In this document: positions 1-64,000 of the stretch, piece by piece | Layout of the letters: each line of letters starts with the position of its first letter | Numbering within the stretch: position 1 is the stretch's first letter | Assembly: GCF_000741525.1 (NCBI RefSeq) | Contig: NZ_JGYP01000004.1 | Location: 1-64,000 of the forward strand | Direction: 5' to 3' | DNA from: Bifidobacterium bohemicum DSM 22767 | Lineage (GTDB): Bacteria; Actinomycetota; Actinomycetes; Actinomycetales; Bifidobacteriaceae | Length of the DNA: 64,000 nt | Program-made: the position numbers and the translations under genes | The notes under the pieces: generated by a model | What the model saw: only the letters and a program-made list of their open reading frames with translations | Told to the model about the DNA's origin: nothing | The model's database searches: none

Positions 1-202
1 CTCAAAAAAGAAACCATCCAAAAGGACGGAATCGACGGTGCCGTTTGGATAAGGACCAAACGACCACACAAAAAACCTCGACGACCTTCAAGACCTCCCG
101 GCCACCCGGCACAAAACCAGGCGATCGCCGAACTGGCAATCAAAAAAGCTTAAAAAGTAGTACAAACACACTCTTGAGTTCTCAAACCACCACCACACCA
201 AC
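1..202 (-). repeat. Leader of a second rRNA operon (direct repeat copy A)
   Basis: These 202 bases are identical to 7789-7990, the leader just upstream of the 16S gene in this window. Identity stops abruptly at 203 versus 7991. The copy therefore marks the start of another rRNA operon with the same (minus) orientation that runs off the left edge. A boxA-like element, TTTGAGAACT on the minus strand, lies at 177-186. Only the leader is visible; the 16S of that operon is outside the window. Confidence 0.9.
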
Positions 203-253
203 AACTTCAAGCAATCTCGAAGATTTGTTGTCGCTGCTGGGCAGCGAGTTACT

Positions 254-282
254 AACCTACACTAGGTTGCTCATTTGCGCAA
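254..282 (-). promoter_or_regulatory. Putative rRNA promoter of the left operon
   Basis: On the minus strand TTGCGC (277-282) is followed after 17 bases by TAGGTT (254-259). The same -35 hexamer and spacing occur at the same distance (about 51 bases) before the identical leader of the other operon, which supports the assignment. The -10 is weaker than the TATATT of the other copy. Confidence 0.5.
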
Positions 283-1109
283 ATCGACCAGGCAAAAATA
301 TCATGAGTTTCGTTGGAATATATACATTTTGTCGGCGTGTCGAAATTTAGTTATACGCGCCTTTTAAATTCTCAGCTTATGGGCAATAGGACTTTATCAA
401 TACATTTTTCTCGAGATTTGTGCATGTCGAGACTTTAACTCGGGATGTTCAAGACATACACGGTCATAAGGCCGTATGCCTTGGCCACTTATTTGGAGTT
501 GAGTAAATGATAATCGAGAAAACTTTAAAGCCTTGATGCGAGAATCAGACCAATGGCATTAATTGCCTTGCAACCAACAGATTCCGATAATGAGCATTAT
601 GTTTGAAGATCCTTTCAATGCGCATTCACTCTTACCATCGTTATCCACCACCTAATCGCTGCACGTTAATATGCGGATTGCACTGCCGCAACAGGAACGG
701 TTCCGCCCCTCACGAGACTTCTTTCGAACGTTACATCGATTTAACGCTTTGAGGAAGTTTTGTCATCTCTACTGCCAGCAAGAACAGTGGTTTGCATATT
801 GACAGTGGAGGCGACGCAATAAGCCTGTATCCGAGACGAGGACATGCGGCACGACGAACCAAATTCCATTTCAATAGATTTTCAATCTATCGAATGATGA
901 AAGGCATGAACTTTATGGCATACGGGGACGCTGCATTCAAAAACACCCGGTGCACATTTTATAGAATCAAGATGCACAACCGGCTCGATGCGCTATGTTA
1001 TTACAGGGCACAAACCGTCCGATACAGGCCTTCCTCAGAATCGTAATGTGCACCCATGCTACATGGAATTGTAAAAACAAGAAAACACGATACTTCCGAC
1101 AAGCAAACG
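283..1109. other. AT-rich intergenic region without a recognisable gene
   Basis: About 830 bases, visibly richer in A and T than the rest of the window. Short open frames exist (for example near 792-1046) but have no recognisable motif, no convincing ribosome binding site and no bifidobacterial codon use. It lies between the left rRNA promoter and the toxin gene and may be decayed or acquired DNA. Nothing else is supported. Confidence 0.5.
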
Positions 1110-1373
1110 CTACTCGTAATGACTCCATGCTGCATATATCGTTACTGTCTGAGTATCCTCATCAATACCATAGACAACACGATGCTGGCTATTAATCCGC
1201 CGAGAATACAATCCCCTGCTTAGCGGCTGCAGCTTTTCGAATGACTGAGTTGGCTGGTATGGGTCAGACTTCAAATCTGCAACTACCTGCATGAACGATT
1301 GCCGAAGATACGAACGCTTGATTTTTTTAAGATCCGACTTGGCCGAATTCTTGATTACGACGCGGTAGGTCAC
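1110..1373 (-). CDS. yoeB: YoeB/Txe-family toxin (RelE superfamily mRNA interferase)
   Basis: The product is about 87 residues, the usual size of the Txe/YoeB branch of RelE-fold toxins, which bind the ribosome A site and cleave mRNA. The sequence keeps the family layout: a basic N-terminal half (SAKSDLKKIKRSYL), a middle L-x-P-L-S-R-G-L-Y-S-R-R-I segment, an RVVYGID strand and a C-terminal end with aromatic and His residues (WSHYE). The GTG start at 1373 is chosen because it overlaps the antitoxin stop by four bases (GTGA), typical of translational coupling; a TTG at 1385 is also open. It is the second gene of a two-gene operon. The family is clear; the exact target is inferred. Confidence 0.85.
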   Translation of the reverse strand: MTYRVVIKNSAKSDLKKIKRSYLRQSFMQVVADLKSDPYQPTQSFEKLQPLSRGLYSRRINSQHRVVYGIDEDTQTVTIYAAWSHYE

Positions 1374-1633
1374 AACGTATCCCAATCGATATCATCAATA
1401 TCCGTAGTTCCGCTGTTGTCGGCACGACGCTTTTCCACAGCGGAGAGTGTGCCCGTGCTCTCCAGATAGAGGGTTTCCACGATCGAATTCCAATCAGCAC
1501 GATTAACGACCACGGCTTCCTCGTCTTTGTTGCCCCTGGCTGGAGAAATCACGACCGGCCTACGATGAACATTAACATCCTTAAGAATCTGATACAGATT
1601 CTTCCTTGCTGCCGTTGGTGTATAAGTATCCAT
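1370..1633 (-). CDS. yefM: YefM/Phd-family antitoxin
   Basis: An 87-residue protein directly upstream of, and overlapping, the YoeB-like toxin. The N-terminal half (YTPTAARKNLYQILKDVN, then RPVVISPARG and EAVVVNRADWNSI) is the conserved DNA-binding fold of the Phd/YefM family. The acidic C-terminal tail (TTDIDDIDWDTL) would be the toxin-binding part. Such antitoxins neutralise the toxin by direct binding and repress their own operon. ATG at 1633 follows an AGGCGGTGAAG stretch; a GTG two codons upstream (1639) is the alternative. A promoter with two GTAC half-sites lies just upstream. Confidence 0.85.
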   Translation of the reverse strand: MDTYTPTAARKNLYQILKDVNVHRRPVVISPARGNKDEEAVVVNRADWNSIVETLYLESTGTLSAVEKRRADNSGTTDIDDIDWDTL

Positions 1634-1656
1634 CTTCACCGCCTATACTTAAGTCT

Positions 1657-1684
1657 ATTATATTAACGTACGCTACTAAAGTAC
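1657..1684 (-). promoter_or_regulatory. Toxin-antitoxin promoter with GTAC operator half-sites
   Basis: On the minus strand a perfect TATAAT -10 lies at 1657-1662, about 24 bases before the antitoxin start. Two GTAC motifs sit at 1668-1671 and 1681-1684, between the expected -10 and -35. E. coli YefM recognises palindromes with a GTAC core, so these are plausible autoregulatory sites. No good -35 hexamer is visible. Confidence 0.45.
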
Positions 1685-1804
1685 GCTTAATTGCGAGTGT
1701 ATCATATTCTATCCCGTTCAGGGTGGTCTTACACTGCACGGTTCGGAAGTTAAACGATATTCCACACAAGGGGAATTCACATACTGTGGCCAAAACCCGT
1801 GAAT

Positions 1805-2272
1805 CTATCCCATACGCTCTAAACATGAATTACATAGAGCGCGTTCCATCACAATCTCGCCATCGTCAATCTCACCGGTAGGAACAAATCCCAACTTGCG
1901 ATAGACATGCTCCGCCAATGCATTTCCAGGGACATAACTCAATCGCAAACACGCGAACCCTTCCAATTGGGCTTGCTGAGCTAAAAATCGAAGCGTCTGT
2001 AATCCGTATCCGTGATTAACGTGTTCCTCCGGTATCAGGATTCTCCATATATCGCGAATGTTGTTTGCCAAATCGTCATGGGTCATAACGAAACCCACTA
2101 GGCTGTCCCCTTCATAAATCGCCAACGGCACCACCGTGTGTTCATTGCGGTACAGCCAGGCTTCAGCGAGTGAAACGCTGTTAGGAGCCACATACTCTTC
2201 AGCCTCAGGCCTGTGCATGGCAAGAACCTGATAAAAGTTCGACGCATCGATATCGCGTAGTTGTACTGTCAT
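1805..2272 (-). CDS. GNAT N-acetyltransferase, polyamine (PaiA/BltD-like) type
   Basis: About 155 residues with the GNAT fold. The N-terminus (LRDIDASNFYQVLAM), followed by APNSVSLAEAWLY, LAIYEGDSLVGFVM, the acetyl-CoA-binding segment VNHGYGLQTLRFL, and the C-terminal LSYVPGNALAEHVYRKLGF plus GEIDDGEIVM match the spermine/spermidine acetyltransferase group. It would move an acetyl group from acetyl-CoA to an amine in the cytoplasm; the substrate is inferred from family resemblance only. ATG 2272 is chosen because upstream residues are low-complexity GC-rich sequence; ATG 2284 is possible. It lies 200 bases beyond the 5S gene on the same strand and could receive read-through. Confidence 0.8.
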   Translation of the reverse strand: MTVQLRDIDASNFYQVLAMHRPEAEEYVAPNSVSLAEAWLYRNEHTVVPLAIYEGDSLVGFVMTHDDLANNIRDIWRILIPEEHVNHGYGLQTLRFLAQQAQLEGFACLRLSYVPGNALAEHVYRKLGFVPTGEIDDGEIVMERALCNSCLERMG

Positions 2273-2421
2273 GGCCTTAATCATACTTGCTTGGTTTGGG
2301 GTGGATGGTTTTGTCCGGTGGTCGTCGTGTCCGTGTCCCGGTTCCCGTCGTCGGCCCGCCGGCCCGGCCGCGTCGACCGACCGGCCGGGGGGGCGCGGGG
2401 GATCCGTCCGGGCATGCGAAG

Positions 2422-2460
2422 AACCCCCGTGGGAGCCGTCAGGCTCGACCACGGGGGTCC
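2422..2460 (-). terminator. Hairpin downstream of 5S rRNA
   Basis: An inverted repeat of about 14 bases (ACCCCCGTGG...CTCCCACGGGGGT) with an 8-base loop lies 15 bases after the 5S gene, where rRNA operons end. There is no long T run, so termination strength is uncertain. A second GC-rich palindrome lies near 2362-2388. Confidence 0.6.
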
Positions 2461-2474
2461 CCGTTCAAGTGTGA

Positions 2475-2592
2475 TGCGGCGGCGAGCTACTCTCCCACAC
2501 CCTGTCGAGTGCAGTACCATCGCCGTGCCGGGCCTTAGCTTCCGGGTTCGGAATGGGACCGGGCGTCTCCCCCGGGCAATGACCGCCGCAAA
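2475..2592 (-). rRNA. rrf: 5S ribosomal RNA
   Basis: Read on the minus strand the sequence contains the conserved 5S core CCCATTCCGAACCCGGAAG and the closing GTGGGAGAGTAG, with complementary ends (GCGGCGG / CCGCCGC). Length about 118 bases. It follows the 23S gene as the third gene of the operon. Ends are estimated to within a few bases. Confidence 0.93.
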
Positions 2593-2756
2593 TCTTCTAT
2601 TATGCACGACCCGCCAGGGATCGTGGGATGTGATGGTCCGGGAACCGGACGGTGGACGCTTCATGCAACAACGATCGATTCATGACCAGGCAACGTTCAT
2701 CATCGCCATGGCCTTTCCGCAGTAGGAAGATGCCGTCCCCGCGACCAGCGCGGGAA

Positions 2757-7765
<5,009 letters not shown>

Positions 7766-7788
7766 AATGGAAAAGCCGTTCAACGACT

Positions 7789-7990
7789 CTCAAAAAAGAA
7801 ACCATCCAAAAGGACGGAATCGACGGTGCCGTTTGGATAAGGACCAAACGACCACACAAAAAACCTCGACGACCTTCAAGACCTCCCGGCCACCCGGCAC
7901 AAAACCAGGCGATCGCCGAACTGGCAATCAAAAAAGCTTAAAAAGTAGTACAAACACACTCTTGAGTTCTCAAACCACCACCACACCAAC
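7789..7990 (-). repeat. rRNA operon leader (direct repeat copy B) with boxA
   Basis: Transcribed leader between the rRNA promoter and 16S, identical over 202 bases to positions 1-202. It contains a boxA-like element at 7965-7974, the same TTTGAGAACT core found in the 16S-23S spacer; boxA recruits antitermination factors to rRNA transcripts. Confidence 0.85.
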
Positions 7991-8040
7991 GAAGCGCTTG
8001 TCTCTGGGAGAGAAGCAACCGCGTTAAGTAGCAAGGTGCA

Positions 8041-8069
8041 AATATACTCCGAAACCATATATCGCGCAA
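8041..8069 (-). promoter_or_regulatory. rRNA operon promoter
   Basis: On the minus strand TTGCGC (8064-8069) and TATATT (8041-8046) are separated by 17 bases, about 50 bases upstream of the shared leader. The left operon has the same arrangement. From here to the sirtuin start the plus strand shows only an inverted repeat at about 8090-8124 (AGGAACC...GGTTCCT) and no gene. Confidence 0.6.
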
Positions 8070-8421
8070 GTCGGAGACCACAAAAAGGTGAGGAACCGTT
8101 GCAATGACAAGGTTCCTTCGGCGTGTCGCAAAGACCTTTCCGGCCTTCTGTCATTCATTTTAGTGCCTTCCCACAATTACGCAACTCAATACCCACATAT
8201 GTAAGGGTATGTCCGCGCATAACCTGCTGAACTCACCAAGTTCTGCATCCAAAAGCGCGCGTTGGACGGGAATCAATAAATTCGTCGCTCCAACCGCCAT
8301 AATCCGACCAAAACTTCCTGCAGTAAGGATTTGCCTGCGAAAAGAACAATCCTTGATTCCGGTCATCGCTCATATTCCGATTATCATTAAAGCTAGGCAG
8401 ATAACCAAGAGAGGCGGAAAA

Positions 8422-9174
8422 GTGACCAAGAAAATCGCAGTGCTTACAGGGGCGGGAATTTCAACCTCGGCTGGTATCCCCGACTTCCGCGGACCGGACG
8501 GCGTGTGGACCAGGCATCCAGAGCAAATGAGCGTATACGACATCGAGGCGTTCGTATCGGACAAAGACCAACGCGAGTACTCATGGGCCTGGCAGAAAGC
8601 ATCACCGGTGTGGAGCGCAAAGCCGGGCAAGGCGCACCAAGCACTGGTAAAGCTTGAACAAGCGGGACTTCTGACGCTGCTGGCGACGCAAAACTTCGAT
8701 GCTCTGCATGAAAAGGCCGGAAACTCCCCGGACGTGATCGTGAATCTGCACGGAACAATTGGCACATCGCATTGCATGAAATGCCATGCGGCATATAACA
8801 CGGCCGACATCATGGCAAAACTGGATCAGGAGCCAGATCCGCACTGTCGACGGCCGCTGCCCTATCAGGGAAACATGCCATGCGACGGGTTGATTAAGAC
8901 CGACGTAGTCTACTTTGGCGAGATGCTGCCAGAAGGCGCGATGGAGAAATCGCTGAAAAAGGTACGTCAGGCCGACGAGTTCTGGGTTATCGGATCGACG
9001 CTGGAGGTTTTCCCAGCAGCCAGTCTCACACCGGCGGCCGCGCAGGCGGGCGTCCCGATAACGATTATGAACATGGGACGCACGCAGTATGACAATATCG
9101 CCACACGACTGATTCACGAGGACATTGCAACCGCACTGCCGAAGCTGGTCGAGCAATCGATTGCAGAAGGGTGA
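8422..9174 (+). CDS. Sir2-family NAD-dependent protein deacylase (sirtuin)
   Basis: Sirtuins remove acyl groups from lysine side chains using NAD, releasing nicotinamide and O-acyl-ADP-ribose. From the GTG at 8422 the product has 250 residues, normal for bacterial sirtuins. The GAGIST...DFRG NAD-binding segment is at residues 10-24, the catalytic His at 110 (NLHGT) and four zinc-type cysteines at 118, 121, 142 and 154. The usual T-Q-N-I-D-G-L-H motif reads T-Q-N-F-D-A-L-H here. The GTG is chosen because GAGAGG lies just upstream; the longer frame back to 8209 adds residues unlike the family. It stands alone, with the rRNA promoter diverging upstream and the regulator converging downstream. 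Confidence 0.9.
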   Translation: MTKKIAVLTGAGISTSAGIPDFRGPDGVWTRHPEQMSVYDIEAFVSDKDQREYSWAWQKASPVWSAKPGKAHQALVKLEQAGLLTLLATQNFDALHEKAGNSPDVIVNLHGTIGTSHCMKCHAAYNTADIMAKLDQEPDPHCRRPLPYQGNMPCDGLIKTDVVYFGEMLPEGAMEKSLKKVRQADEFWVIGSTLEVFPAASLTPAAAQAGVPITIMNMGRTQYDNIATRLIHEDIATALPKLVEQSIAEG

Positions 9175-9276
9175 GCCCCACCGAAACCCTGCGTCCAAGA
9201 GAGCCAAAGGCGTACGGCCTATGAACGGCACGGCTTCCGCATGTCACCAGAGCACACAACCGAATCGGCGAAAACT

Positions 9277-10263
9277 TTACACCCGCACAATGCGCGGCTT
9301 AGAAGACCGCTTATCAACAATCGGCGACCAACATCGGCAACTACAGCCGGGGTAGTCCAATTGCGACAAAGGCACGATCGCACTGCCGGAATGGAGACCG
9401 TGCGCGCGTAAAGATTCCCCACCCTGCGCGTCATACTCACTGGGGTCACCATAGCCGCTCCACAAAGGTTCGGGAAACAGCTCCTCCGAGAAAGCCGACC
9501 ATTCCTCGATAAGATCAGCAGAGGCATCGCCCAACCATCGAAGCTGCAGCCCATCCATAGCACTCATCGCAAGCGTCCACAAGTGACGGAAACGGTTCAG
9601 ATCACAGCGATACACATCAGGTAGCAGCCAGTTCATTGATGAAATCTGCCGCCAAAATTTCTGCTGTCTGTTGATAAAGTAGTCATGAGCCGGATGTTCC
9701 GGACTCAACGCCTCTCCATTAAGCGTCGAGAACAGCTTGACCATCTCCGGACGCCGAACGTTGAACAGAACGTTATTAAGGCAAAAGCGCGGGAAATAAA
9801 ACAGCTCACAGCCGTCGACGTCGCGAACCCGCGCGTTTTCATAAATGTAGGAATCCGCCTCTTGCGAGTCATAGTAATCCCGCAGAATCATACCCAGCAA
9901 ATCATTCTTGTTGTCGATATAGTGATACAATGCCGCCTCGGTGATGCCGATCTCATCAGCGACATCCTGCAACGACATGCCCCAGAAACCTTTGGAAGCA
10001 ACGACCTTGGCCGCCGCCTGGACGATCTGCGTCCGGCGCTGTTTTGCATCCATCCTTTTACGATGCTCGAAATTGGTCGAATCGAACACCTTTCGCGCCC
10101 GGGGATTCGATGAAAACGTCGAGACCCTTGACAAAGCATGGACGTCCGGCGGAACACGCAGCCCTTTACCCATATGATCCGCTTTCAAGGGGCCTTTAGC
10201 GCCCAAATCGTCCATCACGGCCATAGCGCCAAGCCTAGCACAAGAACATACGTTCAAGCCCAT
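9277..10263 (-). CDS. TetR-family transcriptional regulator
   Basis: A helix-turn-helix of TetR type is clear: RRTQIVQAAAKVVASKGFWG, then SLQDVADEIGITEAALYHYI and DNKNDLLGMIL. The roughly 190 following residues would form the ligand-binding and dimerisation domain and resemble nothing I can name. The start is uncertain: ATG 10263 (GGGAG upstream) gives a long N-terminal extension; ATG 10224 or ATG 10053, right before the helix-turn-helix after AAAAGG, are alternatives. It diverges from the cellobiose phosphorylase gene, and a perfect 17-base palindrome lies between them, so it probably controls that gene and itself. The inducer is unknown. Confidence 0.82.
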   Translation of the reverse strand: MGLNVCSCARLGAMAVMDDLGAKGPLKADHMGKGLRVPPDVHALSRVSTFSSNPRARKVFDSTNFEHRKRMDAKQRRTQIVQAAAKVVASKGFWGMSLQDVADEIGITEAALYHYIDNKNDLLGMILRDYYDSQEADSYIYENARVRDVDGCELFYFPRFCLNNVLFNVRRPEMVKLFSTLNGEALSPEHPAHDYFINRQQKFWRQISSMNWLLPDVYRCDLNRFRHLWTLAMSAMDGLQLRWLGDASADLIEEWSAFSEELFPEPLWSGYGDPSEYDAQGGESLRAHGLHSGSAIVPLSQLDYPGCSCRCWSPIVDKRSSKPRIVRV

Positions 10264-10278
10264 TACTCCCACTTGTTA

Positions 10279-10309
10279 TTGATAAGTCTACAAATAAGAT
10301 TATCTTATT
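10279..10309 (+). promoter_or_regulatory. GH94 promoter with overlapping palindromic operator
   Basis: A TTGATA (10279-10284) and TATCTT (10301-10306) pair, 16 bases apart, forms a plausible promoter. A perfect palindrome, AATAAGAT-T-ATCTTATT, spans 10293-10309 and covers the -10. This is the size and symmetry expected of a TetR-type operator and lies between the divergent regulator and the GH94 gene. Confidence 0.6.
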
Positions 10310-10360
10310 AGTTAAACGATAAAACAAATAGATGATGCCCAAGCATCCAGAAAGGACGTC

Positions 10361-12871
10361 ATGCAATTCGGTCACTTCGACGACGAAGCTCGTGAATATG
10401 TCATCAACACACCAGCCACTCCACTACCTTGGATCAACTACCTGGGCAACGAGAATTTCTTTTCCCTTATTTCCAACACCGCAGGCGGCTACTCGTTCTA
10501 CAAAGACGCCAAGCTCCGTCGCATCAGCAGATATCGATACAACAGCGTGCCCAGCGACAACGGGGCGCGCAGCTTTTATTTGAGCCTGATGAGCGGCGAC
10601 GGCGCAGATGCAAGACCTACGCAAACATGGTCCCCCACCTTCCTGCCGGCCAAGACCACGCTCGATTCATATCGGTGCCGCCAAGGAATTGGCTACACGA
10701 TATTCGAGTCATCAAAATGCGGCATAGACAGCACACTCACCGTTTTCGTGCCGATTGGCGCCAACGCGGAAGTCAACATGCTGCAAGTAACGAACGACAC
10801 CGACGAACGCACGGTGCTGGACGCAACAGCGGCAGTGGAATGGTGCCTGTGGGATGCGACCGACGACGCCACGAACTTCCAACGCAACCTGTCCACAGGC
10901 GAAGTGGAGGTGGAACATGGCGGTGACCGCACACTGCTGTACCACAAAACGGAGTTCAAAGAACGGCGCGACCACTACGCCTTCTACTCGGTAAACGGGC
11001 CAACCACCGGATTCGATACAGACCGGGACGAGTTTCTCGGACTGTTCAACGGCTGGGACAGTCCACAAACCATTGCACAAGGTCACCTGAACGACTCCAT
11101 AGCTCACGGCTGGCATCCAATCGCAGCGCACCGCTCACGACTGATACTTGAACCAGGCGAAAGCCGCACTCTGATTTACCTTCTCGGCTATATTGAAGTG
11201 TCACACGACAACAAATGGGAGGACCCGAACGACCCAGCCAAAGTGAGGCTTATCAACAAGCAGCCGGCGCATGAACTCTACACGCGCTTTGACACCACGG
11301 AAAAGGTCAACGCTGCCTTTGACGAGCTCAAGCGCTACTGGACCGACCTGCTTTCAACCTTCCACGTGGAAAGCGGTGACGCCCGACTCGATCGCATGGT
11401 CAACATCTGGCATCAGTATCAATGCATGGTCACCTTCAACATGTCACGTTCCGCTTCATACTTCGAATCGGGCACCGGACGGGGCATGGGATTCCGCGAT
11501 TCCAATCAGGACCTGCTCGGCTTCGTGCACCTGATTCCCAGGCGCGCACGCGAACGCATCATCGACATCGCCTCCACGCAGAAGGACGACGGGTCGGCAT
11601 GGCATCAGTACCAGCCACTCACCAAGCGCGGCAATGCAGACATCGGTGGAGGATTCAACGACGATCCCCTGTGGCTCATCGCCGGTGCTTACGCCTATCT
11701 TGCAGAGACGGGCGACGACTCGATTCTACGTGAACCTGTGCCGTTCAATAATGTCGAAGGCACCGAAACATCACTGTTGGAACACCTACGACGATCCATC
11801 AACTTTACGCTTACACATCTCGGACCTCACGGCCTGCCGTTGATCGGACGAGCCGACTGGAACGACTGCCTTGACCTCAACTGCTTCTCCAGCGAGCCCG
11901 GCGAAAGCTTCCAGACGGTGGAAAACAACGACACCGGAGTCGCCGAGTCAGTGTTCATTGCCGGCATGTTCGTGCTCTATGGCAATCAGTACGCCGACAT
12001 CATTGAACACTATGGCGCAAAGTGCGGTATAAGCGAAGCTGACGTGAGCCGTGAAGCATCCGGCATCCGCCAAACCACCGCAAAAATGAGCCAGACCGTG
12101 GAAGACGCCGGATGGGACGGTGAGTGGTTCCTGCGCGCCTACGACGCGTATTCCCACCCGGTCGGCTCCCACACCGACACCGAAGGCCAGATTTACATCG
12201 AGCCACAGGGCATGTGCGTAATGGCCGGCATCGGCGTCGAAAGCGGGAAGGCGCAGCAAGCTCTCAAGTCCACCAAGGAACGCCTGACCTGCGACTGGGG
12301 TACGGCCATCTTGGCGCCGGCTTATTCCACCTACCGAATCGAACTGGGGGAAATCTCCTCCTACCCGCGTGGATACAAGGAGAACGGCGGTATTTTCTGT
12401 CACAACAACCCTTGGGTCTCCATCGCCAACTGCAAGGTAGGCAACAACGAGGAAGCCTTCGCGGTCTACCGACGCAACTGCCCGGCTTACTTGGAAGACA
12501 AGTCGGACATCCGGAAGGTGGAGCCTTACGTCTACTGCCAAATGGTGGCCGGTCCGGAATCCTATAGCCTCGGGGAGGGCAAGAACTCGTGGCTCACGGG
12601 AACCGCGGCCTGGACCTTTGTGAACGTCTCGCAGTATCTGCTGGGCATTCGTCCCACCCTAGACGGGCTGATTGTGGAGCCGCACCTTCCAGGCGAGTTC
12701 GACGAGTTAAAGGTAACACGCAAGTATCGCGGAACAACCTATAACATCACGCTGCGGCGCACCGGTTCACGCGGACTGACCGTCGACGGTGGAACCGCTC
12801 AGACCGTCGGCAATCTGATTATCCCGCCGACGGCCGGCACCACACAGGTGGGCGTTCAAGCAACGTTCTAA
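10361..12871 (+). CDS. Cellobiose phosphorylase (GH94)
   Basis: GH94 cellobiose phosphorylases split cellobiose with phosphate into glucose 1-phosphate and glucose in the cytoplasm, saving ATP. The 836-residue product begins FGHFDDEAREYVI with PWINYLGNENFFSLISNTAGGYSFY, the typical start of cellobiose (not cellodextrin or chitobiose) phosphorylases. It has the GMGFRDSNQDLLG motif near residue 375 and the catalytic region G-R-A-D-W-N-D-C-L-D-L near 500. A strong AGAAAGGA site precedes the ATG. It is followed 80 bases later by an esterase gene, likely one operon, under the divergent TetR regulator. In context it would finish the glucan backbone left by the xyloglucan-type enzymes. Substrate is inferred from motifs. 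Confidence 0.88.
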   Translation: MQFGHFDDEAREYVINTPATPLPWINYLGNENFFSLISNTAGGYSFYKDAKLRRISRYRYNSVPSDNGARSFYLSLMSGDGADARPTQTWSPTFLPAKTTLDSYRCRQGIGYTIFESSKCGIDSTLTVFVPIGANAEVNMLQVTNDTDERTVLDATAAVEWCLWDATDDATNFQRNLSTGEVEVEHGGDRTLLYHKTEFKERRDHYAFYSVNGPTTGFDTDRDEFLGLFNGWDSPQTIAQGHLNDSIAHGWHPIAAHRSRLILEPGESRTLIYLLGYIEVSHDNKWEDPNDPAKVRLINKQPAHELYTRFDTTEKVNAAFDELKRYWTDLLSTFHVESGDARLDRMVNIWHQYQCMVTFNMSRSASYFESGTGRGMGFRDSNQDLLGFVHLIPRRARERIIDIASTQKDDGSAWHQYQPLTKRGNADIGGGFNDDPLWLIAGAYAYLAETGDDSILREPVPFNNVEGTETSLLEHLRRSINFTLTHLGPHGLPLIGRADWNDCLDLNCFSSEPGESFQTVENNDTGVAESVFIAGMFVLYGNQYADIIEHYGAKCGISEADVSREASGIRQTTAKMSQTVEDAGWDGEWFLRAYDAYSHPVGSHTDTEGQIYIEPQGMCVMAGIGVESGKAQQALKSTKERLTCDWGTAILAPAYSTYRIELGEISSYPRGYKENGGIFCHNNPWVSIANCKVGNNEEAFAVYRRNCPAYLEDKSDIRKVEPYVYCQMVAGPESYSLGEGKNSWLTGTAAWTFVNVSQYLLGIRPTLDGLIVEPHLPGEFDELKVTRKYRGTTYNITLRRTGSRGLTVDGGTAQTVGNLIIPPTAGTTQVGVQATF

Positions 12872-12951
12872 CGCCCACAAATCGACTCCATCGATAACCA
12901 ATGAGACAATCGTAGTAGCCGCGCATCATTGCGCGTGCGCAAAGGAGCATC

Positions 12952-13776
12952 ATGAAATATATTAGGCAGACCATTGAAGGCACAGACGGAAGCCGCGCCG
13001 AATTCGACGGCTACATCATCGACAACAGCAAGGAGATTGACGAAAATCGCGTCCGACCAGCCGTACTGGTCATTCCCGGCGGCGGATATGAAATGACCAG
13101 CGACCGGGAAGCCGAACCGATTGCGCTGAAGATGCTCGGAGCCGGTTTCCATGCATTCGTTTTGCGATACTCCTGCTCGCCGTCGGTCTATCCCACGGCT
13201 TTGCTTGAAGCCGCGCAAGCAATGGCCATCATTCGCGAACACGCAGCGGAATGGCATGTTGACCCCAACGCTGTCATTATCCTCGGTTTCTCCGCCGGTG
13301 GACATCTTGCCGCAAACCTCGCCACTGACGCAGGTGACGAAACGGAACGCGCCCACGGCTACGACCCCGATGCCGTGCGGCCGAATGGCCTGGCATTGAG
13401 CTACGCAGTCCTGACCTCGGGAGAATTCGCCCACCGTAGCAGCATCGAACACTTGCTCGGGGACAAAAAGGATGACCCGGCGATGCTGGAGGAAGTCTCC
13501 TGCGAGCAACACGTCAGCGCCAAGACCCCGCCGACCTTCCTCTGGCACACCGCCACCGACGGCCTAGTGCCCGTGCAGAACTCAATGCTGCTGGCCAATG
13601 CCTGCGTCAATGCCGGGGTGTCCGTGGAGATGCACCTGTACCCGCAAGGTGGGCATGGTCTTTCACTTGGCACGCTGGAGACCGCGTGGGGCGGCGATCT
13701 GGCGAATGTGGAACCGTGCATCCAGACCTGGCCTGATCTGCTCATGGACTGGATCACTCGCAACTTCGCGAAGTAA
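12952..13776 (+). CDS. Alpha/beta-hydrolase esterase (acetyl-xylan-esterase-like)
   Basis: A 274-residue cytoplasmic alpha/beta hydrolase without signal peptide. The oxyanion-hole segment VLVIPGGGYEM, nucleophile elbow G-F-S-A-G-G (Ser near 112), acid HTATDGLVP and catalytic His in G-G-H-G are all present, the arrangement of the acetylesterases near carbohydrate clusters (BD-FAE / CE10-like). It likely removes O-acetyl groups from imported oligosaccharides, but the ester has not been identified. A clear GGAG lies 7 bases before ATG. It follows GH94 on the same strand and ends at a hairpin at 13808-13836. Confidence 0.82.
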   Translation: MKYIRQTIEGTDGSRAEFDGYIIDNSKEIDENRVRPAVLVIPGGGYEMTSDREAEPIALKMLGAGFHAFVLRYSCSPSVYPTALLEAAQAMAIIREHAAEWHVDPNAVIILGFSAGGHLAANLATDAGDETERAHGYDPDAVRPNGLALSYAVLTSGEFAHRSSIEHLLGDKKDDPAMLEEVSCEQHVSAKTPPTFLWHTATDGLVPVQNSMLLANACVNAGVSVEMHLYPQGGHGLSLGTLETAWGGDLANVEPCIQTWPDLLMDWITRNFAK

Positions 13777-13807
13777 GAGTAAGCAAAGCCAGGAACGTCA
13801 ATAGAGG

Positions 13808-13836
13808 TGGGCTCCCAATAGCCGTATGGGAACCCA
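13808..13836. terminator. Bidirectional terminator between esterase and GH42
   Basis: TGGGCTCCCA (13808-13817) pairs imperfectly with TGGGAACCCA (13827-13836) around a 9-base loop, followed on the plus strand by TCTTTCTT. It lies between the converging esterase and GH42 genes and could stop both. Confidence 0.65.
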
Positions 13837-13980
13837 TCTTTCTTATCATCACAATTCTACCGATGTCGCATCAGTTTGCCCCAGGTCCGCCTAGCCCCGT
13901 ACCCAGGCCAGAAACCAGCAAGCGAATCGCCGACGAATAAGTAATGCCCACGCCTTGCAACAAGTGGACGCGGCGTACAG

Positions 13981-16044
13981 TCACTGGCAAATCAGCACTT
14001 CGTATGGTTTCAAATCGGCTTCGGTGGGAACTTCGGCATTCCCTAGGATTTCTCTGCTTCCAGCCAAGAATCGCAAATCGACTCCCGAAACCGGCTGACC
14101 TGAGGTGTTGATGACAAAAGTGAACGTCCGCCCATCGTCAGCGGTCCGGCGATCTATCTCGATGCCCTCGGGAGCTATGACAGAATCCAGACCGCTCACG
14201 GACTCCACGACTAGGTCGAACAGCGAATCCATACCGCGCTCGTCCAAAGGGGTACCAACGTAATAGGCGCTACCCGAACCGAACTCATGGACGGTGACCG
14301 CGGGGGAACCGGCATAGAATTCGTTACCGCCATAGTTAGCCAGAACGGTGACATTCTCTCCCTCCGGATGCATAATACTGGCCACGATTTCACCTTTCCC
14401 CGAAAGCGGGGATAAACCTGAGGATGCATACGCAGCAGGTAGCGCGGCACAATCAACCGGTATCTTCGCATCTGGCGCGAGGGCGTCAATTTCCTCAACC
14501 CGCACGCCCATCAGCTTGCGCAACTCCCCCGGATAACCGCCCGGCACCACCAAATCGTGCTCATCGTCCATGCCTGCCATGTAGCCGGTGACGAACTGTC
14601 CGCCGGCACGCACGTAGTCCTCAAGCCGACAGGCCACATGCGGTTTGACCATGATCAGCGCCGGAGCCACGATCAACGGATATCGCGCAAGAGTTTCGGC
14701 ATCGGCGGTGCTCTCGATGAAATCGACGGGGATGTTGTGCTTGTACAGGGCACGATAGAAGCGATGCACTTCGTTGGGATAACTGAACCCCGTGGTGGGG
14801 CCGACCCAGCCTTCCAGAGACCAGTAGCTTTCCCAATCGAACATAATGGCCACACGGGCTTTGGTTGCGCTACCCATCATTGGCTCGGCGCAGCGCTCGA
14901 GTTCGGCGCCAAGACGCTCAGTCTCCCTGAAGACCCTGGTGTTTTCAGTACCATCATGGGCGATAATCGCGCCATGGGAACGCTCCACTCCACCGATGGA
15001 CTGCTTCATTTGGAAGAACTGGACGGTATCGGCCCCGTGAGCGACCGCCTGCCAACTGAGCATGCGTACCTCGCCCGGGCGCTTGACCTTGCAGTAGGGG
15101 AACCAGTTCTGCTGGTTCGGGGTCTGCTCCATGAGCATGAACGGCTTACCTCCACCCACGCCACGCATCAGGTCGTGGCACATGGCGGTGAAGCTGGAAG
15201 GCATATCCATACCCGGGTAGTTGTCCCAGCTGATCACGTCCAGCTGACGACCCCACTTGAAGTAATCAAGATCCTTGAAGGTGCCCATAAGGTTCGTGGT
15301 GATGGGGGTGGTTTTGTCATAACGCCGAATCGCATCACGCTCACGCGTATAACAGGCCAGCAGCGAGTCGTTTTGGAAACGACGGTAGTCCATCAGCAGA
15401 CCGGGAATGACGCTTTTTTCGGTGCCAATGCCATCGCCGTTGGTCGTCGGCGGAACGACATCGTCCCACTGGGTCAGCGTATGCCCCCAATAGTTCGCGC
15501 ACCATGCCTGGTTGAGCGCATCAATGGTGCCATATTGGGCCTTGAGCCACCGCCGGAAATCCTTCGCGCAGTTCTCGCAGTAGCACATGCCGCCATATTC
15601 GTTGCACACATGCCAAGCCACCAAGCCGGGAGTGCCTTGGTACCTCCGAGCAAGACGTAAAGCGAGCTTCTTCGAAAGCCGTTGATAAACCGACGAGCAC
15701 GGACAGGCGTTGTGACGCCCGCCGAAAGCGCGCCTACGGCCATCGGCATCCGCGCGAATCACCTTCGGATGCGTGCGCACCAGCCAAGCGGGCAGGGCGG
15801 CCGTGGATGTGGCCATTACGATGTTGAAATGGCGACTAACCAACAGTTTCACGATTCGGTCGAGCATCGTGAAATCATAATCGTCCTCGTTGGGCTGCAG
15901 CAGCGCCCAAGAAAACACATTGATGGTCACTTCGTTGATGTGGGCGTCCTCGAGCATCTCGATGTCATGTTCCCAGGTTTCTTCCGGCCACTGCTCGGGA
16001 TTCCAGTCCCCTCCGAACAGAAAAGTATCGAATAAAGGCTTCAT
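13981..16044 (-). CDS. GH42 beta-galactosidase
   Basis: GH42 enzymes remove terminal beta-galactose from oligosaccharides in the cytoplasm. The 687-residue protein begins FGGDWNPEQWPEETWEHDI, the family signature. The acid/base Glu is at 149 (C-N-E-Y-G-G) and the nucleophile Glu at 306 (L-M-E-Q-T). Cysteines in NACPC and CYCENC match the structural metal site. The C-terminal third gives the trimerisation and beta-sandwich domains. AAGGAG lies before ATG 16044. It is the last gene of the minus-strand block, 180 bases beyond the secreted GH5 gene. Removal of galactose from xyloglucan side chains is inferred from context; galactan-derived sugars are the alternative. Confidence 0.9.
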   Translation of the reverse strand: MKPLFDTFLFGGDWNPEQWPEETWEHDIEMLEDAHINEVTINVFSWALLQPNEDDYDFTMLDRIVKLLVSRHFNIVMATSTAALPAWLVRTHPKVIRADADGRRRAFGGRHNACPCSSVYQRLSKKLALRLARRYQGTPGLVAWHVCNEYGGMCYCENCAKDFRRWLKAQYGTIDALNQAWCANYWGHTLTQWDDVVPPTTNGDGIGTEKSVIPGLLMDYRRFQNDSLLACYTRERDAIRRYDKTTPITTNLMGTFKDLDYFKWGRQLDVISWDNYPGMDMPSSFTAMCHDLMRGVGGGKPFMLMEQTPNQQNWFPYCKVKRPGEVRMLSWQAVAHGADTVQFFQMKQSIGGVERSHGAIIAHDGTENTRVFRETERLGAELERCAEPMMGSATKARVAIMFDWESYWSLEGWVGPTTGFSYPNEVHRFYRALYKHNIPVDFIESTADAETLARYPLIVAPALIMVKPHVACRLEDYVRAGGQFVTGYMAGMDDEHDLVVPGGYPGELRKLMGVRVEEIDALAPDAKIPVDCAALPAAYASSGLSPLSGKGEIVASIMHPEGENVTVLANYGGNEFYAGSPAVTVHEFGSGSAYYVGTPLDERGMDSLFDLVVESVSGLDSVIAPEGIEIDRRTADDGRTFTFVINTSGQPVSGVDLRFLAGSREILGNAEVPTEADLKPYEVLICQ

Positions 16045-16224
16045 GCCGTGTCACTCCTTGCATTGCATACATGGATTTACTTATTTCAATTTGCGCGGTC
16101 ACCGAACCGGCCATTCATTCGAACCACCGCACCCTGCCACCGGATCGATCAGATCCTGAAGCGATCCGGAGACGGGGATGGCGCCTACTCGGCGAAACGA
16201 AACCAGAGTAGGCCGCCAAGCCTT

Positions 16225-18704
16225 TTATGGACGAACAGTCACGCTCTGCCCGTTGACCGCCAACGGCACAGTCAGCCCGCTGCCGTCAAAGAACGTGAGG
16301 TTGAGGTTCACGTTTCCGTCGGACACGGAGGAATCGTCGAAGAACTGCTTCGTTAGCTTCAACGTACCGGCCTCAGGATCCACCTTGAACGAAGTACCGG
16401 ACTGCAGGAATTTCCACCAACCCGAATTCGGGCCGACTGGATCACCGGCGTCGTTGACGGCAGCCGCGGATTTGACCACATTGCCTTTGAAATTAATAGG
16501 CACCGTGATGCCATCGGTTCGCGTTCCGGTGGCACCAGTGGCCGAGACGCCAAGCGCAGGTACTGCCGATTTGACCAGATATTCATGCCACGGGGCGCCC
16601 GCATTGAAGTTCAGCGTGAGGGTTGCGGCTTGGCCATAACCGTTGTGCGCGTCATAGACGGAACGGAGATACGCCTGGCTCAATCTCACTGTAGCGGCCG
16701 GCTGGTCGTAAGTGTAATCAACACCTGCCGCAAGCCCCGCAATGCCGGCGAACGTATTGTTGTTGAGCGTCAGCGGAATGTCCACCGATCCGGTGGGCTC
16801 GGCGCCCATGTAGATGGCGTCAAGTCCGGTGGAGTACGAAGAGCGGCCACGCATGCTTGCTTCGAGCATCGTGCCCATATCCGCGTTCTTCCACGTATAG
16901 GTCGGCGAGCGCCTGTCTATGGCGGAACCGTTGTCCCACAGGATAAGCGCGAAGTCGCCTTCTTGAGCCAGATGGTTCATGTACTCGTAGTATTTGAGCT
17001 CCTCGCCCGGTTGCAGGTAGGTGTCGGCCGCGTCGTAGCCGAGCAGGCCGAATTCGCCGACCACTGTTCCGATGCCGTGGTCGGTGAAGTTGGTTTTGAC
17101 GTGCTCGGCAAATTTATCGGCCACGGTGCGGGGTGTGGCGTTCTGCCCGTCGAAGAGCTTCTCATCGAAACCGGTACGCCCCAGATTGGCGCTGTAGACC
17201 CATTCGCTGTAGTAGTGGACGGTGGCCAGTATGTATGGGTCGTGGAGGCCGAGAATCTGGTCGCGGGCCGGGGCTGTGAACTGATCCGCGTCATTGGTGT
17301 GTAAGGTCGGGAAGATTATCATGCGCTTCTCATTGCCAGGAACGGCACGAATAACCTCATGCGCCACTGTGTTGAGGGCGATGAGCTTGGTGATGCCATC
17401 GGCATCGCCGCTGGCGAACTGCGGTTCGTTATCCGTCTCGAAGCACACCCGTTGAGGTTCGTTCGCAAACGTCACCGCGAGCTGCTTCCAGGTATCAGTG
17501 AACTTGCGGTATTCGACGCTGCTTGGAGAAACGGTGCCGTCCCAATGATTAATCCACATGTAGGAGTCACCGTGCAGGTCAACATCAACGTACAGGCCTT
17601 CTTCCACGGCCCAGTCGACCACCTGCTTGTAACGAGCCAGCCAATCGGCATTGATGACATAGCGGTACTCGCCAGGGCCGGCGTCGGGGTTCTCGGCGTA
17701 GCGGTGTTCAAGGGTGAGGGGCATGCGAATCGTCTTGTAGCCTTTGGCTTTGATTCCTGTGATATCAGTGCCTTGGTGACGATCGGGTTACCCCAAGCCG
17801 ATTCGCCTCCGGCGTTGGGCCGGCTGGAACCGGTATCGTATGCCTCAAAGGTATTGCCGAGATTCCACCCCCGGCCCATCGCCTTCGCGTAATCCATCGA
17901 TGTCAGCGTCTGCTCGGGGGCGGGACTCGGGCTGGGATTCGAGGCAGGAGGCCGCTTGGCGTCCGTTGAGGCATAGACGACTTTCAGATCCGACATCAGC
18001 TGATACGTAGCCCCGTTAAGCACGACCGGTGTCGCCACGCCGTTTACGGCCTCGGTGGCACCTGCCGCTGACGTGGATGCGTCCAAGTTGGCCACCGTTG
18101 CCGCGGATGCCGACCCGGATACGAATACCCCGCCCAAGAGCACGGACAAAGCGCCGAAGGCACCCGCCGCACGGCGCATCCATGCCTTACGCCTGCATAC
18201 ACCCAACACGACGGCAGCCAAGCACAGCGCCAACGCGGCAACGGTCAAAACCGATACGGTGGAGCCGGTGGCGGCCAGATGCGTCGTCGAGGTCAGATCC
18301 ACGCTATCCGAAGACACAGCGAGTTCGAGTGCCAGCAAATCTGCCGGGTTACCAGCGCCATCCAACGCCAAGGCCATGACGCTCAGCCCAGGAGCCACCG
18401 CGCCGGCATGCCATGACACTACGTTCGTCTTCCCCCTTGCCGTAAGGGTCTTAGGAATTGTGGTCGTGGCATCGATGGAGGTGATGGTTCGGGTACCGGC
18501 ATTGGTTACCTGCAACGCGTAACCACCATCGGACTGCCGTAGAGCATCAATCTTGATGGCATCGGCCGCTTCGGCGCGGGCGGGCAGCAGCAGAGCCGCA
18601 AGGCCGAAAATCAGCACTGTCAAGAACACCACGGCACCCACTCTCGCAAAGTGGTTACGCACGAAGGCATATGACCTCGTCTGTTGACTAGTCCGGTTAC
18701 TCAT
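16225..18704 (-). pseudogene. Secreted GH5-X2-CBM46 endoglucanase, split by a frameshift
   Basis: Two overlapping frames make one enzyme of about 826 residues. The first (from ATG 18704) has a signal peptide, a small sandwich-like region, an LAATG motif (143-147) with a membrane segment and RRK, a second hydrophobic stretch ending SASA (residue 200), a Pro/Ser linker, and the GH5 start (GRGWNLGNTFEAYD). The second carries the catalytic acid (ETDNEP) and nucleophile (VVGEFG), then an X2 module and a C-terminal CBM46. GH5_4-X2-CBM46 enzymes act on xyloglucan and mixed-linkage glucan. Near 17761-17766 two extra bases (an AT doublet), or one lost base, break the frame after VTKALI. It could be a true mutation, a sequencing error or programmed slippage. 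Confidence 0.85.
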
Positions 18705-18826
18705 TTTCCCGTCCTTTTCTTCATTGAACTATGGATACAGCACCGCCATTAATCAGAGCGCTCCATGGCGACATGCGGCCTTGACGTGAAACATGTGGAA
18801 AGCCGCCTCTCACACAGGACGGCCGT

Positions 18827-19933
18827 TCACTGACCAGCGTCTTGACCCGCAAAACAGAAATCCCTGCGCACGGCCGCGAACATCGAGGCCACGACGGGGT
18901 CGAAGAACTCGCCGGTGGCGCGGTCGACGAAACACATCTCCTTGGACGACGTGTCCCAGATGATCGGACACATCCCGCGCTCGCAGGCGTTGCGCGTGAC
19001 CGCTTCGAGCCAACGGACGTTGCTGGCGTGGTCCTTATGATCGACCTCGCCGGTCAGCACCGCGTACTCGCCGATGATCACCGGCACGCCGGCGTCAACG
19101 AACCGTCGTTGCAAGGCGTCGAAATCGGCTCGCATGGCCGCAACCTCTGCATCGGTGCCCCACGTCAGCTTCGGATTGTCGCACCAACTGCAATCGTGCT
19201 CGGCTATGGCGAATTCGGACGGCGAATAATAATGAATCGATTGGATGAGCCTGTCGGCCACCGAATCCTGAGGCAACTGGTAACGGGGGTCGCAGGACTT
19301 GGCCGTGTCGGCGTCGTAGCCGGGGATAAGCAGGAAACGATCGGCGTTGGCCGATCCGGTAGCGCGCACCGTGTCCACGAACAACTGGTTCAGCCGATTC
19401 AGAACCTCATAGGCCCCATCCATTGGCATATCCGGAAAACCGACCTCATTGGCCCCTTCAAGCACAAGCCGTTCATCGTAGTCTTTGAAGCATGTGGCGA
19501 TGGCGCGCCACAAACCCTCGTAGCGTCTGCTCACCCCTTCATAATCCTTAGAAGCCTTACGAATCCATAGCTCATCGCCCACACTGCCGTCGTGATGGAC
19601 GTTGACGATGACGTTGAGACCGGCTTCCAACGCATCATCCACCGCGTGACGTACCGTGCCCAGAAACGCGGGATCCACTTCGCCATCCGCATCGACCCAA
19701 TCACGCCATGTGACCGGTATGCGAACCGTTGCGAAACCGGCCTTGCTCACGTTACGAAAAATATCAAGTGTGAGAGGTTCATTGTGCCAGAGCCGTTGCT
19801 GGTCGTCCGGGCTCCACCCCTTCCGGGCAGCCAAGGATCTATCCCGCTCGCCCTCGCAGGGGAACGCGTCCAACGTATTGCCAGCGTTCCAGCCCAGGCC
19901 GAGATCCTTCACAAAATCAATTGCGCTTACCAT
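18827..19933 (-). CDS. Intracellular GH5 beta-glucanase
   Basis: A 368-residue GH5 protein with no signal peptide, so it acts on imported oligosaccharides. GLGWNAGNTLDAF begins the barrel; the catalytic acid is Glu163 in G-A-N-E-V-G (the usual N-E-P Pro is Val) and the nucleophile Glu289 in I-I-G-E-Y. The VNVHHDG segment and HYYSPSEF strand also fit. ATG 19933 is chosen over ATG 19975 because AAAGGAG lies just before it and family similarity begins there. It sits between GH43 and the secreted GH5 gene. Its likely role is cutting cello- or xyloglucan backbone pieces. The subfamily looks close to GH5_4 but this is not certain. Confidence 0.85.
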   Translation of the reverse strand: MVSAIDFVKDLGLGWNAGNTLDAFPCEGERDRSLAARKGWSPDDQQRLWHNEPLTLDIFRNVSKAGFATVRIPVTWRDWVDADGEVDPAFLGTVRHAVDDALEAGLNVIVNVHHDGSVGDELWIRKASKDYEGVSRRYEGLWRAIATCFKDYDERLVLEGANEVGFPDMPMDGAYEVLNRLNQLFVDTVRATGSANADRFLLIPGYDADTAKSCDPRYQLPQDSVADRLIQSIHYYSPSEFAIAEHDCSWCDNPKLTWGTDAEVAAMRADFDALQRRFVDAGVPVIIGEYAVLTGEVDHKDHASNVRWLEAVTRNACERGMCPIIWDTSSKEMCFVDRATGEFFDPVVASMFAAVRRDFCFAGQDAGQ

Positions 19934-20029
19934 CGCCACTCCTTTGTCACTCCGTCTCGCGTCACTACATATCACTGCCGCGAAACCACCACGATTGCCG
20001 AATCATCTCTACATGCCAGCGCACGGCTT

Positions 20030-21610
20030 TCATGCCGACCCCTGCGGCAACCTGAACGTCACCGTGCCCTCGCCATGGACGAACGCGCCGAGCAGAACCC
20101 CCGTGAATCCACCGGCATTGGCAAACGCCAACACCGAAACCGGAGCGCTACCCAGCCCTTCAACGTGACCACCCTCCGCCACCTCAAAACGATAGCAATA
20201 CTGGTCAGCGTGCACCCGCAGCTCAACGGGCCCTTCATGCCCGGTTAACGCAATGCCGCCCAGGCAGGAGAGCAAACCATCGTTGAACGTCGAGGCTTCA
20301 ATGCGATAGCCCGAATCGGCGCCACCGTCTTTGACCAGTCCGAGCGTGAAATAGTGCCTGGCGTTGACGTACACAGCCAACCCGCACGAGCCGGATCGCA
20401 ACTGCCGCACCTCATCGATGATGAAACCGAAATCGCAGACCATGGCCGGCTGGCGAACGCCGATAAGAGGAGGGCCCGCGGCCAGTGTGAAATCCTGCGC
20501 AAGGCCCTGCACCCGTATGCTTCGTACCGGCCGGTTGTCCGCCAAAAGCGCATCGCCACCTTTAACCGCGGTAGACTCGAAAGTCACCAAACCGCGCAAC
20601 ACCTCACCATCATCCGCAAACAAGGCGTATCTTCCTTGCCTATCCACGGATGGGGTAATCCACTGCATGGCGCGCATATCGAACCGACCGTCAAGCAGGT
20701 CCGGGCAGTCATAAGACTGGTCGCAGAGATCGGGCCACCCATCTTTCCAAGTGAAATCAGTCACGTAGGATTCACGGCCAAGCCACGTCTTCGAGGGATA
20801 TTCATCATTACCCCGGGTGGCAAGGAAGGCCATCACCGTGCGGTCCGCTTCAAAATCAGCGCAATCCGCATGGCCGACGGCCTGCAACGGCAACGGAGTG
20901 CTGCGGTTGGTGACCAGCGGGTTGCCGGGATAATTCTCGTAGGGGCCGGTAACGCACGACGAACGCGCGATGTTCTCCATATGCCCCGCCTCGGTGCCGC
21001 CCTCGGCCCACATCAGATAGTAGAGGCCGGAACGCTTGTACAGATGCGGACCCTCAGGGTGCGCGCCGGTGATCCCCCGGCAGATTCTCGTCCGCCCAGA
21101 CATGAGCCTGCCACTGGTCACATCAAGTTGAGCCACATAGATACCCGCCGGCTCGTAGCCTCCGTCCGGCAACTGCCCCTCGTTGCCACAGATGTATGCG
21201 CTGCCGTCGTCATCGAACAGCAAGCTCGGATCGATGCCGGGCCACCCCTCCACTTCCAGCGGATCCGACCACGGGCCTGCTGGGTCGGAGGCGGTATATA
21301 TGGCCGTTCCGACGTTGACGTTCGCGACGATTACGTAGAAGAGGCCCTCGTGATAGCGGATCGTCGGAGCGTACATGCCCAGATTGTTGTCCATCGTTTC
21401 GTAAAGGAACTGGCTGGGGCGAGTCACGACGTCCCCAATCGTGCGCCAATGCAGACCGTCATCGCTAACGGATACGGGCAAGCCCGGAAAATATTCGAAT
21501 GTGCTGTTGACCATATATAGCGCGCCACTAGGGCCTCGGCAAATCGACGGATCCGGATGAAAACCGTCTAGGGCCCTTTGCGCGGACCGCACATTAAACA
21601 TCGTCATCAT
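20030..21610 (-). CDS. GH43 glycosidase (alpha-L-arabinofuranosidase or beta-xylosidase type)
   Basis: A 526-residue GH43 enzyme with a five-bladed propeller and a C-terminal concanavalin-like sandwich, as in subfamilies 11 and 12. General base Asp20 lies in G-F-H-P-D-P-S-I-C, the pKa-tuning Asp127 in G-I-D-P-S-L and the acid Glu186 in H-P-E-G-P-H. There is no signal peptide. AGGAGG precedes a triple start (ATG 21610, 21607, 21601). Family members remove arabinofuranose or xylose; with the GH31 neighbour an arabinofuranosidase acting on arabinosylated xyloglucan is plausible, but sequence alone cannot decide. Confidence 0.87.
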   Translation of the reverse strand: MMTMFNVRSAQRALDGFHPDPSICRGPSGALYMVNSTFEYFPGLPVSVSDDGLHWRTIGDVVTRPSQFLYETMDNNLGMYAPTIRYHEGLFYVIVANVNVGTAIYTASDPAGPWSDPLEVEGWPGIDPSLLFDDDGSAYICGNEGQLPDGGYEPAGIYVAQLDVTSGRLMSGRTRICRGITGAHPEGPHLYKRSGLYYLMWAEGGTEAGHMENIARSSCVTGPYENYPGNPLVTNRSTPLPLQAVGHADCADFEADRTVMAFLATRGNDEYPSKTWLGRESYVTDFTWKDGWPDLCDQSYDCPDLLDGRFDMRAMQWITPSVDRQGRYALFADDGEVLRGLVTFESTAVKGGDALLADNRPVRSIRVQGLAQDFTLAAGPPLIGVRQPAMVCDFGFIIDEVRQLRSGSCGLAVYVNARHYFTLGLVKDGGADSGYRIEASTFNDGLLSCLGGIALTGHEGPVELRVHADQYCYRFEVAEGGHVEGLGSAPVSVLAFANAGGFTGVLLGAFVHGEGTVTFRLPQGSA

Positions 21611-21718
21611 TGCCTCCTGGAGTTCTGCCGGACGGTAAGGCCGCGAGCGGGCAGGCGAACGAACCGATCAGATCGGACTTCCCGTTTCACCGTCGCGGCC
21701 ATGCCATCGCTCAACCGA

Positions 21719-23758
21719 TCATTCGCCCAACGGATCGGATCCCGGGCGGGCGAGCACCGGCAGGGTGTGGTAGTCGTAGGTCTGGGTGTACCAGCGGCCG
21801 GGCTCATACTCCTGCCCGCTGAGCAGGTCCTTCCACGCCTCGCCGGCATGCGCACCACCCGCGTCAGGCACGTAGAAACGCGCCGTGCCCTCCTCGTTGA
21901 AGATCGGGGCCACCAGGACGTCATCACCCAGCATGTACTGGGTGTCGATGTCCTCGCAGGTCGGATCGTCCTGGAACTCCAGCACCATCGCACGCATCAT
22001 CGGCACACCCGTCTCATGGGTCTCATGCGACATACGCACCAGATACGGCACCAGACGCCGCTTGAGTTTGGTGAACTCACGCGCCACCTCGACCGCCTCC
22101 TCACCGTACAGCCAAGGCACCTTGTACTCGCCGGAACCGTGATAACGCGAATGCGAGGACAGCAGACCGAACTGCGTCCACCGCTTGTACAGGTCGGGGG
22201 TCGGCTTGTCCTCGAAACCGGCGATGTCATGGCTCCAATAGCCGAAACCGGACATGCCGAACGACAGGCCCGCGCGCAGCGACTCCGCCATCGACGGGTA
22301 GTTCGACGAGTTGTCGCCGCCCCAATGCACCGGGAACCGCTGACCGCCCACGGTCGCGGAACGCGCGAACAGGATGGCCTGATCAGCACCCCTGACCTCA
22401 GCAATTACGTCATAGACCGCCTTGTTGTAAAGCTGCGTGTAGTAGTTGTGCATCAGCATCGGATCCGACCCGTCATGGTACACGACGCCCTCGGTGGGGA
22501 TGCGCTCGCCGAAGTCCGTCTTGAAGCAATCCACGCCCTGGTCCATCAAATGACGCAGCTTGCCCTGATACCATTCAACGGCCTCGGGATTGGTGAAATC
22601 GACGATCGCCATGCCCGCCTGCCAGCGATCCCACTGCCAGACCTGCCCGTCCGCGCGCTTGATGAAGTAGCCGCCTTTCACACCCTCATCGAACAACGGC
22701 GACTTCTGGCCGATATACGGGTTGATCCACACGCACACCTTGATGCCGCGTTCATGCAGTTTGGCAAGCAGCCCCTCCGGGTCGGGGAACTTGTCCCCGT
22801 CCCACTCGAAGTTGCACCATTCCAACTCCTTCATCCACCGGCAATCGAAATGGAAGACCGAAAGCGGGATATCACGCTCGGCCATCCCGTCGACGAACTT
22901 CATTACGGTGTCCGCATCGTAATCGGTGGTGAACGAGGTCGACAGCCACAATCCGTAACTCCACTCAGGCACAAGCGGCGCCTTGCCGGTCAGATCCGTA
23001 TAGGAGTTGAGAATGTCCTTCATGCTTTCGCCGCCGATGACCGAATACGTCATCTCCTGATCCTCCAGGGAGAACTGCACGCGCGACACCTTCTCCGAGC
23101 CGATCTCGAACTCGACATCGCCCGGAGACTGCACAAACAGGCCATAGTTGCGGTTGCTCATGTAGAAAGGCACGTTCTTATAGGCCTGCTCAGTGCCGGT
23201 ACCACCGTCGCGGTTCCAGATCTCCACGCTCTGGCCGTTCTTGACGAAGTTGGTGAACCGCTCCCCCAGGCCGTAGATTTTCTCACCCACACCCAGATCC
23301 AGCTGTTCGGAAACATGCAGGCTGCCCTCGGGGTCGGTGATCAACGCCTTCGCGCGCCAACCGGACCGGGCGATCTCCTTGCCGTCGAACAGGTACTGGA
23401 AGTCGATGGTATCGCCCTTGGCCACTCTGAGCGTGGTGCGCCCCGAAGTAAAGGTCCAAGCCTCGTCGGTCTGTTCGATCCGGACGTCGGGGTCACTCTC
23501 GTTGAGCCGGAAGCCGGGACAGCGGCTACGGTCCGTTTTGAAGTTCATCAGACGCGTGGTGATGATGTTCGGACGGGGGCTAGTCACCTCAATGGTGAGA
23601 ATGCCACCATCAAGAGTCATGCCGGCGTTGTAGATAGGACTACCGAACGGGCAATAAAGAGTGAGCTTTTTAGGCTCGATCTTCGCCTCATATACGTTCG
23701 CCGCATATTTAACGCTGTAGCCGTCCTTGACCAACCAGCCACCATTGAGGAATTTCAT
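21719..23758 (-). CDS. GH31 alpha-xylosidase (YicI-like)
   Basis: Very similar throughout to E. coli YicI, the alpha-xylosidase that removes the terminal alpha-1,6-xylose of isoprimeverose units. Shared stretches include GLGERFTNFVKNGQ, EIWNRDGGTGTEQAYKN and CVWINPYIGQKSP. The nucleophile Asp415 (F-K-T-D-F-G-E-R) and acid/base Asp482 (H-W-G-G-D) sit almost at the YicI numbers 416 and 482. The active-site Cys (YicI Cys307) is kept at 306, but the next residue, Phe in YicI, is Arg307 here. At 679 residues it lacks roughly 90 C-terminal residues of YicI. It is cytoplasmic. This is the most diagnostic gene for xyloglucan use in the block. Confidence 0.9.
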   Translation of the reverse strand: MKFLNGGWLVKDGYSVKYAANVYEAKIEPKKLTLYCPFGSPIYNAGMTLDGGILTIEVTSPRPNIITTRLMNFKTDRSRCPGFRLNESDPDVRIEQTDEAWTFTSGRTTLRVAKGDTIDFQYLFDGKEIARSGWRAKALITDPEGSLHVSEQLDLGVGEKIYGLGERFTNFVKNGQSVEIWNRDGGTGTEQAYKNVPFYMSNRNYGLFVQSPGDVEFEIGSEKVSRVQFSLEDQEMTYSVIGGESMKDILNSYTDLTGKAPLVPEWSYGLWLSTSFTTDYDADTVMKFVDGMAERDIPLSVFHFDCRWMKELEWCNFEWDGDKFPDPEGLLAKLHERGIKVCVWINPYIGQKSPLFDEGVKGGYFIKRADGQVWQWDRWQAGMAIVDFTNPEAVEWYQGKLRHLMDQGVDCFKTDFGERIPTEGVVYHDGSDPMLMHNYYTQLYNKAVYDVIAEVRGADQAILFARSATVGGQRFPVHWGGDNSSNYPSMAESLRAGLSFGMSGFGYWSHDIAGFEDKPTPDLYKRWTQFGLLSSHSRYHGSGEYKVPWLYGEEAVEVAREFTKLKRRLVPYLVRMSHETHETGVPMMRAMVLEFQDDPTCEDIDTQYMLGDDVLVAPIFNEEGTARFYVPDAGGAHAGEAWKDLLSGQEYEPGRWYTQTYDYHTLPVLARPGSDPLGE

Positions 23759-23884
23759 ATCACTTCTTTCTTGTCGGTACTTTCATTGTCGTGTATTTAC
23801 ATTTACTGCCTGCGGTGATTGCAAGCTGGCCAAGCCGCGGGCTTGACCGCAGCAAACCAATTCCCATCTCGCATAAGGCGCCGC

Positions 23885-26074
23885 TCACAGCTGCAGATTC
23901 AGTCGCAGGGTTGCGTCATGAGCGTTTTGTCCGATGAACACCTCCGCGCCAGAAGCCTGAGCATAAGCTTGAACTTGATTCGACCAGTAACTCAAGGCCC
24001 GTGCCTCAGGCAATGAGATATCGACCGGCTTTGTCTCGCCGGGTTGCAGGGAAATCTTGGAGTATCCCTTCAGCTCCTTGACCGGCCGGTCCTCGCCAGT
24101 GCCCGTCAACCCGAAGTAGACCTGTACAACCGTCTTGCCGGCCCGCTCACCGGTGTTGGTCGCCATGCAGTGCACATGTATCTCGTCATCGACCACACGG
24201 ACATCGGGATCAGAATACGCAAACGTCGTATAGCTCAACCCATGCCCGAACGGGAACAGTACGGGCACATCCCGAGACTCGAAGTAACGGTAGCCGACAT
24301 AAATATCCTCGCCGTAATCGACATGCCCGGCCAAGCCGTAGGTGCCGAGCTTGTGTGCCGGTGAATCTTGCAAATGAATGGGGAAACTCTCCGGCAGATG
24401 TCCACTGGGGTTAACCGATCCGAGCAGCACTTCGGCGAGCGCCGTGCCTGCTTCGGTACCGTTGTACCAGCTCCACACAATCGCTTTGGCTTTGTCCGCC
24501 CAAGGCATTTCAACTGGCGAACCGCCCACCAATGCGATGACGGTGTTGGCGTTGGCTTCGAGCAGGCCTTCAATAAGTTCATCCTGCCCGTAAGGAAGAC
24601 GCATGTCGTCTCGATCCAGACCTTCAAGGTCGTAGTCATGATCGAGACCGCCTACAAAGAGCACGTGGTCATACTCGCCGGCCAGTCTGACGGCTTCATC
24701 CCGCAGAGCGGCGCGCCGTTCAAGCTCGGTTGCGCCGGAAGCCCCATCAGCGGCGTCATCGGCCCGCGTTCCGTCCGTCAAGCTGTCTTTCTGCCAGGTG
24801 GCACGCTGTTCGGAAGGCTTTGCGGCCTGATAACCAGGCACATATCGCACCTCAACATTGCCGCCAAGTTGTCCGCACAGCCCCAGCAGTGGCGTTACTT
24901 CGTAGAGCGTCTTGATTTCCGCGCTGCCGCCGCCGTTGGAATGCACTCGATCGGCATTGGCTCCCACCACCAGAAGACGTTGCATCGTCTTGGGGGCGAG
25001 GGGGAGCAAGTCGTCATCGTTTTTCAGCAGGACCACCGCCTCTCGCGCCACTTCAAGCGTGGAGGCGCGGTGCTCGGCCGTCGCGTAGCTGCCGGATTTA
25101 CGGGACGGGGAAGCCGTGCTCCCCGTGGACTGCCGGACTGCATCATCATGAGCCTGATCGTTAAGCATGTGCAGCGCATCCATCAGGCACAGTACGTGAA
25201 ATACCTTCTCATCCACATCTGTCTGGCTGATTTCGCCGTTTTCCACGGCCTGCTTCAACGATTTCGCGAATTTATAATCATCGAAATCCGAAGTTACCGA
25301 CATCTCAACGTCAAGCCCCGACTCAGCGCTTTGCCTTGTACGGAACACTCCGCCCCAGTCGGAGATGACAACTCCCTGGAACCCCCATTCTTCACGCAGG
25401 ATCTTGTTGAGCAGTGTTTTGGATTCGCAGCAGCGCTCATCGTTGACAAGGTTGTATGCGCCCATCAAGCTGAGCGCCCCACCCTGTTTCACGCAGGCCT
25501 CAAAAGCCGGAAGATAAATCTCGCGCATCGCTCGCTCACTGATCGTCTCATTGACCTGCAAACGGTCGGTCTCCTGACTGTTCGCGGCGAAATGTTTGAC
25601 ACATGCGGCGACGTCGGATTCCTGTACACCCTGCACGAAAGGAACGGCCTGCCCAGCGGTAAGGCAAGGGTCCTCGCTCATGTATTCGAAGTTGCGGCCG
25701 CACAGCGGGCTGCGCTTGATATTGACGGACGGGCCGAGGCTTACGTCCTTGCCGCGCCCCCTGGCTTCGGAACCTAGGACCTGGCCCGTCTTTCGAGCGA
25801 GCTCCGGGTTCCATGTCGAGGCTATGGCGCTGCCGCAAGGCAGGTAGGTGACATGGTCTCGAGAACCATAGATCGACTCCCAGGAATCGTCCGCGAATTC
25901 ACGACGCACTCCCATGGGCCCGTCGCTCATTTTGAGCGGCGGTATGCCAAGCCTCGGCACCCCCTCCGTGCGGAAAAGGCCAGCGCCATGAATCATGCCC
26001 AGCTTTTCGTCGAGCGTGAGCTGGGTCAGCAACGCCTTGGCCCTGTCTTTGTTGGCCTGAGTGATTACAGTCAT
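23885..26074 (-). CDS. GH3 beta-glucosidase
   Basis: A 729-residue GH3 enzyme. The N-terminal barrel carries MSDGPMGVRRE, the KHFAANSQE motif near 160 and the nucleophile Asp239 (V-I-S-D-W-G); the second alpha/beta domain and the C-terminal fibronectin-type domain (DRPVKELKGYSKISLQPGE) follow. It has no signal peptide. Between domains there is a Ser-rich insertion near 345. GAGAGG precedes ATG. GH3 enzymes release glucose, and sometimes xylose, from non-reducing ends; here it would trim the glucan backbone after alpha-xylosidase has exposed it. Specificity is not decided by the sequence. Confidence 0.88.
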   Translation of the reverse strand: MTVITQANKDRAKALLTQLTLDEKLGMIHGAGLFRTEGVPRLGIPPLKMSDGPMGVRREFADDSWESIYGSRDHVTYLPCGSAIASTWNPELARKTGQVLGSEARGRGKDVSLGPSVNIKRSPLCGRNFEYMSEDPCLTAGQAVPFVQGVQESDVAACVKHFAANSQETDRLQVNETISERAMREIYLPAFEACVKQGGALSLMGAYNLVNDERCCESKTLLNKILREEWGFQGVVISDWGGVFRTRQSAESGLDVEMSVTSDFDDYKFAKSLKQAVENGEISQTDVDEKVFHVLCLMDALHMLNDQAHDDAVRQSTGSTASPSRKSGSYATAEHRASTLEVAREAVVLLKNDDDLLPLAPKTMQRLLVVGANADRVHSNGGGSAEIKTLYEVTPLLGLCGQLGGNVEVRYVPGYQAAKPSEQRATWQKDSLTDGTRADDAADGASGATELERRAALRDEAVRLAGEYDHVLFVGGLDHDYDLEGLDRDDMRLPYGQDELIEGLLEANANTVIALVGGSPVEMPWADKAKAIVWSWYNGTEAGTALAEVLLGSVNPSGHLPESFPIHLQDSPAHKLGTYGLAGHVDYGEDIYVGYRYFESRDVPVLFPFGHGLSYTTFAYSDPDVRVVDDEIHVHCMATNTGERAGKTVVQVYFGLTGTGEDRPVKELKGYSKISLQPGETKPVDISLPEARALSYWSNQVQAYAQASGAEVFIGQNAHDATLRLNLQL

Positions 26075-26177
26075 TATGCTTTCCTCTCATCTTGTCATGC
26101 CGCTGGCACGAAGCGTCATTTTTCACATCGGTCGTTCCTGACGCACACCCCACGCTTCGCCCGCAGCCTCCCCGATT

Positions 26178-27713
26178 TCATCGTTCGATGATCTTGAACC
26201 CGATCGGCAGATCATGCCGACCGGACAGTCGTGGGTTCCTTTGCTCCACCGGGAAGATCACCAAGCCGTCATTCGTGCATTCGTACCGGACCGGGCCGGC
26301 CCCCAGCTGTTCGACACCGGCTATGACTCCATGAAACGGTGGGACTTCATGGTCGTGATACGACGCGAGACTTGCAATGCGCACGGCGCCTGAAGGCACA
26401 CCATCCGAATCCCCGCCCTTGGAGGGCAGTTTCGCCGGGTCGACCGGATTCGCCGGATTAAGGCAAAAAGCATAGACGTCGCCGTTCTTCGAAGTGAACC
26501 GGAAGTCGCCAGCCGTCCATCTCTTCGGTTCTGCATCGGAGAACGACCCGTTCTGCGCAATGGTGGGGCCTTCCCCGGCAAGCAGCCATGGACGAGTAGC
26601 ATAAATCCCCTCGCCGTTGGCATCAAGCCAAGCGCCGACACCTTCGAGCAAATCGCGATCGTGCCGGGAGATGGAACCGTCCGCCTTAGGACCGACGTTG
26701 AGCAGCAGATTTCCGTTCTTGCTGGCCGCGTCGATGAGCGTGACCAACAGCTCGGCCAGATCCTTGTAATCCAGCGTCTTCGTATAGCACCATGAGTCAC
26801 GGGCGATGGAGGTATCGGTCTGCCATACAAATGGTGCGGCCTGCGCCTGCCCGCCGCGTTCCATATCATAGATTCCAGCGCCCCAAGCCATACCGCCATC
26901 CTTATAGCAGATGGAAACGGGCAAACCCCATTCAACGCCTCGATTGTAGTAGAAAGCCGCCATTTTGCGGACATATGGCTTAAAAGCGGAGTGGTGAATC
27001 CACCAATCAAAATACAGTAATTCGGGGCGATAACCGTCGATAAGCTCACAGACGCGCAACAACCAGTCGTCAAGATACTCGGCGGTCGGCGCGGGCACGC
27101 TGAACAGGTCACCGTCATCCCGTTCGGGCATGGCCGGCCAATAAAAATCGCCACGTCGCATCGGCTCACACACGTCGGAGTCGAAATCACGGCCATGACC
27201 CATGAACCACCAGTGCTCGGCTCGGTGATCGGAGACGGCAAAATGCAGTCCATGGCGGAGGGTCGCCTCACGCAGCTCACCGATGACGTCGCGGTGGGGA
27301 CCTTTTTCAAAGGAATTCCAATGCGAAAGTTTACTGCGATACATCTGGAAGCCGTCATGGTGCTCAGCCACGGGAAAATAATACCGGGCGCCGGCCCGCT
27401 TGAACAGGTCGAGCCATTCATCGGGGTCGAACCGTTCGGCCGTGAACATGGGGATGAAATCTTTATAGCCGAAATCCTTTTGCGGGCCGTACGTTTCGAC
27501 ATGGTGGTCGAATTCGGGATAACCCTTGATATACATGTTGCGCGAATACCACTCATTGCGGTATTCCGGCACGGTGTAAAGCCCCCAATGAGTGAAGATA
27601 CCGAATTTTGCATCATGGAACCAGTCCGGCTGCGGCGCACGGCACAGCGATTCCCAGCTATCGCAATACGGCCCGGAGGCGACGACCTCGTCTATAAGCT
27701 CCTTGCTAATCAC
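26178..27713 (-). CDS. GH29 alpha-L-fucosidase
   Basis: A 511-residue intracellular GH29 protein. PDWFHDAKFGIFTHWGLYTVPEY, EHHDGFQMY and the nucleophile Asp236 in LLYFDWW are family hallmarks, and GNLLLNVGPKADG follows. The C-terminal sandwich follows from about 390. Translation starts at GTG 27713 after GGAAGGAA. It lies between the GH3 gene and the first binding-protein gene, inside the minus-strand block. It would remove fucose from imported oligosaccharides; fucosylated xyloglucan fits the neighbours, but fucosyl-1,2-galactose links are more often cut by GH95, so host-glycan substrates remain possible. Confidence 0.88.
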   Translation of the reverse strand: MISKELIDEVVASGPYCDSWESLCRAPQPDWFHDAKFGIFTHWGLYTVPEYRNEWYSRNMYIKGYPEFDHHVETYGPQKDFGYKDFIPMFTAERFDPDEWLDLFKRAGARYYFPVAEHHDGFQMYRSKLSHWNSFEKGPHRDVIGELREATLRHGLHFAVSDHRAEHWWFMGHGRDFDSDVCEPMRRGDFYWPAMPERDDGDLFSVPAPTAEYLDDWLLRVCELIDGYRPELLYFDWWIHHSAFKPYVRKMAAFYYNRGVEWGLPVSICYKDGGMAWGAGIYDMERGGQAQAAPFVWQTDTSIARDSWCYTKTLDYKDLAELLVTLIDAASKNGNLLLNVGPKADGSISRHDRDLLEGVGAWLDANGEGIYATRPWLLAGEGPTIAQNGSFSDAEPKRWTAGDFRFTSKNGDVYAFCLNPANPVDPAKLPSKGGDSDGVPSGAVRIASLASYHDHEVPPFHGVIAGVEQLGAGPVRYECTNDGLVIFPVEQRNPRLSGRHDLPIGFKIIER

Positions 27714-27779
27714 TGCGTTCCTTCCCGACCACTCTCATTCCGGCATAGCCACCGGCCAGCGACCGCCGCCGCAAGTGTC

Positions 27780-27816
27780 GTCTGGCCGAAGCGCAACCTC
27801 TCCGCTTCGGCCAGAC
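27780..27816 (-). promoter_or_regulatory. Intergenic hairpin after the first binding-protein gene
   Basis: A perfect 14-base inverted repeat (GTCTGGCCGAAGCG, 27780-27793, with its complement at 27803-27816) lies between the binding-protein stop and GH29. No T run follows, so it looks like an mRNA-stabilising or partial attenuating hairpin that lets the binding protein be made in excess over downstream enzymes. Confidence 0.6.
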
Positions 27817-27859
27817 ACATCACCTGACCAGCATTGGTCAGTCAGTCTACGACCGGCCA

Positions 27860-29632
27860 CTATTTGGAGGCGGCGTCAGCCCCGCTCTTGCTGTACTCCC
27901 TGACGATGGCCTTGCGGGCCTTGTCCTGGTCCTTCGCGTTCTTCATATCGAAGTCCAAAACCTGTTTCATGCCAAGCCCATCGGTCTGGGTGCGCATGCC
28001 GTCGACGATCTTCTGGAATTCGTCGTCGCTCTTGGCGAACACCGCCTTCCACGAATCATTGACGATCTCCGTCTTCACGGAGCCGCGTAGCGTCGAGATC
28101 CGCGAATCCTCATCGGGCTGCACGTAGGTGGCGCCTGGGGCGATGTCGATCATCTTGTTCTTCTCGAGATATTCCATCGTGGTCTTGGCGCCTCCCATAT
28201 GCTCGGACCAATCCTTGTTGAGCGGGCTGTCATTCGCCTTTTCGATCTCGCTGGGCCACAGCGTGGCGTTGAAGGAGTAACCGGTGCCGGGGTCGATGTC
28301 GCTGACCAACTCGGTCGGAAAGTTCAGCTGGGAGATCCCATCGGTATAGGAGCCGCTACCCCACTTGGTCGGTACATTGGCCTTGCCGCCGTTGAGCACC
28401 TTCGAACCGAAGTCCGTGAGCACCGGCTTGCCGTCCTTGACGGTCCAGTTCAGGTCCTTCGGACCGGCGGCGCCGCCGGTCTGTGCACCGGAGTCATAGA
28501 CACCCTCGGAAGAATATAGCCAATCAATGAATTTCACGAGACGCTGCTTGTTCCTGGCCTTGGAGCCCAGTGCGATCATCGTCGTGCCGCCATTGGGAGT
28601 CGCGCCATAGGAGAAGATCTTCTGGTCCTTGAGCGGAGCGATCATGAATCCCTTACCGGCGGCCCTGTTCTCATTGGTGTTGTAGGCGGCCTGTCCGAGC
28701 CATGGCCAGAAGGAGAAGAGCACCTTGCCGTTCTTGTACTTGGTGTTCATGGTGTCGTAGTTTTGCGTAGTGGATTCCGGATCAACCAACCCCTGGCGTT
28801 GTGCTTCATTGAAGAACTTGAGCACGCGGTCGTAAATGCCATCCTTCTGGGTGATCGATTCAAAATCGGAGCCATCGGCCTTAGCAAGCACGAAGCCCAT
28901 CTCGTCATAACCGTAATAGCAGGCAGGCTGCTTGACATTGTTCATCATGTTGCCGTCCCAGTCCTTGAACAGGCTCATGGCGTAGATGCTGTTGTCGCCC
29001 GACTCGGCACGGGCCTTGTCCTGCATGCCCTTCATGACGGGGAGCAAGTCTTCGAGGGTATTGATCTCCGGATAACCGATGGCCTTGTAAAGATCCCAGC
29101 GCACATACGGGCCGAACGTGGGTTCGAGGCCTTCTCCTGCAACGGTGGGTTTACGCGTCGAAACGGAACCGGGTATGGCCCACACACCCGACTTCTGGCC
29201 GATTTGCCTGTTCAAGGCGTCCGTGGCATCCTTGTGCTTCTTGATATTGCTCATCCCGGACAGGTACGGGGTCATATCGTCAATGAGCTTGGCGCGCACA
29301 AGCTTCGAACCGCGACCGGAACCATAACCCGTAATGATGATGTCCCCCAAATTGCCGGCGGCCGAACGGGTGTCGAATAGGGTGCTGCCACCGCCCGCCA
29401 CGTTGGGAGAGATGTAGTTGAGCTTCATGTTGAACTTGTCTTTGACGAGCTTGGCGAACCACCCCTTCTGCACGCCCTGATAATTCGCCAGATCGTCGTA
29501 GACGGTGACCGTCATCATCGAACCGTCATCCTTCTGGTCGGCGGAATTGCCGCCGGCGCCACAGCCGGCGAACATCATCGCCATGGAAACGGCCGCCGCC
29601 ACCGACATGACGGTCTTTCTTCTCGATATCAT
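27860..29632 (-). CDS. Sugar ABC transporter solute-binding lipoprotein (paralogue 1)
   Basis: A long (590-residue) extracellular binding protein of the type paired with LplB/YtcP permeases. The signal peptide ends in a lipobox (MMFAGC), so it is lipid-anchored outside the membrane. ATG 29632 is chosen for the GAGGAG 7 bases upstream. It is strongly similar to the next gene upstream, and 171 bases near the 3' end are identical between the two (27905-28075 and 29889-30059). It likely captures complex oligosaccharides for the two permeases at 31.7-33.7 kb. Which sugar each paralogue prefers cannot be seen. Confidence 0.9.
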   Translation of the reverse strand: MISRRKTVMSVAAAVSMAMMFAGCGAGGNSADQKDDGSMMTVTVYDDLANYQGVQKGWFAKLVKDKFNMKLNYISPNVAGGGSTLFDTRSAAGNLGDIIITGYGSGRGSKLVRAKLIDDMTPYLSGMSNIKKHKDATDALNRQIGQKSGVWAIPGSVSTRKPTVAGEGLEPTFGPYVRWDLYKAIGYPEINTLEDLLPVMKGMQDKARAESGDNSIYAMSLFKDWDGNMMNNVKQPACYYGYDEMGFVLAKADGSDFESITQKDGIYDRVLKFFNEAQRQGLVDPESTTQNYDTMNTKYKNGKVLFSFWPWLGQAAYNTNENRAAGKGFMIAPLKDQKIFSYGATPNGGTTMIALGSKARNKQRLVKFIDWLYSSEGVYDSGAQTGGAAGPKDLNWTVKDGKPVLTDFGSKVLNGGKANVPTKWGSGSYTDGISQLNFPTELVSDIDPGTGYSFNATLWPSEIEKANDSPLNKDWSEHMGGAKTTMEYLEKNKMIDIAPGATYVQPDEDSRISTLRGSVKTEIVNDSWKAVFAKSDDEFQKIVDGMRTQTDGLGMKQVLDFDMKNAKDQDKARKAIVREYSKSGADAASK

Positions 29633-29798
29633 CGTAAGTCTCCTCGCTTTCATCGGTTCGGCACCGTCACCGAATTGATCACCGCACCCCGGACATCCCT
29701 TCCGACCTCGGATCGGATGTTCAAGGCTGCAACGCTCACCGCTGACAGATGAGCAAGCATTGCAGCCGCCTCACAACCCAGCCATGTGAAGCGGTGCA

Positions 29799-29830
29799 AC
29801 CAGCGGCCCCCTGACGGCAGGGCCGCTGGT
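29799..29830 (-). promoter_or_regulatory. Intergenic hairpin between the two binding-protein genes
   Basis: ACCAGCGGCCC (29799-29809) pairs perfectly with GGGCCGCTGGT (29820-29830). It stands 11 bases after the stop of the second binding-protein gene, without a T run, and parallels the hairpin after the first. Confidence 0.6.
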
Positions 29831-29840
29831 CAATCCGACG

Positions 29841-31595
29841 CTACTTCGAAGAACCCTCGTTCTTCTCGCGGTTGGCATATTCCTTGAGGATGGCCTTGCG
29901 GGCCTTGTCCTGGTCCTTCGCGTTCTTCATATCGAAGTCCAAAACCTGTTTCATGCCAAGCCCATCGGTCTGGGTGCGCATGCCGTCGACGATCTTCTGG
30001 AATTCGTCGTCGCTCTTGGCGAACACCGCCTTCCACGAATCATTGACGATCTCCGTCTTAATCGATCCACGCAGAGTCGAGATCTGCGAATCCTCATCGG
30101 GCTGGATATAACCGGCACCTGGGGCGACCGCGAGCATGTTGTTCTTCTCGAGATATTCCATCGTGGTCTTGGCGCCTCCCATATGCCCCGACCAATCCTG
30201 TTCCAAAGGCGAGTTGTTGAATTCCTCGATGACGGACTTCCAATCGGTGGAGGAGTAGTCCTCACCGGTCGTCGGGTCGATGTCGGTGGCGTTGACGGAC
30301 TTGAAGTTCAGTTGAGGCTGACCGTCAGACCATGAACCGCCGCCAAACTCCTTGGGCACCGTTGCGCTCTGATCGTTCTGCAGCTTCTTACCGAAATCAG
30401 TCAGAACCGGCTTGCCGTCCTTGATGTCGTAATTCATGCCCTTCACATTGCCGGCCATGGCATAGGCGCCTTCATTCGAGTACAGCCAGTTGATGAACTT
30501 GACCAGCCGCTGCTTGTTCCTGGCCTTTGAACCGAGTCCGATGAACGAACCGGTGCCGTTGGGTGTGGCGCCGTACGAGACGATCTTCATGTTCTGCAAC
30601 GGGGCGACCATGAAGCCGACCCCTTGCTTCTTGTGGTCAGTGGTGTTGTACTGCGCAGGCCCCAAATAGCTCCAGAAGGAGAAGAGCACCTTGCCGTTCT
30701 TGTACTTGGTGGTCAACGTATCGAAGTTCTGCGTGGACGATTCCGGGTCGACCAGCCCTTCTTGGTTGGCCTTGTTGAACCAAGCCAAGGTCTTGTCGTA
30801 CATGCCGTCCTTTTGGGTGACGGACTGGTAATCGTGGCCGTCGACCGCAGCGAGTACGAAGCCCATCTCGTCATAGCCGTAGTAGCAGATCGGCTGCTTG
30901 ATGTTGTTCATCATGTTGCCGTCCCAGTCCTTGAACAAGGAGATGGCATAAATGCTGTTGTCACCCGTTTCCTTGCGAGCCAGATCCTGTTCCTGCTTGA
31001 GCACATCGAGGAAGTCGTCCATGTTCTTGATTTCCGGATACCCGAGCTTCTTATAAAGATCCCAGCGGATGTACGGGCCAAACACCGGCTCGTTGCCTTC
31101 CGACGGCTGGTCGGGCGCCTTGGTGGACACGCTCATCGGCACGCCCCATACGCCGCTCGACTGCCCGGCGACCTTATTGAGGTTGTCGGTCGCGTTCTTA
31201 TACTTCTTGATGGAATCCATGCCGTTGAGGTACGGCGTCATATCATCCACAAGCTTGGAGCGGATCAACTTGTTGAGTCGACCGTTGCCCGCTCCGGTGA
31301 TGATGATGTCACCAAGATTGCCCGCCGCGGAACGAGTGTCGAAGGTGGTGCTGCCGCCACCACTCACGTTCGGGGAGATGTAGTTGAGTTTCAGATTGAA
31401 CTTATCCTTGACGAGCTTGGCGAACCACCCCTTTTGAACCCCTTGATAGTTCGCGAGGTCATCATAGACATCGACCTTCATCAACGAGTCGTCATCCTTC
31501 GGGGTCGCGGAATTGCCGCCGCCACAACCGGCGAGACCCATCATCACCGACAGCGTCACCGCAATGCCGGCTACAACCTTCTTCTTTAGAGACAT
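29841..31595 (-). CDS. Sugar ABC transporter solute-binding lipoprotein (paralogue 2)
   Basis: A 584-residue lipoprotein with lipobox LAGC after a basic, hydrophobic signal (SLKKKVVAGIAVTLSVMMG). It shares near-identical stretches with paralogue 1, for example VYDDLANYQGVQKGWFAKLV and the C-terminal DQDKARKAI region, while the middle differs more. It is the gene nearest the permeases in transcription order. ATG 31595 follows AAAGGAAG/GTGGAG. Two binding proteins for one permease pair suggests a broadened set of ligands. Both belong to the large oligosaccharide-binding group seen with YesL/LplB-type systems. Confidence 0.9.
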   Translation of the reverse strand: MSLKKKVVAGIAVTLSVMMGLAGCGGGNSATPKDDDSLMKVDVYDDLANYQGVQKGWFAKLVKDKFNLKLNYISPNVSGGGSTTFDTRSAAGNLGDIIITGAGNGRLNKLIRSKLVDDMTPYLNGMDSIKKYKNATDNLNKVAGQSSGVWGVPMSVSTKAPDQPSEGNEPVFGPYIRWDLYKKLGYPEIKNMDDFLDVLKQEQDLARKETGDNSIYAISLFKDWDGNMMNNIKQPICYYGYDEMGFVLAAVDGHDYQSVTQKDGMYDKTLAWFNKANQEGLVDPESSTQNFDTLTTKYKNGKVLFSFWSYLGPAQYNTTDHKKQGVGFMVAPLQNMKIVSYGATPNGTGSFIGLGSKARNKQRLVKFINWLYSNEGAYAMAGNVKGMNYDIKDGKPVLTDFGKKLQNDQSATVPKEFGGGSWSDGQPQLNFKSVNATDIDPTTGEDYSSTDWKSVIEEFNNSPLEQDWSGHMGGAKTTMEYLEKNNMLAVAPGAGYIQPDEDSQISTLRGSIKTEIVNDSWKAVFAKSDDEFQKIVDGMRTQTDGLGMKQVLDFDMKNAKDQDKARKAILKEYANREKNEGSSK

Positions 31596-31681
31596 CTGCT
31601 CCACTTCCTTTCTTTTACCAATCCGCCAACTGGCGCAACGGATTGTACCATTCTGTTTCTGGGCGATTCACTCCGGCTTGT

Positions 31682-32614
31682 TCACCCCTTCACGGCGCCG
31701 AGCATCATGCCCTTGACGAAGTAACGCTGGAAGAACGGATAAACGAACATAATCGGCAACACGACGATGACGGAAACCGTCATGCGGATGGACGTAGGAG
31801 TCTGCTGGGTGGCCATCGCCGCCACATTCATGGCGGTGCCGGCGTTCGCCTTGACCGACGCCGCCAGGGAATTAGCCTGGTTGATGTATGTGTAGAGCAG
31901 ATACTGCAACGAATAGAGCTTGTTGTCGGTTATGTATATCAACGTGTCCTGGAAGGAGTTCCACTGTCCGACGGCGGAGAAAATGGCCACGGTCGCCAAG
32001 ATCGGCGAGCACATGGGCATGATGATCTTGAAGAAGATCGTCATGGTGCCGGCGCCGTCCATCTCGGCCGCCTCCTCAAGGCTCGAGGGGATGGATTCGA
32101 TGAACGTCTTGACCAGGATGATGTTGAACGGCTGCACGATAGCCGGCAAGATATAAACCCAGAACGTGTTGGTCAGTCCAAGGTTCTTCATGGTGATGAA
32201 CGCCGGGATGATGCCCGCGTTGAAGTACATGGTGATCACGAAGAAGCGGTACCAGAACTGCCGATGCCACATCTTCTTCTGAGTAAACATGAATCCGAGG
32301 AAGGCACTGGCCATAACCGTAAGCACCGTGCCGATTACCGTACGCCCCAAGGAAACCAGAGAGGCCTGCCCCATTCCCTCAAGACCGAAGACCTGCTTGT
32401 AATTTTCAAGATGGAAACCCTGAATCCACCAGTTGACCTTGCCCGCTGCGGACGCTGCGTTGTCGGAGACCGAATTGATCATCAAATACCAGAACGGGTA
32501 CGTGCACAGGAAAGCGAACAGGATGAAGAAAGCGCCGTTGAATACCGCGAACGCCTTTTCACCCGTAGTGCGCCGTTGAGCCGGGGAAACACTTTTTACT
32601 GCTTTTTTCGACAT
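31682..32614 (-). CDS. Sugar ABC transporter permease (LplC/YtcP-like)
   Basis: A 310-residue membrane protein with six predicted helices and the permease EAA loop (E-E-A-A-E-M-D-G-A-G) that docks the ATPase. The C-terminal QRYFVKGMMLGAVKG is characteristic of the YtcP/LplC group. ATG 32614 follows AGGAGAGG. Second gene of the block, 25 bases after the partner permease. Neither permease has a neighbouring ATPase; MsmK at 55.5 kb could serve. Confidence 0.9.
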   Translation of the reverse strand: MSKKAVKSVSPAQRRTTGEKAFAVFNGAFFILFAFLCTYPFWYLMINSVSDNAASAAGKVNWWIQGFHLENYKQVFGLEGMGQASLVSLGRTVIGTVLTVMASAFLGFMFTQKKMWHRQFWYRFFVITMYFNAGIIPAFITMKNLGLTNTFWVYILPAIVQPFNIILVKTFIESIPSSLEEAAEMDGAGTMTIFFKIIMPMCSPILATVAIFSAVGQWNSFQDTLIYITDNKLYSLQYLLYTYINQANSLAASVKANAGTAMNVAAMATQQTPTSIRMTVSVIVVLPIMFVYPFFQRYFVKGMMLGAVKG

Positions 32615-32639
32615 TGTTTTTCCTCTCCTTTTCGGTCGC

Positions 32640-33671
32640 TCAGATAATCGATTCGCCACGCGTGCGCTTGGATATCGCATTAACCGATATCAGCAGCACC
32701 ACGCTCACCAACGATTTGAGCATCGAAATGGCCGTAGCCAACGACAGCGAGTTGTTGCCCATGCCGATGTTGTAGACGTAGAGGTCAAGCACCTGAATGT
32801 GCTTGAGATTGAAAGCGTTTTGGAACACGAAATACTGATCCATGCCATTGTTCAGGAAGTTGGATACGGAGAGCATCAGCAGCACCATGTACGTAGGCAT
32901 GAGCTGCGGAACGGTGACATGGAGAATCTGCTGCCAGCGATTCGCGCCGTCGACCTGTGCCGCTTCGTAAAGCTCCTGGTCGATGCCCGAGATACTCGCC
33001 AAATACATGATCGAGCCCCAGCCCAGTCCCTTCCAAAGACTCCACAGAAGCATCTTGATCCACGTCCACGAGTCGGAGTCAAGGAACTTGACCGGCTCGG
33101 CGATAAGACGCAGGTTCTCAAGCAGCTGGTTGATCATGCCGGTTGAGGAGAACATGGCGAAGGCCACGGAATAGACCAACACCCAGCTGATGAAATTAGG
33201 CAGGGTGGTCAGCGTCTGGACCAGGTTCTTGAACCACCTCGTACGAATTTCATTCAGACCGATGGCGAAGAACAGGGGGAAGATGGACGTTAGAATGCCC
33301 AAGCCGCTCATGGCGAAGGTGTTAATCAGCACCTGCGCGATGGTGTGCAGCTGGGCTGGATTCTGCACCAGCATCTTGAACCACTGCAAACCGACGAACT
33401 TGCTTTCGGACAAGGGAATAGGCGGCTGATAATCGAAAAACGCGTAAACCCAACCGAACAGAGGAAGGTAGCTGAAAATCAGAGATAGGATAATGAACGG
33501 GACAATCAGCATCCATAGCTTGAAGCCCTGTCTCCTTACGGACTGGCCTCCTCCCCGATCTTTTTTAACGTGATTGCGCGCAACACCGTTCTTACGCTTA
33601 AGGCCCGTCGCCCTATCAGGGCCACTCTTGGTCAGCGATACCGTAGATGCATCACTTTGGGATTCCACCAT
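32640..33671 (-). CDS. Sugar ABC transporter permease (LplB-like)
   Basis: A 343-residue permease beginning with a hydrophilic, basic tail of about 50 residues and then six helices. The EAA loop reads Y-E-A-A-Q-V-D-G-A-N-R-W, usual for LplB. The start is placed at ATG 33671, just after AAGGAGG; because the spacing is tight, GTG 33668 could be used instead. The longer frame to 33791 would include the promoter region and is unlikely. First gene of the minus-strand block, about 110 bases from a strong promoter. Confidence 0.9.
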   Translation of the reverse strand: MVESQSDASTVSLTKSGPDRATGLKRKNGVARNHVKKDRGGGQSVRRQGFKLWMLIVPFIILSLIFSYLPLFGWVYAFFDYQPPIPLSESKFVGLQWFKMLVQNPAQLHTIAQVLINTFAMSGLGILTSIFPLFFAIGLNEIRTRWFKNLVQTLTTLPNFISWVLVYSVAFAMFSSTGMINQLLENLRLIAEPVKFLDSDSWTWIKMLLWSLWKGLGWGSIMYLASISGIDQELYEAAQVDGANRWQQILHVTVPQLMPTYMVLLMLSVSNFLNNGMDQYFVFQNAFNLKHIQVLDLYVYNIGMGNNSLSLATAISMLKSLVSVVLLISVNAISKRTRGESII

Positions 33672-33778
33672 TCCTCCTTCGGATACCTGCACACACAGCG
33701 ACGTGCGTGTCCTGTTGCCAACGACAGGCTCGCGGTAAAGCACTGCAGTATTTCTCTTGTTTAGAATGTTATAAATAT

Positions 33779-33807
33779 ATAATAAACTCATTTTACTTAT
33801 TTGTCAA
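33779..33807 (-). promoter_or_regulatory. Strong promoter of the glycan-utilisation block
   Basis: On the minus strand a perfect TTGACA (33802-33807) and TATTAT (33779-33784) are separated by 17 bases. The region 33760-33840 is AT-rich. It lies 108 bases upstream of the first permease start. No obvious LacI-type operator is visible, and how the block is regulated is unclear. The rest of 33808-34124 holds no gene I can support. Confidence 0.75.
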
Positions 33808-34124
33808 TCCGCGCTTTTCCCTTGAAATAACAAGGAATCTGAGCCTTTTTGTTCTCTTGAGAAAACAGAGGATTTCGAACGACATGACCCATCATCCCTT
33901 ACACCGGCACACAGGTTTCATGAAGTTCACCGACCTCTGAAACGACCATGTCAAATCGTTTAATTATCGTGGTGGCTACGACTTTCATGGGATGGCGCGT
34001 TCACTCAGGACGTGACTCATCGCATGATAGCCGCAAGTCCTTAACGACGGGAATCCGCATCATCCGCCCTACCGAGCGCGATTGCCCGTCTCCGAACATA
34101 GACAGTTCCGAGGTCAAACGGAAA

Positions 34125-34814
34125 ATGCGCTTCAATATCGACAGTCCATTCTGGCAGTTTCTGACCTTGTGCGTAAGGTACTTCATCCTCAACCTGTTAT
34201 TCGTGATCTCCTGCCTTCCCGTGGTGACCATCGGACCGGCGCGGGCCGCACTATACAGCACGGTCTTCGCCTATAACGATAACGAAGACGTCAATCTGGG
34301 ACGCGAATACATCCGCCGCTTCATCCACGAATTCCCGCGTGCCCTCGGAGCCTTTGCCATATTCATCGCGCTGGCCGCGCTTATCGTCTTCGCCCTCGCC
34401 TTTTGGAATCACTTAGGGACGAAGGCCGCATGGGTCGTTCTTCCGATACTCATTGCGGCAGGAATCCTGGTGGCGGTAACGTTCGAATACTATTTTCCGA
34501 TTCAAGCGCGGTTCACGAACACGTTTAGAAACACCTGGTCGAACGCGCTCAAGATGCCCTGGGCCGTTTTCGGTAAAACGCTCATACTGCTGGCGATTGA
34601 CGTGGCGGCAATAACGCTTTTCGTGTTCACCAAATGGCTACGCATATTATTCGTCCTACTGGGATTCTCTTGGCTCGCATACGCGAAATCGCTGGTCTAT
34701 CTCAAAGCGTTCGACCAAATTGAGCGGGTAAGCCGCGGTGAAGCGGGCGACGGCAGTACCTCCAATCCTTTCACCCCAGAGAATCACTCACTGCCCACCG
34801 CCTCGTTAACCTGA
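34125..34814 (+). CDS. YesL/DUF624-family membrane protein
   Basis: A 229-residue protein with about five membrane helices. RFNIDSPFWQFLTL, then ILNLLFVISCLPVVTIGPARAALY is the hallmark of DUF624 (YesL), a family of unknown mechanism almost always next to LplB/YtcP-type sugar transporters, where it is thought to aid transport. ATG 34125 is chosen because similarity starts at M-R-F-N; upstream residues do not fit. It diverges from the transporter operon and precedes a serine hydrolase gene. Confidence 0.85.
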   Translation: MRFNIDSPFWQFLTLCVRYFILNLLFVISCLPVVTIGPARAALYSTVFAYNDNEDVNLGREYIRRFIHEFPRALGAFAIFIALAALIVFALAFWNHLGTKAAWVVLPILIAAGILVAVTFEYYFPIQARFTNTFRNTWSNALKMPWAVFGKTLILLAIDVAAITLFVFTKWLRILFVLLGFSWLAYAKSLVYLKAFDQIERVSRGEAGDGSTSNPFTPENHSLPTASLT

Positions 34815-34898
34815 AAATCATTTGATGCGCCTGGACACAGTACGACGAACCGCAAATCCGGATACCACAAGACCACCAACCGAAGAAGGCACCGAAGA

Positions 34899-36185
34899 AT
34901 GAACAAGGACACCCAACAACTCCTCCAACTGACCCTCGACAAGGCAGTCGACAATGGCACCGTGGCAGGCGTAAACCTTTTGGTGACGCAGCATGGCCAA
35001 GACAGACATTACGTTCAGTCAGGCATGCGATCGATTGAACGAAACCAGGCAATGACCCGCGACACGATATTCCGCTTGTATTCACAGACCAAACCAATCA
35101 CGGGGACAGCCGTGATGATGCTCGTGGAACGCGGGCTCATCGATCTGGCCGAACCGGTAAGCGACTTCCTACCTGGATTCAAGGGCCAGCGCGTCAGCCT
35201 TGACTACCCTGATTCCGAACGCCCGGCCGTCACAATAACCACCGGGTCCGGTTCCGGGGACTCACGACGAAGCGATGTACCTGCGATTGAAACCACTGAA
35301 GCGACCCGGCCTGTACTTATCCGAGATCTGCTGACCATGACCTCCGGCCTCGTCTACCCCGGCAACGACAGTGCTGCGGCCCGTTGGACGGCAGGCCTTT
35401 TTGATGAAATCGATGCGCGGCTGAAAACACCGAAGGCCCTGACCACCATCCAAATCGCGAACCGGCTTGGAAGCGCCCCGCTGCTGTTTCAGCCTGGAAG
35501 TCATTGGATGTACGGCACCTCGGCGGACGTACTCGGCGCAGTGGTGGAAGTCGTCAGCGGCAAACGGTTCGGCGACTTCCTCCGACAAGAAATTTTCGAG
35601 CCGCTTGGAATGCGCGACACGGCGTTTTTCGTGCCGAAGGACAAAATCGATCGGCTTGCCGCAGTATATGACAACCCATCAAACCCCGTGGACCCGGATA
35701 ACGCCGGCCTGCCCTTACATGAAATCGAAACCGATCACCTTGGGGTGCAATACCGGCCAACCATCGACCCCTCTTATCAGGCCGGGGGTGCGGGGCTAAA
35801 GTCCACGGTCGACGATTACGCCAAGTTTGGCCAAATGCTGCTGAACGGCGGGACCGCCCCGGACGGCACCAAACTCATACAACCGGCCACCATCCGCTTC
35901 ATGACGACTTCAGGACTCACCCCACAGACGCAGGCCGAATACGAAAACTGGCAGAACGGCTACGGATACAACACGTTGATGCGCACTGCGCAACGACCCG
36001 GGCGAAGCGAAACAATCTGCAACGTCGGTGAGTTCGGCTGGGATGGCTGGCTGGGCACGTTCTTCTGCGACGACCCGGCCACCGGCACCACCTTCCTGAT
36101 GATGTATCAGCTGACCAATTCAGGCACGACGCCATTCACTCGTGCGGTGAAGAACATCGTGTTCTCTCATTTGGACGACGAATAA
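34899..36185 (+). CDS. Beta-lactamase-fold serine hydrolase (class C / esterase type)
   Basis: A 428-residue cytoplasmic protein with the penicillin-binding/class C beta-lactamase fold. The catalytic S-x-x-K motif is S-Q-T-K near residue 60, the Tyr motif Y-G-T near 206, and the RDLLTMTSGL segment is typical. The third K-T-G-like box is degenerate. Relatives include carboxylesterases and D-aminopeptidases. The neighbours suggest an esterase working on acetylated sugars, but this is only inference. It follows the YesL-like gene by 84 bases and probably shares its transcript. Confidence 0.8.
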   Translation: MNKDTQQLLQLTLDKAVDNGTVAGVNLLVTQHGQDRHYVQSGMRSIERNQAMTRDTIFRLYSQTKPITGTAVMMLVERGLIDLAEPVSDFLPGFKGQRVSLDYPDSERPAVTITTGSGSGDSRRSDVPAIETTEATRPVLIRDLLTMTSGLVYPGNDSAAARWTAGLFDEIDARLKTPKALTTIQIANRLGSAPLLFQPGSHWMYGTSADVLGAVVEVVSGKRFGDFLRQEIFEPLGMRDTAFFVPKDKIDRLAAVYDNPSNPVDPDNAGLPLHEIETDHLGVQYRPTIDPSYQAGGAGLKSTVDDYAKFGQMLLNGGTAPDGTKLIQPATIRFMTTSGLTPQTQAEYENWQNGYGYNTLMRTAQRPGRSETICNVGEFGWDGWLGTFFCDDPATGTTFLMMYQLTNSGTTPFTRAVKNIVFSHLDDE

Positions 36186-36298
36186 AGCCCAATATGTACG
36201 GCGATCGCTGGGCACCGCGTGCTTGATCACGCCATGAATATCGGCAACCTGTCAGCACTCCGATCATAGTGCTGACACAACGGCGCGGAATCGGATGC

Positions 36299-36820
36299 CT
36301 AGTAGCTGTGTTTGGAGTCGAAACCGTTGTCGCGCAAGGCATTCAGGACCTTCTCAATATGGTCGTGACCATTGGTCTCAACGGTGACACCAAGCGAAAC
36401 GGAATTCATGAAATGCGAAGTGGCCTTGAACTGGCCTTTGTCAAGCTCGATGACATTGGCGCGGGCCTGAACCAGCACCAGAGCCACCTTGACCGACCGA
36501 TCCGGGTGTGTCCGGAAGTTCGACCTCGAAGCTCATGATGCGGCCGCGAACGAATTCCTGAACGCGGGTGAACTCTCCGGGATTGCGCCGATGATGCATG
36601 CATCGGGATTGAACGTCTGGATGATCAGGTCCACACCTGCGCCAAGTGCGTCACCACCGAACGGAACGACCACATCGGTGACGTTGGGCACGTCCTCGAG
36701 AATCCCCATGCCGATGGTGGCCTGCAGGTTCTCCGGCTTCATGAGGATCTCATGCCCGGTCATCCGCGAAAGGACCGACGAGGGGACGATGCCGGACGCG
36801 ACAGCACAACCGGATAAACC
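36299..36820 (-). pseudogene. ilvA: Threonine dehydratase remnant (ilvA)
   Basis: Pieces of a threonine ammonia-lyase remain. First VPSSVLSRMTGHEILMKPEN, the usual substrate-entry start of the catalytic domain, joins directly to ATIGMGILEDVPNVTDVVVP, so about 120 residues including the PLP-binding lysine region are missing. After a frame change the C-terminal ACT domain continues (VALVLVQARANVIELDKGQF to the end near 36301). No start codon is seen: an in-frame stop overlaps the end of the trehalose gene. It cannot encode an active enzyme. Confidence 0.8.
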
Positions 36821-39454
36821 CTAATGCTCGTCGCTGTCGTGAATCGCCACGGCCTGGGATTCGCTATCCAAGTACCCCAGAAGCCGGATCATTTCGGCGG
36901 AATCAGCCAAGCGGCTGCGTGCCTTGGTGGCACCTTGACCGATCTTGAGGGTCCACGTGGAAACCGCTCCCTCATCGGACTGATCCTCGACATCCCGCGC
37001 TTCAGACATCTCGGCGGCCCGGGAGGAAACGTCGCCACTACGATGCCGCTTGGACGCCTGCGTGCCCAGACCGTCGAGATCGAAGCTTGAAGGCGGGATG
37101 GCGGAGAACATGGTTTCATCGGTCGTGTCATCACCGGCGGCGAGGATGAAGTCGTAAGAGCCGCCTTGCGCCAAAGGCACGACGGCAAGACCCTTACTGA
37201 TCGAGACGTGGCAGACCTCCACGACCTTGGAATTCTCCATGGTCATCAGGCCGTATTTGCCGCAAACCTCGTGCAGCCTGTGCAGGAGTTCCTCTCGCTC
37301 CTTGTTGGCTAGCCTCTGGTCACACAGACGGTAATGCCAGGCGAGCGTGCTGGATTTGTGCTCCACGAAAGACTTGGGCACACGTTCAACGGCCTGGTCC
37401 ATAAGTTCCTCGATGATCGGCCGCCACACCTTTGGGTCTGGCAGATTCGCGGCACGACGCCACACCCGGCCCGAAGGATCCACGATGGTCCCCGAAACCG
37501 CCGCGTCGGCCTCGTCACCGGCATCATCGCCATGTTGCGGCGGATCACTGCGCCAAACGCCATGCTCCGCAATCAGACCGACGGGCAGCAAGCCGAACCA
37601 TTCCTCCATCGTCGCACGGTCGCGGCCGGAGACGACGTAAAAATCAGTGTTCGCGGTCGAGCCGATACGGCGCAGCAAATCGAGCAGCGGACGCTTGGGC
37701 TTGGCACGGTCAGGCGTGCGCACCAACGGTGTCAGCGTACCGTCGTAATCGCACAGCACCAGCCGACGACGCGCCTTGCCCCAGCGGTTGACCAGCACGT
37801 CACGTTGCAGGCTTTCAAGACGACGGTCGGCCGTGCCGGGATCACTGACCTGACGCAATGTGCTCAGGAACTCGACGCACCACAAATCCGCAGTGCGGTA
37901 TTTCAGACGCGTCTGCATGGTGCGATTGCGGCGGCGAGCCTCGTCCGGAGAAATTTCCAGCGCCTTATTCAGCGCCTCGCACACCGCGTCGATATCGTAA
38001 GGGTTGACGACGAACGAGTCGGTCAGCTCGCGTGCAGCGCCGCACATGTCCGACAGCACCAGTGCGCCGTCACGGTCGTCGTGGCATGCCAAATACTCCT
38101 TGGCCACGAGATTCATACCGTCACGGAGCGGGGTGACCAGAGCCACGTCACCGGCCGCATAGATGCCGCAGACCGGCTTGATCGGCAGCGAGCGCGTGAT
38201 GTAGTGGATAGGCGTCCACGACAGCAATGAGTACTTGCCGTTGACCTTGCCGACCAGGCGGTCCACCGTCTGTTTGAGGTTTCGGTAGGTTTCGACGTTC
38301 TCACGCGTCGGGGTGGCCAGCAGGTAATAGGTGACATGCCCCACCCACTTCGGGTAGCGCTCGAGCATGAGCTCGAAGGCGCGCAGGCGCTCCGGCAGGC
38401 CCTTCGTGTAGTCAAGGCGATCGACGGAGACGACGACCTTGCGGGGCACCTTGTCGGCGTCCGGGCCGAGATTGCGGGCCAAAGCGAGTTCCGGCAACTC
38501 CTGATGCGCATGGTGGCTCCACCAGTTGCTGTCGGCCACCTGGGCCTCCGTGGCGGCCTGCGATTCGGCGGTGAGCGAGGTTTTGATACGACGGGTGCGT
38601 TTGCCGCTGGCCGCCTCTATGCCGTGCTGCATGGCCTGTGCGAGGCTGGATCGTGCGGTGCGGCGATAGAGGTTGTAATCAATGCCGATGGGGAACGCTT
38701 CCACCGTGACATACCGCTTGTGGCGGCTCGAAGGCCGGTCGGAACCTGTCGCAGGGTCCGAAGGCTCATCAGTGAGGGCTATGCGTCCGTCCGGTTTGAT
38801 GTCCAGATCAAGCAAAAGACGTACGACGGACATGAAGTTGATGCAGAAATCGATGGTATGGAATCCCACGAGGTCCGCCCCCAGCAGTCCACGCAGCAGA
38901 TCGGCGCCATTGGGAAGCTGACGGAAAATCTCAGGACTGGGGAATGGGATATGCAGGAACCAGCCGATGCGCAGATCCGGGAAGCGGGAGCGTAGGAGCG
39001 CCGGCAGGAGCATGAGGTGGTAGTCCTGGACCCACACGGTGTCGCCGGGGTGCACAAGCGTGGAGACGGCCTCGGCGAACCGTTCGTTGACGGCCTGATA
39101 GACCTTCCAGGTGGCGGGCTCGAATTTTGCCTCATGTGCGAAATCATGGAACAGCGGCCAAATCGTGTCGTTGGAATACCCGGCGTAGTAGCCGTTAATC
39201 TCATCCTCGGTCAGATACACCGGTTCACAGCGGCGGGAACGGTATTCCTCGGTCATGCGGTCGATGTCGCGTTGCTCGTATTTGGCCGGGTCGACACCGC
39301 TCCAGCCCACCCAGAAGCAGTCACGATGCGATTTGAAATATGGGCCGATGGCCGTGGCCAACCCTCCGATGCTCTGAACGGCCGCGATTCCGCCATCCTC
39401 CTGCCGTTGCAAGGACATCGGAAGCCTGTTGGAGACGATGATCAAACGTGACAT
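36821..39454 (-). CDS. Fused trehalose-6-phosphate synthase/phosphatase
   Basis: An 877-residue two-domain enzyme. The N-terminal GT20 domain (residues about 1-520) makes trehalose 6-phosphate from a sugar nucleotide and glucose 6-phosphate; [40 protein letters not shown] and [14 protein letters not shown] are its motifs. The C-terminal HAD-type phosphatase (from about 580) starts with [12 protein letters not shown] and ends near [15 protein letters not shown]. Fusion of both steps is common in fungi and plants and found in some bacteria. ATG 39454 follows GGGGTGGG; GTG 39460 is the alternative. Trehalose serves stress protection or storage. It is not part of the sugar-uptake operons on either side. 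Confidence 0.92.
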
Positions 39455-39741
39455 ACCCACCCCAATTCGACACGGACCTGACAGGCGATGACGCCACGAC
39501 GCGAACGGCGCCTGATATATGGCAGGTCCTGCATATACAGCACATTATAACGTATGGCCACGTGAGGCAAGCCACACTGGCGGTTGAGTGGCGTGTTTGC
39601 ATCCATCGGCTATTGCATCGGGGGGGGGGCTTAGGGACTCAGCAGCTGGGAGCTTTATTGCATGGCAATCGGAGTTTATCCTCGCGTCTTATGGAACGGT
39701 TTGAGTTGAAGAGGGTTGCGTCGGACCTCAGCCACAAAGCC
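39455..39741 (-). other. Promoter region of the trehalose gene, with a G10 tract
   Basis: A TATAAT -10 (minus strand, 39544-39549) lies about 90 bases upstream of the trehalose gene; a possible -35 (TTGCCT) has a short 15-base spacer. A run of ten G residues on the plus strand occupies 39620-39629. No gene is seen. Confidence 0.5.
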
Positions 39742-39782
39742 GGGGAGCCCACAGGGCTCCCCTAAAAAGCCGGTGGCTTTTT
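39742..39782 (-). terminator. Double hairpin terminator after the alpha-galactoside transporter
   Basis: On the minus strand AAAAAGCC-ACC-GGCTTTTT follows the permease stop, and immediately after comes GGGGAGCCC-TGT-GGGCTCCCC. The first has the T run of an intrinsic terminator, the second strengthens it. Confidence 0.8.
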
Positions 39783-40663
39783 TACTTTACGGCTCCCCTC
39801 ATTACGCTGCCTACTACCCACTTTTGAGCGAAGACGTAGACGACGAGGATCGGGGCCATGGCCATCAGGTAGCTGGCGAACGCCATCGGGTAGTTGGTGG
39901 CGAACTGCGAGCTGAAGACGTACTGCGCCAGCGGGATCGTCTGGTTCGACTGGTCCGTGAGCACGATCAGCGGCATGAGGAAGTCGTTCCACGCCCACAG
40001 CGCCGTCAGAATCGCGATGGTGGCGTTAATCGGCCCCATCAGCGGAAAAATGATCTTCCAGAAAATCGTCCACGTGGAAGCGCCATCAATGCGCGCGGCC
40101 TCCTCCAGCGATATCGGGATCGAACGGATGAAACCGGTGGCGATGAACAGGTTCGTGCCCAATCCCAGCGTCATGTACAAAATGATCAGGCCAAGCTGGT
40201 TGTCAAGGTGCAACGCGCCCATCTGCTTGGCCAATGGCAGCATGATGACCGGGAACGGCACGAACATCGCCGCGATGAAGAAATAATACAGGAAACGGAA
40301 GAAGCGCTTGTCCATGTTCCGCGCGATGGCGTAAGCCACGAACGTGTTCGTCAGCAGCGTCAGCGCGACGGATGCCACGGTGATGATCGCTGAGTTGAGC
40401 GCGGCCTTCGGATAGTTGACCTTGGCCCACGCATCCGCGAAATTGTGCCAGTTCCACGTGGTTGGCAGCGCGAAGGTGCCGGCGTCGGCCGGGGTCTTGA
40501 GCGCGGTGACAACAGTGAAATAAAGAGGGATAAGCACCGTCAGGGACAGCACGGCAACAACGGCGGTGAGCCACCAGTTGATGTTGTGGTCACGACGATA
40601 CACCTTGGTCTCAGCGGGTTTGGCGGCCGAGACGCCCGTCTTTGAAATTGTTGTTGCAGACAT
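39782..40663 (-). CDS. Sugar ABC transporter permease (MalG/RafD-like)
   Basis: A 293-residue permease with six helices and EAA loop (E-E-A-A-R-I-D-G-A-S). The C-terminal QKWVVGSVMRGAVK is typical of MalG-type partners. ATG 40663 follows GGGGGAG and overlaps no gene; its partner ends 14 bases upstream. Together with the next two genes it forms an importer, probably for raffinose-type alpha-galactosides given the GH36 enzyme nearby. The ATPase is absent from the operon. Confidence 0.9.
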   Translation of the reverse strand: MSATTISKTGVSAAKPAETKVYRRDHNINWWLTAVVAVLSLTVLIPLYFTVVTALKTPADAGTFALPTTWNWHNFADAWAKVNYPKAALNSAIITVASVALTLLTNTFVAYAIARNMDKRFFRFLYYFFIAAMFVPFPVIMLPLAKQMGALHLDNQLGLIILYMTLGLGTNLFIATGFIRSIPISLEEAARIDGASTWTIFWKIIFPLMGPINATIAILTALWAWNDFLMPLIVLTDQSNQTIPLAQYVFSSQFATNYPMAFASYLMAMAPILVVYVFAQKWVVGSVMRGAVK

Positions 40664-40676
40664 TGGAATCTCCCCC

Positions 40677-41609
40677 TCAGACCTTTTCCTGGGCATTGGA
40701 AATACGGAGCTGGATGAACGCTATGATTGCGAGCACGATGAAGAACAGCACGGCGTTCGCGGTCTGGTAAGCGTATTCGCCGCCCGTCAGGCCACCTTTC
40801 CAAATCAGGTAGGTGACCGTTTCCGTCTTGGAATCTGGACCTCCGTCGGTCAACGCGACCACCTGATCGAAGGTATTGAACGCGTTCTTGAACGAAAGCA
40901 CAAGATTAATCGTGAAGAACGGGCCGATCAACGGGAAGGTGATCTTCCAGAAGTTCTGCCACGCGTTGACTCCGTCGAGGGATGCCGCTTCATAGATTTC
41001 ATCGTCGATGGTCTGCAATCCGGCCAAATAAATCAGCACCGAATAGGCCACACCCTGCCACACCGACAGGAAGACGATGGGCACCCACGAGTAGCTCTCG
41101 CTGGTCAGCAGCGACTGGGAGAGCCAGCCGATGCCGAGCGCTTTACCAATGGCGGGCAACGGCGCCATGAAGATGTATTTAAACACATAGCCAATGACCA
41201 GCACGCCCAGAGTGTACGGAATGAAGTAGATCGCGCGGAAGCCGTTCTTGAAGGCAATGCGGCTGTTGAGCGCCACCGCCAGGAACATGGCGATGACGTT
41301 GATAAGCAAAGTGATGATGACCGCGAGCAGGAACGTGAAAACATAAGCGTGCCCGACGCGGTTGTCTTTGAACAAGGCCCCGTAGTTCTTCAGTCCAATC
41401 CACTTATAGTCACCGAAACCCTGGGAATTCGTAAAGGAATAGGCGACGCCGCGAATGAACGGCACATATAGGAATACCGCGAAGATGAGGGCGGCGGGAA
41501 CGGCCATCCAGTAAAAGGCGCGGTCCACCTTACGGCCCGAAAACGCCGACTTGCGCGGCTTCTTAGCCGGACGAGAAGAAGCCACGGCGCTGGTTGATGA
41601 TGAAGTCAT
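40677..41609 (-). CDS. Sugar ABC transporter permease (MalF/RafC-like)
   Basis: A 310-residue permease. A basic, Ser-rich N-terminal tail precedes six helices; FYWMAVPAALIFAVFLYVPF is the first, and the EAA loop reads Y-E-A-A-S-L-D-G-V-N-A-W. CAGGAGGCAATC before ATG is a strong ribosome site. Middle gene of the three-gene importer, 16 bases after the binding-protein gene. Confidence 0.9.
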   Translation of the reverse strand: MTSSSTSAVASSRPAKKPRKSAFSGRKVDRAFYWMAVPAALIFAVFLYVPFIRGVAYSFTNSQGFGDYKWIGLKNYGALFKDNRVGHAYVFTFLLAVIITLLINVIAMFLAVALNSRIAFKNGFRAIYFIPYTLGVLVIGYVFKYIFMAPLPAIGKALGIGWLSQSLLTSESYSWVPIVFLSVWQGVAYSVLIYLAGLQTIDDEIYEAASLDGVNAWQNFWKITFPLIGPFFTINLVLSFKNAFNTFDQVVALTDGGPDSKTETVTYLIWKGGLTGGEYAYQTANAVLFFIVLAIIAFIQLRISNAQEKV

Positions 41610-41624
41610 GATTGCCTCCTGTTC

Positions 41625-42911
41625 CTACTCGAACGTCCTGGCTCGGACTTTGTCCCATTCGGCCTGCATATTGCCGGTGAACGCGTTGACGTCGCCGCTG
41701 TTGACCATGCCCTGCAAATAGCCTCCGATGTTGATCGAGGAGGGGATATAGTGATCGCAGAAGTCTGCCACACGGTTGGATTTGAAGAACGGGCGAACCG
41801 TGGTCAACGCCTTGTTGCCGAAGTACGTGTCCTTGAGCGGGGTGATGGCGGACTGCGCGTCGGCGTAAAGGTTGAGCTGCTTCTTCTGCATCAGGAAGTC
41901 GATAAACCTCATCGCCTCCTTCGGGTGCTTGGTATTCGCACTCATGGTGAGCATCACGTCGTCGCCGGCCGTGAGGATCTGACCTTTGGCATCATCGGTA
42001 GCGGGCAATTGCGCAAAGCCGAGGTCGGCCTTTGGATTAACCATGGTGATCTGCGGAATCGCGTAGGTGCCCAGCGGGATGATCGCCGAGGTACCTTTAG
42101 CGAAGTTCTGCGTGCCCTGCTGATAGGTGACGCCCTTATCGCCCTCCCCGTACTTATAGAGGTCAATCTCCCTTTGGGCCGCCTGCGTCCACAGCGTCTT
42201 GAAATCGGTCCTCCCCTTTTTCAGCTCGTCGTACTTGCTCTCCGGCACCAACGTGCCGGCGAAAGACGCCAGAGGTGCCTGCGTGGTCCAAGCGTCGGCC
42301 AATGTCGCCTGCACCGGATTGATGCCGGCCGCCTTGAACCTATCGAGCATCGCGGTGAATTCCGTCCACGTCTTGGGCGGATTCTCCGGATCGACGCCCG
42401 CCTTGCGCCAGATCTCCTTGTTGTAGATGTATCCTGAAGCATTACCCGCGTAAGGCAAGCCGTACAGACGCTTTTTGGCCGAATCGGTGGTTTGCACCAG
42501 GTTCCTGGCAATCTTGACCATGCCCGGGTTGAGCTGGTCGACAACCGGTTCGTCGGTGAAGTCATGGAAGATGCCGGACGCGGCGAACATGCCGAAACTG
42601 ATGTCGCCGTTGAACGTGATGACGTCCGGCGCGCGGTCTTTGACGAAACGCGTGCGCAGATCGGTCTGCGCGTTTGCCGAATTATTGATGTTGACGTGAA
42701 TGTTCGGATTCTCGCGTTCGAATTCCCGCGTCATCTTTTTAAACTGGTCGGCCGCCTCGGATTTGAACTGGAAAAAATCCAAAGTAACCTGCGCGCCGGA
42801 GACGCCGCATCCACCTACCGACAGACCGGTGGCGGCTACGACAAGAGTCGCCACACATTGCAATACATGCCGCGCGAACCTTCCGGGACTTCGGCGCTTA
42901 TCCATATCCAT
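41625..42911 (-). CDS. Sugar ABC transporter solute-binding lipoprotein (RafB-like)
   Basis: A 428-residue extracellular lipoprotein (lipobox S-V-G-G-C) of the family 1 sugar-binding type ([40 protein letters not shown]). ATG 42911 is chosen over an upstream ATG because AAGGAG lies 8 bases before it. First gene of the importer operon, divergent from the ROK regulator and 1.6 kb from the GH36 gene, so raffinose, melibiose or stachyose is the likely ligand; isomaltose-type sugars remain possible. Confidence 0.88.
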
Positions 42912-43110
42912 AGTCTCGACTCCTTCGCCTTTTGCCCGAAACGTCCATGCTTCAGGCGACTTCATGACAAAAGTCTATCATCGAGCACATTTCATTCCCA
43001 GTCAGACTTCGGACGGCGCATGAGCAAATAATTCAGAGTATTTTAGACTAAGAAGTGGTGAACAATGAATGCCGCAATCTTGGAAACGAACAAAGGGCGT
43101 GAAATAGAAC

Positions 43111-44406
43111 ATGGGTAAGAGCACCGACACGGGAAGATCCGACAAAGGCTTTAGTGTCAAGAACAGCCGAGTCACCGCTGGGCGAAACGGCAGCGCCCCC
43201 GATGCCGCGCTTCCCCTCCCACGATGGTTCCACGGGTCCTACCACACCCATCTCGTGGCAGAAACGATTGCGAAGCACGGCCCGATCGCACGCACCACCC
43301 TGGCACAGTTGTTGGGGCTTTCACAAGGTGCACTTTCTCGCATTACCAGCGACCTGATTTACCAGAACGTCATTGAAGAAGTGAACCATCCGGACATGAA
43401 ACCGGATAAATCGGCATTTACTTTCACTGCACAAAAAAATAATGCGGGTCGCGGACGCCCCCAGACGCTGCTGCGACTGAAATCCGATGGAACCTGCTTT
43501 ATGGGAATCAACCTCCACGGTTCGGAACTGACGGCGATCCTGACGAACGTAAGCTGTGAACCGATAAGTTCCGCGACAACGCTGCGGCTGACATCCACAG
43601 AGCCTCAAGACATTGCCGAACTAATCGCCGACTTGGCACGAACTTTTGAGAACCAATCGGACAAGCGGGCCGAACCACGCACACCCTCCGCGATAAGCGT
43701 GAGCCTTGGCGGACACATGAAAGACGATCGCTGTGTTACGCATGCGCCATATCTGCATTGGGACGGCGAGATTGATCTGGCGGGGATGGTCGAGCAACGG
43801 TGCGGAATTCCAACGGCCGCATTCAACGACATGGATTCACTGATGCTCTACGAGAGCTGGTTCGGCGACGGAGTCGGATTGCCTCGGTTCGCGATGCTGA
43901 CTATCGGAGCGGGCATAGGCTATGCATTGTGCGAGAACGGCAAACCCGTTGATTATCCAGACAAAAGCTACGGTCTGGCCGGGCATATACTCATAGACCC
44001 GGAAGGACCACGATGCTATGCCGGGCATATCGGCTGTTCACAATGCCTGACCAGCGACTCCCTCGCCCAGGAATACACGGAGCTGTCCGGAAGTCCCATG
44101 ACCGTCGAAGACCTGATCGCGGATGCGAAGACCGACAAACCCCAGGCGCGCACGCTGGTCAACCGCGTATGCTTCCGGCTGGGCACGCTAATCGCCATCA
44201 CCGCGAACTTCACCATGCCCACGACGGTGCTCATCAACGGTGAGACATCATGCATCGCGAAGCTCAACACGGAGTCGGTGCGCAACGGCATCAGCTGGTA
44301 CCGGCCAAGCCAGGCCTCACCGGTCGATTTTCGAATCCTCGATTTTTCCTGGCAGAAATGGGCGAGGGCGGCAGCCGGTCGCGTCATCGAACGATATATC
44401 GACTGA
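43111..44406 (+). CDS. ROK-family transcriptional regulator (NagC/XylR type)
   Basis: A 431-residue ROK protein with an N-terminal winged helix-turn-helix (IAKHGPIARTTLAQLLGLSQGALSRITSDL, residues about 53-85) and a sugar-kinase-like ROK domain. The ROK zinc site, usually C-x-C-G-x-x-G-C, reads C-Y-A-G-H-I-G-C-S-Q-C, so it is altered but still Cys-rich. The gene diverges from the importer operon and faces the GH36 gene, so it probably senses an alpha-galactoside or its product and controls both. No kinase function is expected. An unusually long gap separates ATG 43111 from the nearest AAAGGG. Confidence 0.87.
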   Translation: MGKSTDTGRSDKGFSVKNSRVTAGRNGSAPDAALPLPRWFHGSYHTHLVAETIAKHGPIARTTLAQLLGLSQGALSRITSDLIYQNVIEEVNHPDMKPDKSAFTFTAQKNNAGRGRPQTLLRLKSDGTCFMGINLHGSELTAILTNVSCEPISSATTLRLTSTEPQDIAELIADLARTFENQSDKRAEPRTPSAISVSLGGHMKDDRCVTHAPYLHWDGEIDLAGMVEQRCGIPTAAFNDMDSLMLYESWFGDGVGLPRFAMLTIGAGIGYALCENGKPVDYPDKSYGLAGHILIDPEGPRCYAGHIGCSQCLTSDSLAQEYTELSGSPMTVEDLIADAKTDKPQARTLVNRVCFRLGTLIAITANFTMPTTVLINGETSCIAKLNTESVRNGISWYRPSQASPVDFRILDFSWQKWARAAAGRVIERYID

Positions 44407-44540
44407 GGCCACGCGGCCCGGCACGGGAGCCGTCACGACCGCCGACGAACCCGTGACTTACCGCAGACACGAGCCGGCGACTGGCCCAAGACGGAACGGA
44501 ACCCAAGAAGGCAGGCCACTCCTTCGACGTCGCCACACAT

Positions 44541-46877
44541 TCATGCCCGCTCAGCGACGAACAGAACCGCTTGCGCCGGATTGAGCGCGGGCGGCCGCAG
44601 ACCGTATGAAGTCAGAGCGCGACCCGACACCATGACACCGGACTCATTCCACCAGTTGAGTTCGCTCTGCCCGTTCGACCGCCGTCCGTCCTGCAGATCG
44701 GAATCAACGCTCAACGGATGCACACGGTAAACGGCGTCCGGATCCAGCCCAGGCAACCGCACCGGGGCGGCAGGGTACGTCTGCGAGGTGGACAGCTGCG
44801 TGAAACGATATACCGCTACGGTTCCATCCGCGCCTACGACTCCGTCGAGACGCACTGCACGGTCGCCCTCATCGCCGTGAACCACATAGCCCCGGGTGAA
44901 TTGACCGCGATAACGCTTGTAGGCATCGATCCACACGCCGAGTTTCTCCATCTCCCCTTGCGGCCGCTCCAAGAGGTTCCACTCGACACCGAAATGTCCG
45001 AAGAACGCCATCGCCATACGCATCTGTAGACTGGTGGCGCGACCGGTCGAATGCGCAGGGCTGGCGCCCACATGCTCGCCGATCATCTCAGGAGGAACCA
45101 AAAGCGAGGTGTACCGCTGGATGTCCGCGCGCTCTACCGGGTCGACGCAGTCCGAACCCCAGATGCGGTCGGCATAACGCAGGATGCCCAAATCGACACG
45201 CCCGCCACCCGACGCGCAGCTTTCTATCTCAAGACCCGGATGGTTGCGTTTCAGATTTCTGAACATGCGATAGACAGCCAAAGTCTGGGCGTGAACCGCG
45301 GGCCGGCCGGTACGCGGCGAAATGGCCTCAAGAACGAATCTGTTGTGGTCCCACTTGATATAGTCGATGCCAAGCCCGCCGACCAGGCCGTCCAACGCGC
45401 CGAATACGTACTCGTACGCCTCGGGGTTGGTCAAATCGACGGTCTGTTGGCTTCGCCCCTGCATGGGCAGACGGCCCGGCGCGGGGGCGAGGAGCCAATC
45501 CGGGTGCTCATGGGCCGTCCGGGAATCAGGATTCACCATTTCAGGCTCGAACCACAGTCCGAACTCCATGCCCTTGCCGTGCACGTGGTCGGCCAAGGCT
45601 CTCAGGCCCTTGGGCCCGTCCGGCCAGATCTCTTGGGCTATCTGCCAGTCTCCAAGACCGGACGTATCGTCGCGACGCGAACCGAACCAACCGTCGTCCA
45701 CGACGAAACGTTCCACACCTATCCGCGCGGCCGTATCGGCCAAAGCGGCGAGAGTGCCGTAATTCTGGTCAAAATACACCGCCTCCCAAGTGTTGAGGAT
45801 CACCGGACGCGGCTTACGGGCAAAGGCAGGGTGCAACCCACGCAGATAGGCGTGGAAGCGGTGGGAGATCTCGTTGAGACCATCGCCGTAGGCACCATAG
45901 ACCCATGGGGTGGCGTACTGTGCCGCACAGCACCCATCATCTTCGTCGGCAACCTCCCCGGCGGCTGCCGAACCGTCCGAGGCTCCGGGAGCAAGCGTCA
46001 CCTCGCCGCCCATCAGCACCTCGCCGCCGCCTATGACGCCCTGGGTGTACGGCAGACGCTCGGCCGAAAGCAGACTGTTCCCGCTCCATCCGACATGCAC
46101 CGAGTACGCCTCGCCATGTTCGAAACCGAATCCGGGAACACCCGCCGTCAGCAGCAGGGAAGCGTCGAAATCGGGCCGACCGCTCATCGAGGCCCGTTCG
46201 ACCCTGCCGACGTTGAACGGCTGGCGTTGCGGCGAGCGCTCGCGAAGATGATGGCCTGTGGTCGTCAACAATTCCGTCGCGCAGGCGGGCAGAGCGAAAC
46301 CGAGCTCGACCTTGTCGACCTCCAAATAAGAGGCATCGACACTGGTCCTGCCGACCTGGCGACCATCTGGCAACTCGAAATCCGTCGGGCCCTGAGACAT
46401 GCCGCTTTGCGCCAGGTTCCGCACAATGGCCCGTTGGCGGATCAGTCCACCCTTCGTCAACTCGCAGATCCAGGTCAGCCCCACGTCCTGCCCACGGTCG
46501 GCGGCCTCGACGATGATTCTGGGGGCGTCGCGCCAAACATCCACGCCGGTGACACCGAACTTGCAGAATAGCTCGACCCCGCCGCGACGCACGACGAATC
46601 GCTTCGCTCCGGTCCACGCCTCGGCCTGGGTGGGCAGGACCGTGGGCCACGCCGTCTGGTCCAATGCACCCGAGACCCTTTGCGGGCACAAAGCATCATA
46701 CAACGACAGAACGCTTTGGGGGTGGGTCAATGGCCTGCCCCAATACACCAATCGCGGAAGTTCGTCGGCCACGAACAGCAGGGCAAATGCGACATCCGCG
46801 GAGGCGTCCTCGCCGTACCCGGCCTTGAGCGCGACCCCACGCCCGGAATGCCCCTCATACATTTCGATAGAAGACAT
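44541..46877 (-). CDS. GH36 alpha-galactosidase
   Basis: A 778-residue cytoplasmic alpha-galactosidase, the normal length for family GH36. NTWEAVYFDQN, FVVDDGWFGSRRDD, LGDWQ and GLWFEPEMVNPDS build the barrel; the nucleophile Asp is in Y-I-K-W-D-H-N-R and the acid/base in W-G-S-D-C-V-D-P. ATG 46877 after AAAAGG is preferred to GTG 46883. It releases galactose from melibiose, raffinose and stachyose. The importer and ROK regulator beside it make a complete alpha-galactoside pathway. Confidence 0.92.
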   Translation of the reverse strand: MSSIEMYEGHSGRGVALKAGYGEDASADVAFALLFVADELPRLVYWGRPLTHPQSVLSLYDALCPQRVSGALDQTAWPTVLPTQAEAWTGAKRFVVRRGGVELFCKFGVTGVDVWRDAPRIIVEAADRGQDVGLTWICELTKGGLIRQRAIVRNLAQSGMSQGPTDFELPDGRQVGRTSVDASYLEVDKVELGFALPACATELLTTTGHHLRERSPQRQPFNVGRVERASMSGRPDFDASLLLTAGVPGFGFEHGEAYSVHVGWSGNSLLSAERLPYTQGVIGGGEVLMGGEVTLAPGASDGSAAAGEVADEDDGCCAAQYATPWVYGAYGDGLNEISHRFHAYLRGLHPAFARKPRPVILNTWEAVYFDQNYGTLAALADTAARIGVERFVVDDGWFGSRRDDTSGLGDWQIAQEIWPDGPKGLRALADHVHGKGMEFGLWFEPEMVNPDSRTAHEHPDWLLAPAPGRLPMQGRSQQTVDLTNPEAYEYVFGALDGLVGGLGIDYIKWDHNRFVLEAISPRTGRPAVHAQTLAVYRMFRNLKRNHPGLEIESCASGGGRVDLGILRYADRIWGSDCVDPVERADIQRYTSLLVPPEMIGEHVGASPAHSTGRATSLQMRMAMAFFGHFGVEWNLLERPQGEMEKLGVWIDAYKRYRGQFTRGYVVHGDEGDRAVRLDGVVGADGTVAVYRFTQLSTSQTYPAAPVRLPGLDPDAVYRVHPLSVDSDLQDGRRSNGQSELNWWNESGVMVSGRALTSYGLRPPALNPAQAVLFVAERA

Positions 46878-47602
46878 CGCCACCTTTTCCTCTTAGCCCC
46901 ACCGGCACCAGTATCAGCCATTCGCCGCCATCCTACCAACGAACGACGGCCCGTGCCGCCCACACTATCGGCATACGATTTTTTTGTCTTACCTCTTGCG
47001 TGTCCTCCCTTTGCGCAAATAAAGGACGCGGCTTACCTCGACGGAGCAACGGCATGGCTTCCAGGCGAATCGCGCACGAGGGTCCTGTGGATAGGTCAGG
47101 GCGGGAAACATGCGGGAATCGCAGGCATTGTCTCAGTGGGCGCATTCGCGACGGCCGTTCGACACCGATGCGAATGCCCCCGTATCCTGCCGTGCGCCTT
47201 CAGCAACTACGCGGGAAACGGCGGCGGAACGCGTCAGGCGCGGTCCGCGGCCCAAGCGGCAGATCGCCTTTGCGGCCGAGAATCATTACACGTAAACTTA
47301 TACAAAAATAGAAAAAGATAGAAAAACTTAGAAAAGATTAAAAAGCAGAGGCGCAAAGCCCCCCCCCGTACGCCGGCAGATACCGGCAACGGCTTATCGA
47401 CAGCGGCGTCATCTACGCATCAAGCCACGGGCACGTCGATTTCACAATCCCTTATCTGAGGCAATGGCTCCATGAGCATGCGGCAACGATCCTCATGACC
47501 ACGAACCCATGATTGGAGTGCGACGGCCGGATTGCACGGAAGCGGCAATCAGCTGATTCGCGTCATAGATTGCACGCAGCAGGGACCAGACGAGCGACAC
47601 CA
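46878..47602 (-). other. Long intergenic region upstream of GH36
   Basis: About 725 bases between GH36 and tadA, both on the minus strand. It must hold the GH36 promoter, but no convincing hexamers stand out. A perfect 10-base palindrome TTTGCGCAAA is at 47010-47019, a C9 run at 47359-47367, and phased A-tracts at 47301-47345. No gene is supported. Confidence 0.45.
47301..47345 (+). repeat. Phased A-tracts, imperfect 10-base tandem repeat
   Basis: Consecutive decamers TACAAAAATA, GAAAAAGATA, GAAAAACTTA, GAAAAGATTA and then AAAAG repeat a run of four to five A residues every 10 bases. Tracts in phase with the helix turn give intrinsic bending. They stand out in a GC-rich surrounding. Confidence 0.65.
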
Positions 47603-48169
47603 CTAGCGCCGGACGGCGAAGAAATCGGCGAGCAGCCTGGCGCAATCGGACTCCCGCACACCGCCGGCCACCTCCGGACGGGCGCCGACGTGCGGATCGC
47701 GCGGAATGTCCCACACTGATCCGCACGCGCCAAGCTTGGCGTCCCAAGCGCCGAAGACGATGCGCCCCACGTGCGCCTCAAGCGCGGCGCCCGCACACAT
47801 CGGGCAGGGTTCCAGCGTGACCAGCAGCGTGCAATCCTCAAGATTCCAAGCGCCACGCCGTGCCGCAACCGCTGAGATGCCGTCCGGGCAGCGCCCCGTC
47901 AAGTCATCACCCTGCCGCACCGCATCAGCGCAGCACCTGCCACCCACACCCGGACGACCCGAAGCGGCCTCGCGCATCGCCTCAATCTCCGCATGGGCCA
48001 AAGGGTCGCCAAGCGCCTCGCGCCGATTGCGGCCGCGCCCGACAACCTTGCCAGCCGCATCCAGCACCACCGCGCCAACGGGGACTTCGCCGGCGGCACC
48101 GGCCTCACGCGCCAAAGCGAGCGCCTCATCCATCGCGAACGACCATTGAGCTCCACCCATAAACCCCAT
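47603..48169 (-). CDS. tadA: tRNA-specific adenosine deaminase (TadA)
   Basis: TadA converts the wobble adenosine of tRNA-Arg(ACG) to inosine. The zinc site is complete: H-A-E-I-E with the proton-shuttling Glu, and T-L-E-P-C-P-M-C. Start chosen at ATG 48169; ATG 48160 is equally possible. Compared with usual TadA the stretch between the two motifs is longer by about 28 residues and contains extra cysteines (GRCCADAV, GRCPDG). It is likely essential and is transcribed away from the antiporter gene. Confidence 0.88.
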   Translation of the reverse strand: MGFMGGAQWSFAMDEALALAREAGAAGEVPVGAVVLDAAGKVVGRGRNRREALGDPLAHAEIEAMREAASGRPGVGGRCCADAVRQGDDLTGRCPDGISAVAARRGAWNLEDCTLLVTLEPCPMCAGAALEAHVGRIVFGAWDAKLGACGSVWDIPRDPHVGARPEVAGGVRESDCARLLADFFAVRR

Positions 48170-48498
48170 GGTACCCACCGCCCACCGCCAAAACCCCCGC
48201 CTTCGAAAGACACCCTTGCATTGCACGGTCGCTTCGCCACGACAACACGCAAATCCACCGGTCCAAAGGCCCGCGATTCGCGTAGCCGGCATCAACACCC
48301 AGAACGGCTCCGCCCAAAGGCACCTCCAGAACGGAGACCGCACGTATCACCGGCCCTAATTCCCTCTGAGCGTACCATGCGCACGCTCGGATATAGTGGG
48401 GGGATACCGAATGACGCAAAATTCATGCACGCAATCAGCATTCAGGAACACCACACACCATCAGTTCCATGAACGCGCCGAAAAGGGGGGTCTGGCCT

Positions 48499-50577
48499 GT
48501 GGCAATATTCGAGATGATCATCGGCATTTTGGGGGCCGTCGTGCTCTCCTCGTTCCTCAGCCGTCTCATGCCTCGAATATCCATGCCGCTGGTACAGATC
48601 GCATTGGGCCTGGCGCTCGCGCTGCTGCCCGTCTTCCCAACCGTAAAGCTGGACCCGGAACTGTTCATGGTGCTGTTCATCGCGCCGCTGCTCTACCTGG
48701 AGGCGCACGAGATCGACAAACGAGCCTTGTATTCGACCCTGCGCTATTCCCTGCCCATGGCCATCGGCCTTGTTCTGGGAAGCATGGTGCTCGTCGGAGT
48801 CGTGATGCATGCGGCATGGCCGGCTCTTCCGCTGGCCGCCGCGTGCGCGCTCGGCGCGGCGCTGGGGCCCACGGACGCGGTGGCCGTCTCCTCGATGGGC
48901 CAAAGTACCGCATTCACCAAGGAGCAGAAGGGCATTCTCGAAGGCGAGTCGCTGTTCAACGACGCTTCGGGCGTCGTGAGCTTCCAGTTCGCGATCCTGG
49001 CCGCGACGACCGGCACCTTCTCCATAGCGGACGCGAGCCGCGAGTTCCTTATCTCGTTCATCGGCGGCGTGGGGGTCGGCGTGCTGGCCGGCATTCCGAC
49101 CAACTGGATCTTCCGGTTCGCGCGGCGCATGGGTTGGGAGACGATGACCACCCGCATTCTCGTGGAGCTGTTCCTGCCGTTCCTCGTCTTCCTTGGCGCG
49201 GACGACATCGCCCATGTCTCAGGCATTCTCGCCGTGGTCGCGTTCGGCCTGACCGTGCATTTCGACCACACTGGACTGAGTCCCAACACGGCACGCACCA
49301 ACATCGTCTCGTCGAGCGTATGGTCCGTGCTCTCCTTCGCGCTCAACGGGACCGTGTTCATTCTGCTCGGCATGCAACTGCCCGGCGCGATGCTCACGAG
49401 TTGGGACAATCGCGAGGTAAGCCGCGGCATGCTCGCGGGAACGATTCTGCTGGTTTCCGCAGCCACCATCGCGATACGGTTCCTTTGGATCTGGCTTATC
49501 ACCGCCCCATCAGGCAAACGGGCCAAGGGCGGCGAGGCGGGCCGCAGGAGGCCGCGCTCCCTACGCGATACGGCGATCATGACGTTTGGCGGCGCCAAAG
49601 GCACGATCAGCCTGGCGTTGATGTTCACCATTCCCTACGCGGTCTCGTCCGGCGCCGCCTTCCCGAAACGCAACGACCTGATCTTCATAGCCGCCGGCGT
49701 GATCGTGGTGACCCTGCTGCTGGCGAACTTCCTGCTGCCGTGGCTTGCGCCGAAGAACGACAGGGAGGAGTCGTCGCAGTTCGAAAAGGTGAACGTCGAG
49801 GTTTTGGGCCGAACCGTCGCGGAACTGTCGGAGGATATGAACGACGAGAACCGAGCTGTGCTGTTACCCATCATCGACTCATACAACATGCGCATCTCAA
49901 GGATCAAACAACGGCAAGGCACCTTCGACGCGGAGACGTTCGAGGCGTTGCAAATCGAAGCGCTGAATTGGGAAAAGCGCTATGTGCGCGACACCCTCGC
50001 GGCCGTACGGGCCGACCCGAATATGGACGAGCACATCAGGAACCTCAACATCGAAGCCTGCGAGCGCATGCTCGACCAGATCATGAACATCGTTCGCCAT
50101 ACGGCGAATGCGAAGAATCGGCTTGATGTGATCTCACAGATTCGGGGAAGGTACCACGCCATGCATCGTCAGGTCTCGGCCATCGCCCGTAAGACGCTGC
50201 ATCGCGTCCGCCGTTCCACGCCGATTCTATCCGAGAACGAGATCTACGAATACCTGCGTTCCGTGCAGATCGGCGCCATCGACCATGTGATCGAACAGCT
50301 CTACCGCGCCATGCGGAGCGACGAATACCCCACTGAATACTGCACGATGCTGCTGCGGGACTACCAGCGGTCGCGCGCACGGCTTTCGAGCCGGAGCGAC
50401 ATCGTCAACAGGGTGAAAATGGCTCCGCAGATTGACGAAGCCAAGCAGGAAAGCTACTCCATCGAGTTGGGTGTGATTCAGGACATGCTCGGCAACGGCG
50501 AGATCACGCGTAGCCAGGCCAAGCATCTGCGACGCAACGTGTACGTGATGCAGGTCGACGCGGAATCGGGGATGTAG
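48499..50577 (+). CDS. CPA1-family Na+/H+ antiporter
   Basis: A 692-residue membrane protein of the NhaP/YjcE type, exchanging Na+ (or K+) for H+. About twelve helices fill residues 1-430; the ion-binding motifs A-L-G-P-T-D-A-V-A and F-N-D-A-S-G-V-V (the second Asp pair) are present, as is GGAKGTISLALM. A cytoplasmic helical tail of about 270 residues follows (rich in Arg, Glu). GTG 48499 is preferred since GGGGGG lies 9 bases upstream; ATG 48469 has no ribosome site. Confidence 0.88.
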   Translation: MAIFEMIIGILGAVVLSSFLSRLMPRISMPLVQIALGLALALLPVFPTVKLDPELFMVLFIAPLLYLEAHEIDKRALYSTLRYSLPMAIGLVLGSMVLVGVVMHAAWPALPLAAACALGAALGPTDAVAVSSMGQSTAFTKEQKGILEGESLFNDASGVVSFQFAILAATTGTFSIADASREFLISFIGGVGVGVLAGIPTNWIFRFARRMGWETMTTRILVELFLPFLVFLGADDIAHVSGILAVVAFGLTVHFDHTGLSPNTARTNIVSSSVWSVLSFALNGTVFILLGMQLPGAMLTSWDNREVSRGMLAGTILLVSAATIAIRFLWIWLITAPSGKRAKGGEAGRRRPRSLRDTAIMTFGGAKGTISLALMFTIPYAVSSGAAFPKRNDLIFIAAGVIVVTLLLANFLLPWLAPKNDREESSQFEKVNVEVLGRTVAELSEDMNDENRAVLLPIIDSYNMRISRIKQRQGTFDAETFEALQIEALNWEKRYVRDTLAAVRADPNMDEHIRNLNIEACERMLDQIMNIVRHTANAKNRLDVISQIRGRYHAMHRQVSAIARKTLHRVRRSTPILSENEIYEYLRSVQIGAIDHVIEQLYRAMRSDEYPTEYCTMLLRDYQRSRARLSSRSDIVNRVKMAPQIDEAKQESYSIELGVIQDMLGNGEITRSQAKHLRRNVYVMQVDAESGM

Positions 50578-50626
50578 ACGCAAGCGGGCGCGCGGGAACC
50601 GATGCTTGCAGGCCGAATCCCGGTTC

Positions 50627-51421
50627 TCAGACGACGCCGGACGAGATGTCGTTGAGCAGGAGCCACTGGCTCAGGTCGTTGAATTCCTCAAGACTGACCG
50701 CGTGGTCGAGGGAATGGTAGTTCTTCACCGTCAGCCACGTGTTCTCCTCAAGCCAGGCGACCGCCCCGTGCAGCTCGTATTTCGGCAGGACACTGTCCTG
50801 ATTGCCGTATCCGAAGAAGACAGGAACATTGAGCTCGGCCAGATGCGGGTCGGCGGGAGCGGTTCCCGGAACGACGCCCGGTGCGACGAAGCCCGAAAGC
50901 GCGACGACGGCCCGATACCGTTCCGGATGGACGCGCAACAGGTGGATCGCGAGGGCCGCCCCCTGCGAAAAGCCTATGGGCACGATGGGTCGTTCGGCCT
51001 CGATATGCCGGCGAATCCACATATCGACCGCACCTGCGGCCGCGAAGATGTCGCGATCCAAGTCCTCCCCCGTGGGCACGGCGGCATGGAACCAGCTGTA
51101 CGCGCCGATCCCGGAGCCGAATTCGCCCGGCCCTTCGGCTTTCAGGACGAGCGGAGCCCGTAGCGACACGAAATCGTTATACGGCGCCACGTAACGCATC
51201 ATGTCGGCCAAATCCGCCTCGTTGGAGCCCCAGCCGTGCAGGCACAGGAACATCGGCCGGTTCAGCGCGGCCCTGCCGCCACCACGGGAATACTGGACGT
51301 GGCAGACCTCCGCGGGTTCGCCGTAGCGTCCGGCGATCTCGCTCGATTCACGTCCGACCAGACCATCTTCGGCGCCATGCGAACCTGTGTCGTGGTCACG
51401 CCTGTCTTCAGTCTCACTCAT
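50627..51421 (-). CDS. Carboxylesterase/phospholipase-type alpha/beta hydrolase
   Basis: A protein of about 264 residues with the carboxylesterase (YpfH/EstB) fold. F-L-C-L-H-G-W-G-S-N carries the oxyanion loop, G-F-S-Q-G-A the nucleophile Ser, GNQDSVLP the Asp, and SLDHAV the catalytic His. The first 50 residues are hydrophilic and not part of the fold. ATG 51421 has GGAGG very close; ATG 51430 is possible. Substrate unknown. It converges on the antiporter gene. Confidence 0.8.
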   Translation of the reverse strand: MSETEDRRDHDTGSHGAEDGLVGRESSEIAGRYGEPAEVCHVQYSRGGGRAALNRPMFLCLHGWGSNEADLADMMRYVAPYNDFVSLRAPLVLKAEGPGEFGSGIGAYSWFHAAVPTGEDLDRDIFAAAGAVDMWIRRHIEAERPIVPIGFSQGAALAIHLLRVHPERYRAVVALSGFVAPGVVPGTAPADPHLAELNVPVFFGYGNQDSVLPKYELHGAVAWLEENTWLTVKNYHSLDHAVSLEEFNDLSQWLLLNDISSGVV

Positions 51422-51567
51422 AACCTCCATGATAGACGGCAATCGCAACAGAGTCCGCCTCATGATCTCCTGGTGGCCGCCAGCGACGAAAACACTGGCT
51501 GGGCCTGATCCGTTCATGTCGTTACCGCCGCGGCGTTTTGAACCGATCGGCTGGACGCAAAAAGAAA

Positions 51568-51589
51568 CCCCGACCTATAAAGGCCGGGG
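51568..51589 (-). terminator. Intrinsic terminator on the minus strand without an assigned gene
   Basis: CCCCGGCC-TTTATA-GGTCGGGG followed by TTTCTTTTT on the minus strand is a textbook intrinsic terminator. It stands upstream, not downstream, of the esterase gene, and no minus-strand gene is seen between it and dcd. See the finding on a possible small RNA. The rest of 51422-51833 shows nothing else but the dcd leader. Confidence 0.75.
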
Positions 51590-51833
51590 CAAGAAAGAGA
51601 GAAGAAGAAAGGGTTCAATTATCGGAGGTTGTTTCCAAGACTCCGGCCAACCGTGGTTGACAAGTTCAATATAACTCCCTGATGCTTGGCGAAAGACTGG
51701 AACAATCTGGGAATTCCCTGAAAGTTTCCGTTTTTGTGTGCAACGCCTCGTGAAAGCGCGCCATACGTCCCGAAATCCGGCATGAACGTCTACACTAAGA
51801 GCAGAAGACGGTAAATACTGCAACGGAGGAACC

Positions 51834-52415
51834 ATGCTGCTATCCGATCGAGACATCCTCGCGGCCCAATCAGAAGGTCACATTTCACTGACCCCATGGA
51901 CGCCCGGAATGGTGCAACCCGCCTCAATCGACGTACGACTTGACCGATATTTCAGACTGTTCAACAACCACGCCTACACCTACGTGGATCCGGCCGAAAA
52001 CCAGGGGGCGCTGACCGAGCAGTTCGAAGTGCCGACCGGCGAACCTTGGATTCTGCATCCGGGCGAGTTCGCACTGGCATCCACTTGGGAGTACGTGAAG
52101 CTTGACCCCACCATCGCGGCGCGCCTCGAAGGCAAAAGCTCGCTGGGGCGACTGGGCATCCTGACCCATTCGACGGCCGGTTTCATCGACCCCGGCTTCG
52201 AAGGACACATCACGCTTGAGCTTTCGAACGTGAGCACGCTGCCGGTGAAACTGTGGCCAGGCATGAAGATCGGGCAGATGTGCTTCTTCCAGCTCAGCTC
52301 CCCCGCCGAACACCCGTACGGGTCGGACGGCACCGGTTCGCACTATCAGGGGCAGCGCGGACCGACCCCCTCACGCTCCTACGAGCATTTCTACCGTGCC
52401 AGGATCGACGAGTGA
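51834..52415 (+). CDS. dcd: dCTP deaminase
   Basis: Converts dCTP to dUTP, or in actinobacterial bifunctional forms directly to dUMP. The 193-residue product keeps [19 protein letters not shown] and the catalytic Glu129 in T-L-E-L-S-N after [13 protein letters not shown]. The C-terminal [14 protein letters not shown] closes over the nucleotide. It resembles the M. tuberculosis bifunctional enzyme in length and this closing segment; whether it also cleaves the triphosphate is not certain. AACGGAGGAACC before ATG is a strong ribosome site. Confidence 0.93.
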
Positions 52416-52478
52416 CGTCTCCCGCTTGGACCACGGGGTGACGGACGCCTGACGCGGGGTACTGGGACAATACCTACT

Positions 52479-53462
52479 ATGACTAGTAAAAAAGGACCGA
52501 TCAAAGGATCGGGCGGAAAACACAGGAACGCGCTGAAAGGCCACGGGCCCACGCCCCGCGCCGAAGACAGGGTGTATCACAAAGCATATAAGGCGAAGAA
52601 GGCCAACGAAGCGCGCCGTGCGGCCGATCCCCGACTGGCGGCGAAACGTCGCGCCGCGAAGTTCTCCTCCGAGGCCGACGATTTGGTAATCGGCCGCAAC
52701 GCGACGCTTGAGGCGCTGCGTGTGGGCGTGCCGGCGTCGCAGCTGTACGTGACCAGCCATATCGAACGTGACGACCGCACCCGCGACATCGTGCGGCTGG
52801 CGACCCAGCAGGGCCTGAATCTGCTCGAGGCCGACCGGCTCGAAATGGACCGCATCGCGCACTCGCGCAACCATCAGGGCATTATCCTCAAGGTGCAACC
52901 CTACCAGTATTCCTCGTTGCATGAGCTTGCCGACCGCGCCGAAAAGAAGGCGAAGGCCATGGAACAAGCGGATTCCGAGGCCGCTCGCATATCCGCCCGA
53001 CCGCTGTTCATCGCTCTCGATGAGGTGACCGATCCGCAGAATCTCGGCGCCGTGATCCGGTCCGCGGCGGCTTTCGGCGCCAACGGCGTCATTCTGCCCG
53101 ACCGACGCTCCGCTTCCGTCACGGCGGCCGCGTGGAAGGTTTCGGCGGGGGCCGCGGCGCATCTGCCGGTGGCTCGAGTGGTGAACCTGACCAAGGCCAT
53201 CGAAGCCCTGAAAGAGCGCGGGTACTACGCGGTCGGACTCGATGGCGGCGGCACGGCGCTCGTGGGCGAGACCGGCTTTGAAACCGACCCGCTGGTGGTG
53301 GTGCTCGGTTCGGAAGGCAAGGGCCTGAGCCGACTGGTGCGCGAATCCTGCGATGCCATCGCCAGCATCCCAATCAGCAACGCGGTGGAATCGCTCAACG
53401 CCTCGGTGGCGGCGGGCATCAGCCTCTACGCCGTGGCCCGCGCGCGCCAACAGGCCAGGTGA
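52479..53462 (+). CDS. rlmB: 23S rRNA 2'-O-methyltransferase (TrmH/SpoU family, RlmB-like)
   Basis: A 327-residue SpoU methyltransferase. The N-terminal 60 residues are very basic, then an L30e-like RNA-binding domain (LVIGRNATLEALRVG) and the knotted SAM domain: D-P-Q-N-L-G-A-V-I-R-S-A, V-V-L-G-S-E-G-K-G-L and I-S-N-A-V-E-S-L-N-A-S-V-A. RlmB methylates G2251 of 23S rRNA; the exact base is inferred. It lies 63 bases after dcd on the same strand. Confidence 0.9.
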   Translation: MTSKKGPIKGSGGKHRNALKGHGPTPRAEDRVYHKAYKAKKANEARRAADPRLAAKRRAAKFSSEADDLVIGRNATLEALRVGVPASQLYVTSHIERDDRTRDIVRLATQQGLNLLEADRLEMDRIAHSRNHQGIILKVQPYQYSSLHELADRAEKKAKAMEQADSEAARISARPLFIALDEVTDPQNLGAVIRSAAAFGANGVILPDRRSASVTAAAWKVSAGAAAHLPVARVVNLTKAIEALKERGYYAVGLDGGGTALVGETGFETDPLVVVLGSEGKGLSRLVRESCDAIASIPISNAVESLNASVAAGISLYAVARARQQAR

Positions 53463-53588
53463 CGTTCCATACGAGGTTGGTTGGTGCGGCCTCGACCGGG
53501 CGCGGCGGATTCGTCGTGCGTGGCCGGGCCCGGACATTGCACTGGCTGGTTTACCGCCAGATGTCTATGGGAAAATCCGGATTGAGGT

Positions 53589-53625
53589 GCCGTGTCGGCT
53601 CACGTGTTCACCGAGCCGACACGGC
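53589..53625. terminator. Bidirectional hairpin between rlmB and the DUF4032 gene
   Basis: GCCGTGTCGGCT (53589-53600) pairs perfectly with its complement at 53614-53625 around a 13-base loop. It lies between converging genes. There is no strong T run on either side. Confidence 0.65.
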
Positions 53626-53678
53626 TGGCTCGAAAGAGGCATGACCCTTCCGGGACGCAACCCTGTCCTCATGTTGAA

Positions 53679-55238
53679 TCATTGCGCCCAAACGGCCGCA
53701 TCCTGGTCGAACTCTCTGGGGTCGTACTCGTCATCTTCGGGCGTGGCACTGTCGAAGCCATCGTGGCCATCGGGGTTATCGATGTCGTCAACCCCGTCAT
53801 TGTCGTTGGCGACGGTATCGGAATCATCCGCATCAGCACCGCTGCCGTCGGCCCCGGTCGCTTCGTTCGCCGTCTGGCCGGGATCGTCGTCGTATGTCGA
53901 CGCCTCGTCAACCACGCCGGAATCGGCCTCACCGTTGATTTCGTCAAGCGTCTTGGAATCCAGTCCGTAATGCGGCAAAACGCGCCTGATGTAATCCGTT
54001 GCGGCGATGGTGGTAGGCACGTCGTGACCGGCCTTTTCGGCCATACGCCAACGGTTTTCGAGCACCTCATGGAAGAACTGCGCGGGTTCGATGACCATGC
54101 GGTATTTCGCCGGAATCATGCGCACCGTAGGCTCGAACACCTCGCGCATCCAATCGGTCGCGACGATTTCAAGCTCCTCACCGTCACGCCAGGTCGAGGC
54201 ACGGTAGGCGTCGATGTCGTTCAGGAGCTGACGCGCCTGATTCTCCTTGACGTCCAGCCCCGTCAAACGAAGCAGCTTGCGGGAGGCGTAACCCGCGTCG
54301 ACGACGCGGGGTCGCACCAGCACGCGCTTGCCGTCCGGCGTTCTCTTGACCTCAAGTTCGTCAACGTCGAAACCGAGGTCGTTGAGCTTGTTGACGCGCT
54401 TCTCGATCTTCCACATCTCGTCGGGGTCGAAGCGCTCCTCGTCCGTCAACGCGCCCCACAGCGAATCGTAGCGTTCAAGGAGCCGGTCGCCCACGGCGAT
54501 TTCGTCCACCTCGTCCGGCAGAAGCTTGCCGGAGCTCAGATCCATCAGTTCACCGATGATGTTCGTGCGGGCCAAGTCCATGTCGTACTCGCGCTGGCCT
54601 TTGGAAAGCGTGGTGCGCAGGGCGCCCGTCTCGGCGTCGACGAGGAAGGCGGAGAATTCGTCCGCGTCGCGCAGGAACAGGACGTTGGAAAGCGAAACGT
54701 CGCCCCAGTAAAAGCCGGAGAGGTGCAGACGCACCATCAACACGGCCAGTGCGTCGATCAGACGATCCGCGGTGTCCGCACGCAGGTTTCCGGAGAAGAG
54801 AGCGCGATAGGGCAGGGAGAACCTGAGCTGTTTGGTGACCAACATCGATTCGAGCGGTTCGCCGTCGTTGGTGTGCCGACCGGTCACCACGGCAATCGGC
54901 TCGACGGTGGGCAAGTCGAGCTTGCCCAGCTGGCGCAACAGACCGTATTCGTGCGCGGCCACTTGCCCGGTGATCTCCTTCATCGCATAAATCTCGTCAC
55001 CCACGTGCACGAATCGCACGACGTGGCGAGAGATGCCCCGCGGAAGGTTCGCCAGAAGGTCCTTGGGCCACTTCGCCAAAGGCTTCTCCCACGGCAGGGT
55101 GAACATCTTCGGGTTCGAGCTCGCGGCGGTGATTTTGAGCGCTCCGGGCTCCGGCGCGTATTTCTCGCCGTCCATCGGCATCACCGAGGTGGCGTTGACC
55201 GCGCGCGGGTCGAGATCGATGTTTCCTGTTAAATCCAT
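53679..55238 (-). CDS. DUF4032 protein with kinase-like fold and acidic tail
   Basis: A 519-residue protein. The first 420 residues match the actinobacterial DUF4032 proteins: HVVRFVHVGDEIYAMKEITGQVAAHEYGLL looks like a kinase N-lobe with its Lys and Glu, and H-L-S-G-F-Y-W-G-D-V-S-L-S-N-V-L-F like a catalytic loop with Asp and Asn. The last 85 residues are almost wholly Asp, Glu, Ala, Gly and Ser. Function is unknown; a small-molecule or protein kinase role is only a guess. The start at ATG 55238 has a weak ribosome site. It may be co-transcribed with nothing else. Confidence 0.75.
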   Translation of the reverse strand: MDLTGNIDLDPRAVNATSVMPMDGEKYAPEPGALKITAASSNPKMFTLPWEKPLAKWPKDLLANLPRGISRHVVRFVHVGDEIYAMKEITGQVAAHEYGLLRQLGKLDLPTVEPIAVVTGRHTNDGEPLESMLVTKQLRFSLPYRALFSGNLRADTADRLIDALAVLMVRLHLSGFYWGDVSLSNVLFLRDADEFSAFLVDAETGALRTTLSKGQREYDMDLARTNIIGELMDLSSGKLLPDEVDEIAVGDRLLERYDSLWGALTDEERFDPDEMWKIEKRVNKLNDLGFDVDELEVKRTPDGKRVLVRPRVVDAGYASRKLLRLTGLDVKENQARQLLNDIDAYRASTWRDGEELEIVATDWMREVFEPTVRMIPAKYRMVIEPAQFFHEVLENRWRMAEKAGHDVPTTIAATDYIRRVLPHYGLDSKTLDEINGEADSGVVDEASTYDDDPGQTANEATGADGSGADADDSDTVANDNDGVDDIDNPDGHDGFDSATPEDDEYDPREFDQDAAVWAQ

Positions 55239-55382
55239 AACCACTAATGTAGTGCCCCGCAAGGATAGCACAGACGGTTCGGAGACCGCGTCGACGCAGC
55301 CGCCGAAGCCGTGCCGTGTCCGTCCAGAAGATTTCGGCCAGCGTCCCCGATCTCTGTGGAATCGGTCTCGTATGGAACGGCG

Positions 55383-55423
55383 AAGGGCCGGCCACCCAGC
55401 ACCGAGGTTGGGGGCCGGCCCTT
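55383..55423 (-). terminator. Terminator after msmK
   Basis: On the minus strand AAGGGCCGGCC and GGCCGGCCCTT form an 11-base stem around a loop of about 19 bases with its own partial pairing, 45 bases after the msmK stop. Confidence 0.7.
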
Positions 55424-55468
55424 GGCATGATCCGTCTTACGGCGGACCGAATGGACTGGATCAATGCA

Positions 55469-56596
55469 TCAGTTCAGGCGCATCTCAGTGGCCGGGGAGA
55501 ACAGGTGCATCTTGGAAGGATCGATCTTGATCTTGACGGTGTCACCGATCTTGGGCAGCTGGCGCGGGTTCACACGAATCGTGGTCAGCTTGTTCTGGTC
55601 GGACATCGTGGCGGCGGCCTCGGCCACGGAGCCGTCGGTGATGATGTCACCGTAGATGTACCCGTCGGAGCCCAGATCCTCGACGTTCTGCACCTTCAGC
55701 GAGAAGGCGTTCGCGTCGTCGGGAGCCGCCAGGCTGGCGTCTTCGGGGCGGAAGCCGACGACGATGCAGCCCTTGTCTTCCTCGGTGAGCTTGTCGACGG
55801 CGACCGGGTCGAGATCGATGGTGTCGCTGCCGATCTTCGCCCTGCCGTTAACCACCGGGTGCGTATTGATGTTCATCGACGGCGAACCAATGAAGCCTGC
55901 CACGAAGACGTTGGCGGGCTTGTCGTAGAGCTCGGTCGGGGCGCCGACCTGTTGCAGTATGCCGAGCTTGATGACGGCGATGCGGTCGCCCATCGTCAGA
56001 GCCTCGGTCTGATCGTGGGTCACGTACAGGGTGGTGACGCCGAGCTGACGCTGCAAAGCCGCGATCTGCGTACGGGTCTGCACGCGGAGCTTCGCGTCCA
56101 AGTTGGACAACGGCTCATCCATCAGGAAGACCTTCGGCTTACGGACGATTGCGCGGCCCATGGCCACACGCTGACGCTGGCCACCGGACAGAGCCTTGGG
56201 CTTACGGTCGAGGAACTCGGTCAGATCGAGAATCTTCGCGGCCTCTTCGACGCGCTTGCGGATCTCCGCCTTCGGGGTGCCCGCGATCTTGAGGGCGAAG
56301 CCCATGTTGTCGGCGACCGTCATGTGCGGGTAGAGGGCGTAGTTCTGGAAGACCATTGCAATATCACGGTCTTTCGGCTGCATCGTGGTGACGTCTTTAT
56401 CGCCGATGAAAATCTTGCCTTTGTTGACTTCCTCAAGACCGGCGAGCATACGCAACGTGGTCGACTTGCCGCAGCCGGAGGGGCCGACGAGCACCAGAAA
56501 CTCACCATCCTGGATATCCAGGTTCAGATCAGAGACCGACGGCTCCGTATTGCCCGGGTAAATGCGAGTGACATGGTCGAATACGACTTTTGCCAT
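55469..56596 (-). CDS. msmK: ATP-binding subunit for sugar ABC importers (MsmK/UgpC type)
   Basis: A 375-residue ATPase of the carbohydrate CUT1 group. Walker A is G-P-S-G-C-G-K-S-T (38-46), the signature L-S-G-G-Q-R-Q-R-V-A, Walker B V-F-L-M-D-E-P-L-S-N-L-D and the switch T-H-D-Q. The C-terminal 130 residues are the MalK-like regulatory domain. In bifidobacteria and streptococci one such ATPase drives many sugar importers. Both sugar importers of this window lack an ATPase and have the matching EAA loops, so this gene is the natural partner. It is monocistronic. Confidence 0.92.
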   Translation of the reverse strand: MAKVVFDHVTRIYPGNTEPSVSDLNLDIQDGEFLVLVGPSGCGKSTTLRMLAGLEEVNKGKIFIGDKDVTTMQPKDRDIAMVFQNYALYPHMTVADNMGFALKIAGTPKAEIRKRVEEAAKILDLTEFLDRKPKALSGGQRQRVAMGRAIVRKPKVFLMDEPLSNLDAKLRVQTRTQIAALQRQLGVTTLYVTHDQTEALTMGDRIAVIKLGILQQVGAPTELYDKPANVFVAGFIGSPSMNINTHPVVNGRAKIGSDTIDLDPVAVDKLTEEDKGCIVVGFRPEDASLAAPDDANAFSLKVQNVEDLGSDGYIYGDIITDGSVAEAAATMSDQNKLTTIRVNPRQLPKIGDTVKIKIDPSKMHLFSPATEMRLN

Positions 56597-56943
56597 AATA
56601 ATTATCCTTTCATCGGCAGGTACGTGCCGAACGATCCGAGTGAAGGGGGTTTCACCTGCATCCTTGCGCCAACTTCGGCACGCAGGTTTGCAGCGTTGCT
56701 ATTCAATTGTGGTCATCGAAGGACTCTCTATCGACAACTAGTAATTCACTATACACGCCCACGAACCCGCCACGCCCGAATTTGTCGAGGACACCGACCC
56801 CCTGGCGGCCCGCCGAGATGCCCACTGGACCATGCGACTGAACCGGCGAGGCCCAAGACGGGCCCACTTCGACGAATAAGGGCCTGATCGGGACCCAACA
56901 CCACAGTCCGATCAGACCCTAACCCGAAAACCTAGGAAGCCAC
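56597..56943 (-). other. msmK promoter region and upstream hairpin
   Basis: About 350 bases between msmK and the amino-acid binding protein, both minus strand. A TATAGT -10-like hexamer lies at 56748-56753 on the minus strand but no -35 is convincing. The terminator of the upstream gene is annotated separately at 56879-56920. Confidence 0.4.
56879..56920 (-). terminator. Terminator after the amino-acid binding-protein gene
   Basis: AGGGTCTGATCGG and CCGATCAGGCCCT (one mismatch) form a stem about 13 bases long on the minus strand, followed by TTATTCGTC, 24 bases after the stop codon. Confidence 0.65.
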
Positions 56944-57861
56944 TCAGATCTTTCCACCCTCCACAACGATGTCGTCGGGGTTGGAACTATCGCCGTAGAC
57001 CGGCTTCAGGGTCTCGTCATAGTCCTTGTGGAAGAACCGCTCCTTGCCAAGCCTGTCGATCTCCCCATTGATATAGTCAAGCAGGGGCTTGTTGCCTTTC
57101 TGCACGGCCGCGGCGATCGGCTGTTCCTCGCCCAGCCTCGTGATGCCCACCGTGAAGCCCTTATTGGCCTTCGCCCACGCGAGGACCTCGGTGTTGTCGG
57201 TGCTGAAGGCGTCGCCGCGTCCGTCCAAAAGCGCGTTGTAAGCGTCAGCATACTGGTCGTACTTCTGCAACTTGATATCCGGATACTTCGCGAAATACGG
57301 TTCGGCCGTGGTGCCCTTGGCGACGATCAGGGTCTTGCCCTTGAGCTCGTCCATACTCTTGATCGGCCTGGACTCGGGCGAGACGACGCCGAGAGCCACC
57401 TTCATGTACGGCTTGGCGAAATCGACCTTCTGTCTGCGCTCGTCGGTCACGGTGAAATTCGCGAGGGTGATGTCCACCTTGTTGCTGGTCAACACGTCCA
57501 CACGGGCCGCCGCGTCAACGGGCGTATACTCCGCCTTGACGCCGAGATCCTTCGCGAGACGCTCGGCGAAAACGATGTCATAGCCTTGGTTCCTGCCGTC
57601 CTTGTCGACATAGCCGAAGGGCGCCTTGTCCGAGAAGACGGCCACCTTGAGCTTGCCGGACTTCTTGATCTCATCCAGAGTACGGGCGGTGTGCCCTTTG
57701 CCCGATGAAGATGCGGAAGAGCCGTTCCTGCTGTCGTCGCTGGGCGTGGCACCGGACGGGCCGCACGCCGCCAACCCGGCCAACATCGCCAACGCGGCCG
57801 CCCCGGCCGTCGCGGCTTTTGCCACTGACTTCAATACATTCGTTGTCGCGTTTAACGTCAT
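56944..57861 (-). CDS. Amino-acid ABC transporter solute-binding lipoprotein
   Basis: A 305-residue family 3 binding protein. The signal peptide ends in lipobox L-A-A-C; a Ser-rich linker precedes the two lobes. KLKVAVFSDKAPFGYVDKDGRNQGYDI is the family start, then VDITLANFTVTDERRQKVDFAKPY and the lobe-crossing GKTLIVAKGTTAE. It would bring a polar amino acid or cystine to the permeases at 59.2-60.5 kb. It is separated from them by 460 bases, so it probably has its own promoter and is made in excess. Confidence 0.9.
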   Translation of the reverse strand: MTLNATTNVLKSVAKAATAGAAALAMLAGLAACGPSGATPSDDSRNGSSASSSGKGHTARTLDEIKKSGKLKVAVFSDKAPFGYVDKDGRNQGYDIVFAERLAKDLGVKAEYTPVDAAARVDVLTSNKVDITLANFTVTDERRQKVDFAKPYMKVALGVVSPESRPIKSMDELKGKTLIVAKGTTAEPYFAKYPDIKLQKYDQYADAYNALLDGRGDAFSTDNTEVLAWAKANKGFTVGITRLGEEQPIAAAVQKGNKPLLDYINGEIDRLGKERFFHKDYDETLKPVYGDSSNPDDIVVEGGKI

Positions 57862-58325
57862 AATTATTGTTCCTTCTGATTATTGCTACGTGTTCGTTAT
57901 CGATCAATATGCAAAACGGTTGTTAAAAAGGCATGGACGGGAGCCGACACCGCCATACCGCAGTTGCGCCAACCGCCTAGCCGGTTCACGCGCCTTGAAT
58001 CGCACAAATTCCATTGCATCGCACGCCGTTCGATGGATGAACGGCCGTCGTGATCACCGATCAATGAAGAGGGGAGGTCATGTGTTGACATCGCCTGACC
58101 TGTGCTACGCGGCGCATTCGGCCCGAAACCCATACGTTTAACCTGATACGGTTCATCATCTCAACCTCCCTTTCCGTTTCAAGGACTCTTTACTGTGTTT
58201 TGATTCTCATTCCGTAGGCGCTTCTGCACCACCACACACCACCAAGACCGAGAATGGAGGAATGGGCTCGATGCCAATGCCGGTTTTTCGACGGCCACCC
58301 CGTCGAAACGTCCACCAAACTAAAA
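57862..58325 (-). other. Intergenic region between amino-acid ATPase and binding protein
   Basis: About 460 bases. Near the ATPase end a perfect inverted repeat TTTCGACGG/CCGTCGAAA occupies 58286-58308 with a 5-base loop; lacking a T run, it may be a partial terminator or a stabilising hairpin. The side next to the binding protein is AT-rich and probably holds its promoter. No gene is seen. Confidence 0.45.
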
Positions 58326-59189
58326 TCACGATTGTCGTTGACCCCTATCATACGTAAATGTGGCCAAGAATTGCTGCGCACGTTCAGTATGCGGGTGGTC
58401 GAAGAATTCCTGCGGATGATCCGACTCCTCCACGATGCTCCCGTTCGCAAGCAAGACCACATGATCGGCCACGGCGCGGGCGAAAGCCATTTCATGCGTG
58501 ACGATGAGCATGGTCTGTCCGCTATTGGCCAATTCGAGAATGACGTCCAGCACCTCGCGCACCATCTCCGGGTCGAGCGCGGCGGTCACCTCATCGAACA
58601 GCATGACCTGAGGGTGCTCGATCAGCGCGCGGCAAATCGCAACGCGCTGGCGCTGGCCGCCGGAGAGCTCGTGCGGCCAGGCGTCCTTACGGTCCGCCAG
58701 CCCCACCCGCTCAAGCAGCCGCAATGCCTCGGCCTGCACGGAGGCCTTATCGCGTTTCTGCACAAGCACGGGAGCGAGCATGATGTTGCCGAGCACGGTC
58801 TTGTTGGGAAACAGATCGTAGCTTTGGAACACCATGCCGACCTTGGTGGAATCAGACGCGCTGGCGGAGCGCAGCTTGCCGGCGCTTTGCGCCTGTCGCA
58901 ACAGCTCACCGCCCATCGTAATCTCACCGCCCTGAATTGGCTCAAGGCCCGCAATGGTGCGCAACAGCGTCGATTTGCCCGATCCCGAGGGGCCGAGAAT
59001 AACGAAAACCTGACCGGCCGGAACATCGAACGAAATATCGTTCAGCACCGGAGCAGAGGCGTTGTCGTACTGTTTTACCAAATGTCGCACGCTCAGCGCC
59101 GCGCCTTGTGCGGTCACGGCTGGATGCTCCGCCGCGCCAGCGACGCCAAGCGACGCCGAACCGGTCGTGGTCGCATTGATGTCAGTCAT
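58326..59189 (-). CDS. Amino-acid ABC transporter ATP-binding protein
   Basis: A 287-residue ATPase of the polar amino-acid group (GlnQ/ArtP-like). Walker A G-P-S-G-S-G-K-S-T, Q-loop F-Q-S-Y-D-L, signature L-S-G-G-Q-R-Q-R-V-A, Walker B V-M-L-F-D-E-V-T-A-A-L-D (Val in place of the usual Pro) and switch T-H-E-M. The first 35 residues are a small, Ala/Thr-rich tail unlike the family. ATG 59189 after AGAGGTGGG overlaps the end of the permease gene by eight bases. Confidence 0.9.
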   Translation of the reverse strand: MTDINATTTGSASLGVAGAAEHPAVTAQGAALSVRHLVKQYDNASAPVLNDISFDVPAGQVFVILGPSGSGKSTLLRTIAGLEPIQGGEITMGGELLRQAQSAGKLRSASASDSTKVGMVFQSYDLFPNKTVLGNIMLAPVLVQKRDKASVQAEALRLLERVGLADRKDAWPHELSGGQRQRVAICRALIEHPQVMLFDEVTAALDPEMVREVLDVILELANSGQTMLIVTHEMAFARAVADHVVLLANGSIVEESDHPQEFFDHPHTERAQQFLATFTYDRGQRQS

Positions 59190-59856
59190 GTGCCCACCTC
59201 TTTTCAAGCCTTCTGGCCACTATCGAAAGCGGCCAGCACACGATAAAGTACATAAGGAAGATAACGGCGTAAATCCACAACGTGGCATCGGGATATTGGA
59301 AACGGTTCGCGTCGATGATCTGCTGACCGACCTTGATGACCTCGACCACTCCCAGCAGCGTGGCCAGCGAAGTGGTCTTGACGATGCGCGTGACGAGGTT
59401 GACGCTCGCCGGCAACAGGCGGCGCAACGCCTGCGGCAGAATCACACGGGTAAAGGTCTGCCATGAGTTCAAGCCGAGCACCTTTGCGGATTCATATTGC
59501 GTCCGAGGAATGGACTCCAACGCGCCGCGCACCAGGTCGCCCAGTTCCGCCGCACCCCAGAGCACGAAGACAAGCACGCACGCACCTGTCGCGTCGAGGT
59601 TCCAGTCGAAGGCCTGCGCAAAGCCGTAAAAGGCGATAAACAGGAGCGCCAGCTGCGGCATGATCCGAATGAAATCAAGATACACACGCATGATCACACG
59701 AACAGCCGGATTCTTAAGGGTCATCAGCCAACCGACAAGCAGACCGAGGGGCAGCGCGAGCAACACGGAGGCGCCGGCGATCCACACGGTGACCCAAAGG
59801 CCTTGCAACAGACGCGGGAAGACGCCCGGCTGCAACAGTATCTCAGCGCCGCGCAT
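59182..59856 (-). CDS. Amino-acid ABC transporter permease (second)
   Basis: A 224-residue HisM-type permease with about five helices. The EAA-like loop R-G-A-L-E-S-I-P-R-T-Q-Y-E-S-A-K-V-L-G-L docks the ATPase, and VILPQALRRLLPASVN is a family feature. ATG 59856 follows GAGGAGG by 7 bases and overlaps the preceding permease stop by 14 bases, indicating coupling. Confidence 0.9.
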   Translation of the reverse strand: MRGAEILLQPGVFPRLLQGLWVTVWIAGASVLLALPLGLLVGWLMTLKNPAVRVIMRVYLDFIRIMPQLALLFIAFYGFAQAFDWNLDATGACVLVFVLWGAAELGDLVRGALESIPRTQYESAKVLGLNSWQTFTRVILPQALRRLLPASVNLVTRIVKTTSLATLLGVVEVIKVGQQIIDANRFQYPDATLWIYAVIFLMYFIVCWPLSIVARRLEKRWAHD

Positions 59857-60496
59857 AGTCGAACCTCCTCTCAAGCACCGTACCGACGATCGAGATCGGC
59901 AGCAGAATCACCAGATATGTGATGACGAGCAACGTCAATGACTCGTAGGTGTCGTACGTCTGCCCCATCAGGTCCTTGGTCACATACATCACGTCCGCAA
60001 GCGCGATGGCCGAAACCACCGACGACTCCTTGACCAGGAAGATAACGTTGGCCACCACCGCCGGAATGGCCGTGGAGAGGGCCTGCGGCACGGTGACATG
60101 CAGGAACGTCTGCACGGGGCTGAAGCCCAGCACCCGCGCGGATTCGAGCTGAACGCGCGGCACCGCCTCGAAGCCGCCGCGCAACGCCTCGGTCATGTAC
60201 GACCCGCCGAGAAACGCGAGCCCCACGATCGCGCAGGTCTCAGCCGACCAGGAGACGCCGAGCTTCGGCAACCCGAAATAAAGGAAGTAGAGCTGGACGA
60301 GAAGCGGCGTGTTACGCGAAAGTTCGACATAGGCGCGCACGATCTGCCGGGCCACGGGCACATTCGCCATCTGAACGGCCACGCAGATGAGTCCTAGGAC
60401 CAGGCTGAGCACCAGACCGAAAAACGATATGAATACGGTCATGTAGGCGGCGTTGACAAAATACGGGGCATAGTGCATCATGAAACCGAAATCCAT
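59843..60496 (-). CDS. Amino-acid ABC transporter permease (first)
   Basis: A 217-residue HisQ/GlnP-type permease; VELSRNTPLLVQLYFLYFGLP and R-G-G-F-E-A-V-P-R-V-Q-L-E-S-A-R-V-L-G-F are signature stretches. A strong GGAAAGGAG precedes ATG. First gene of the three-gene operon, probably forming a heterodimer with its neighbour. Confidence 0.9.
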   Translation of the reverse strand: MDFGFMMHYAPYFVNAAYMTVFISFFGLVLSLVLGLICVAVQMANVPVARQIVRAYVELSRNTPLLVQLYFLYFGLPKLGVSWSAETCAIVGLAFLGGSYMTEALRGGFEAVPRVQLESARVLGFSPVQTFLHVTVPQALSTAIPAVVANVIFLVKESSVVSAIALADVMYVTKDLMGQTYDTYESLTLLVITYLVILLPISIVGTVLERRFDYARR

Positions 60497-61045
60497 GCCC
60501 TCTCCTTTCCGTTCAACGCTCGTTCCAGCCAGACAGACCCAAGGTTCCCGATGTCGGCAACGGACGGATGCAACGCTTACCGCCCACCGAACCGAAGCGC
60601 CCGCCGAACGGCATGCGCCAACGATCCACGACTGTTTAAGACTTACGTGACGACCCTACCAAACCGACCAAAGGCCGCCAATAACATCCTCACGTGCCAT
60701 GTTAGACGGAAAAAGCGGGGAAAACAGGCACTATGCCCTACGAATAACGAATAAGCCGTTATAAAAACCATAAAACACAGTGCTTATGGATCGACAAGCA
60801 TTCCCTGAGCCGCAGATTATCAACATTTACGGCGGCTCAGGCGGACATGGAACGACACGCACGAAGCCGTGTGAGATACAGCCCACAGTCGCGGCTCGCC
60901 TATCAGGCCGGTGACTTATCATTGTAAAGGACATACACCACACGCCCCGCACGTCGCGAACGGACCTGGGCACGGACGAAAACGGGGGCATGCGGCTTGT
61001 CGAGTGATGCGCTCCGCACCACACGAACGGCTGAAAGGCGGGGAC
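60497..61045. other. Divergent intergenic region, amino-acid ABC and LytTR operons
   Basis: About 550 bases between two divergent operons. It is AT-richer around 60720-60800, where promoters are likely, but no clear hexamer pair stands out. LytTR regulators bind paired direct repeats of about 9 bases; no convincing pair was found by eye. No gene is seen. Confidence 0.4.
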
Positions 61046-61765
61046 ATGCATACCATACGGTTGGCGGTGGTCGAGGACGAACCAGCCGCATGCCGGCATA
61101 TCCTCGACTACCTCGACCGCTACCAGCACGAGAACGACGTGAAGTTCACGGTCTCCACCTTCGACGACGGCGAGAAGATCGTAGAGAACTACCGGCCGAT
61201 CTACGACATTCTTCTGCTCGACATCGAAATGAAGCACATGGACGGCATGGAGGCGGCCCGACGAATCCGCAAACTGGACGAGGGCGTGGTCATCGTCTTC
61301 ATCACCAACGCGTCGCAATATGCGATCAACGGCTACGAGGTGCAGGCGCTCTCCTACCTGTTGAAACCGGTACCCTACTTCGATTTCAGCCATGAACTGA
61401 CGCGTTCGGTGCAAATGGTGCAACAGCGCACCGACGAATCGATGCTCTTTGAGATCGGCACCCAACGCACACGCGTCGAACTCAAGTCCATCCTTTATAT
61501 CGAATCAATACGTCATACAATCATTGTACACACGGTCAACGGCAAAATCTCGATCACCTCAACCCTGAAGGAGCTCGAGGAACAGCTCGGCGGGCACGAT
61601 TTCTTCCGTTCGAACTCCTGCTATCTGGTCAACCTCTACCACGTGGCCGGCGTGGAGGGTCAGGACTGCGTGATGGACAACGGCGAGCGCCTCAAAATCA
61701 GCAGACCTCGTAAAAAAGGGTTCATGACGGCTTTGGCGAACTGCATCAACGGTGGGCGACAATGA
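61046..61765 (+). CDS. LytTR-family response regulator (AgrA/LytR-like)
   Basis: A 239-residue regulator. The receiver has the acidic pair E10-D11, phosphorylated Asp59 in LLLDIEM and the T/S position in VFITNASQ. The C-terminal LytTR DNA-binding domain (about 140-235) shows ILYIESIRHTIIVHT and FFRSNSCYLVNLYHV. ATG 61046 is chosen for the AAAGGCGGGG upstream; the frame open to 60911 has no family similarity. The following small ORF and kinase overlap it in turn, forming a coupled three-gene operon. Confidence 0.9.
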   Translation: MHTIRLAVVEDEPAACRHILDYLDRYQHENDVKFTVSTFDDGEKIVENYRPIYDILLLDIEMKHMDGMEAARRIRKLDEGVVIVFITNASQYAINGYEVQALSYLLKPVPYFDFSHELTRSVQMVQQRTDESMLFEIGTQRTRVELKSILYIESIRHTIIVHTVNGKISITSTLKELEEQLGGHDFFRSNSCYLVNLYHVAGVEGQDCVMDNGERLKISRPRKKGFMTALANCINGGRQ

Positions 61766-61884
61766 AGGCGGCGGATCCGGTGTGCACGGGCGGAACGTCA
61801 CGCAACGCGGACGAAATCGAGGAGAACCGCAGGCTTCGTCGCCGGGCGAGCCATGAACGCGGTTTGGGAAGCGGGGTGCGATGA
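61762..61884 (+). CDS. Hypothetical 40-residue protein, overlapping both neighbours
   Basis: ATG at 61762 overlaps the regulator stop as ATGA, and its own TGA overlaps the kinase start as ATGA again. A GGTGGG lies 5 bases before the start. The peptide is hydrophilic, with one Cys at position 8 and an acidic then Arg-rich second half (ADEIEENRRLRRRASHERG). There is no hydrophobic leader, so it does not look like an AgrD pheromone precursor. It may be a small regulator or just a coupling sequence that carries ribosomes to the kinase start. Confidence 0.4.
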   Translation: MKAADPVCTGGTSRNADEIEENRRLRRRASHERGLGSGVR

Positions 61885-63236
61885 ACGGAGCCATTGCTGA
61901 CGCGTTGCCTGATATTCCACGTCTTTATACCGCCATCTGCGAGTGGCTAGCCTGCGTGGTCTATCTTTTGGTGGTCTATCGGCGGGTGCCGCAATGGCGC
62001 ACCGGGTTGGTCGCAGCCATAAGCCTGCCCTGCATAATAGCAATACAATGTTTTGATGGCGCGGCAAGCCTCGACTTCTGGGTGTTCGGCATGCTACTCG
62101 CCTTTGCGGCCATGTATTTGACCGTATTCCTCGCAAGCGGCACCACCGCCCGCGAGGGACTTTACATCACCGCACGCGCGTTCGTGCTGGCCGAGCTGGT
62201 CGCGTCACTGCACTGGCAGATCGTCACTACCCCAAGAGCGGGAACGGCTGACGGCCCATGGGTGGAGCCGGGCATGATCGGTGGGTTCGTCTCGTGGGCG
62301 CTGCCGGCGATCGTGCTTGTCGTCTCGTACGCCCTCTGTTTCGGGGGCGCCTGGGCCATCGAGCGTCATAATTTCAGTCGGGTCTCGTCGGCTTCGCCGG
62401 GGCGCGCCGCCACGATCGGTGCCGTGGCCATCACCATCGTCACGTTCGCAATGAGCAATCTGAGTTTCATTACCACCAATACTCCTTTCTCCGGCCAGTT
62501 CGGCCGTGAGGTCTTTTACATTCGGACGCTGGTGGACCTGTGCGGCTACGCGATTCTGTATGCCCAGCAGGAGCAGACGCGTGCCCTGCAGGCGAGCGCG
62601 GAGCTGAACTCCATCGAAGCTCGGTTGCAGAGCGAGCACCAGGAATATCTGCAATCCAAGGAGAATATCGAGTCGCTGGGCCGAATCGCCCACGACCTGA
62701 AGCATCAGATCACGGCCCTGCGGGCGGAGGTAGACCCCGAACGAGTGTCGGCGGGGTTCGATGGCCTTGAGGCGAGCGTCAGGCAGTACAGCGCCCAGCA
62801 GCATACCGGCAACCCCGTTCTTGACGTCATCATCACCAGTAAGTCGCAGGCCGCGGCCCGCAGGAGCATTACATTCACGGCCGTCGCCGACGGCGAACTG
62901 CTCGACCCGCTCAGTTCCATGGACATCGCCACGCTTTTCGGCAACGCGCTTGACAACGCCATTGAGGCGACGGCGCCGGTGACCGACCCGGAACGGCGTC
63001 TAATCAAGCTGGCGCTGTACGCACATGGCAATTTCACCGTGATTCGGGTCGAAAACTACTATGAATCCGCTCTTTCAAAAGACGGGGAGGGCAATCTGCG
63101 CTCGACGAAGGCTGATTCGCACACGCACGGTTTCGGCGTCAAGTCAATCCGGCACATTGCGGCCCAATATGGTGGCAACGTCACCATCAAGACGGAAGAT
63201 CACTGGTTCACCCTGACTGTGCTGCTGCCGAGATAA
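61881..63236 (+). CDS. Sensor histidine kinase, GHKL type (AgrC-like)
   Basis: A 451-residue membrane kinase. Six hydrophobic segments fill residues about 15-225, a coiled-coil linker follows (SAELNSIEARLQSEHQEYL), then R-I-A-H-D-L-K-H-Q-I with candidate phospho-His271 or 275, the N-box L-F-G-N-A-L-D-N-A-I-E-A and the glycine box T-H-G-F-G-V-K-S-I. This is the HPK10/AgrC architecture, which senses peptides in Gram-positive bacteria. It should phosphorylate the LytTR regulator. No peptide-processing protease is in view. Confidence 0.88.
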   Translation: MNGAIADALPDIPRLYTAICEWLACVVYLLVVYRRVPQWRTGLVAAISLPCIIAIQCFDGAASLDFWVFGMLLAFAAMYLTVFLASGTTAREGLYITARAFVLAELVASLHWQIVTTPRAGTADGPWVEPGMIGGFVSWALPAIVLVVSYALCFGGAWAIERHNFSRVSSASPGRAATIGAVAITIVTFAMSNLSFITTNTPFSGQFGREVFYIRTLVDLCGYAILYAQQEQTRALQASAELNSIEARLQSEHQEYLQSKENIESLGRIAHDLKHQITALRAEVDPERVSAGFDGLEASVRQYSAQQHTGNPVLDVIITSKSQAAARRSITFTAVADGELLDPLSSMDIATLFGNALDNAIEATAPVTDPERRLIKLALYAHGNFTVIRVENYYESALSKDGEGNLRSTKADSHTHGFGVKSIRHIAAQYGGNVTIKTEDHWFTLTVLLPR

Positions 63237-63383
63237 GGGCGCAACCACGAACGGGAAAGTCCGGTGACCGTCCGCGCGGATCGGGTTTCGCTCACCACAG
63301 GCAAGCGAAACCAGCGCACCAACCCGCAGCAACTCATCCATCCCGATGGGGATGCCGCACGGCAGTCCGACCGGGTTCGAGCG

Positions 63384-63902
63384 CTACTCGCCGGCCTTCT
63401 TGGATTTGTCGGGCGTGATCCACCATTTGAGCAGGGGGTAGCTGATGATGACGGCCAGCAGGGTGTTGACCACGGAGGCGATGGTCGAGGAAATGGCGTC
63501 GTTCCAACCCAAGTTCTTGCACAAGGTCGTGACGTAGCCAGGCAGGAGCAGCCCGCACACCACAATGATGACGGCGAGGATCGCGTACTTCCAGGCGGTC
63601 GAACGGAAGCTCGCATCGGATTTGAAGACCCATTTCATCTGCACGACGAAATTCACGGCCTGCGCCAGAATCTCCGCGATGAGGAAGGTGAGGAAACCAC
63701 CCAGCCCGTTGGTCGATGGCTTTTCATAGTTGAAAATCAGGAAGCTGAACGGTTGTGTCAGGTTCAGCGCATGCACGAACACGGCCGTAAGAATCCACAC
63801 GCATACGAAGCGGGTGATCGTCGAGATGTTCGACAGCACGTTGAATTTGATGAACTCCCACAGGTTCGGGTACTTCGCAATCAGGCGACGGCAGGCGGCC
63901 AT
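63384..63902 (-). CDS. GtrA-like membrane protein, perhaps extending past the edge
   Basis: From ATG 63902 the product is 172 residues with four hydrophobic segments (FIKFNVLSNISTITRFVCVWIL, GFLTFLIAEILAQAVNFVVQ, YAILAVIIVVCGLLLPGY and ISSTIASVVNTLLAVIISYPL), as in GtrA proteins that help flip lipid-linked sugars. The frame stays open from 63902 to the window end at 64000 with Ser/Ala/Thr-rich codons, so the true start may lie outside. Substrate is unknown. Confidence 0.7.
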   Translation of the reverse strand: MAACRRLIAKYPNLWEFIKFNVLSNISTITRFVCVWILTAVFVHALNLTQPFSFLIFNYEKPSTNGLGGFLTFLIAEILAQAVNFVVQMKWVFKSDASFRSTAWKYAILAVIIVVCGLLLPGYVTTLCKNLGWNDAISSTIASVVNTLLAVIISYPLLKWWITPDKSKKAGE

Positions 63903-64000
63903 GAAACCGGTTGCGCCGGCGACGGCCGACGTGGCGTCGCTCGCGGGGACCGACGTGCCATCGGAAGCGGCATGGCGGTCACCCGCGACGTTCGCGCCGT

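Follow-up and report, generated by a model that had tools for sequence, protein, structure and literature searches.

Gene content of the cluster

Which substrate is used by a gene cluster of about 25 kb in Bifidobacterium bohemicum DSM 22767, and how unusual such a cluster is, are the questions raised by the window, the whole stretch of 64,000 nucleotides analysed here, in which a preliminary description had proposed a complete xyloglucan utilisation system. The existence of the cluster was confirmed by Pfam scans and the open reading frames (ORFs) of the window (Table 1), and profile searches recovered all the enzyme and transport domains named earlier far beyond chance, except for the two binding proteins, neither of which matched a Pfam family. 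The enzyme set (GH5-X2-CBM46, a second GH5, GH31, GH42, GH43, GH3, GH29 and GH94) was borne out by profile matches, as were the YesL protein (DUF624) and the LplB/YtcP-type importer with its two permeases (BPD_transp_1) and two lipobox-bearing binding proteins. A total of 11 genes run co-directionally on the minus strand, encoding two ABC permeases, two lipoprotein binding proteins, GH29, GH3, GH31, GH43, two GH5 enzymes and GH42, and they are flanked by GH94, an esterase-like gene, a TetR regulator and a YesL gene. The row of 11 therefore stands as described, but the strong promoter placed ahead of it is less certain, since its pattern matched 11 of 12 consensus positions and yet was found at two sites against 1.5 expected by chance, so that the support for the site is its position. 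Likewise, one of the two esterase-type hydrolases described recurs near the cluster in related genomes (20 of 28), while the beta-lactamase-fold gene is peripheral (1 of 28). Moreover, the TetR ORF is probably over-long at its N-terminus (helix-turn-helix from residue 83 onward), the ORF of the LplB-like permease opens at 33791 with a probable start at 33671 (GGAGGA then ATG), and the YesL-like protein scored 85 bits against the MusI model, under the cut-off of 160.

Table 1. Features of the cluster and of the associated ATPase gene, with the number of genomes (out of 28) having a relative near the cluster.
Feature	Position	Strand	Evidence	Genomes (of 28)
TetR-type regulator	9277..10272	-	Pfam TetR_N 9.5e-10	21
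GH94, cellobiose-phosphorylase type	10361..12871	+	Pfam 3e-146	11
Alpha/beta hydrolase, BD-FAE/acetyl-esterase-like	12952..13776	+	Pfam BD-FAE 3.7e-23	20
GH42, beta-galactosidase type, no export signal seen	13981..16044	-	Pfam 5e-138; PDB 3tts 696 bits	23
Secreted GH5, C-terminal piece (most of GH5 domain, X2, CBM46)	16225..17724	-	496/499 residues identical to P0001, gapless	
Secreted GH5, N-terminal piece	17766..18704	-	ORF 17472-18704; 313/313 residues identical to P0001	
Second GH5 (GH5_4-like), predicted cytoplasmic, no export signal	18827..19975	-	Pfam 1.7e-41	3
GH43 with C-terminal beta-sandwich	20030..21610	-	Pfam 2e-65	15
GH31, YicI-type alpha-xylosidase, 679 aa	21719..23758	-	Pfam 4e-99; NF007940	
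GH3, beta-glucosidase type, no export signal	23885..26074	-	Pfam 3e-52	23
GH29, alpha-L-fucosidase type	26178..27713	-	Pfam 7.6e-94	22
Lipoprotein binding protein 2	27860..29653	-	Lipobox FAGC; tandem paralogue, ~70% identical to binding protein 1; tandem DNA repeat	
Lipoprotein binding protein 1	29841..31604	-	Lipobox LAGC; structure model	
ABC permease, YtcP-like	31682..32680	-	Pfam BPD_transp_1	24
ABC permease, LplB-like	32640..33671	-	Pfam BPD_transp_1	24
Promoter-like site TTGACA-17-TATTAT	33779..33807	-	11/12 consensus positions	
YesL/MusI-like membrane protein (DUF624), divergent	33948..34814	+	Pfam DUF624	25
Beta-lactamase-fold hydrolase, peripheral	34899..36185	+	Pfam 8e-63	1
MsiK/UgpC-type ABC ATPase, outside cluster, same window	55469..56596	-	NF008653 464 bits, cut-off 432	

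Predicted alpha-xylosidase and the other glycoside hydrolases

The assignment of GH31 as a YicI-like alpha-xylosidase was upheld, with 1129 bits against the NCBIfam alpha-xylosidase model NF007940, nearly twice its cut-off (606), while alpha-glucosidase models remained below theirs. Against Escherichia coli YicI the protein scored 794-800 bits, its D415, D482 and C306 aligning with D416, D482 and C307 of YicI, of which we take D416 to be the nucleophile and D482 the acid/base, the C307 position being conserved as well. F308 of YicI, presumably important according to mutant work, is replaced by R307, and the protein ends about 100 residues before YicI does. No hydrophobic N-terminus, that is, no export signal, was found.

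The GH94 gene, the sole PF17167 match in the genome, reached 1061 bits against cellobiose phosphorylase 3rrs over residues 1-828, compared with 380 bits for chitobiose, 72-74 for cellodextrin and 40 for laminaribiose phosphorylases, which agrees by sequence with the phosphorolytic end that had been described beside the ABC importer. The GH43 protein matched the beta-xylosidase 5z5d first (303 bits), followed by BoGH43A (227 bits) and BoGH43B (224 bits), the arabinofuranosidases of the Bacteroides ovatus xyloglucan locus. The second GH5, carrying NE and GEY motifs, matched 6xrk (224 bits) and also the xyloglucanases 2jep and 3zmr, endoglucanases and lichenases. For GH29, the nearest PDB entry was the exo-alpha-L-galactosidase 7ljj, which we take to be BpGH29. 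According to the passages of PMC11189522 cited here, BpGH29 belongs to a group of GH29 enzymes, some of which reportedly free fucose from xyloglucan. Furthermore, the genome has a xylose isomerase gene and a xylulokinase-like gene, the latter at 372 bits, just under the model cut-off of 380.

Secreted enzyme and its frame break

The secreted GH5 retains its signal and all its modules, but in this assembly its gene is split over two frames near 17,760 and is not readable as one protein. Because of this break the word 'complete' needs qualifying, though xyloglucan as substrate is well supported by sequence. The GH5, X2 and CBM46 modules follow in that order (Pfam E-values of 8e-31, 1e-10 and 3e-12, respectively), with the catalytic glutamates of GH5 in NEP and GEF motifs, and the closest proteins are tri-modular GH5_4-X2-CBM46 enzymes. 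An intact, nearly identical copy is found in the protein database (P0001, 825 aa; five member sequences, four contigs), whose AlphaFold model matches 4v2x with a target TM-score of 0.91. BlCel5B and BhCel5B, of the same tri-modular arrangement, are described as active on xyloglucan in the cited passages of PMC4817029, where mixed-linkage beta-glucan and lichenan are also substrates of such enzymes.

The frame break stems either from an error in the assembly or from a loss at strain level, a question that concerns this strain and not the substrate. A real inactivating mutation, leaving the strain an oligosaccharide scavenger as many carriers may be, is suggested by the different frames of the two pieces and by the 21 of 26 binding-protein genomes in which a secreted GH5 of this kind is missing at E ≤ 1e-20; we lean somewhat against it, as the intact copy exists, the gapless alignment of both pieces with it reveals no further damage in the compared parts, and the assembly is a draft of five contigs that may carry sequencing errors.

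Importer and its probable ATPase

The importer is made up of two permeases and lipoprotein binding proteins encoded in the locus, with the ATPase gene elsewhere. The MsiK-type ATPase, whose gene is directly preceded by an Rfam msiK RNA (56598-56655), is a candidate energiser that the importer would probably share. The model of binding protein 1 (pLDDT 87) has a fold like those of AlgQ2 and the HMO-binding Blon_2347, among others, but the identity to solved structures was 14-16% in the best ten matches, and with relatives this distant the ligand is not readable from the structure.

The likeness to Blon_2347 would suit a locus that serves fucosylated or galactosylated glycans of the host or of other origin (milk, mucin, N-glycans), with GH31 as an alpha-glucosidase. 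Host-glycan loci of bifidobacteria commonly hold GH29 and GH42. In the cited passages of PMC8406136, the N-glycan islands of marmoset bifidobacteria include GH31 genes called alpha-glucosidases. Such a substrate is nonetheless extremely unlikely, given that GH31 lies far above the alpha-xylosidase cut-off with the alpha-glucosidase models under theirs, that Pfam scans of the locus ORFs found no hexosaminidase, LNB phosphorylase, sialidase or mannosidase, and that cellulase-type GH5s and a cellobiose-type GH94 fit it poorly.

Distribution within the genus Bifidobacterium

Comparison with other bifidobacterial genomes placed the binding protein in 26 of 112 species genomes (about a quarter), always with GH31: a GH31 at least 69% identical occurred in 30 genomes, which included all 26, and the remaining 82 had no binding protein (Fisher p ~1e-21, uncorrected for phylogeny). 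Since 4 of the 30 had no binding protein, GH31 alone is not diagnostic. Synteny of the locus extended across the 28 genomes examined, in which loci were chosen by their GH31 and relatives were counted at ≥38% identity and ≥60% coverage. Together with the binding protein (24 genomes), the most recurrent enzymes near these loci were GH3 (23), GH42 (23) and GH29 (22), while GH94 (11), the secreted GH5 (4) and the second GH5 (3) formed an optional part; GH43 (15) and the beta-lactamase-fold gene (1) likewise accompanied the cluster in some relatives only.

These counts bear on whether the locus could serve beta-glucans or cello-oligosaccharides in general, with GH31 present by accident, the GH5s cutting mixed-linkage glucan or glucomannan, and GH3 and GH94 using cello-oligosaccharides. 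The broad beta-glucan activity of GH5_4-X2-CBM46 enzymes, the lichenases among the relatives of the second GH5 and the similarity of GH94 to cellobiose phosphorylases are in line with that substrate, which we consider improbable because linear beta-glucans give the fucosidase, galactosidase and alpha-xylosidase nothing to act on, and because, in loci chosen by GH31, it is GH42, GH3 and GH29 that recur while the GH5s and GH94 are optional. The sequences point instead to an ABC-type locus, probably for xyloglucan, that recurs within the genus with conserved gene order. Moreover, the secreted GH5 type was detected in only five genomes, so that many carriers may be oligosaccharide scavengers, as the 21 carriers without it probably are unless another endo-enzyme does the job.

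Internal sortase-type signal

The N-terminal features of the secreted GH5, read on the intact copy, are a signal peptide, an unclassified beta domain, an LAATG sortase-like motif and a hydrophobic segment with RRK, after which a second hydrophobic segment ending in ASA/A leads to the start of GH5. The sorting motif occupies residues 143-147 of 825, being internal and not C-terminal, and the elements of a sortase-anchored surface protein (signal peptide, LPXTG-like motif, hydrophobic stretch and positive tail) are all present. The same layout recurs in 15 of the 120 homologues listed, in which a surface-protein module closes with a sortase-type signal and is followed by a second hydrophobic segment, an AxA site and the enzyme, although the entries P0018 and P0035 begin too late for a full signal peptide. 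This N-terminal module distinguishes the bifidobacterial-type enzymes from BhCel5B and BlCel5B. In the LPXTG surface proteins of bifidobacteria, sorting signals of the same kind are C-terminal: in 8 of 8 non-GH5 matches with loci, the LxxTG motif starts 32-36 positions from the C-terminal end, counting the stop, whereas in the GH5 proteins the second hydrophobic segment, AxA site and enzyme follow. The genome has five PF04203 sortase matches over the cut-off, and no precedent for an internal sorting signal of this kind was found in the literature searched.

A tentative reading, about which our doubts prevail, is that the secreted bifidobacterial xyloglucanases are two proteins in one chain: a whole surface protein with its own signal peptide, beta domain and sortase signal comes first, and an enzyme headed by a second signal peptide follows. 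Internal cleavage by sortase would anchor the N-terminal domain to the wall, and cleavage by signal peptidase behind the second hydrophobic segment would free GH5-X2-CBM46 or leave it tethered. A single gene would then yield two extracellular products in a constant 1:1 ratio.

Proposed function and comparison with known systems

Overall, the cluster is likely a bifidobacterial xyloglucan-utilisation locus, as indicated by the YicI-type GH31 with conserved catalytic residues, the GH5_4-X2-CBM46 architecture, the GH29 group, the GH43 kinship, the cellobiose-type GH94 and the binding protein found always with GH31 (26 of 26). Counting against xyloglucan are the beta-glucan and lichenan activity of GH5_4-X2-CBM46 enzymes, the beta-xylosidase as best match of GH43, R307 for F308, the shorter GH31, the frame-broken secreted GH5 and a TetR instead of a two-component system. 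The secreted enzyme would cut xyloglucan outside the cell, and the importer with its two binding proteins would take up branched oligosaccharides, probably powered by the MsiK-type ATPase. In the cytoplasm, GH29 would remove fucose (or L-galactose), GH43 arabinose and GH42 galactose, presumably in some such order, the oligosaccharides would be dismantled to cellobiose, and GH94 would likely split it with phosphate; TetR would regulate the locus.

The likeness to the B. ovatus locus (XyGUL) drawn earlier holds for the GH5, GH31, GH43 and GH3 activities, BoGH43A/B being homologous to GH43, but no SusC/SusD-type Pfam match was found among the locus genes, uptake is of the ABC type and the end is phosphorolytic. 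The proper comparison is with the ABC-type locus of Ruminiclostridium cellulolyticum and the published XG-1 islands, so that novelty had been overstated. In the cited passages of PMC4780118 and PMC8576529, an ABC importer, GH42, GH31, GH3 and a cellobiose phosphorylase were tied by experiment to the use of xyloglucan by R. cellulolyticum. Ccel_2451-2458 and CbpA of that species share with the window an ABC importer that has a lipoprotein binding protein but lacks an ATPase gene in the locus, GH42, GH31 and GH3 in the cytoplasm, and a cellobiose phosphorylase (by sequence in the window). The window differs in having GH94, GH29, GH43 and the GH5s inside the locus, and TetR as the sole regulator gene, with no AraC-type two-component system in Pfam scans of the locus. 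In R. cellulolyticum such a system is present, as it is beside all the cellulosome-producer clusters in the cited part of that study, and cellulosomal Cel9U, Cel9X, Cel44O and Xgh74A take the place of the secreted GH5_4-X2-CBM46. XG-1, as far as PMC8406136 is cited here, is a predicted xyloglucan island of marmoset bifidobacteria (MARM_A1, B. myosotis, B. hapali) with beta-glucosidase, alpha-xylosidase and alpha-fucosidase, and the B. hapali locus L087 may be a candidate for it. This locus is syntenic with the window over YesL, two permeases, a binding protein, GH29, GH3, GH31, GH43, GH42, TetR and an esterase (51-81% identity), beyond which the window has the second tandem binding protein, the GH5 without export signal, the secreted GH5-X2-CBM46 and the nearby GH94. 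Given these precedents, the kind of cluster is not new; what is new is the genus-wide distribution of the binding protein and GH31, the rarity of the secreted GH5 and the apparent internal sorting signal.

If functional, that signal would let one gene supply the cell exterior with both a hydrolase and a partner bound to the wall, by a route that is new. If the frame break is a true strain-level loss, the strain would depend on oligosaccharides released by its neighbours. The split between carriers with and without the secreted GH5 opens to testing the idea that bifidobacteria cross-feed on this major dietary hemicellulose.

Gene organization of the locus

To begin with, the genome of B. bohemicum DSM 22767 (2.05 Mb in five contigs) showed 16S identities of up to 98% to other Bifidobacterium members, and every one of the domains named in the preliminary description of its predicted xyloglucan cluster was confirmed by profile searches. 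Eleven genes follow each other in minus-strand transcription order: two ABC permeases, two binding proteins, GH29, GH3, GH31, GH43, a GH5 without export signal, the secreted GH5-X2-CBM46 enzyme and GH42. A promoter-like sequence (TTGACA-17-TATTAT) lies directly upstream of the first permease. On the left, genes for GH94 and for an alpha/beta hydrolase run divergently and a TetR regulator lies farther out; on the right, the divergent genes encode a membrane protein of the YesL type and a hydrolase with a beta-lactamase fold. The YesL protein was rejected as a MusI member (85 bits, under the cut-off of 160). A complete rRNA operon adjoins the cluster.

Positions of features in the window
Feature	Position	Strand	Description
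rRNA operon	2474-7762	-	5S, 23S, 16S
Secreted GH5, downstream ORF	16225-17724	-	remainder of GH5, X2, CBM46; different frame
Secreted GH5, upstream ORF	17472-18704	-	signal peptide, first part of GH5 domain
GH31 residue 307	22838-22840	-	Arg
Tandem binding-protein genes	27860-31604	-	
First permease	33671		likely start
GH36/ROK/ABC cluster	39782-46883		GH36 alpha-galactosidase, ROK-family protein, ABC importer
MsiK/UgpC-type multi-sugar ABC ATPase	55469-56655	-	Rfam msiK RNA motif directly upstream

Evidence for xyloglucan as the probable substrate

On the NCBIfam model for YicI alpha-xylosidases, whose cut-off is 606, the GH31 protein reached 1129 bits, and both of the alpha-glucosidase models listed for it fell short of their own cut-offs. 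When it was aligned to E. coli YicI, residues D415, D482 and C306 were conserved, and these presumably act as their YicI counterparts do. Residue 307, beside the conserved active-site Cys, is Arg where YicI has Phe308, which could tune specificity, and the C-terminus is about 100 residues shorter than that of YicI. Judging from its sequence, the GH94 protein is of the cellobiose phosphorylase type, and the best solved relatives of GH43 were a beta-xylosidase, followed by the arabinofuranosidases BoGH43A/B. The nearest solved relative of GH29 was the exo-alpha-L-galactosidase 7ljj, which we take to be BpGH29. According to PMC11189522, the GH29 group of BpGH29 includes members that release fucose from xyloglucan. 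The secreted GH5 was nearest to the GH5_4-X2-CBM46 enzymes 5e09, 5xrc and 4v2x, and when the predicted model of P0001, an intact database copy of this enzyme, was compared with 4v2x, the target TM-score was 0.91. Enzymes of this architecture are described in PMC4817029 as active on xyloglucan and also on mixed-linkage glucan and lichenan.

Two other assignments were rejected. A host-glycan locus would be at odds with the Pfam searches, which turned up neither a hexosaminidase nor an LNB phosphorylase, a sialidase or a mannosidase, and a Bacteroides-type PUL with the lack of any SusC/D match among the locus genes. The cluster is genuine and conserved, and it is probably a xyloglucan locus, of a kind already described.

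Binding proteins and import

Both binding proteins carry lipoboxes. The modelled fold of the first one resembles those of AlgQ2, of the HMO-binding Blon_2347 and of a protein that binds a chondroitin disaccharide, with identities of 14-16% in the best ten rows; such a fold fits oligosaccharide binding, while the ligand cannot be read from it at so low an identity. Two adjacent binding proteins are unusual when compared with the 24 relatives having a binding protein nearby, as only three of these (G030, G053 and G075) had a second one within the fetched stretch, 11-14 kb off and never adjacent, and in G027 it was about 30 kb away. Moreover, a 300-nt block is 91% identical at the 3′ ends of both tandem genes, compared with 73-80% for other blocks, and this especially similar block suggests recent gene conversion between them.

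The MsiK/UgpC-type ATPase is possibly the shared energiser of the importers in the window; the protein contains a TOBE_2 domain, although in its own genome it was found by the OB_MalK profile and not by the TOBE_2 search. The GH36/ROK/ABC genes, which perhaps serve raffinose-type sugars, were discarded as part of the locus, for they have a separate transporter and the intervening OtsAB gene was near the cluster in none of 28 relatives.

Frame break and internal sortase-type signal in the secreted GH5

The preliminary description had presented what looked like a complete system with a secreted GH5-X2-CBM46 enzyme. The domains are present, but not in one open frame: the gene is broken near 17,760, so that the locus, conserved and probably for xyloglucan, is incomplete as assembled. 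P0001 is intact (825 aa; five member sequences on four contigs) and matched both pieces without gaps, with 313/313 and 496/499 identical residues; very close intact copies therefore exist, and the three substitutions mean that P0001 derives from a different sequence than the window copy. The break may be an assembly error or a strain-level loss.

In P0001, the GH5 domain stands behind a signal peptide, a beta domain of about 80 residues, LAATG and two hydrophobic segments; RRK lies between these two, and the second ends in ASA/A. No Pfam or NCBIfam model was above its cut-off for this type of beta domain at E<=10 in the six proteins scanned, the best matches to the N-terminal domain being weak (e.g. 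DUF11 at 0.015 in P0010). An LxxTG motif with a hydrophobic segment and then an AxA site behind it lies ahead of the GH5 domain in 15 of the 120 listed homologues (P0001-P0003, P0005, P0006, P0009-P0012, P0014, P0015, P0018, P0019, P0035 and P0066). The broken gene of the window (16225-18704) has this sortase-type arrangement as well. Fourteen of them were aligned (A1, with P0019 left out), of which P0018 and P0035 begin too late for the whole first signal peptide; in a second alignment, with 13 of these sequences (A2), the L, T and G of LxxTG were invariant. Many other homologues, several of them from Lachnospiraceae, Clostridium and Paenibacillus, had no such module, and some of those lacking it carried LPxTG at the C-terminus instead. 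In the shorter homologues P0007 and P0004 (the latter possibly truncated), the hydrophobic stretch at the N-terminus lines up with the second segment, which looks as though it served as a signal peptide of their own, while P0093 of B. choloepi has a lipobox-like N-terminus instead.

With the N-terminal module of P0006 as the query, just five proteins came back, each of them already among the listed GH5 homologues. Run over the 112 Bifidobacterium species genomes, the profile of 13 N-terminal parts was matched in 94 at E<=0.01; among those listed, (nearly) full-length matches came only from the window genome, G027, G103 and G017, the remaining ones being weaker and mostly covering the LxxTG-hydrophobic part only. 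All eight non-GH5 matches given loci were C-terminal sorting signals, with the motif beginning 32-36 positions from the end, and the window genome has five sortases. The internal LxxTG segment is described here as a putative sortase signal and gives the secreted enzyme an unusual architecture; internal sorting signals in bacterial wall proteins did not turn up among the papers listed in the literature searches. A plain alternative is a membrane hairpin with a dead sorting motif. Furthermore, P0005 (853 aa), which has the internal signal, stands for a sequence cluster of 1070 members, and its N-terminal module differs little from the one in G027; the architecture may therefore be frequent among sequenced samples.

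Distribution and comparison with known systems

GH31 matches at E<=1e-30 were found in 60 of the 112 genomes, and 30, including that of the window, had a GH31 at least 69% identical (one partial with a stop). The binding protein (E<=1e-60) occurred in 26 genomes, every one of which belongs to these 30, whereas the remaining 82 gave no match (Fisher p about 1e-21, uncorrected for phylogeny). The surroundings were examined in 28 of the 29 other close-GH31 genomes, in stretches of 27.5-39.8 kb; G095, on a short contig, was seen only as the fetched locus L097. This comparison with other bifidobacterial genomes, proposed in the preliminary description, showed the locus to be conserved across relatives.

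Genes near the cluster in 28 relatives (at least 38% identity over at least 60% of length; lower bounds, as some stretches are short)
Gene	Relatives
GH31	28 (by selection)
YesL	25
Each ABC permease	24
Binding protein	24
GH42	23
GH3	23
GH29	22
TetR	21
Esterase	20
GH43	15
GH94	11
Secreted GH5 (C-terminal piece)	4
GH5 without export signal	3
Beta-lactamase-fold gene	1
Sir2	0
OtsAB	0

From these counts, the core consists of the importer with GH29, GH3, GH31 and GH42, while GH43, GH94 and the GH5 genes are accessory and the flanks lie outside. Alpha-xylosidases of this type are not confined to the locus: G082, G084, G089, L094 and L096 had a close GH31 without binding protein, GH29 or GH42 alongside, and the two B. 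asteroides loci among them (L094 and L096) had GH31 only, without the remaining locus genes. Neither these two loci nor a literature search lent support to a bee-gut origin.

The best 80 named loci comprised 14 from Bifidobacterium and 66 others. Five of these 66 (L103-L106 and L109, from Enterococcus/Tetragenococcus) had permeases 61-75% identical and binding proteins within a stretch of about 22 kb with a YicI-type GH31, and GH29 was also present in four of them, which points to a possible horizontal exchange between phyla.

For the marmoset bifidobacteria MARM_A1, B. myosotis and B. hapali, PMC8406136 predicts xyloglucan islands ("XG-1") that hold an alpha-xylosidase, a beta-glucosidase and an alpha-fucosidase. 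The locus retrieved from B. hapali (L087) shares synteny with that of the window and may be the published island. In Ruminiclostridium cellulolyticum, PMC4780118 and PMC8576529 report, by experiment, ABC uptake of xyloglucan oligosaccharides with a binding protein of nanomolar affinity for XXXG, cytoplasmic GH42, GH31 and GH3, and cellobiose phosphorylase. In contrast, the window locus has a TetR regulator and a different secreted enzyme, and it holds GH94, GH29, GH43 and the GH5 genes inside the locus. As the XG-1 islands are published and the R. cellulolyticum route has been studied, the locus in itself is only modestly new.

Finally, the secreted GH5 was found at E<=1e-20 in only five of the 112 genomes, each time inside the locus. 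B. canis has a naturally intact copy, whereas none of this type was seen in B. hapali, which does carry the locus. With this GH5 as the one type of secreted endo-enzyme covered by the search, its rarity suggests that many carriers of the locus may take up oligosaccharides released by others.
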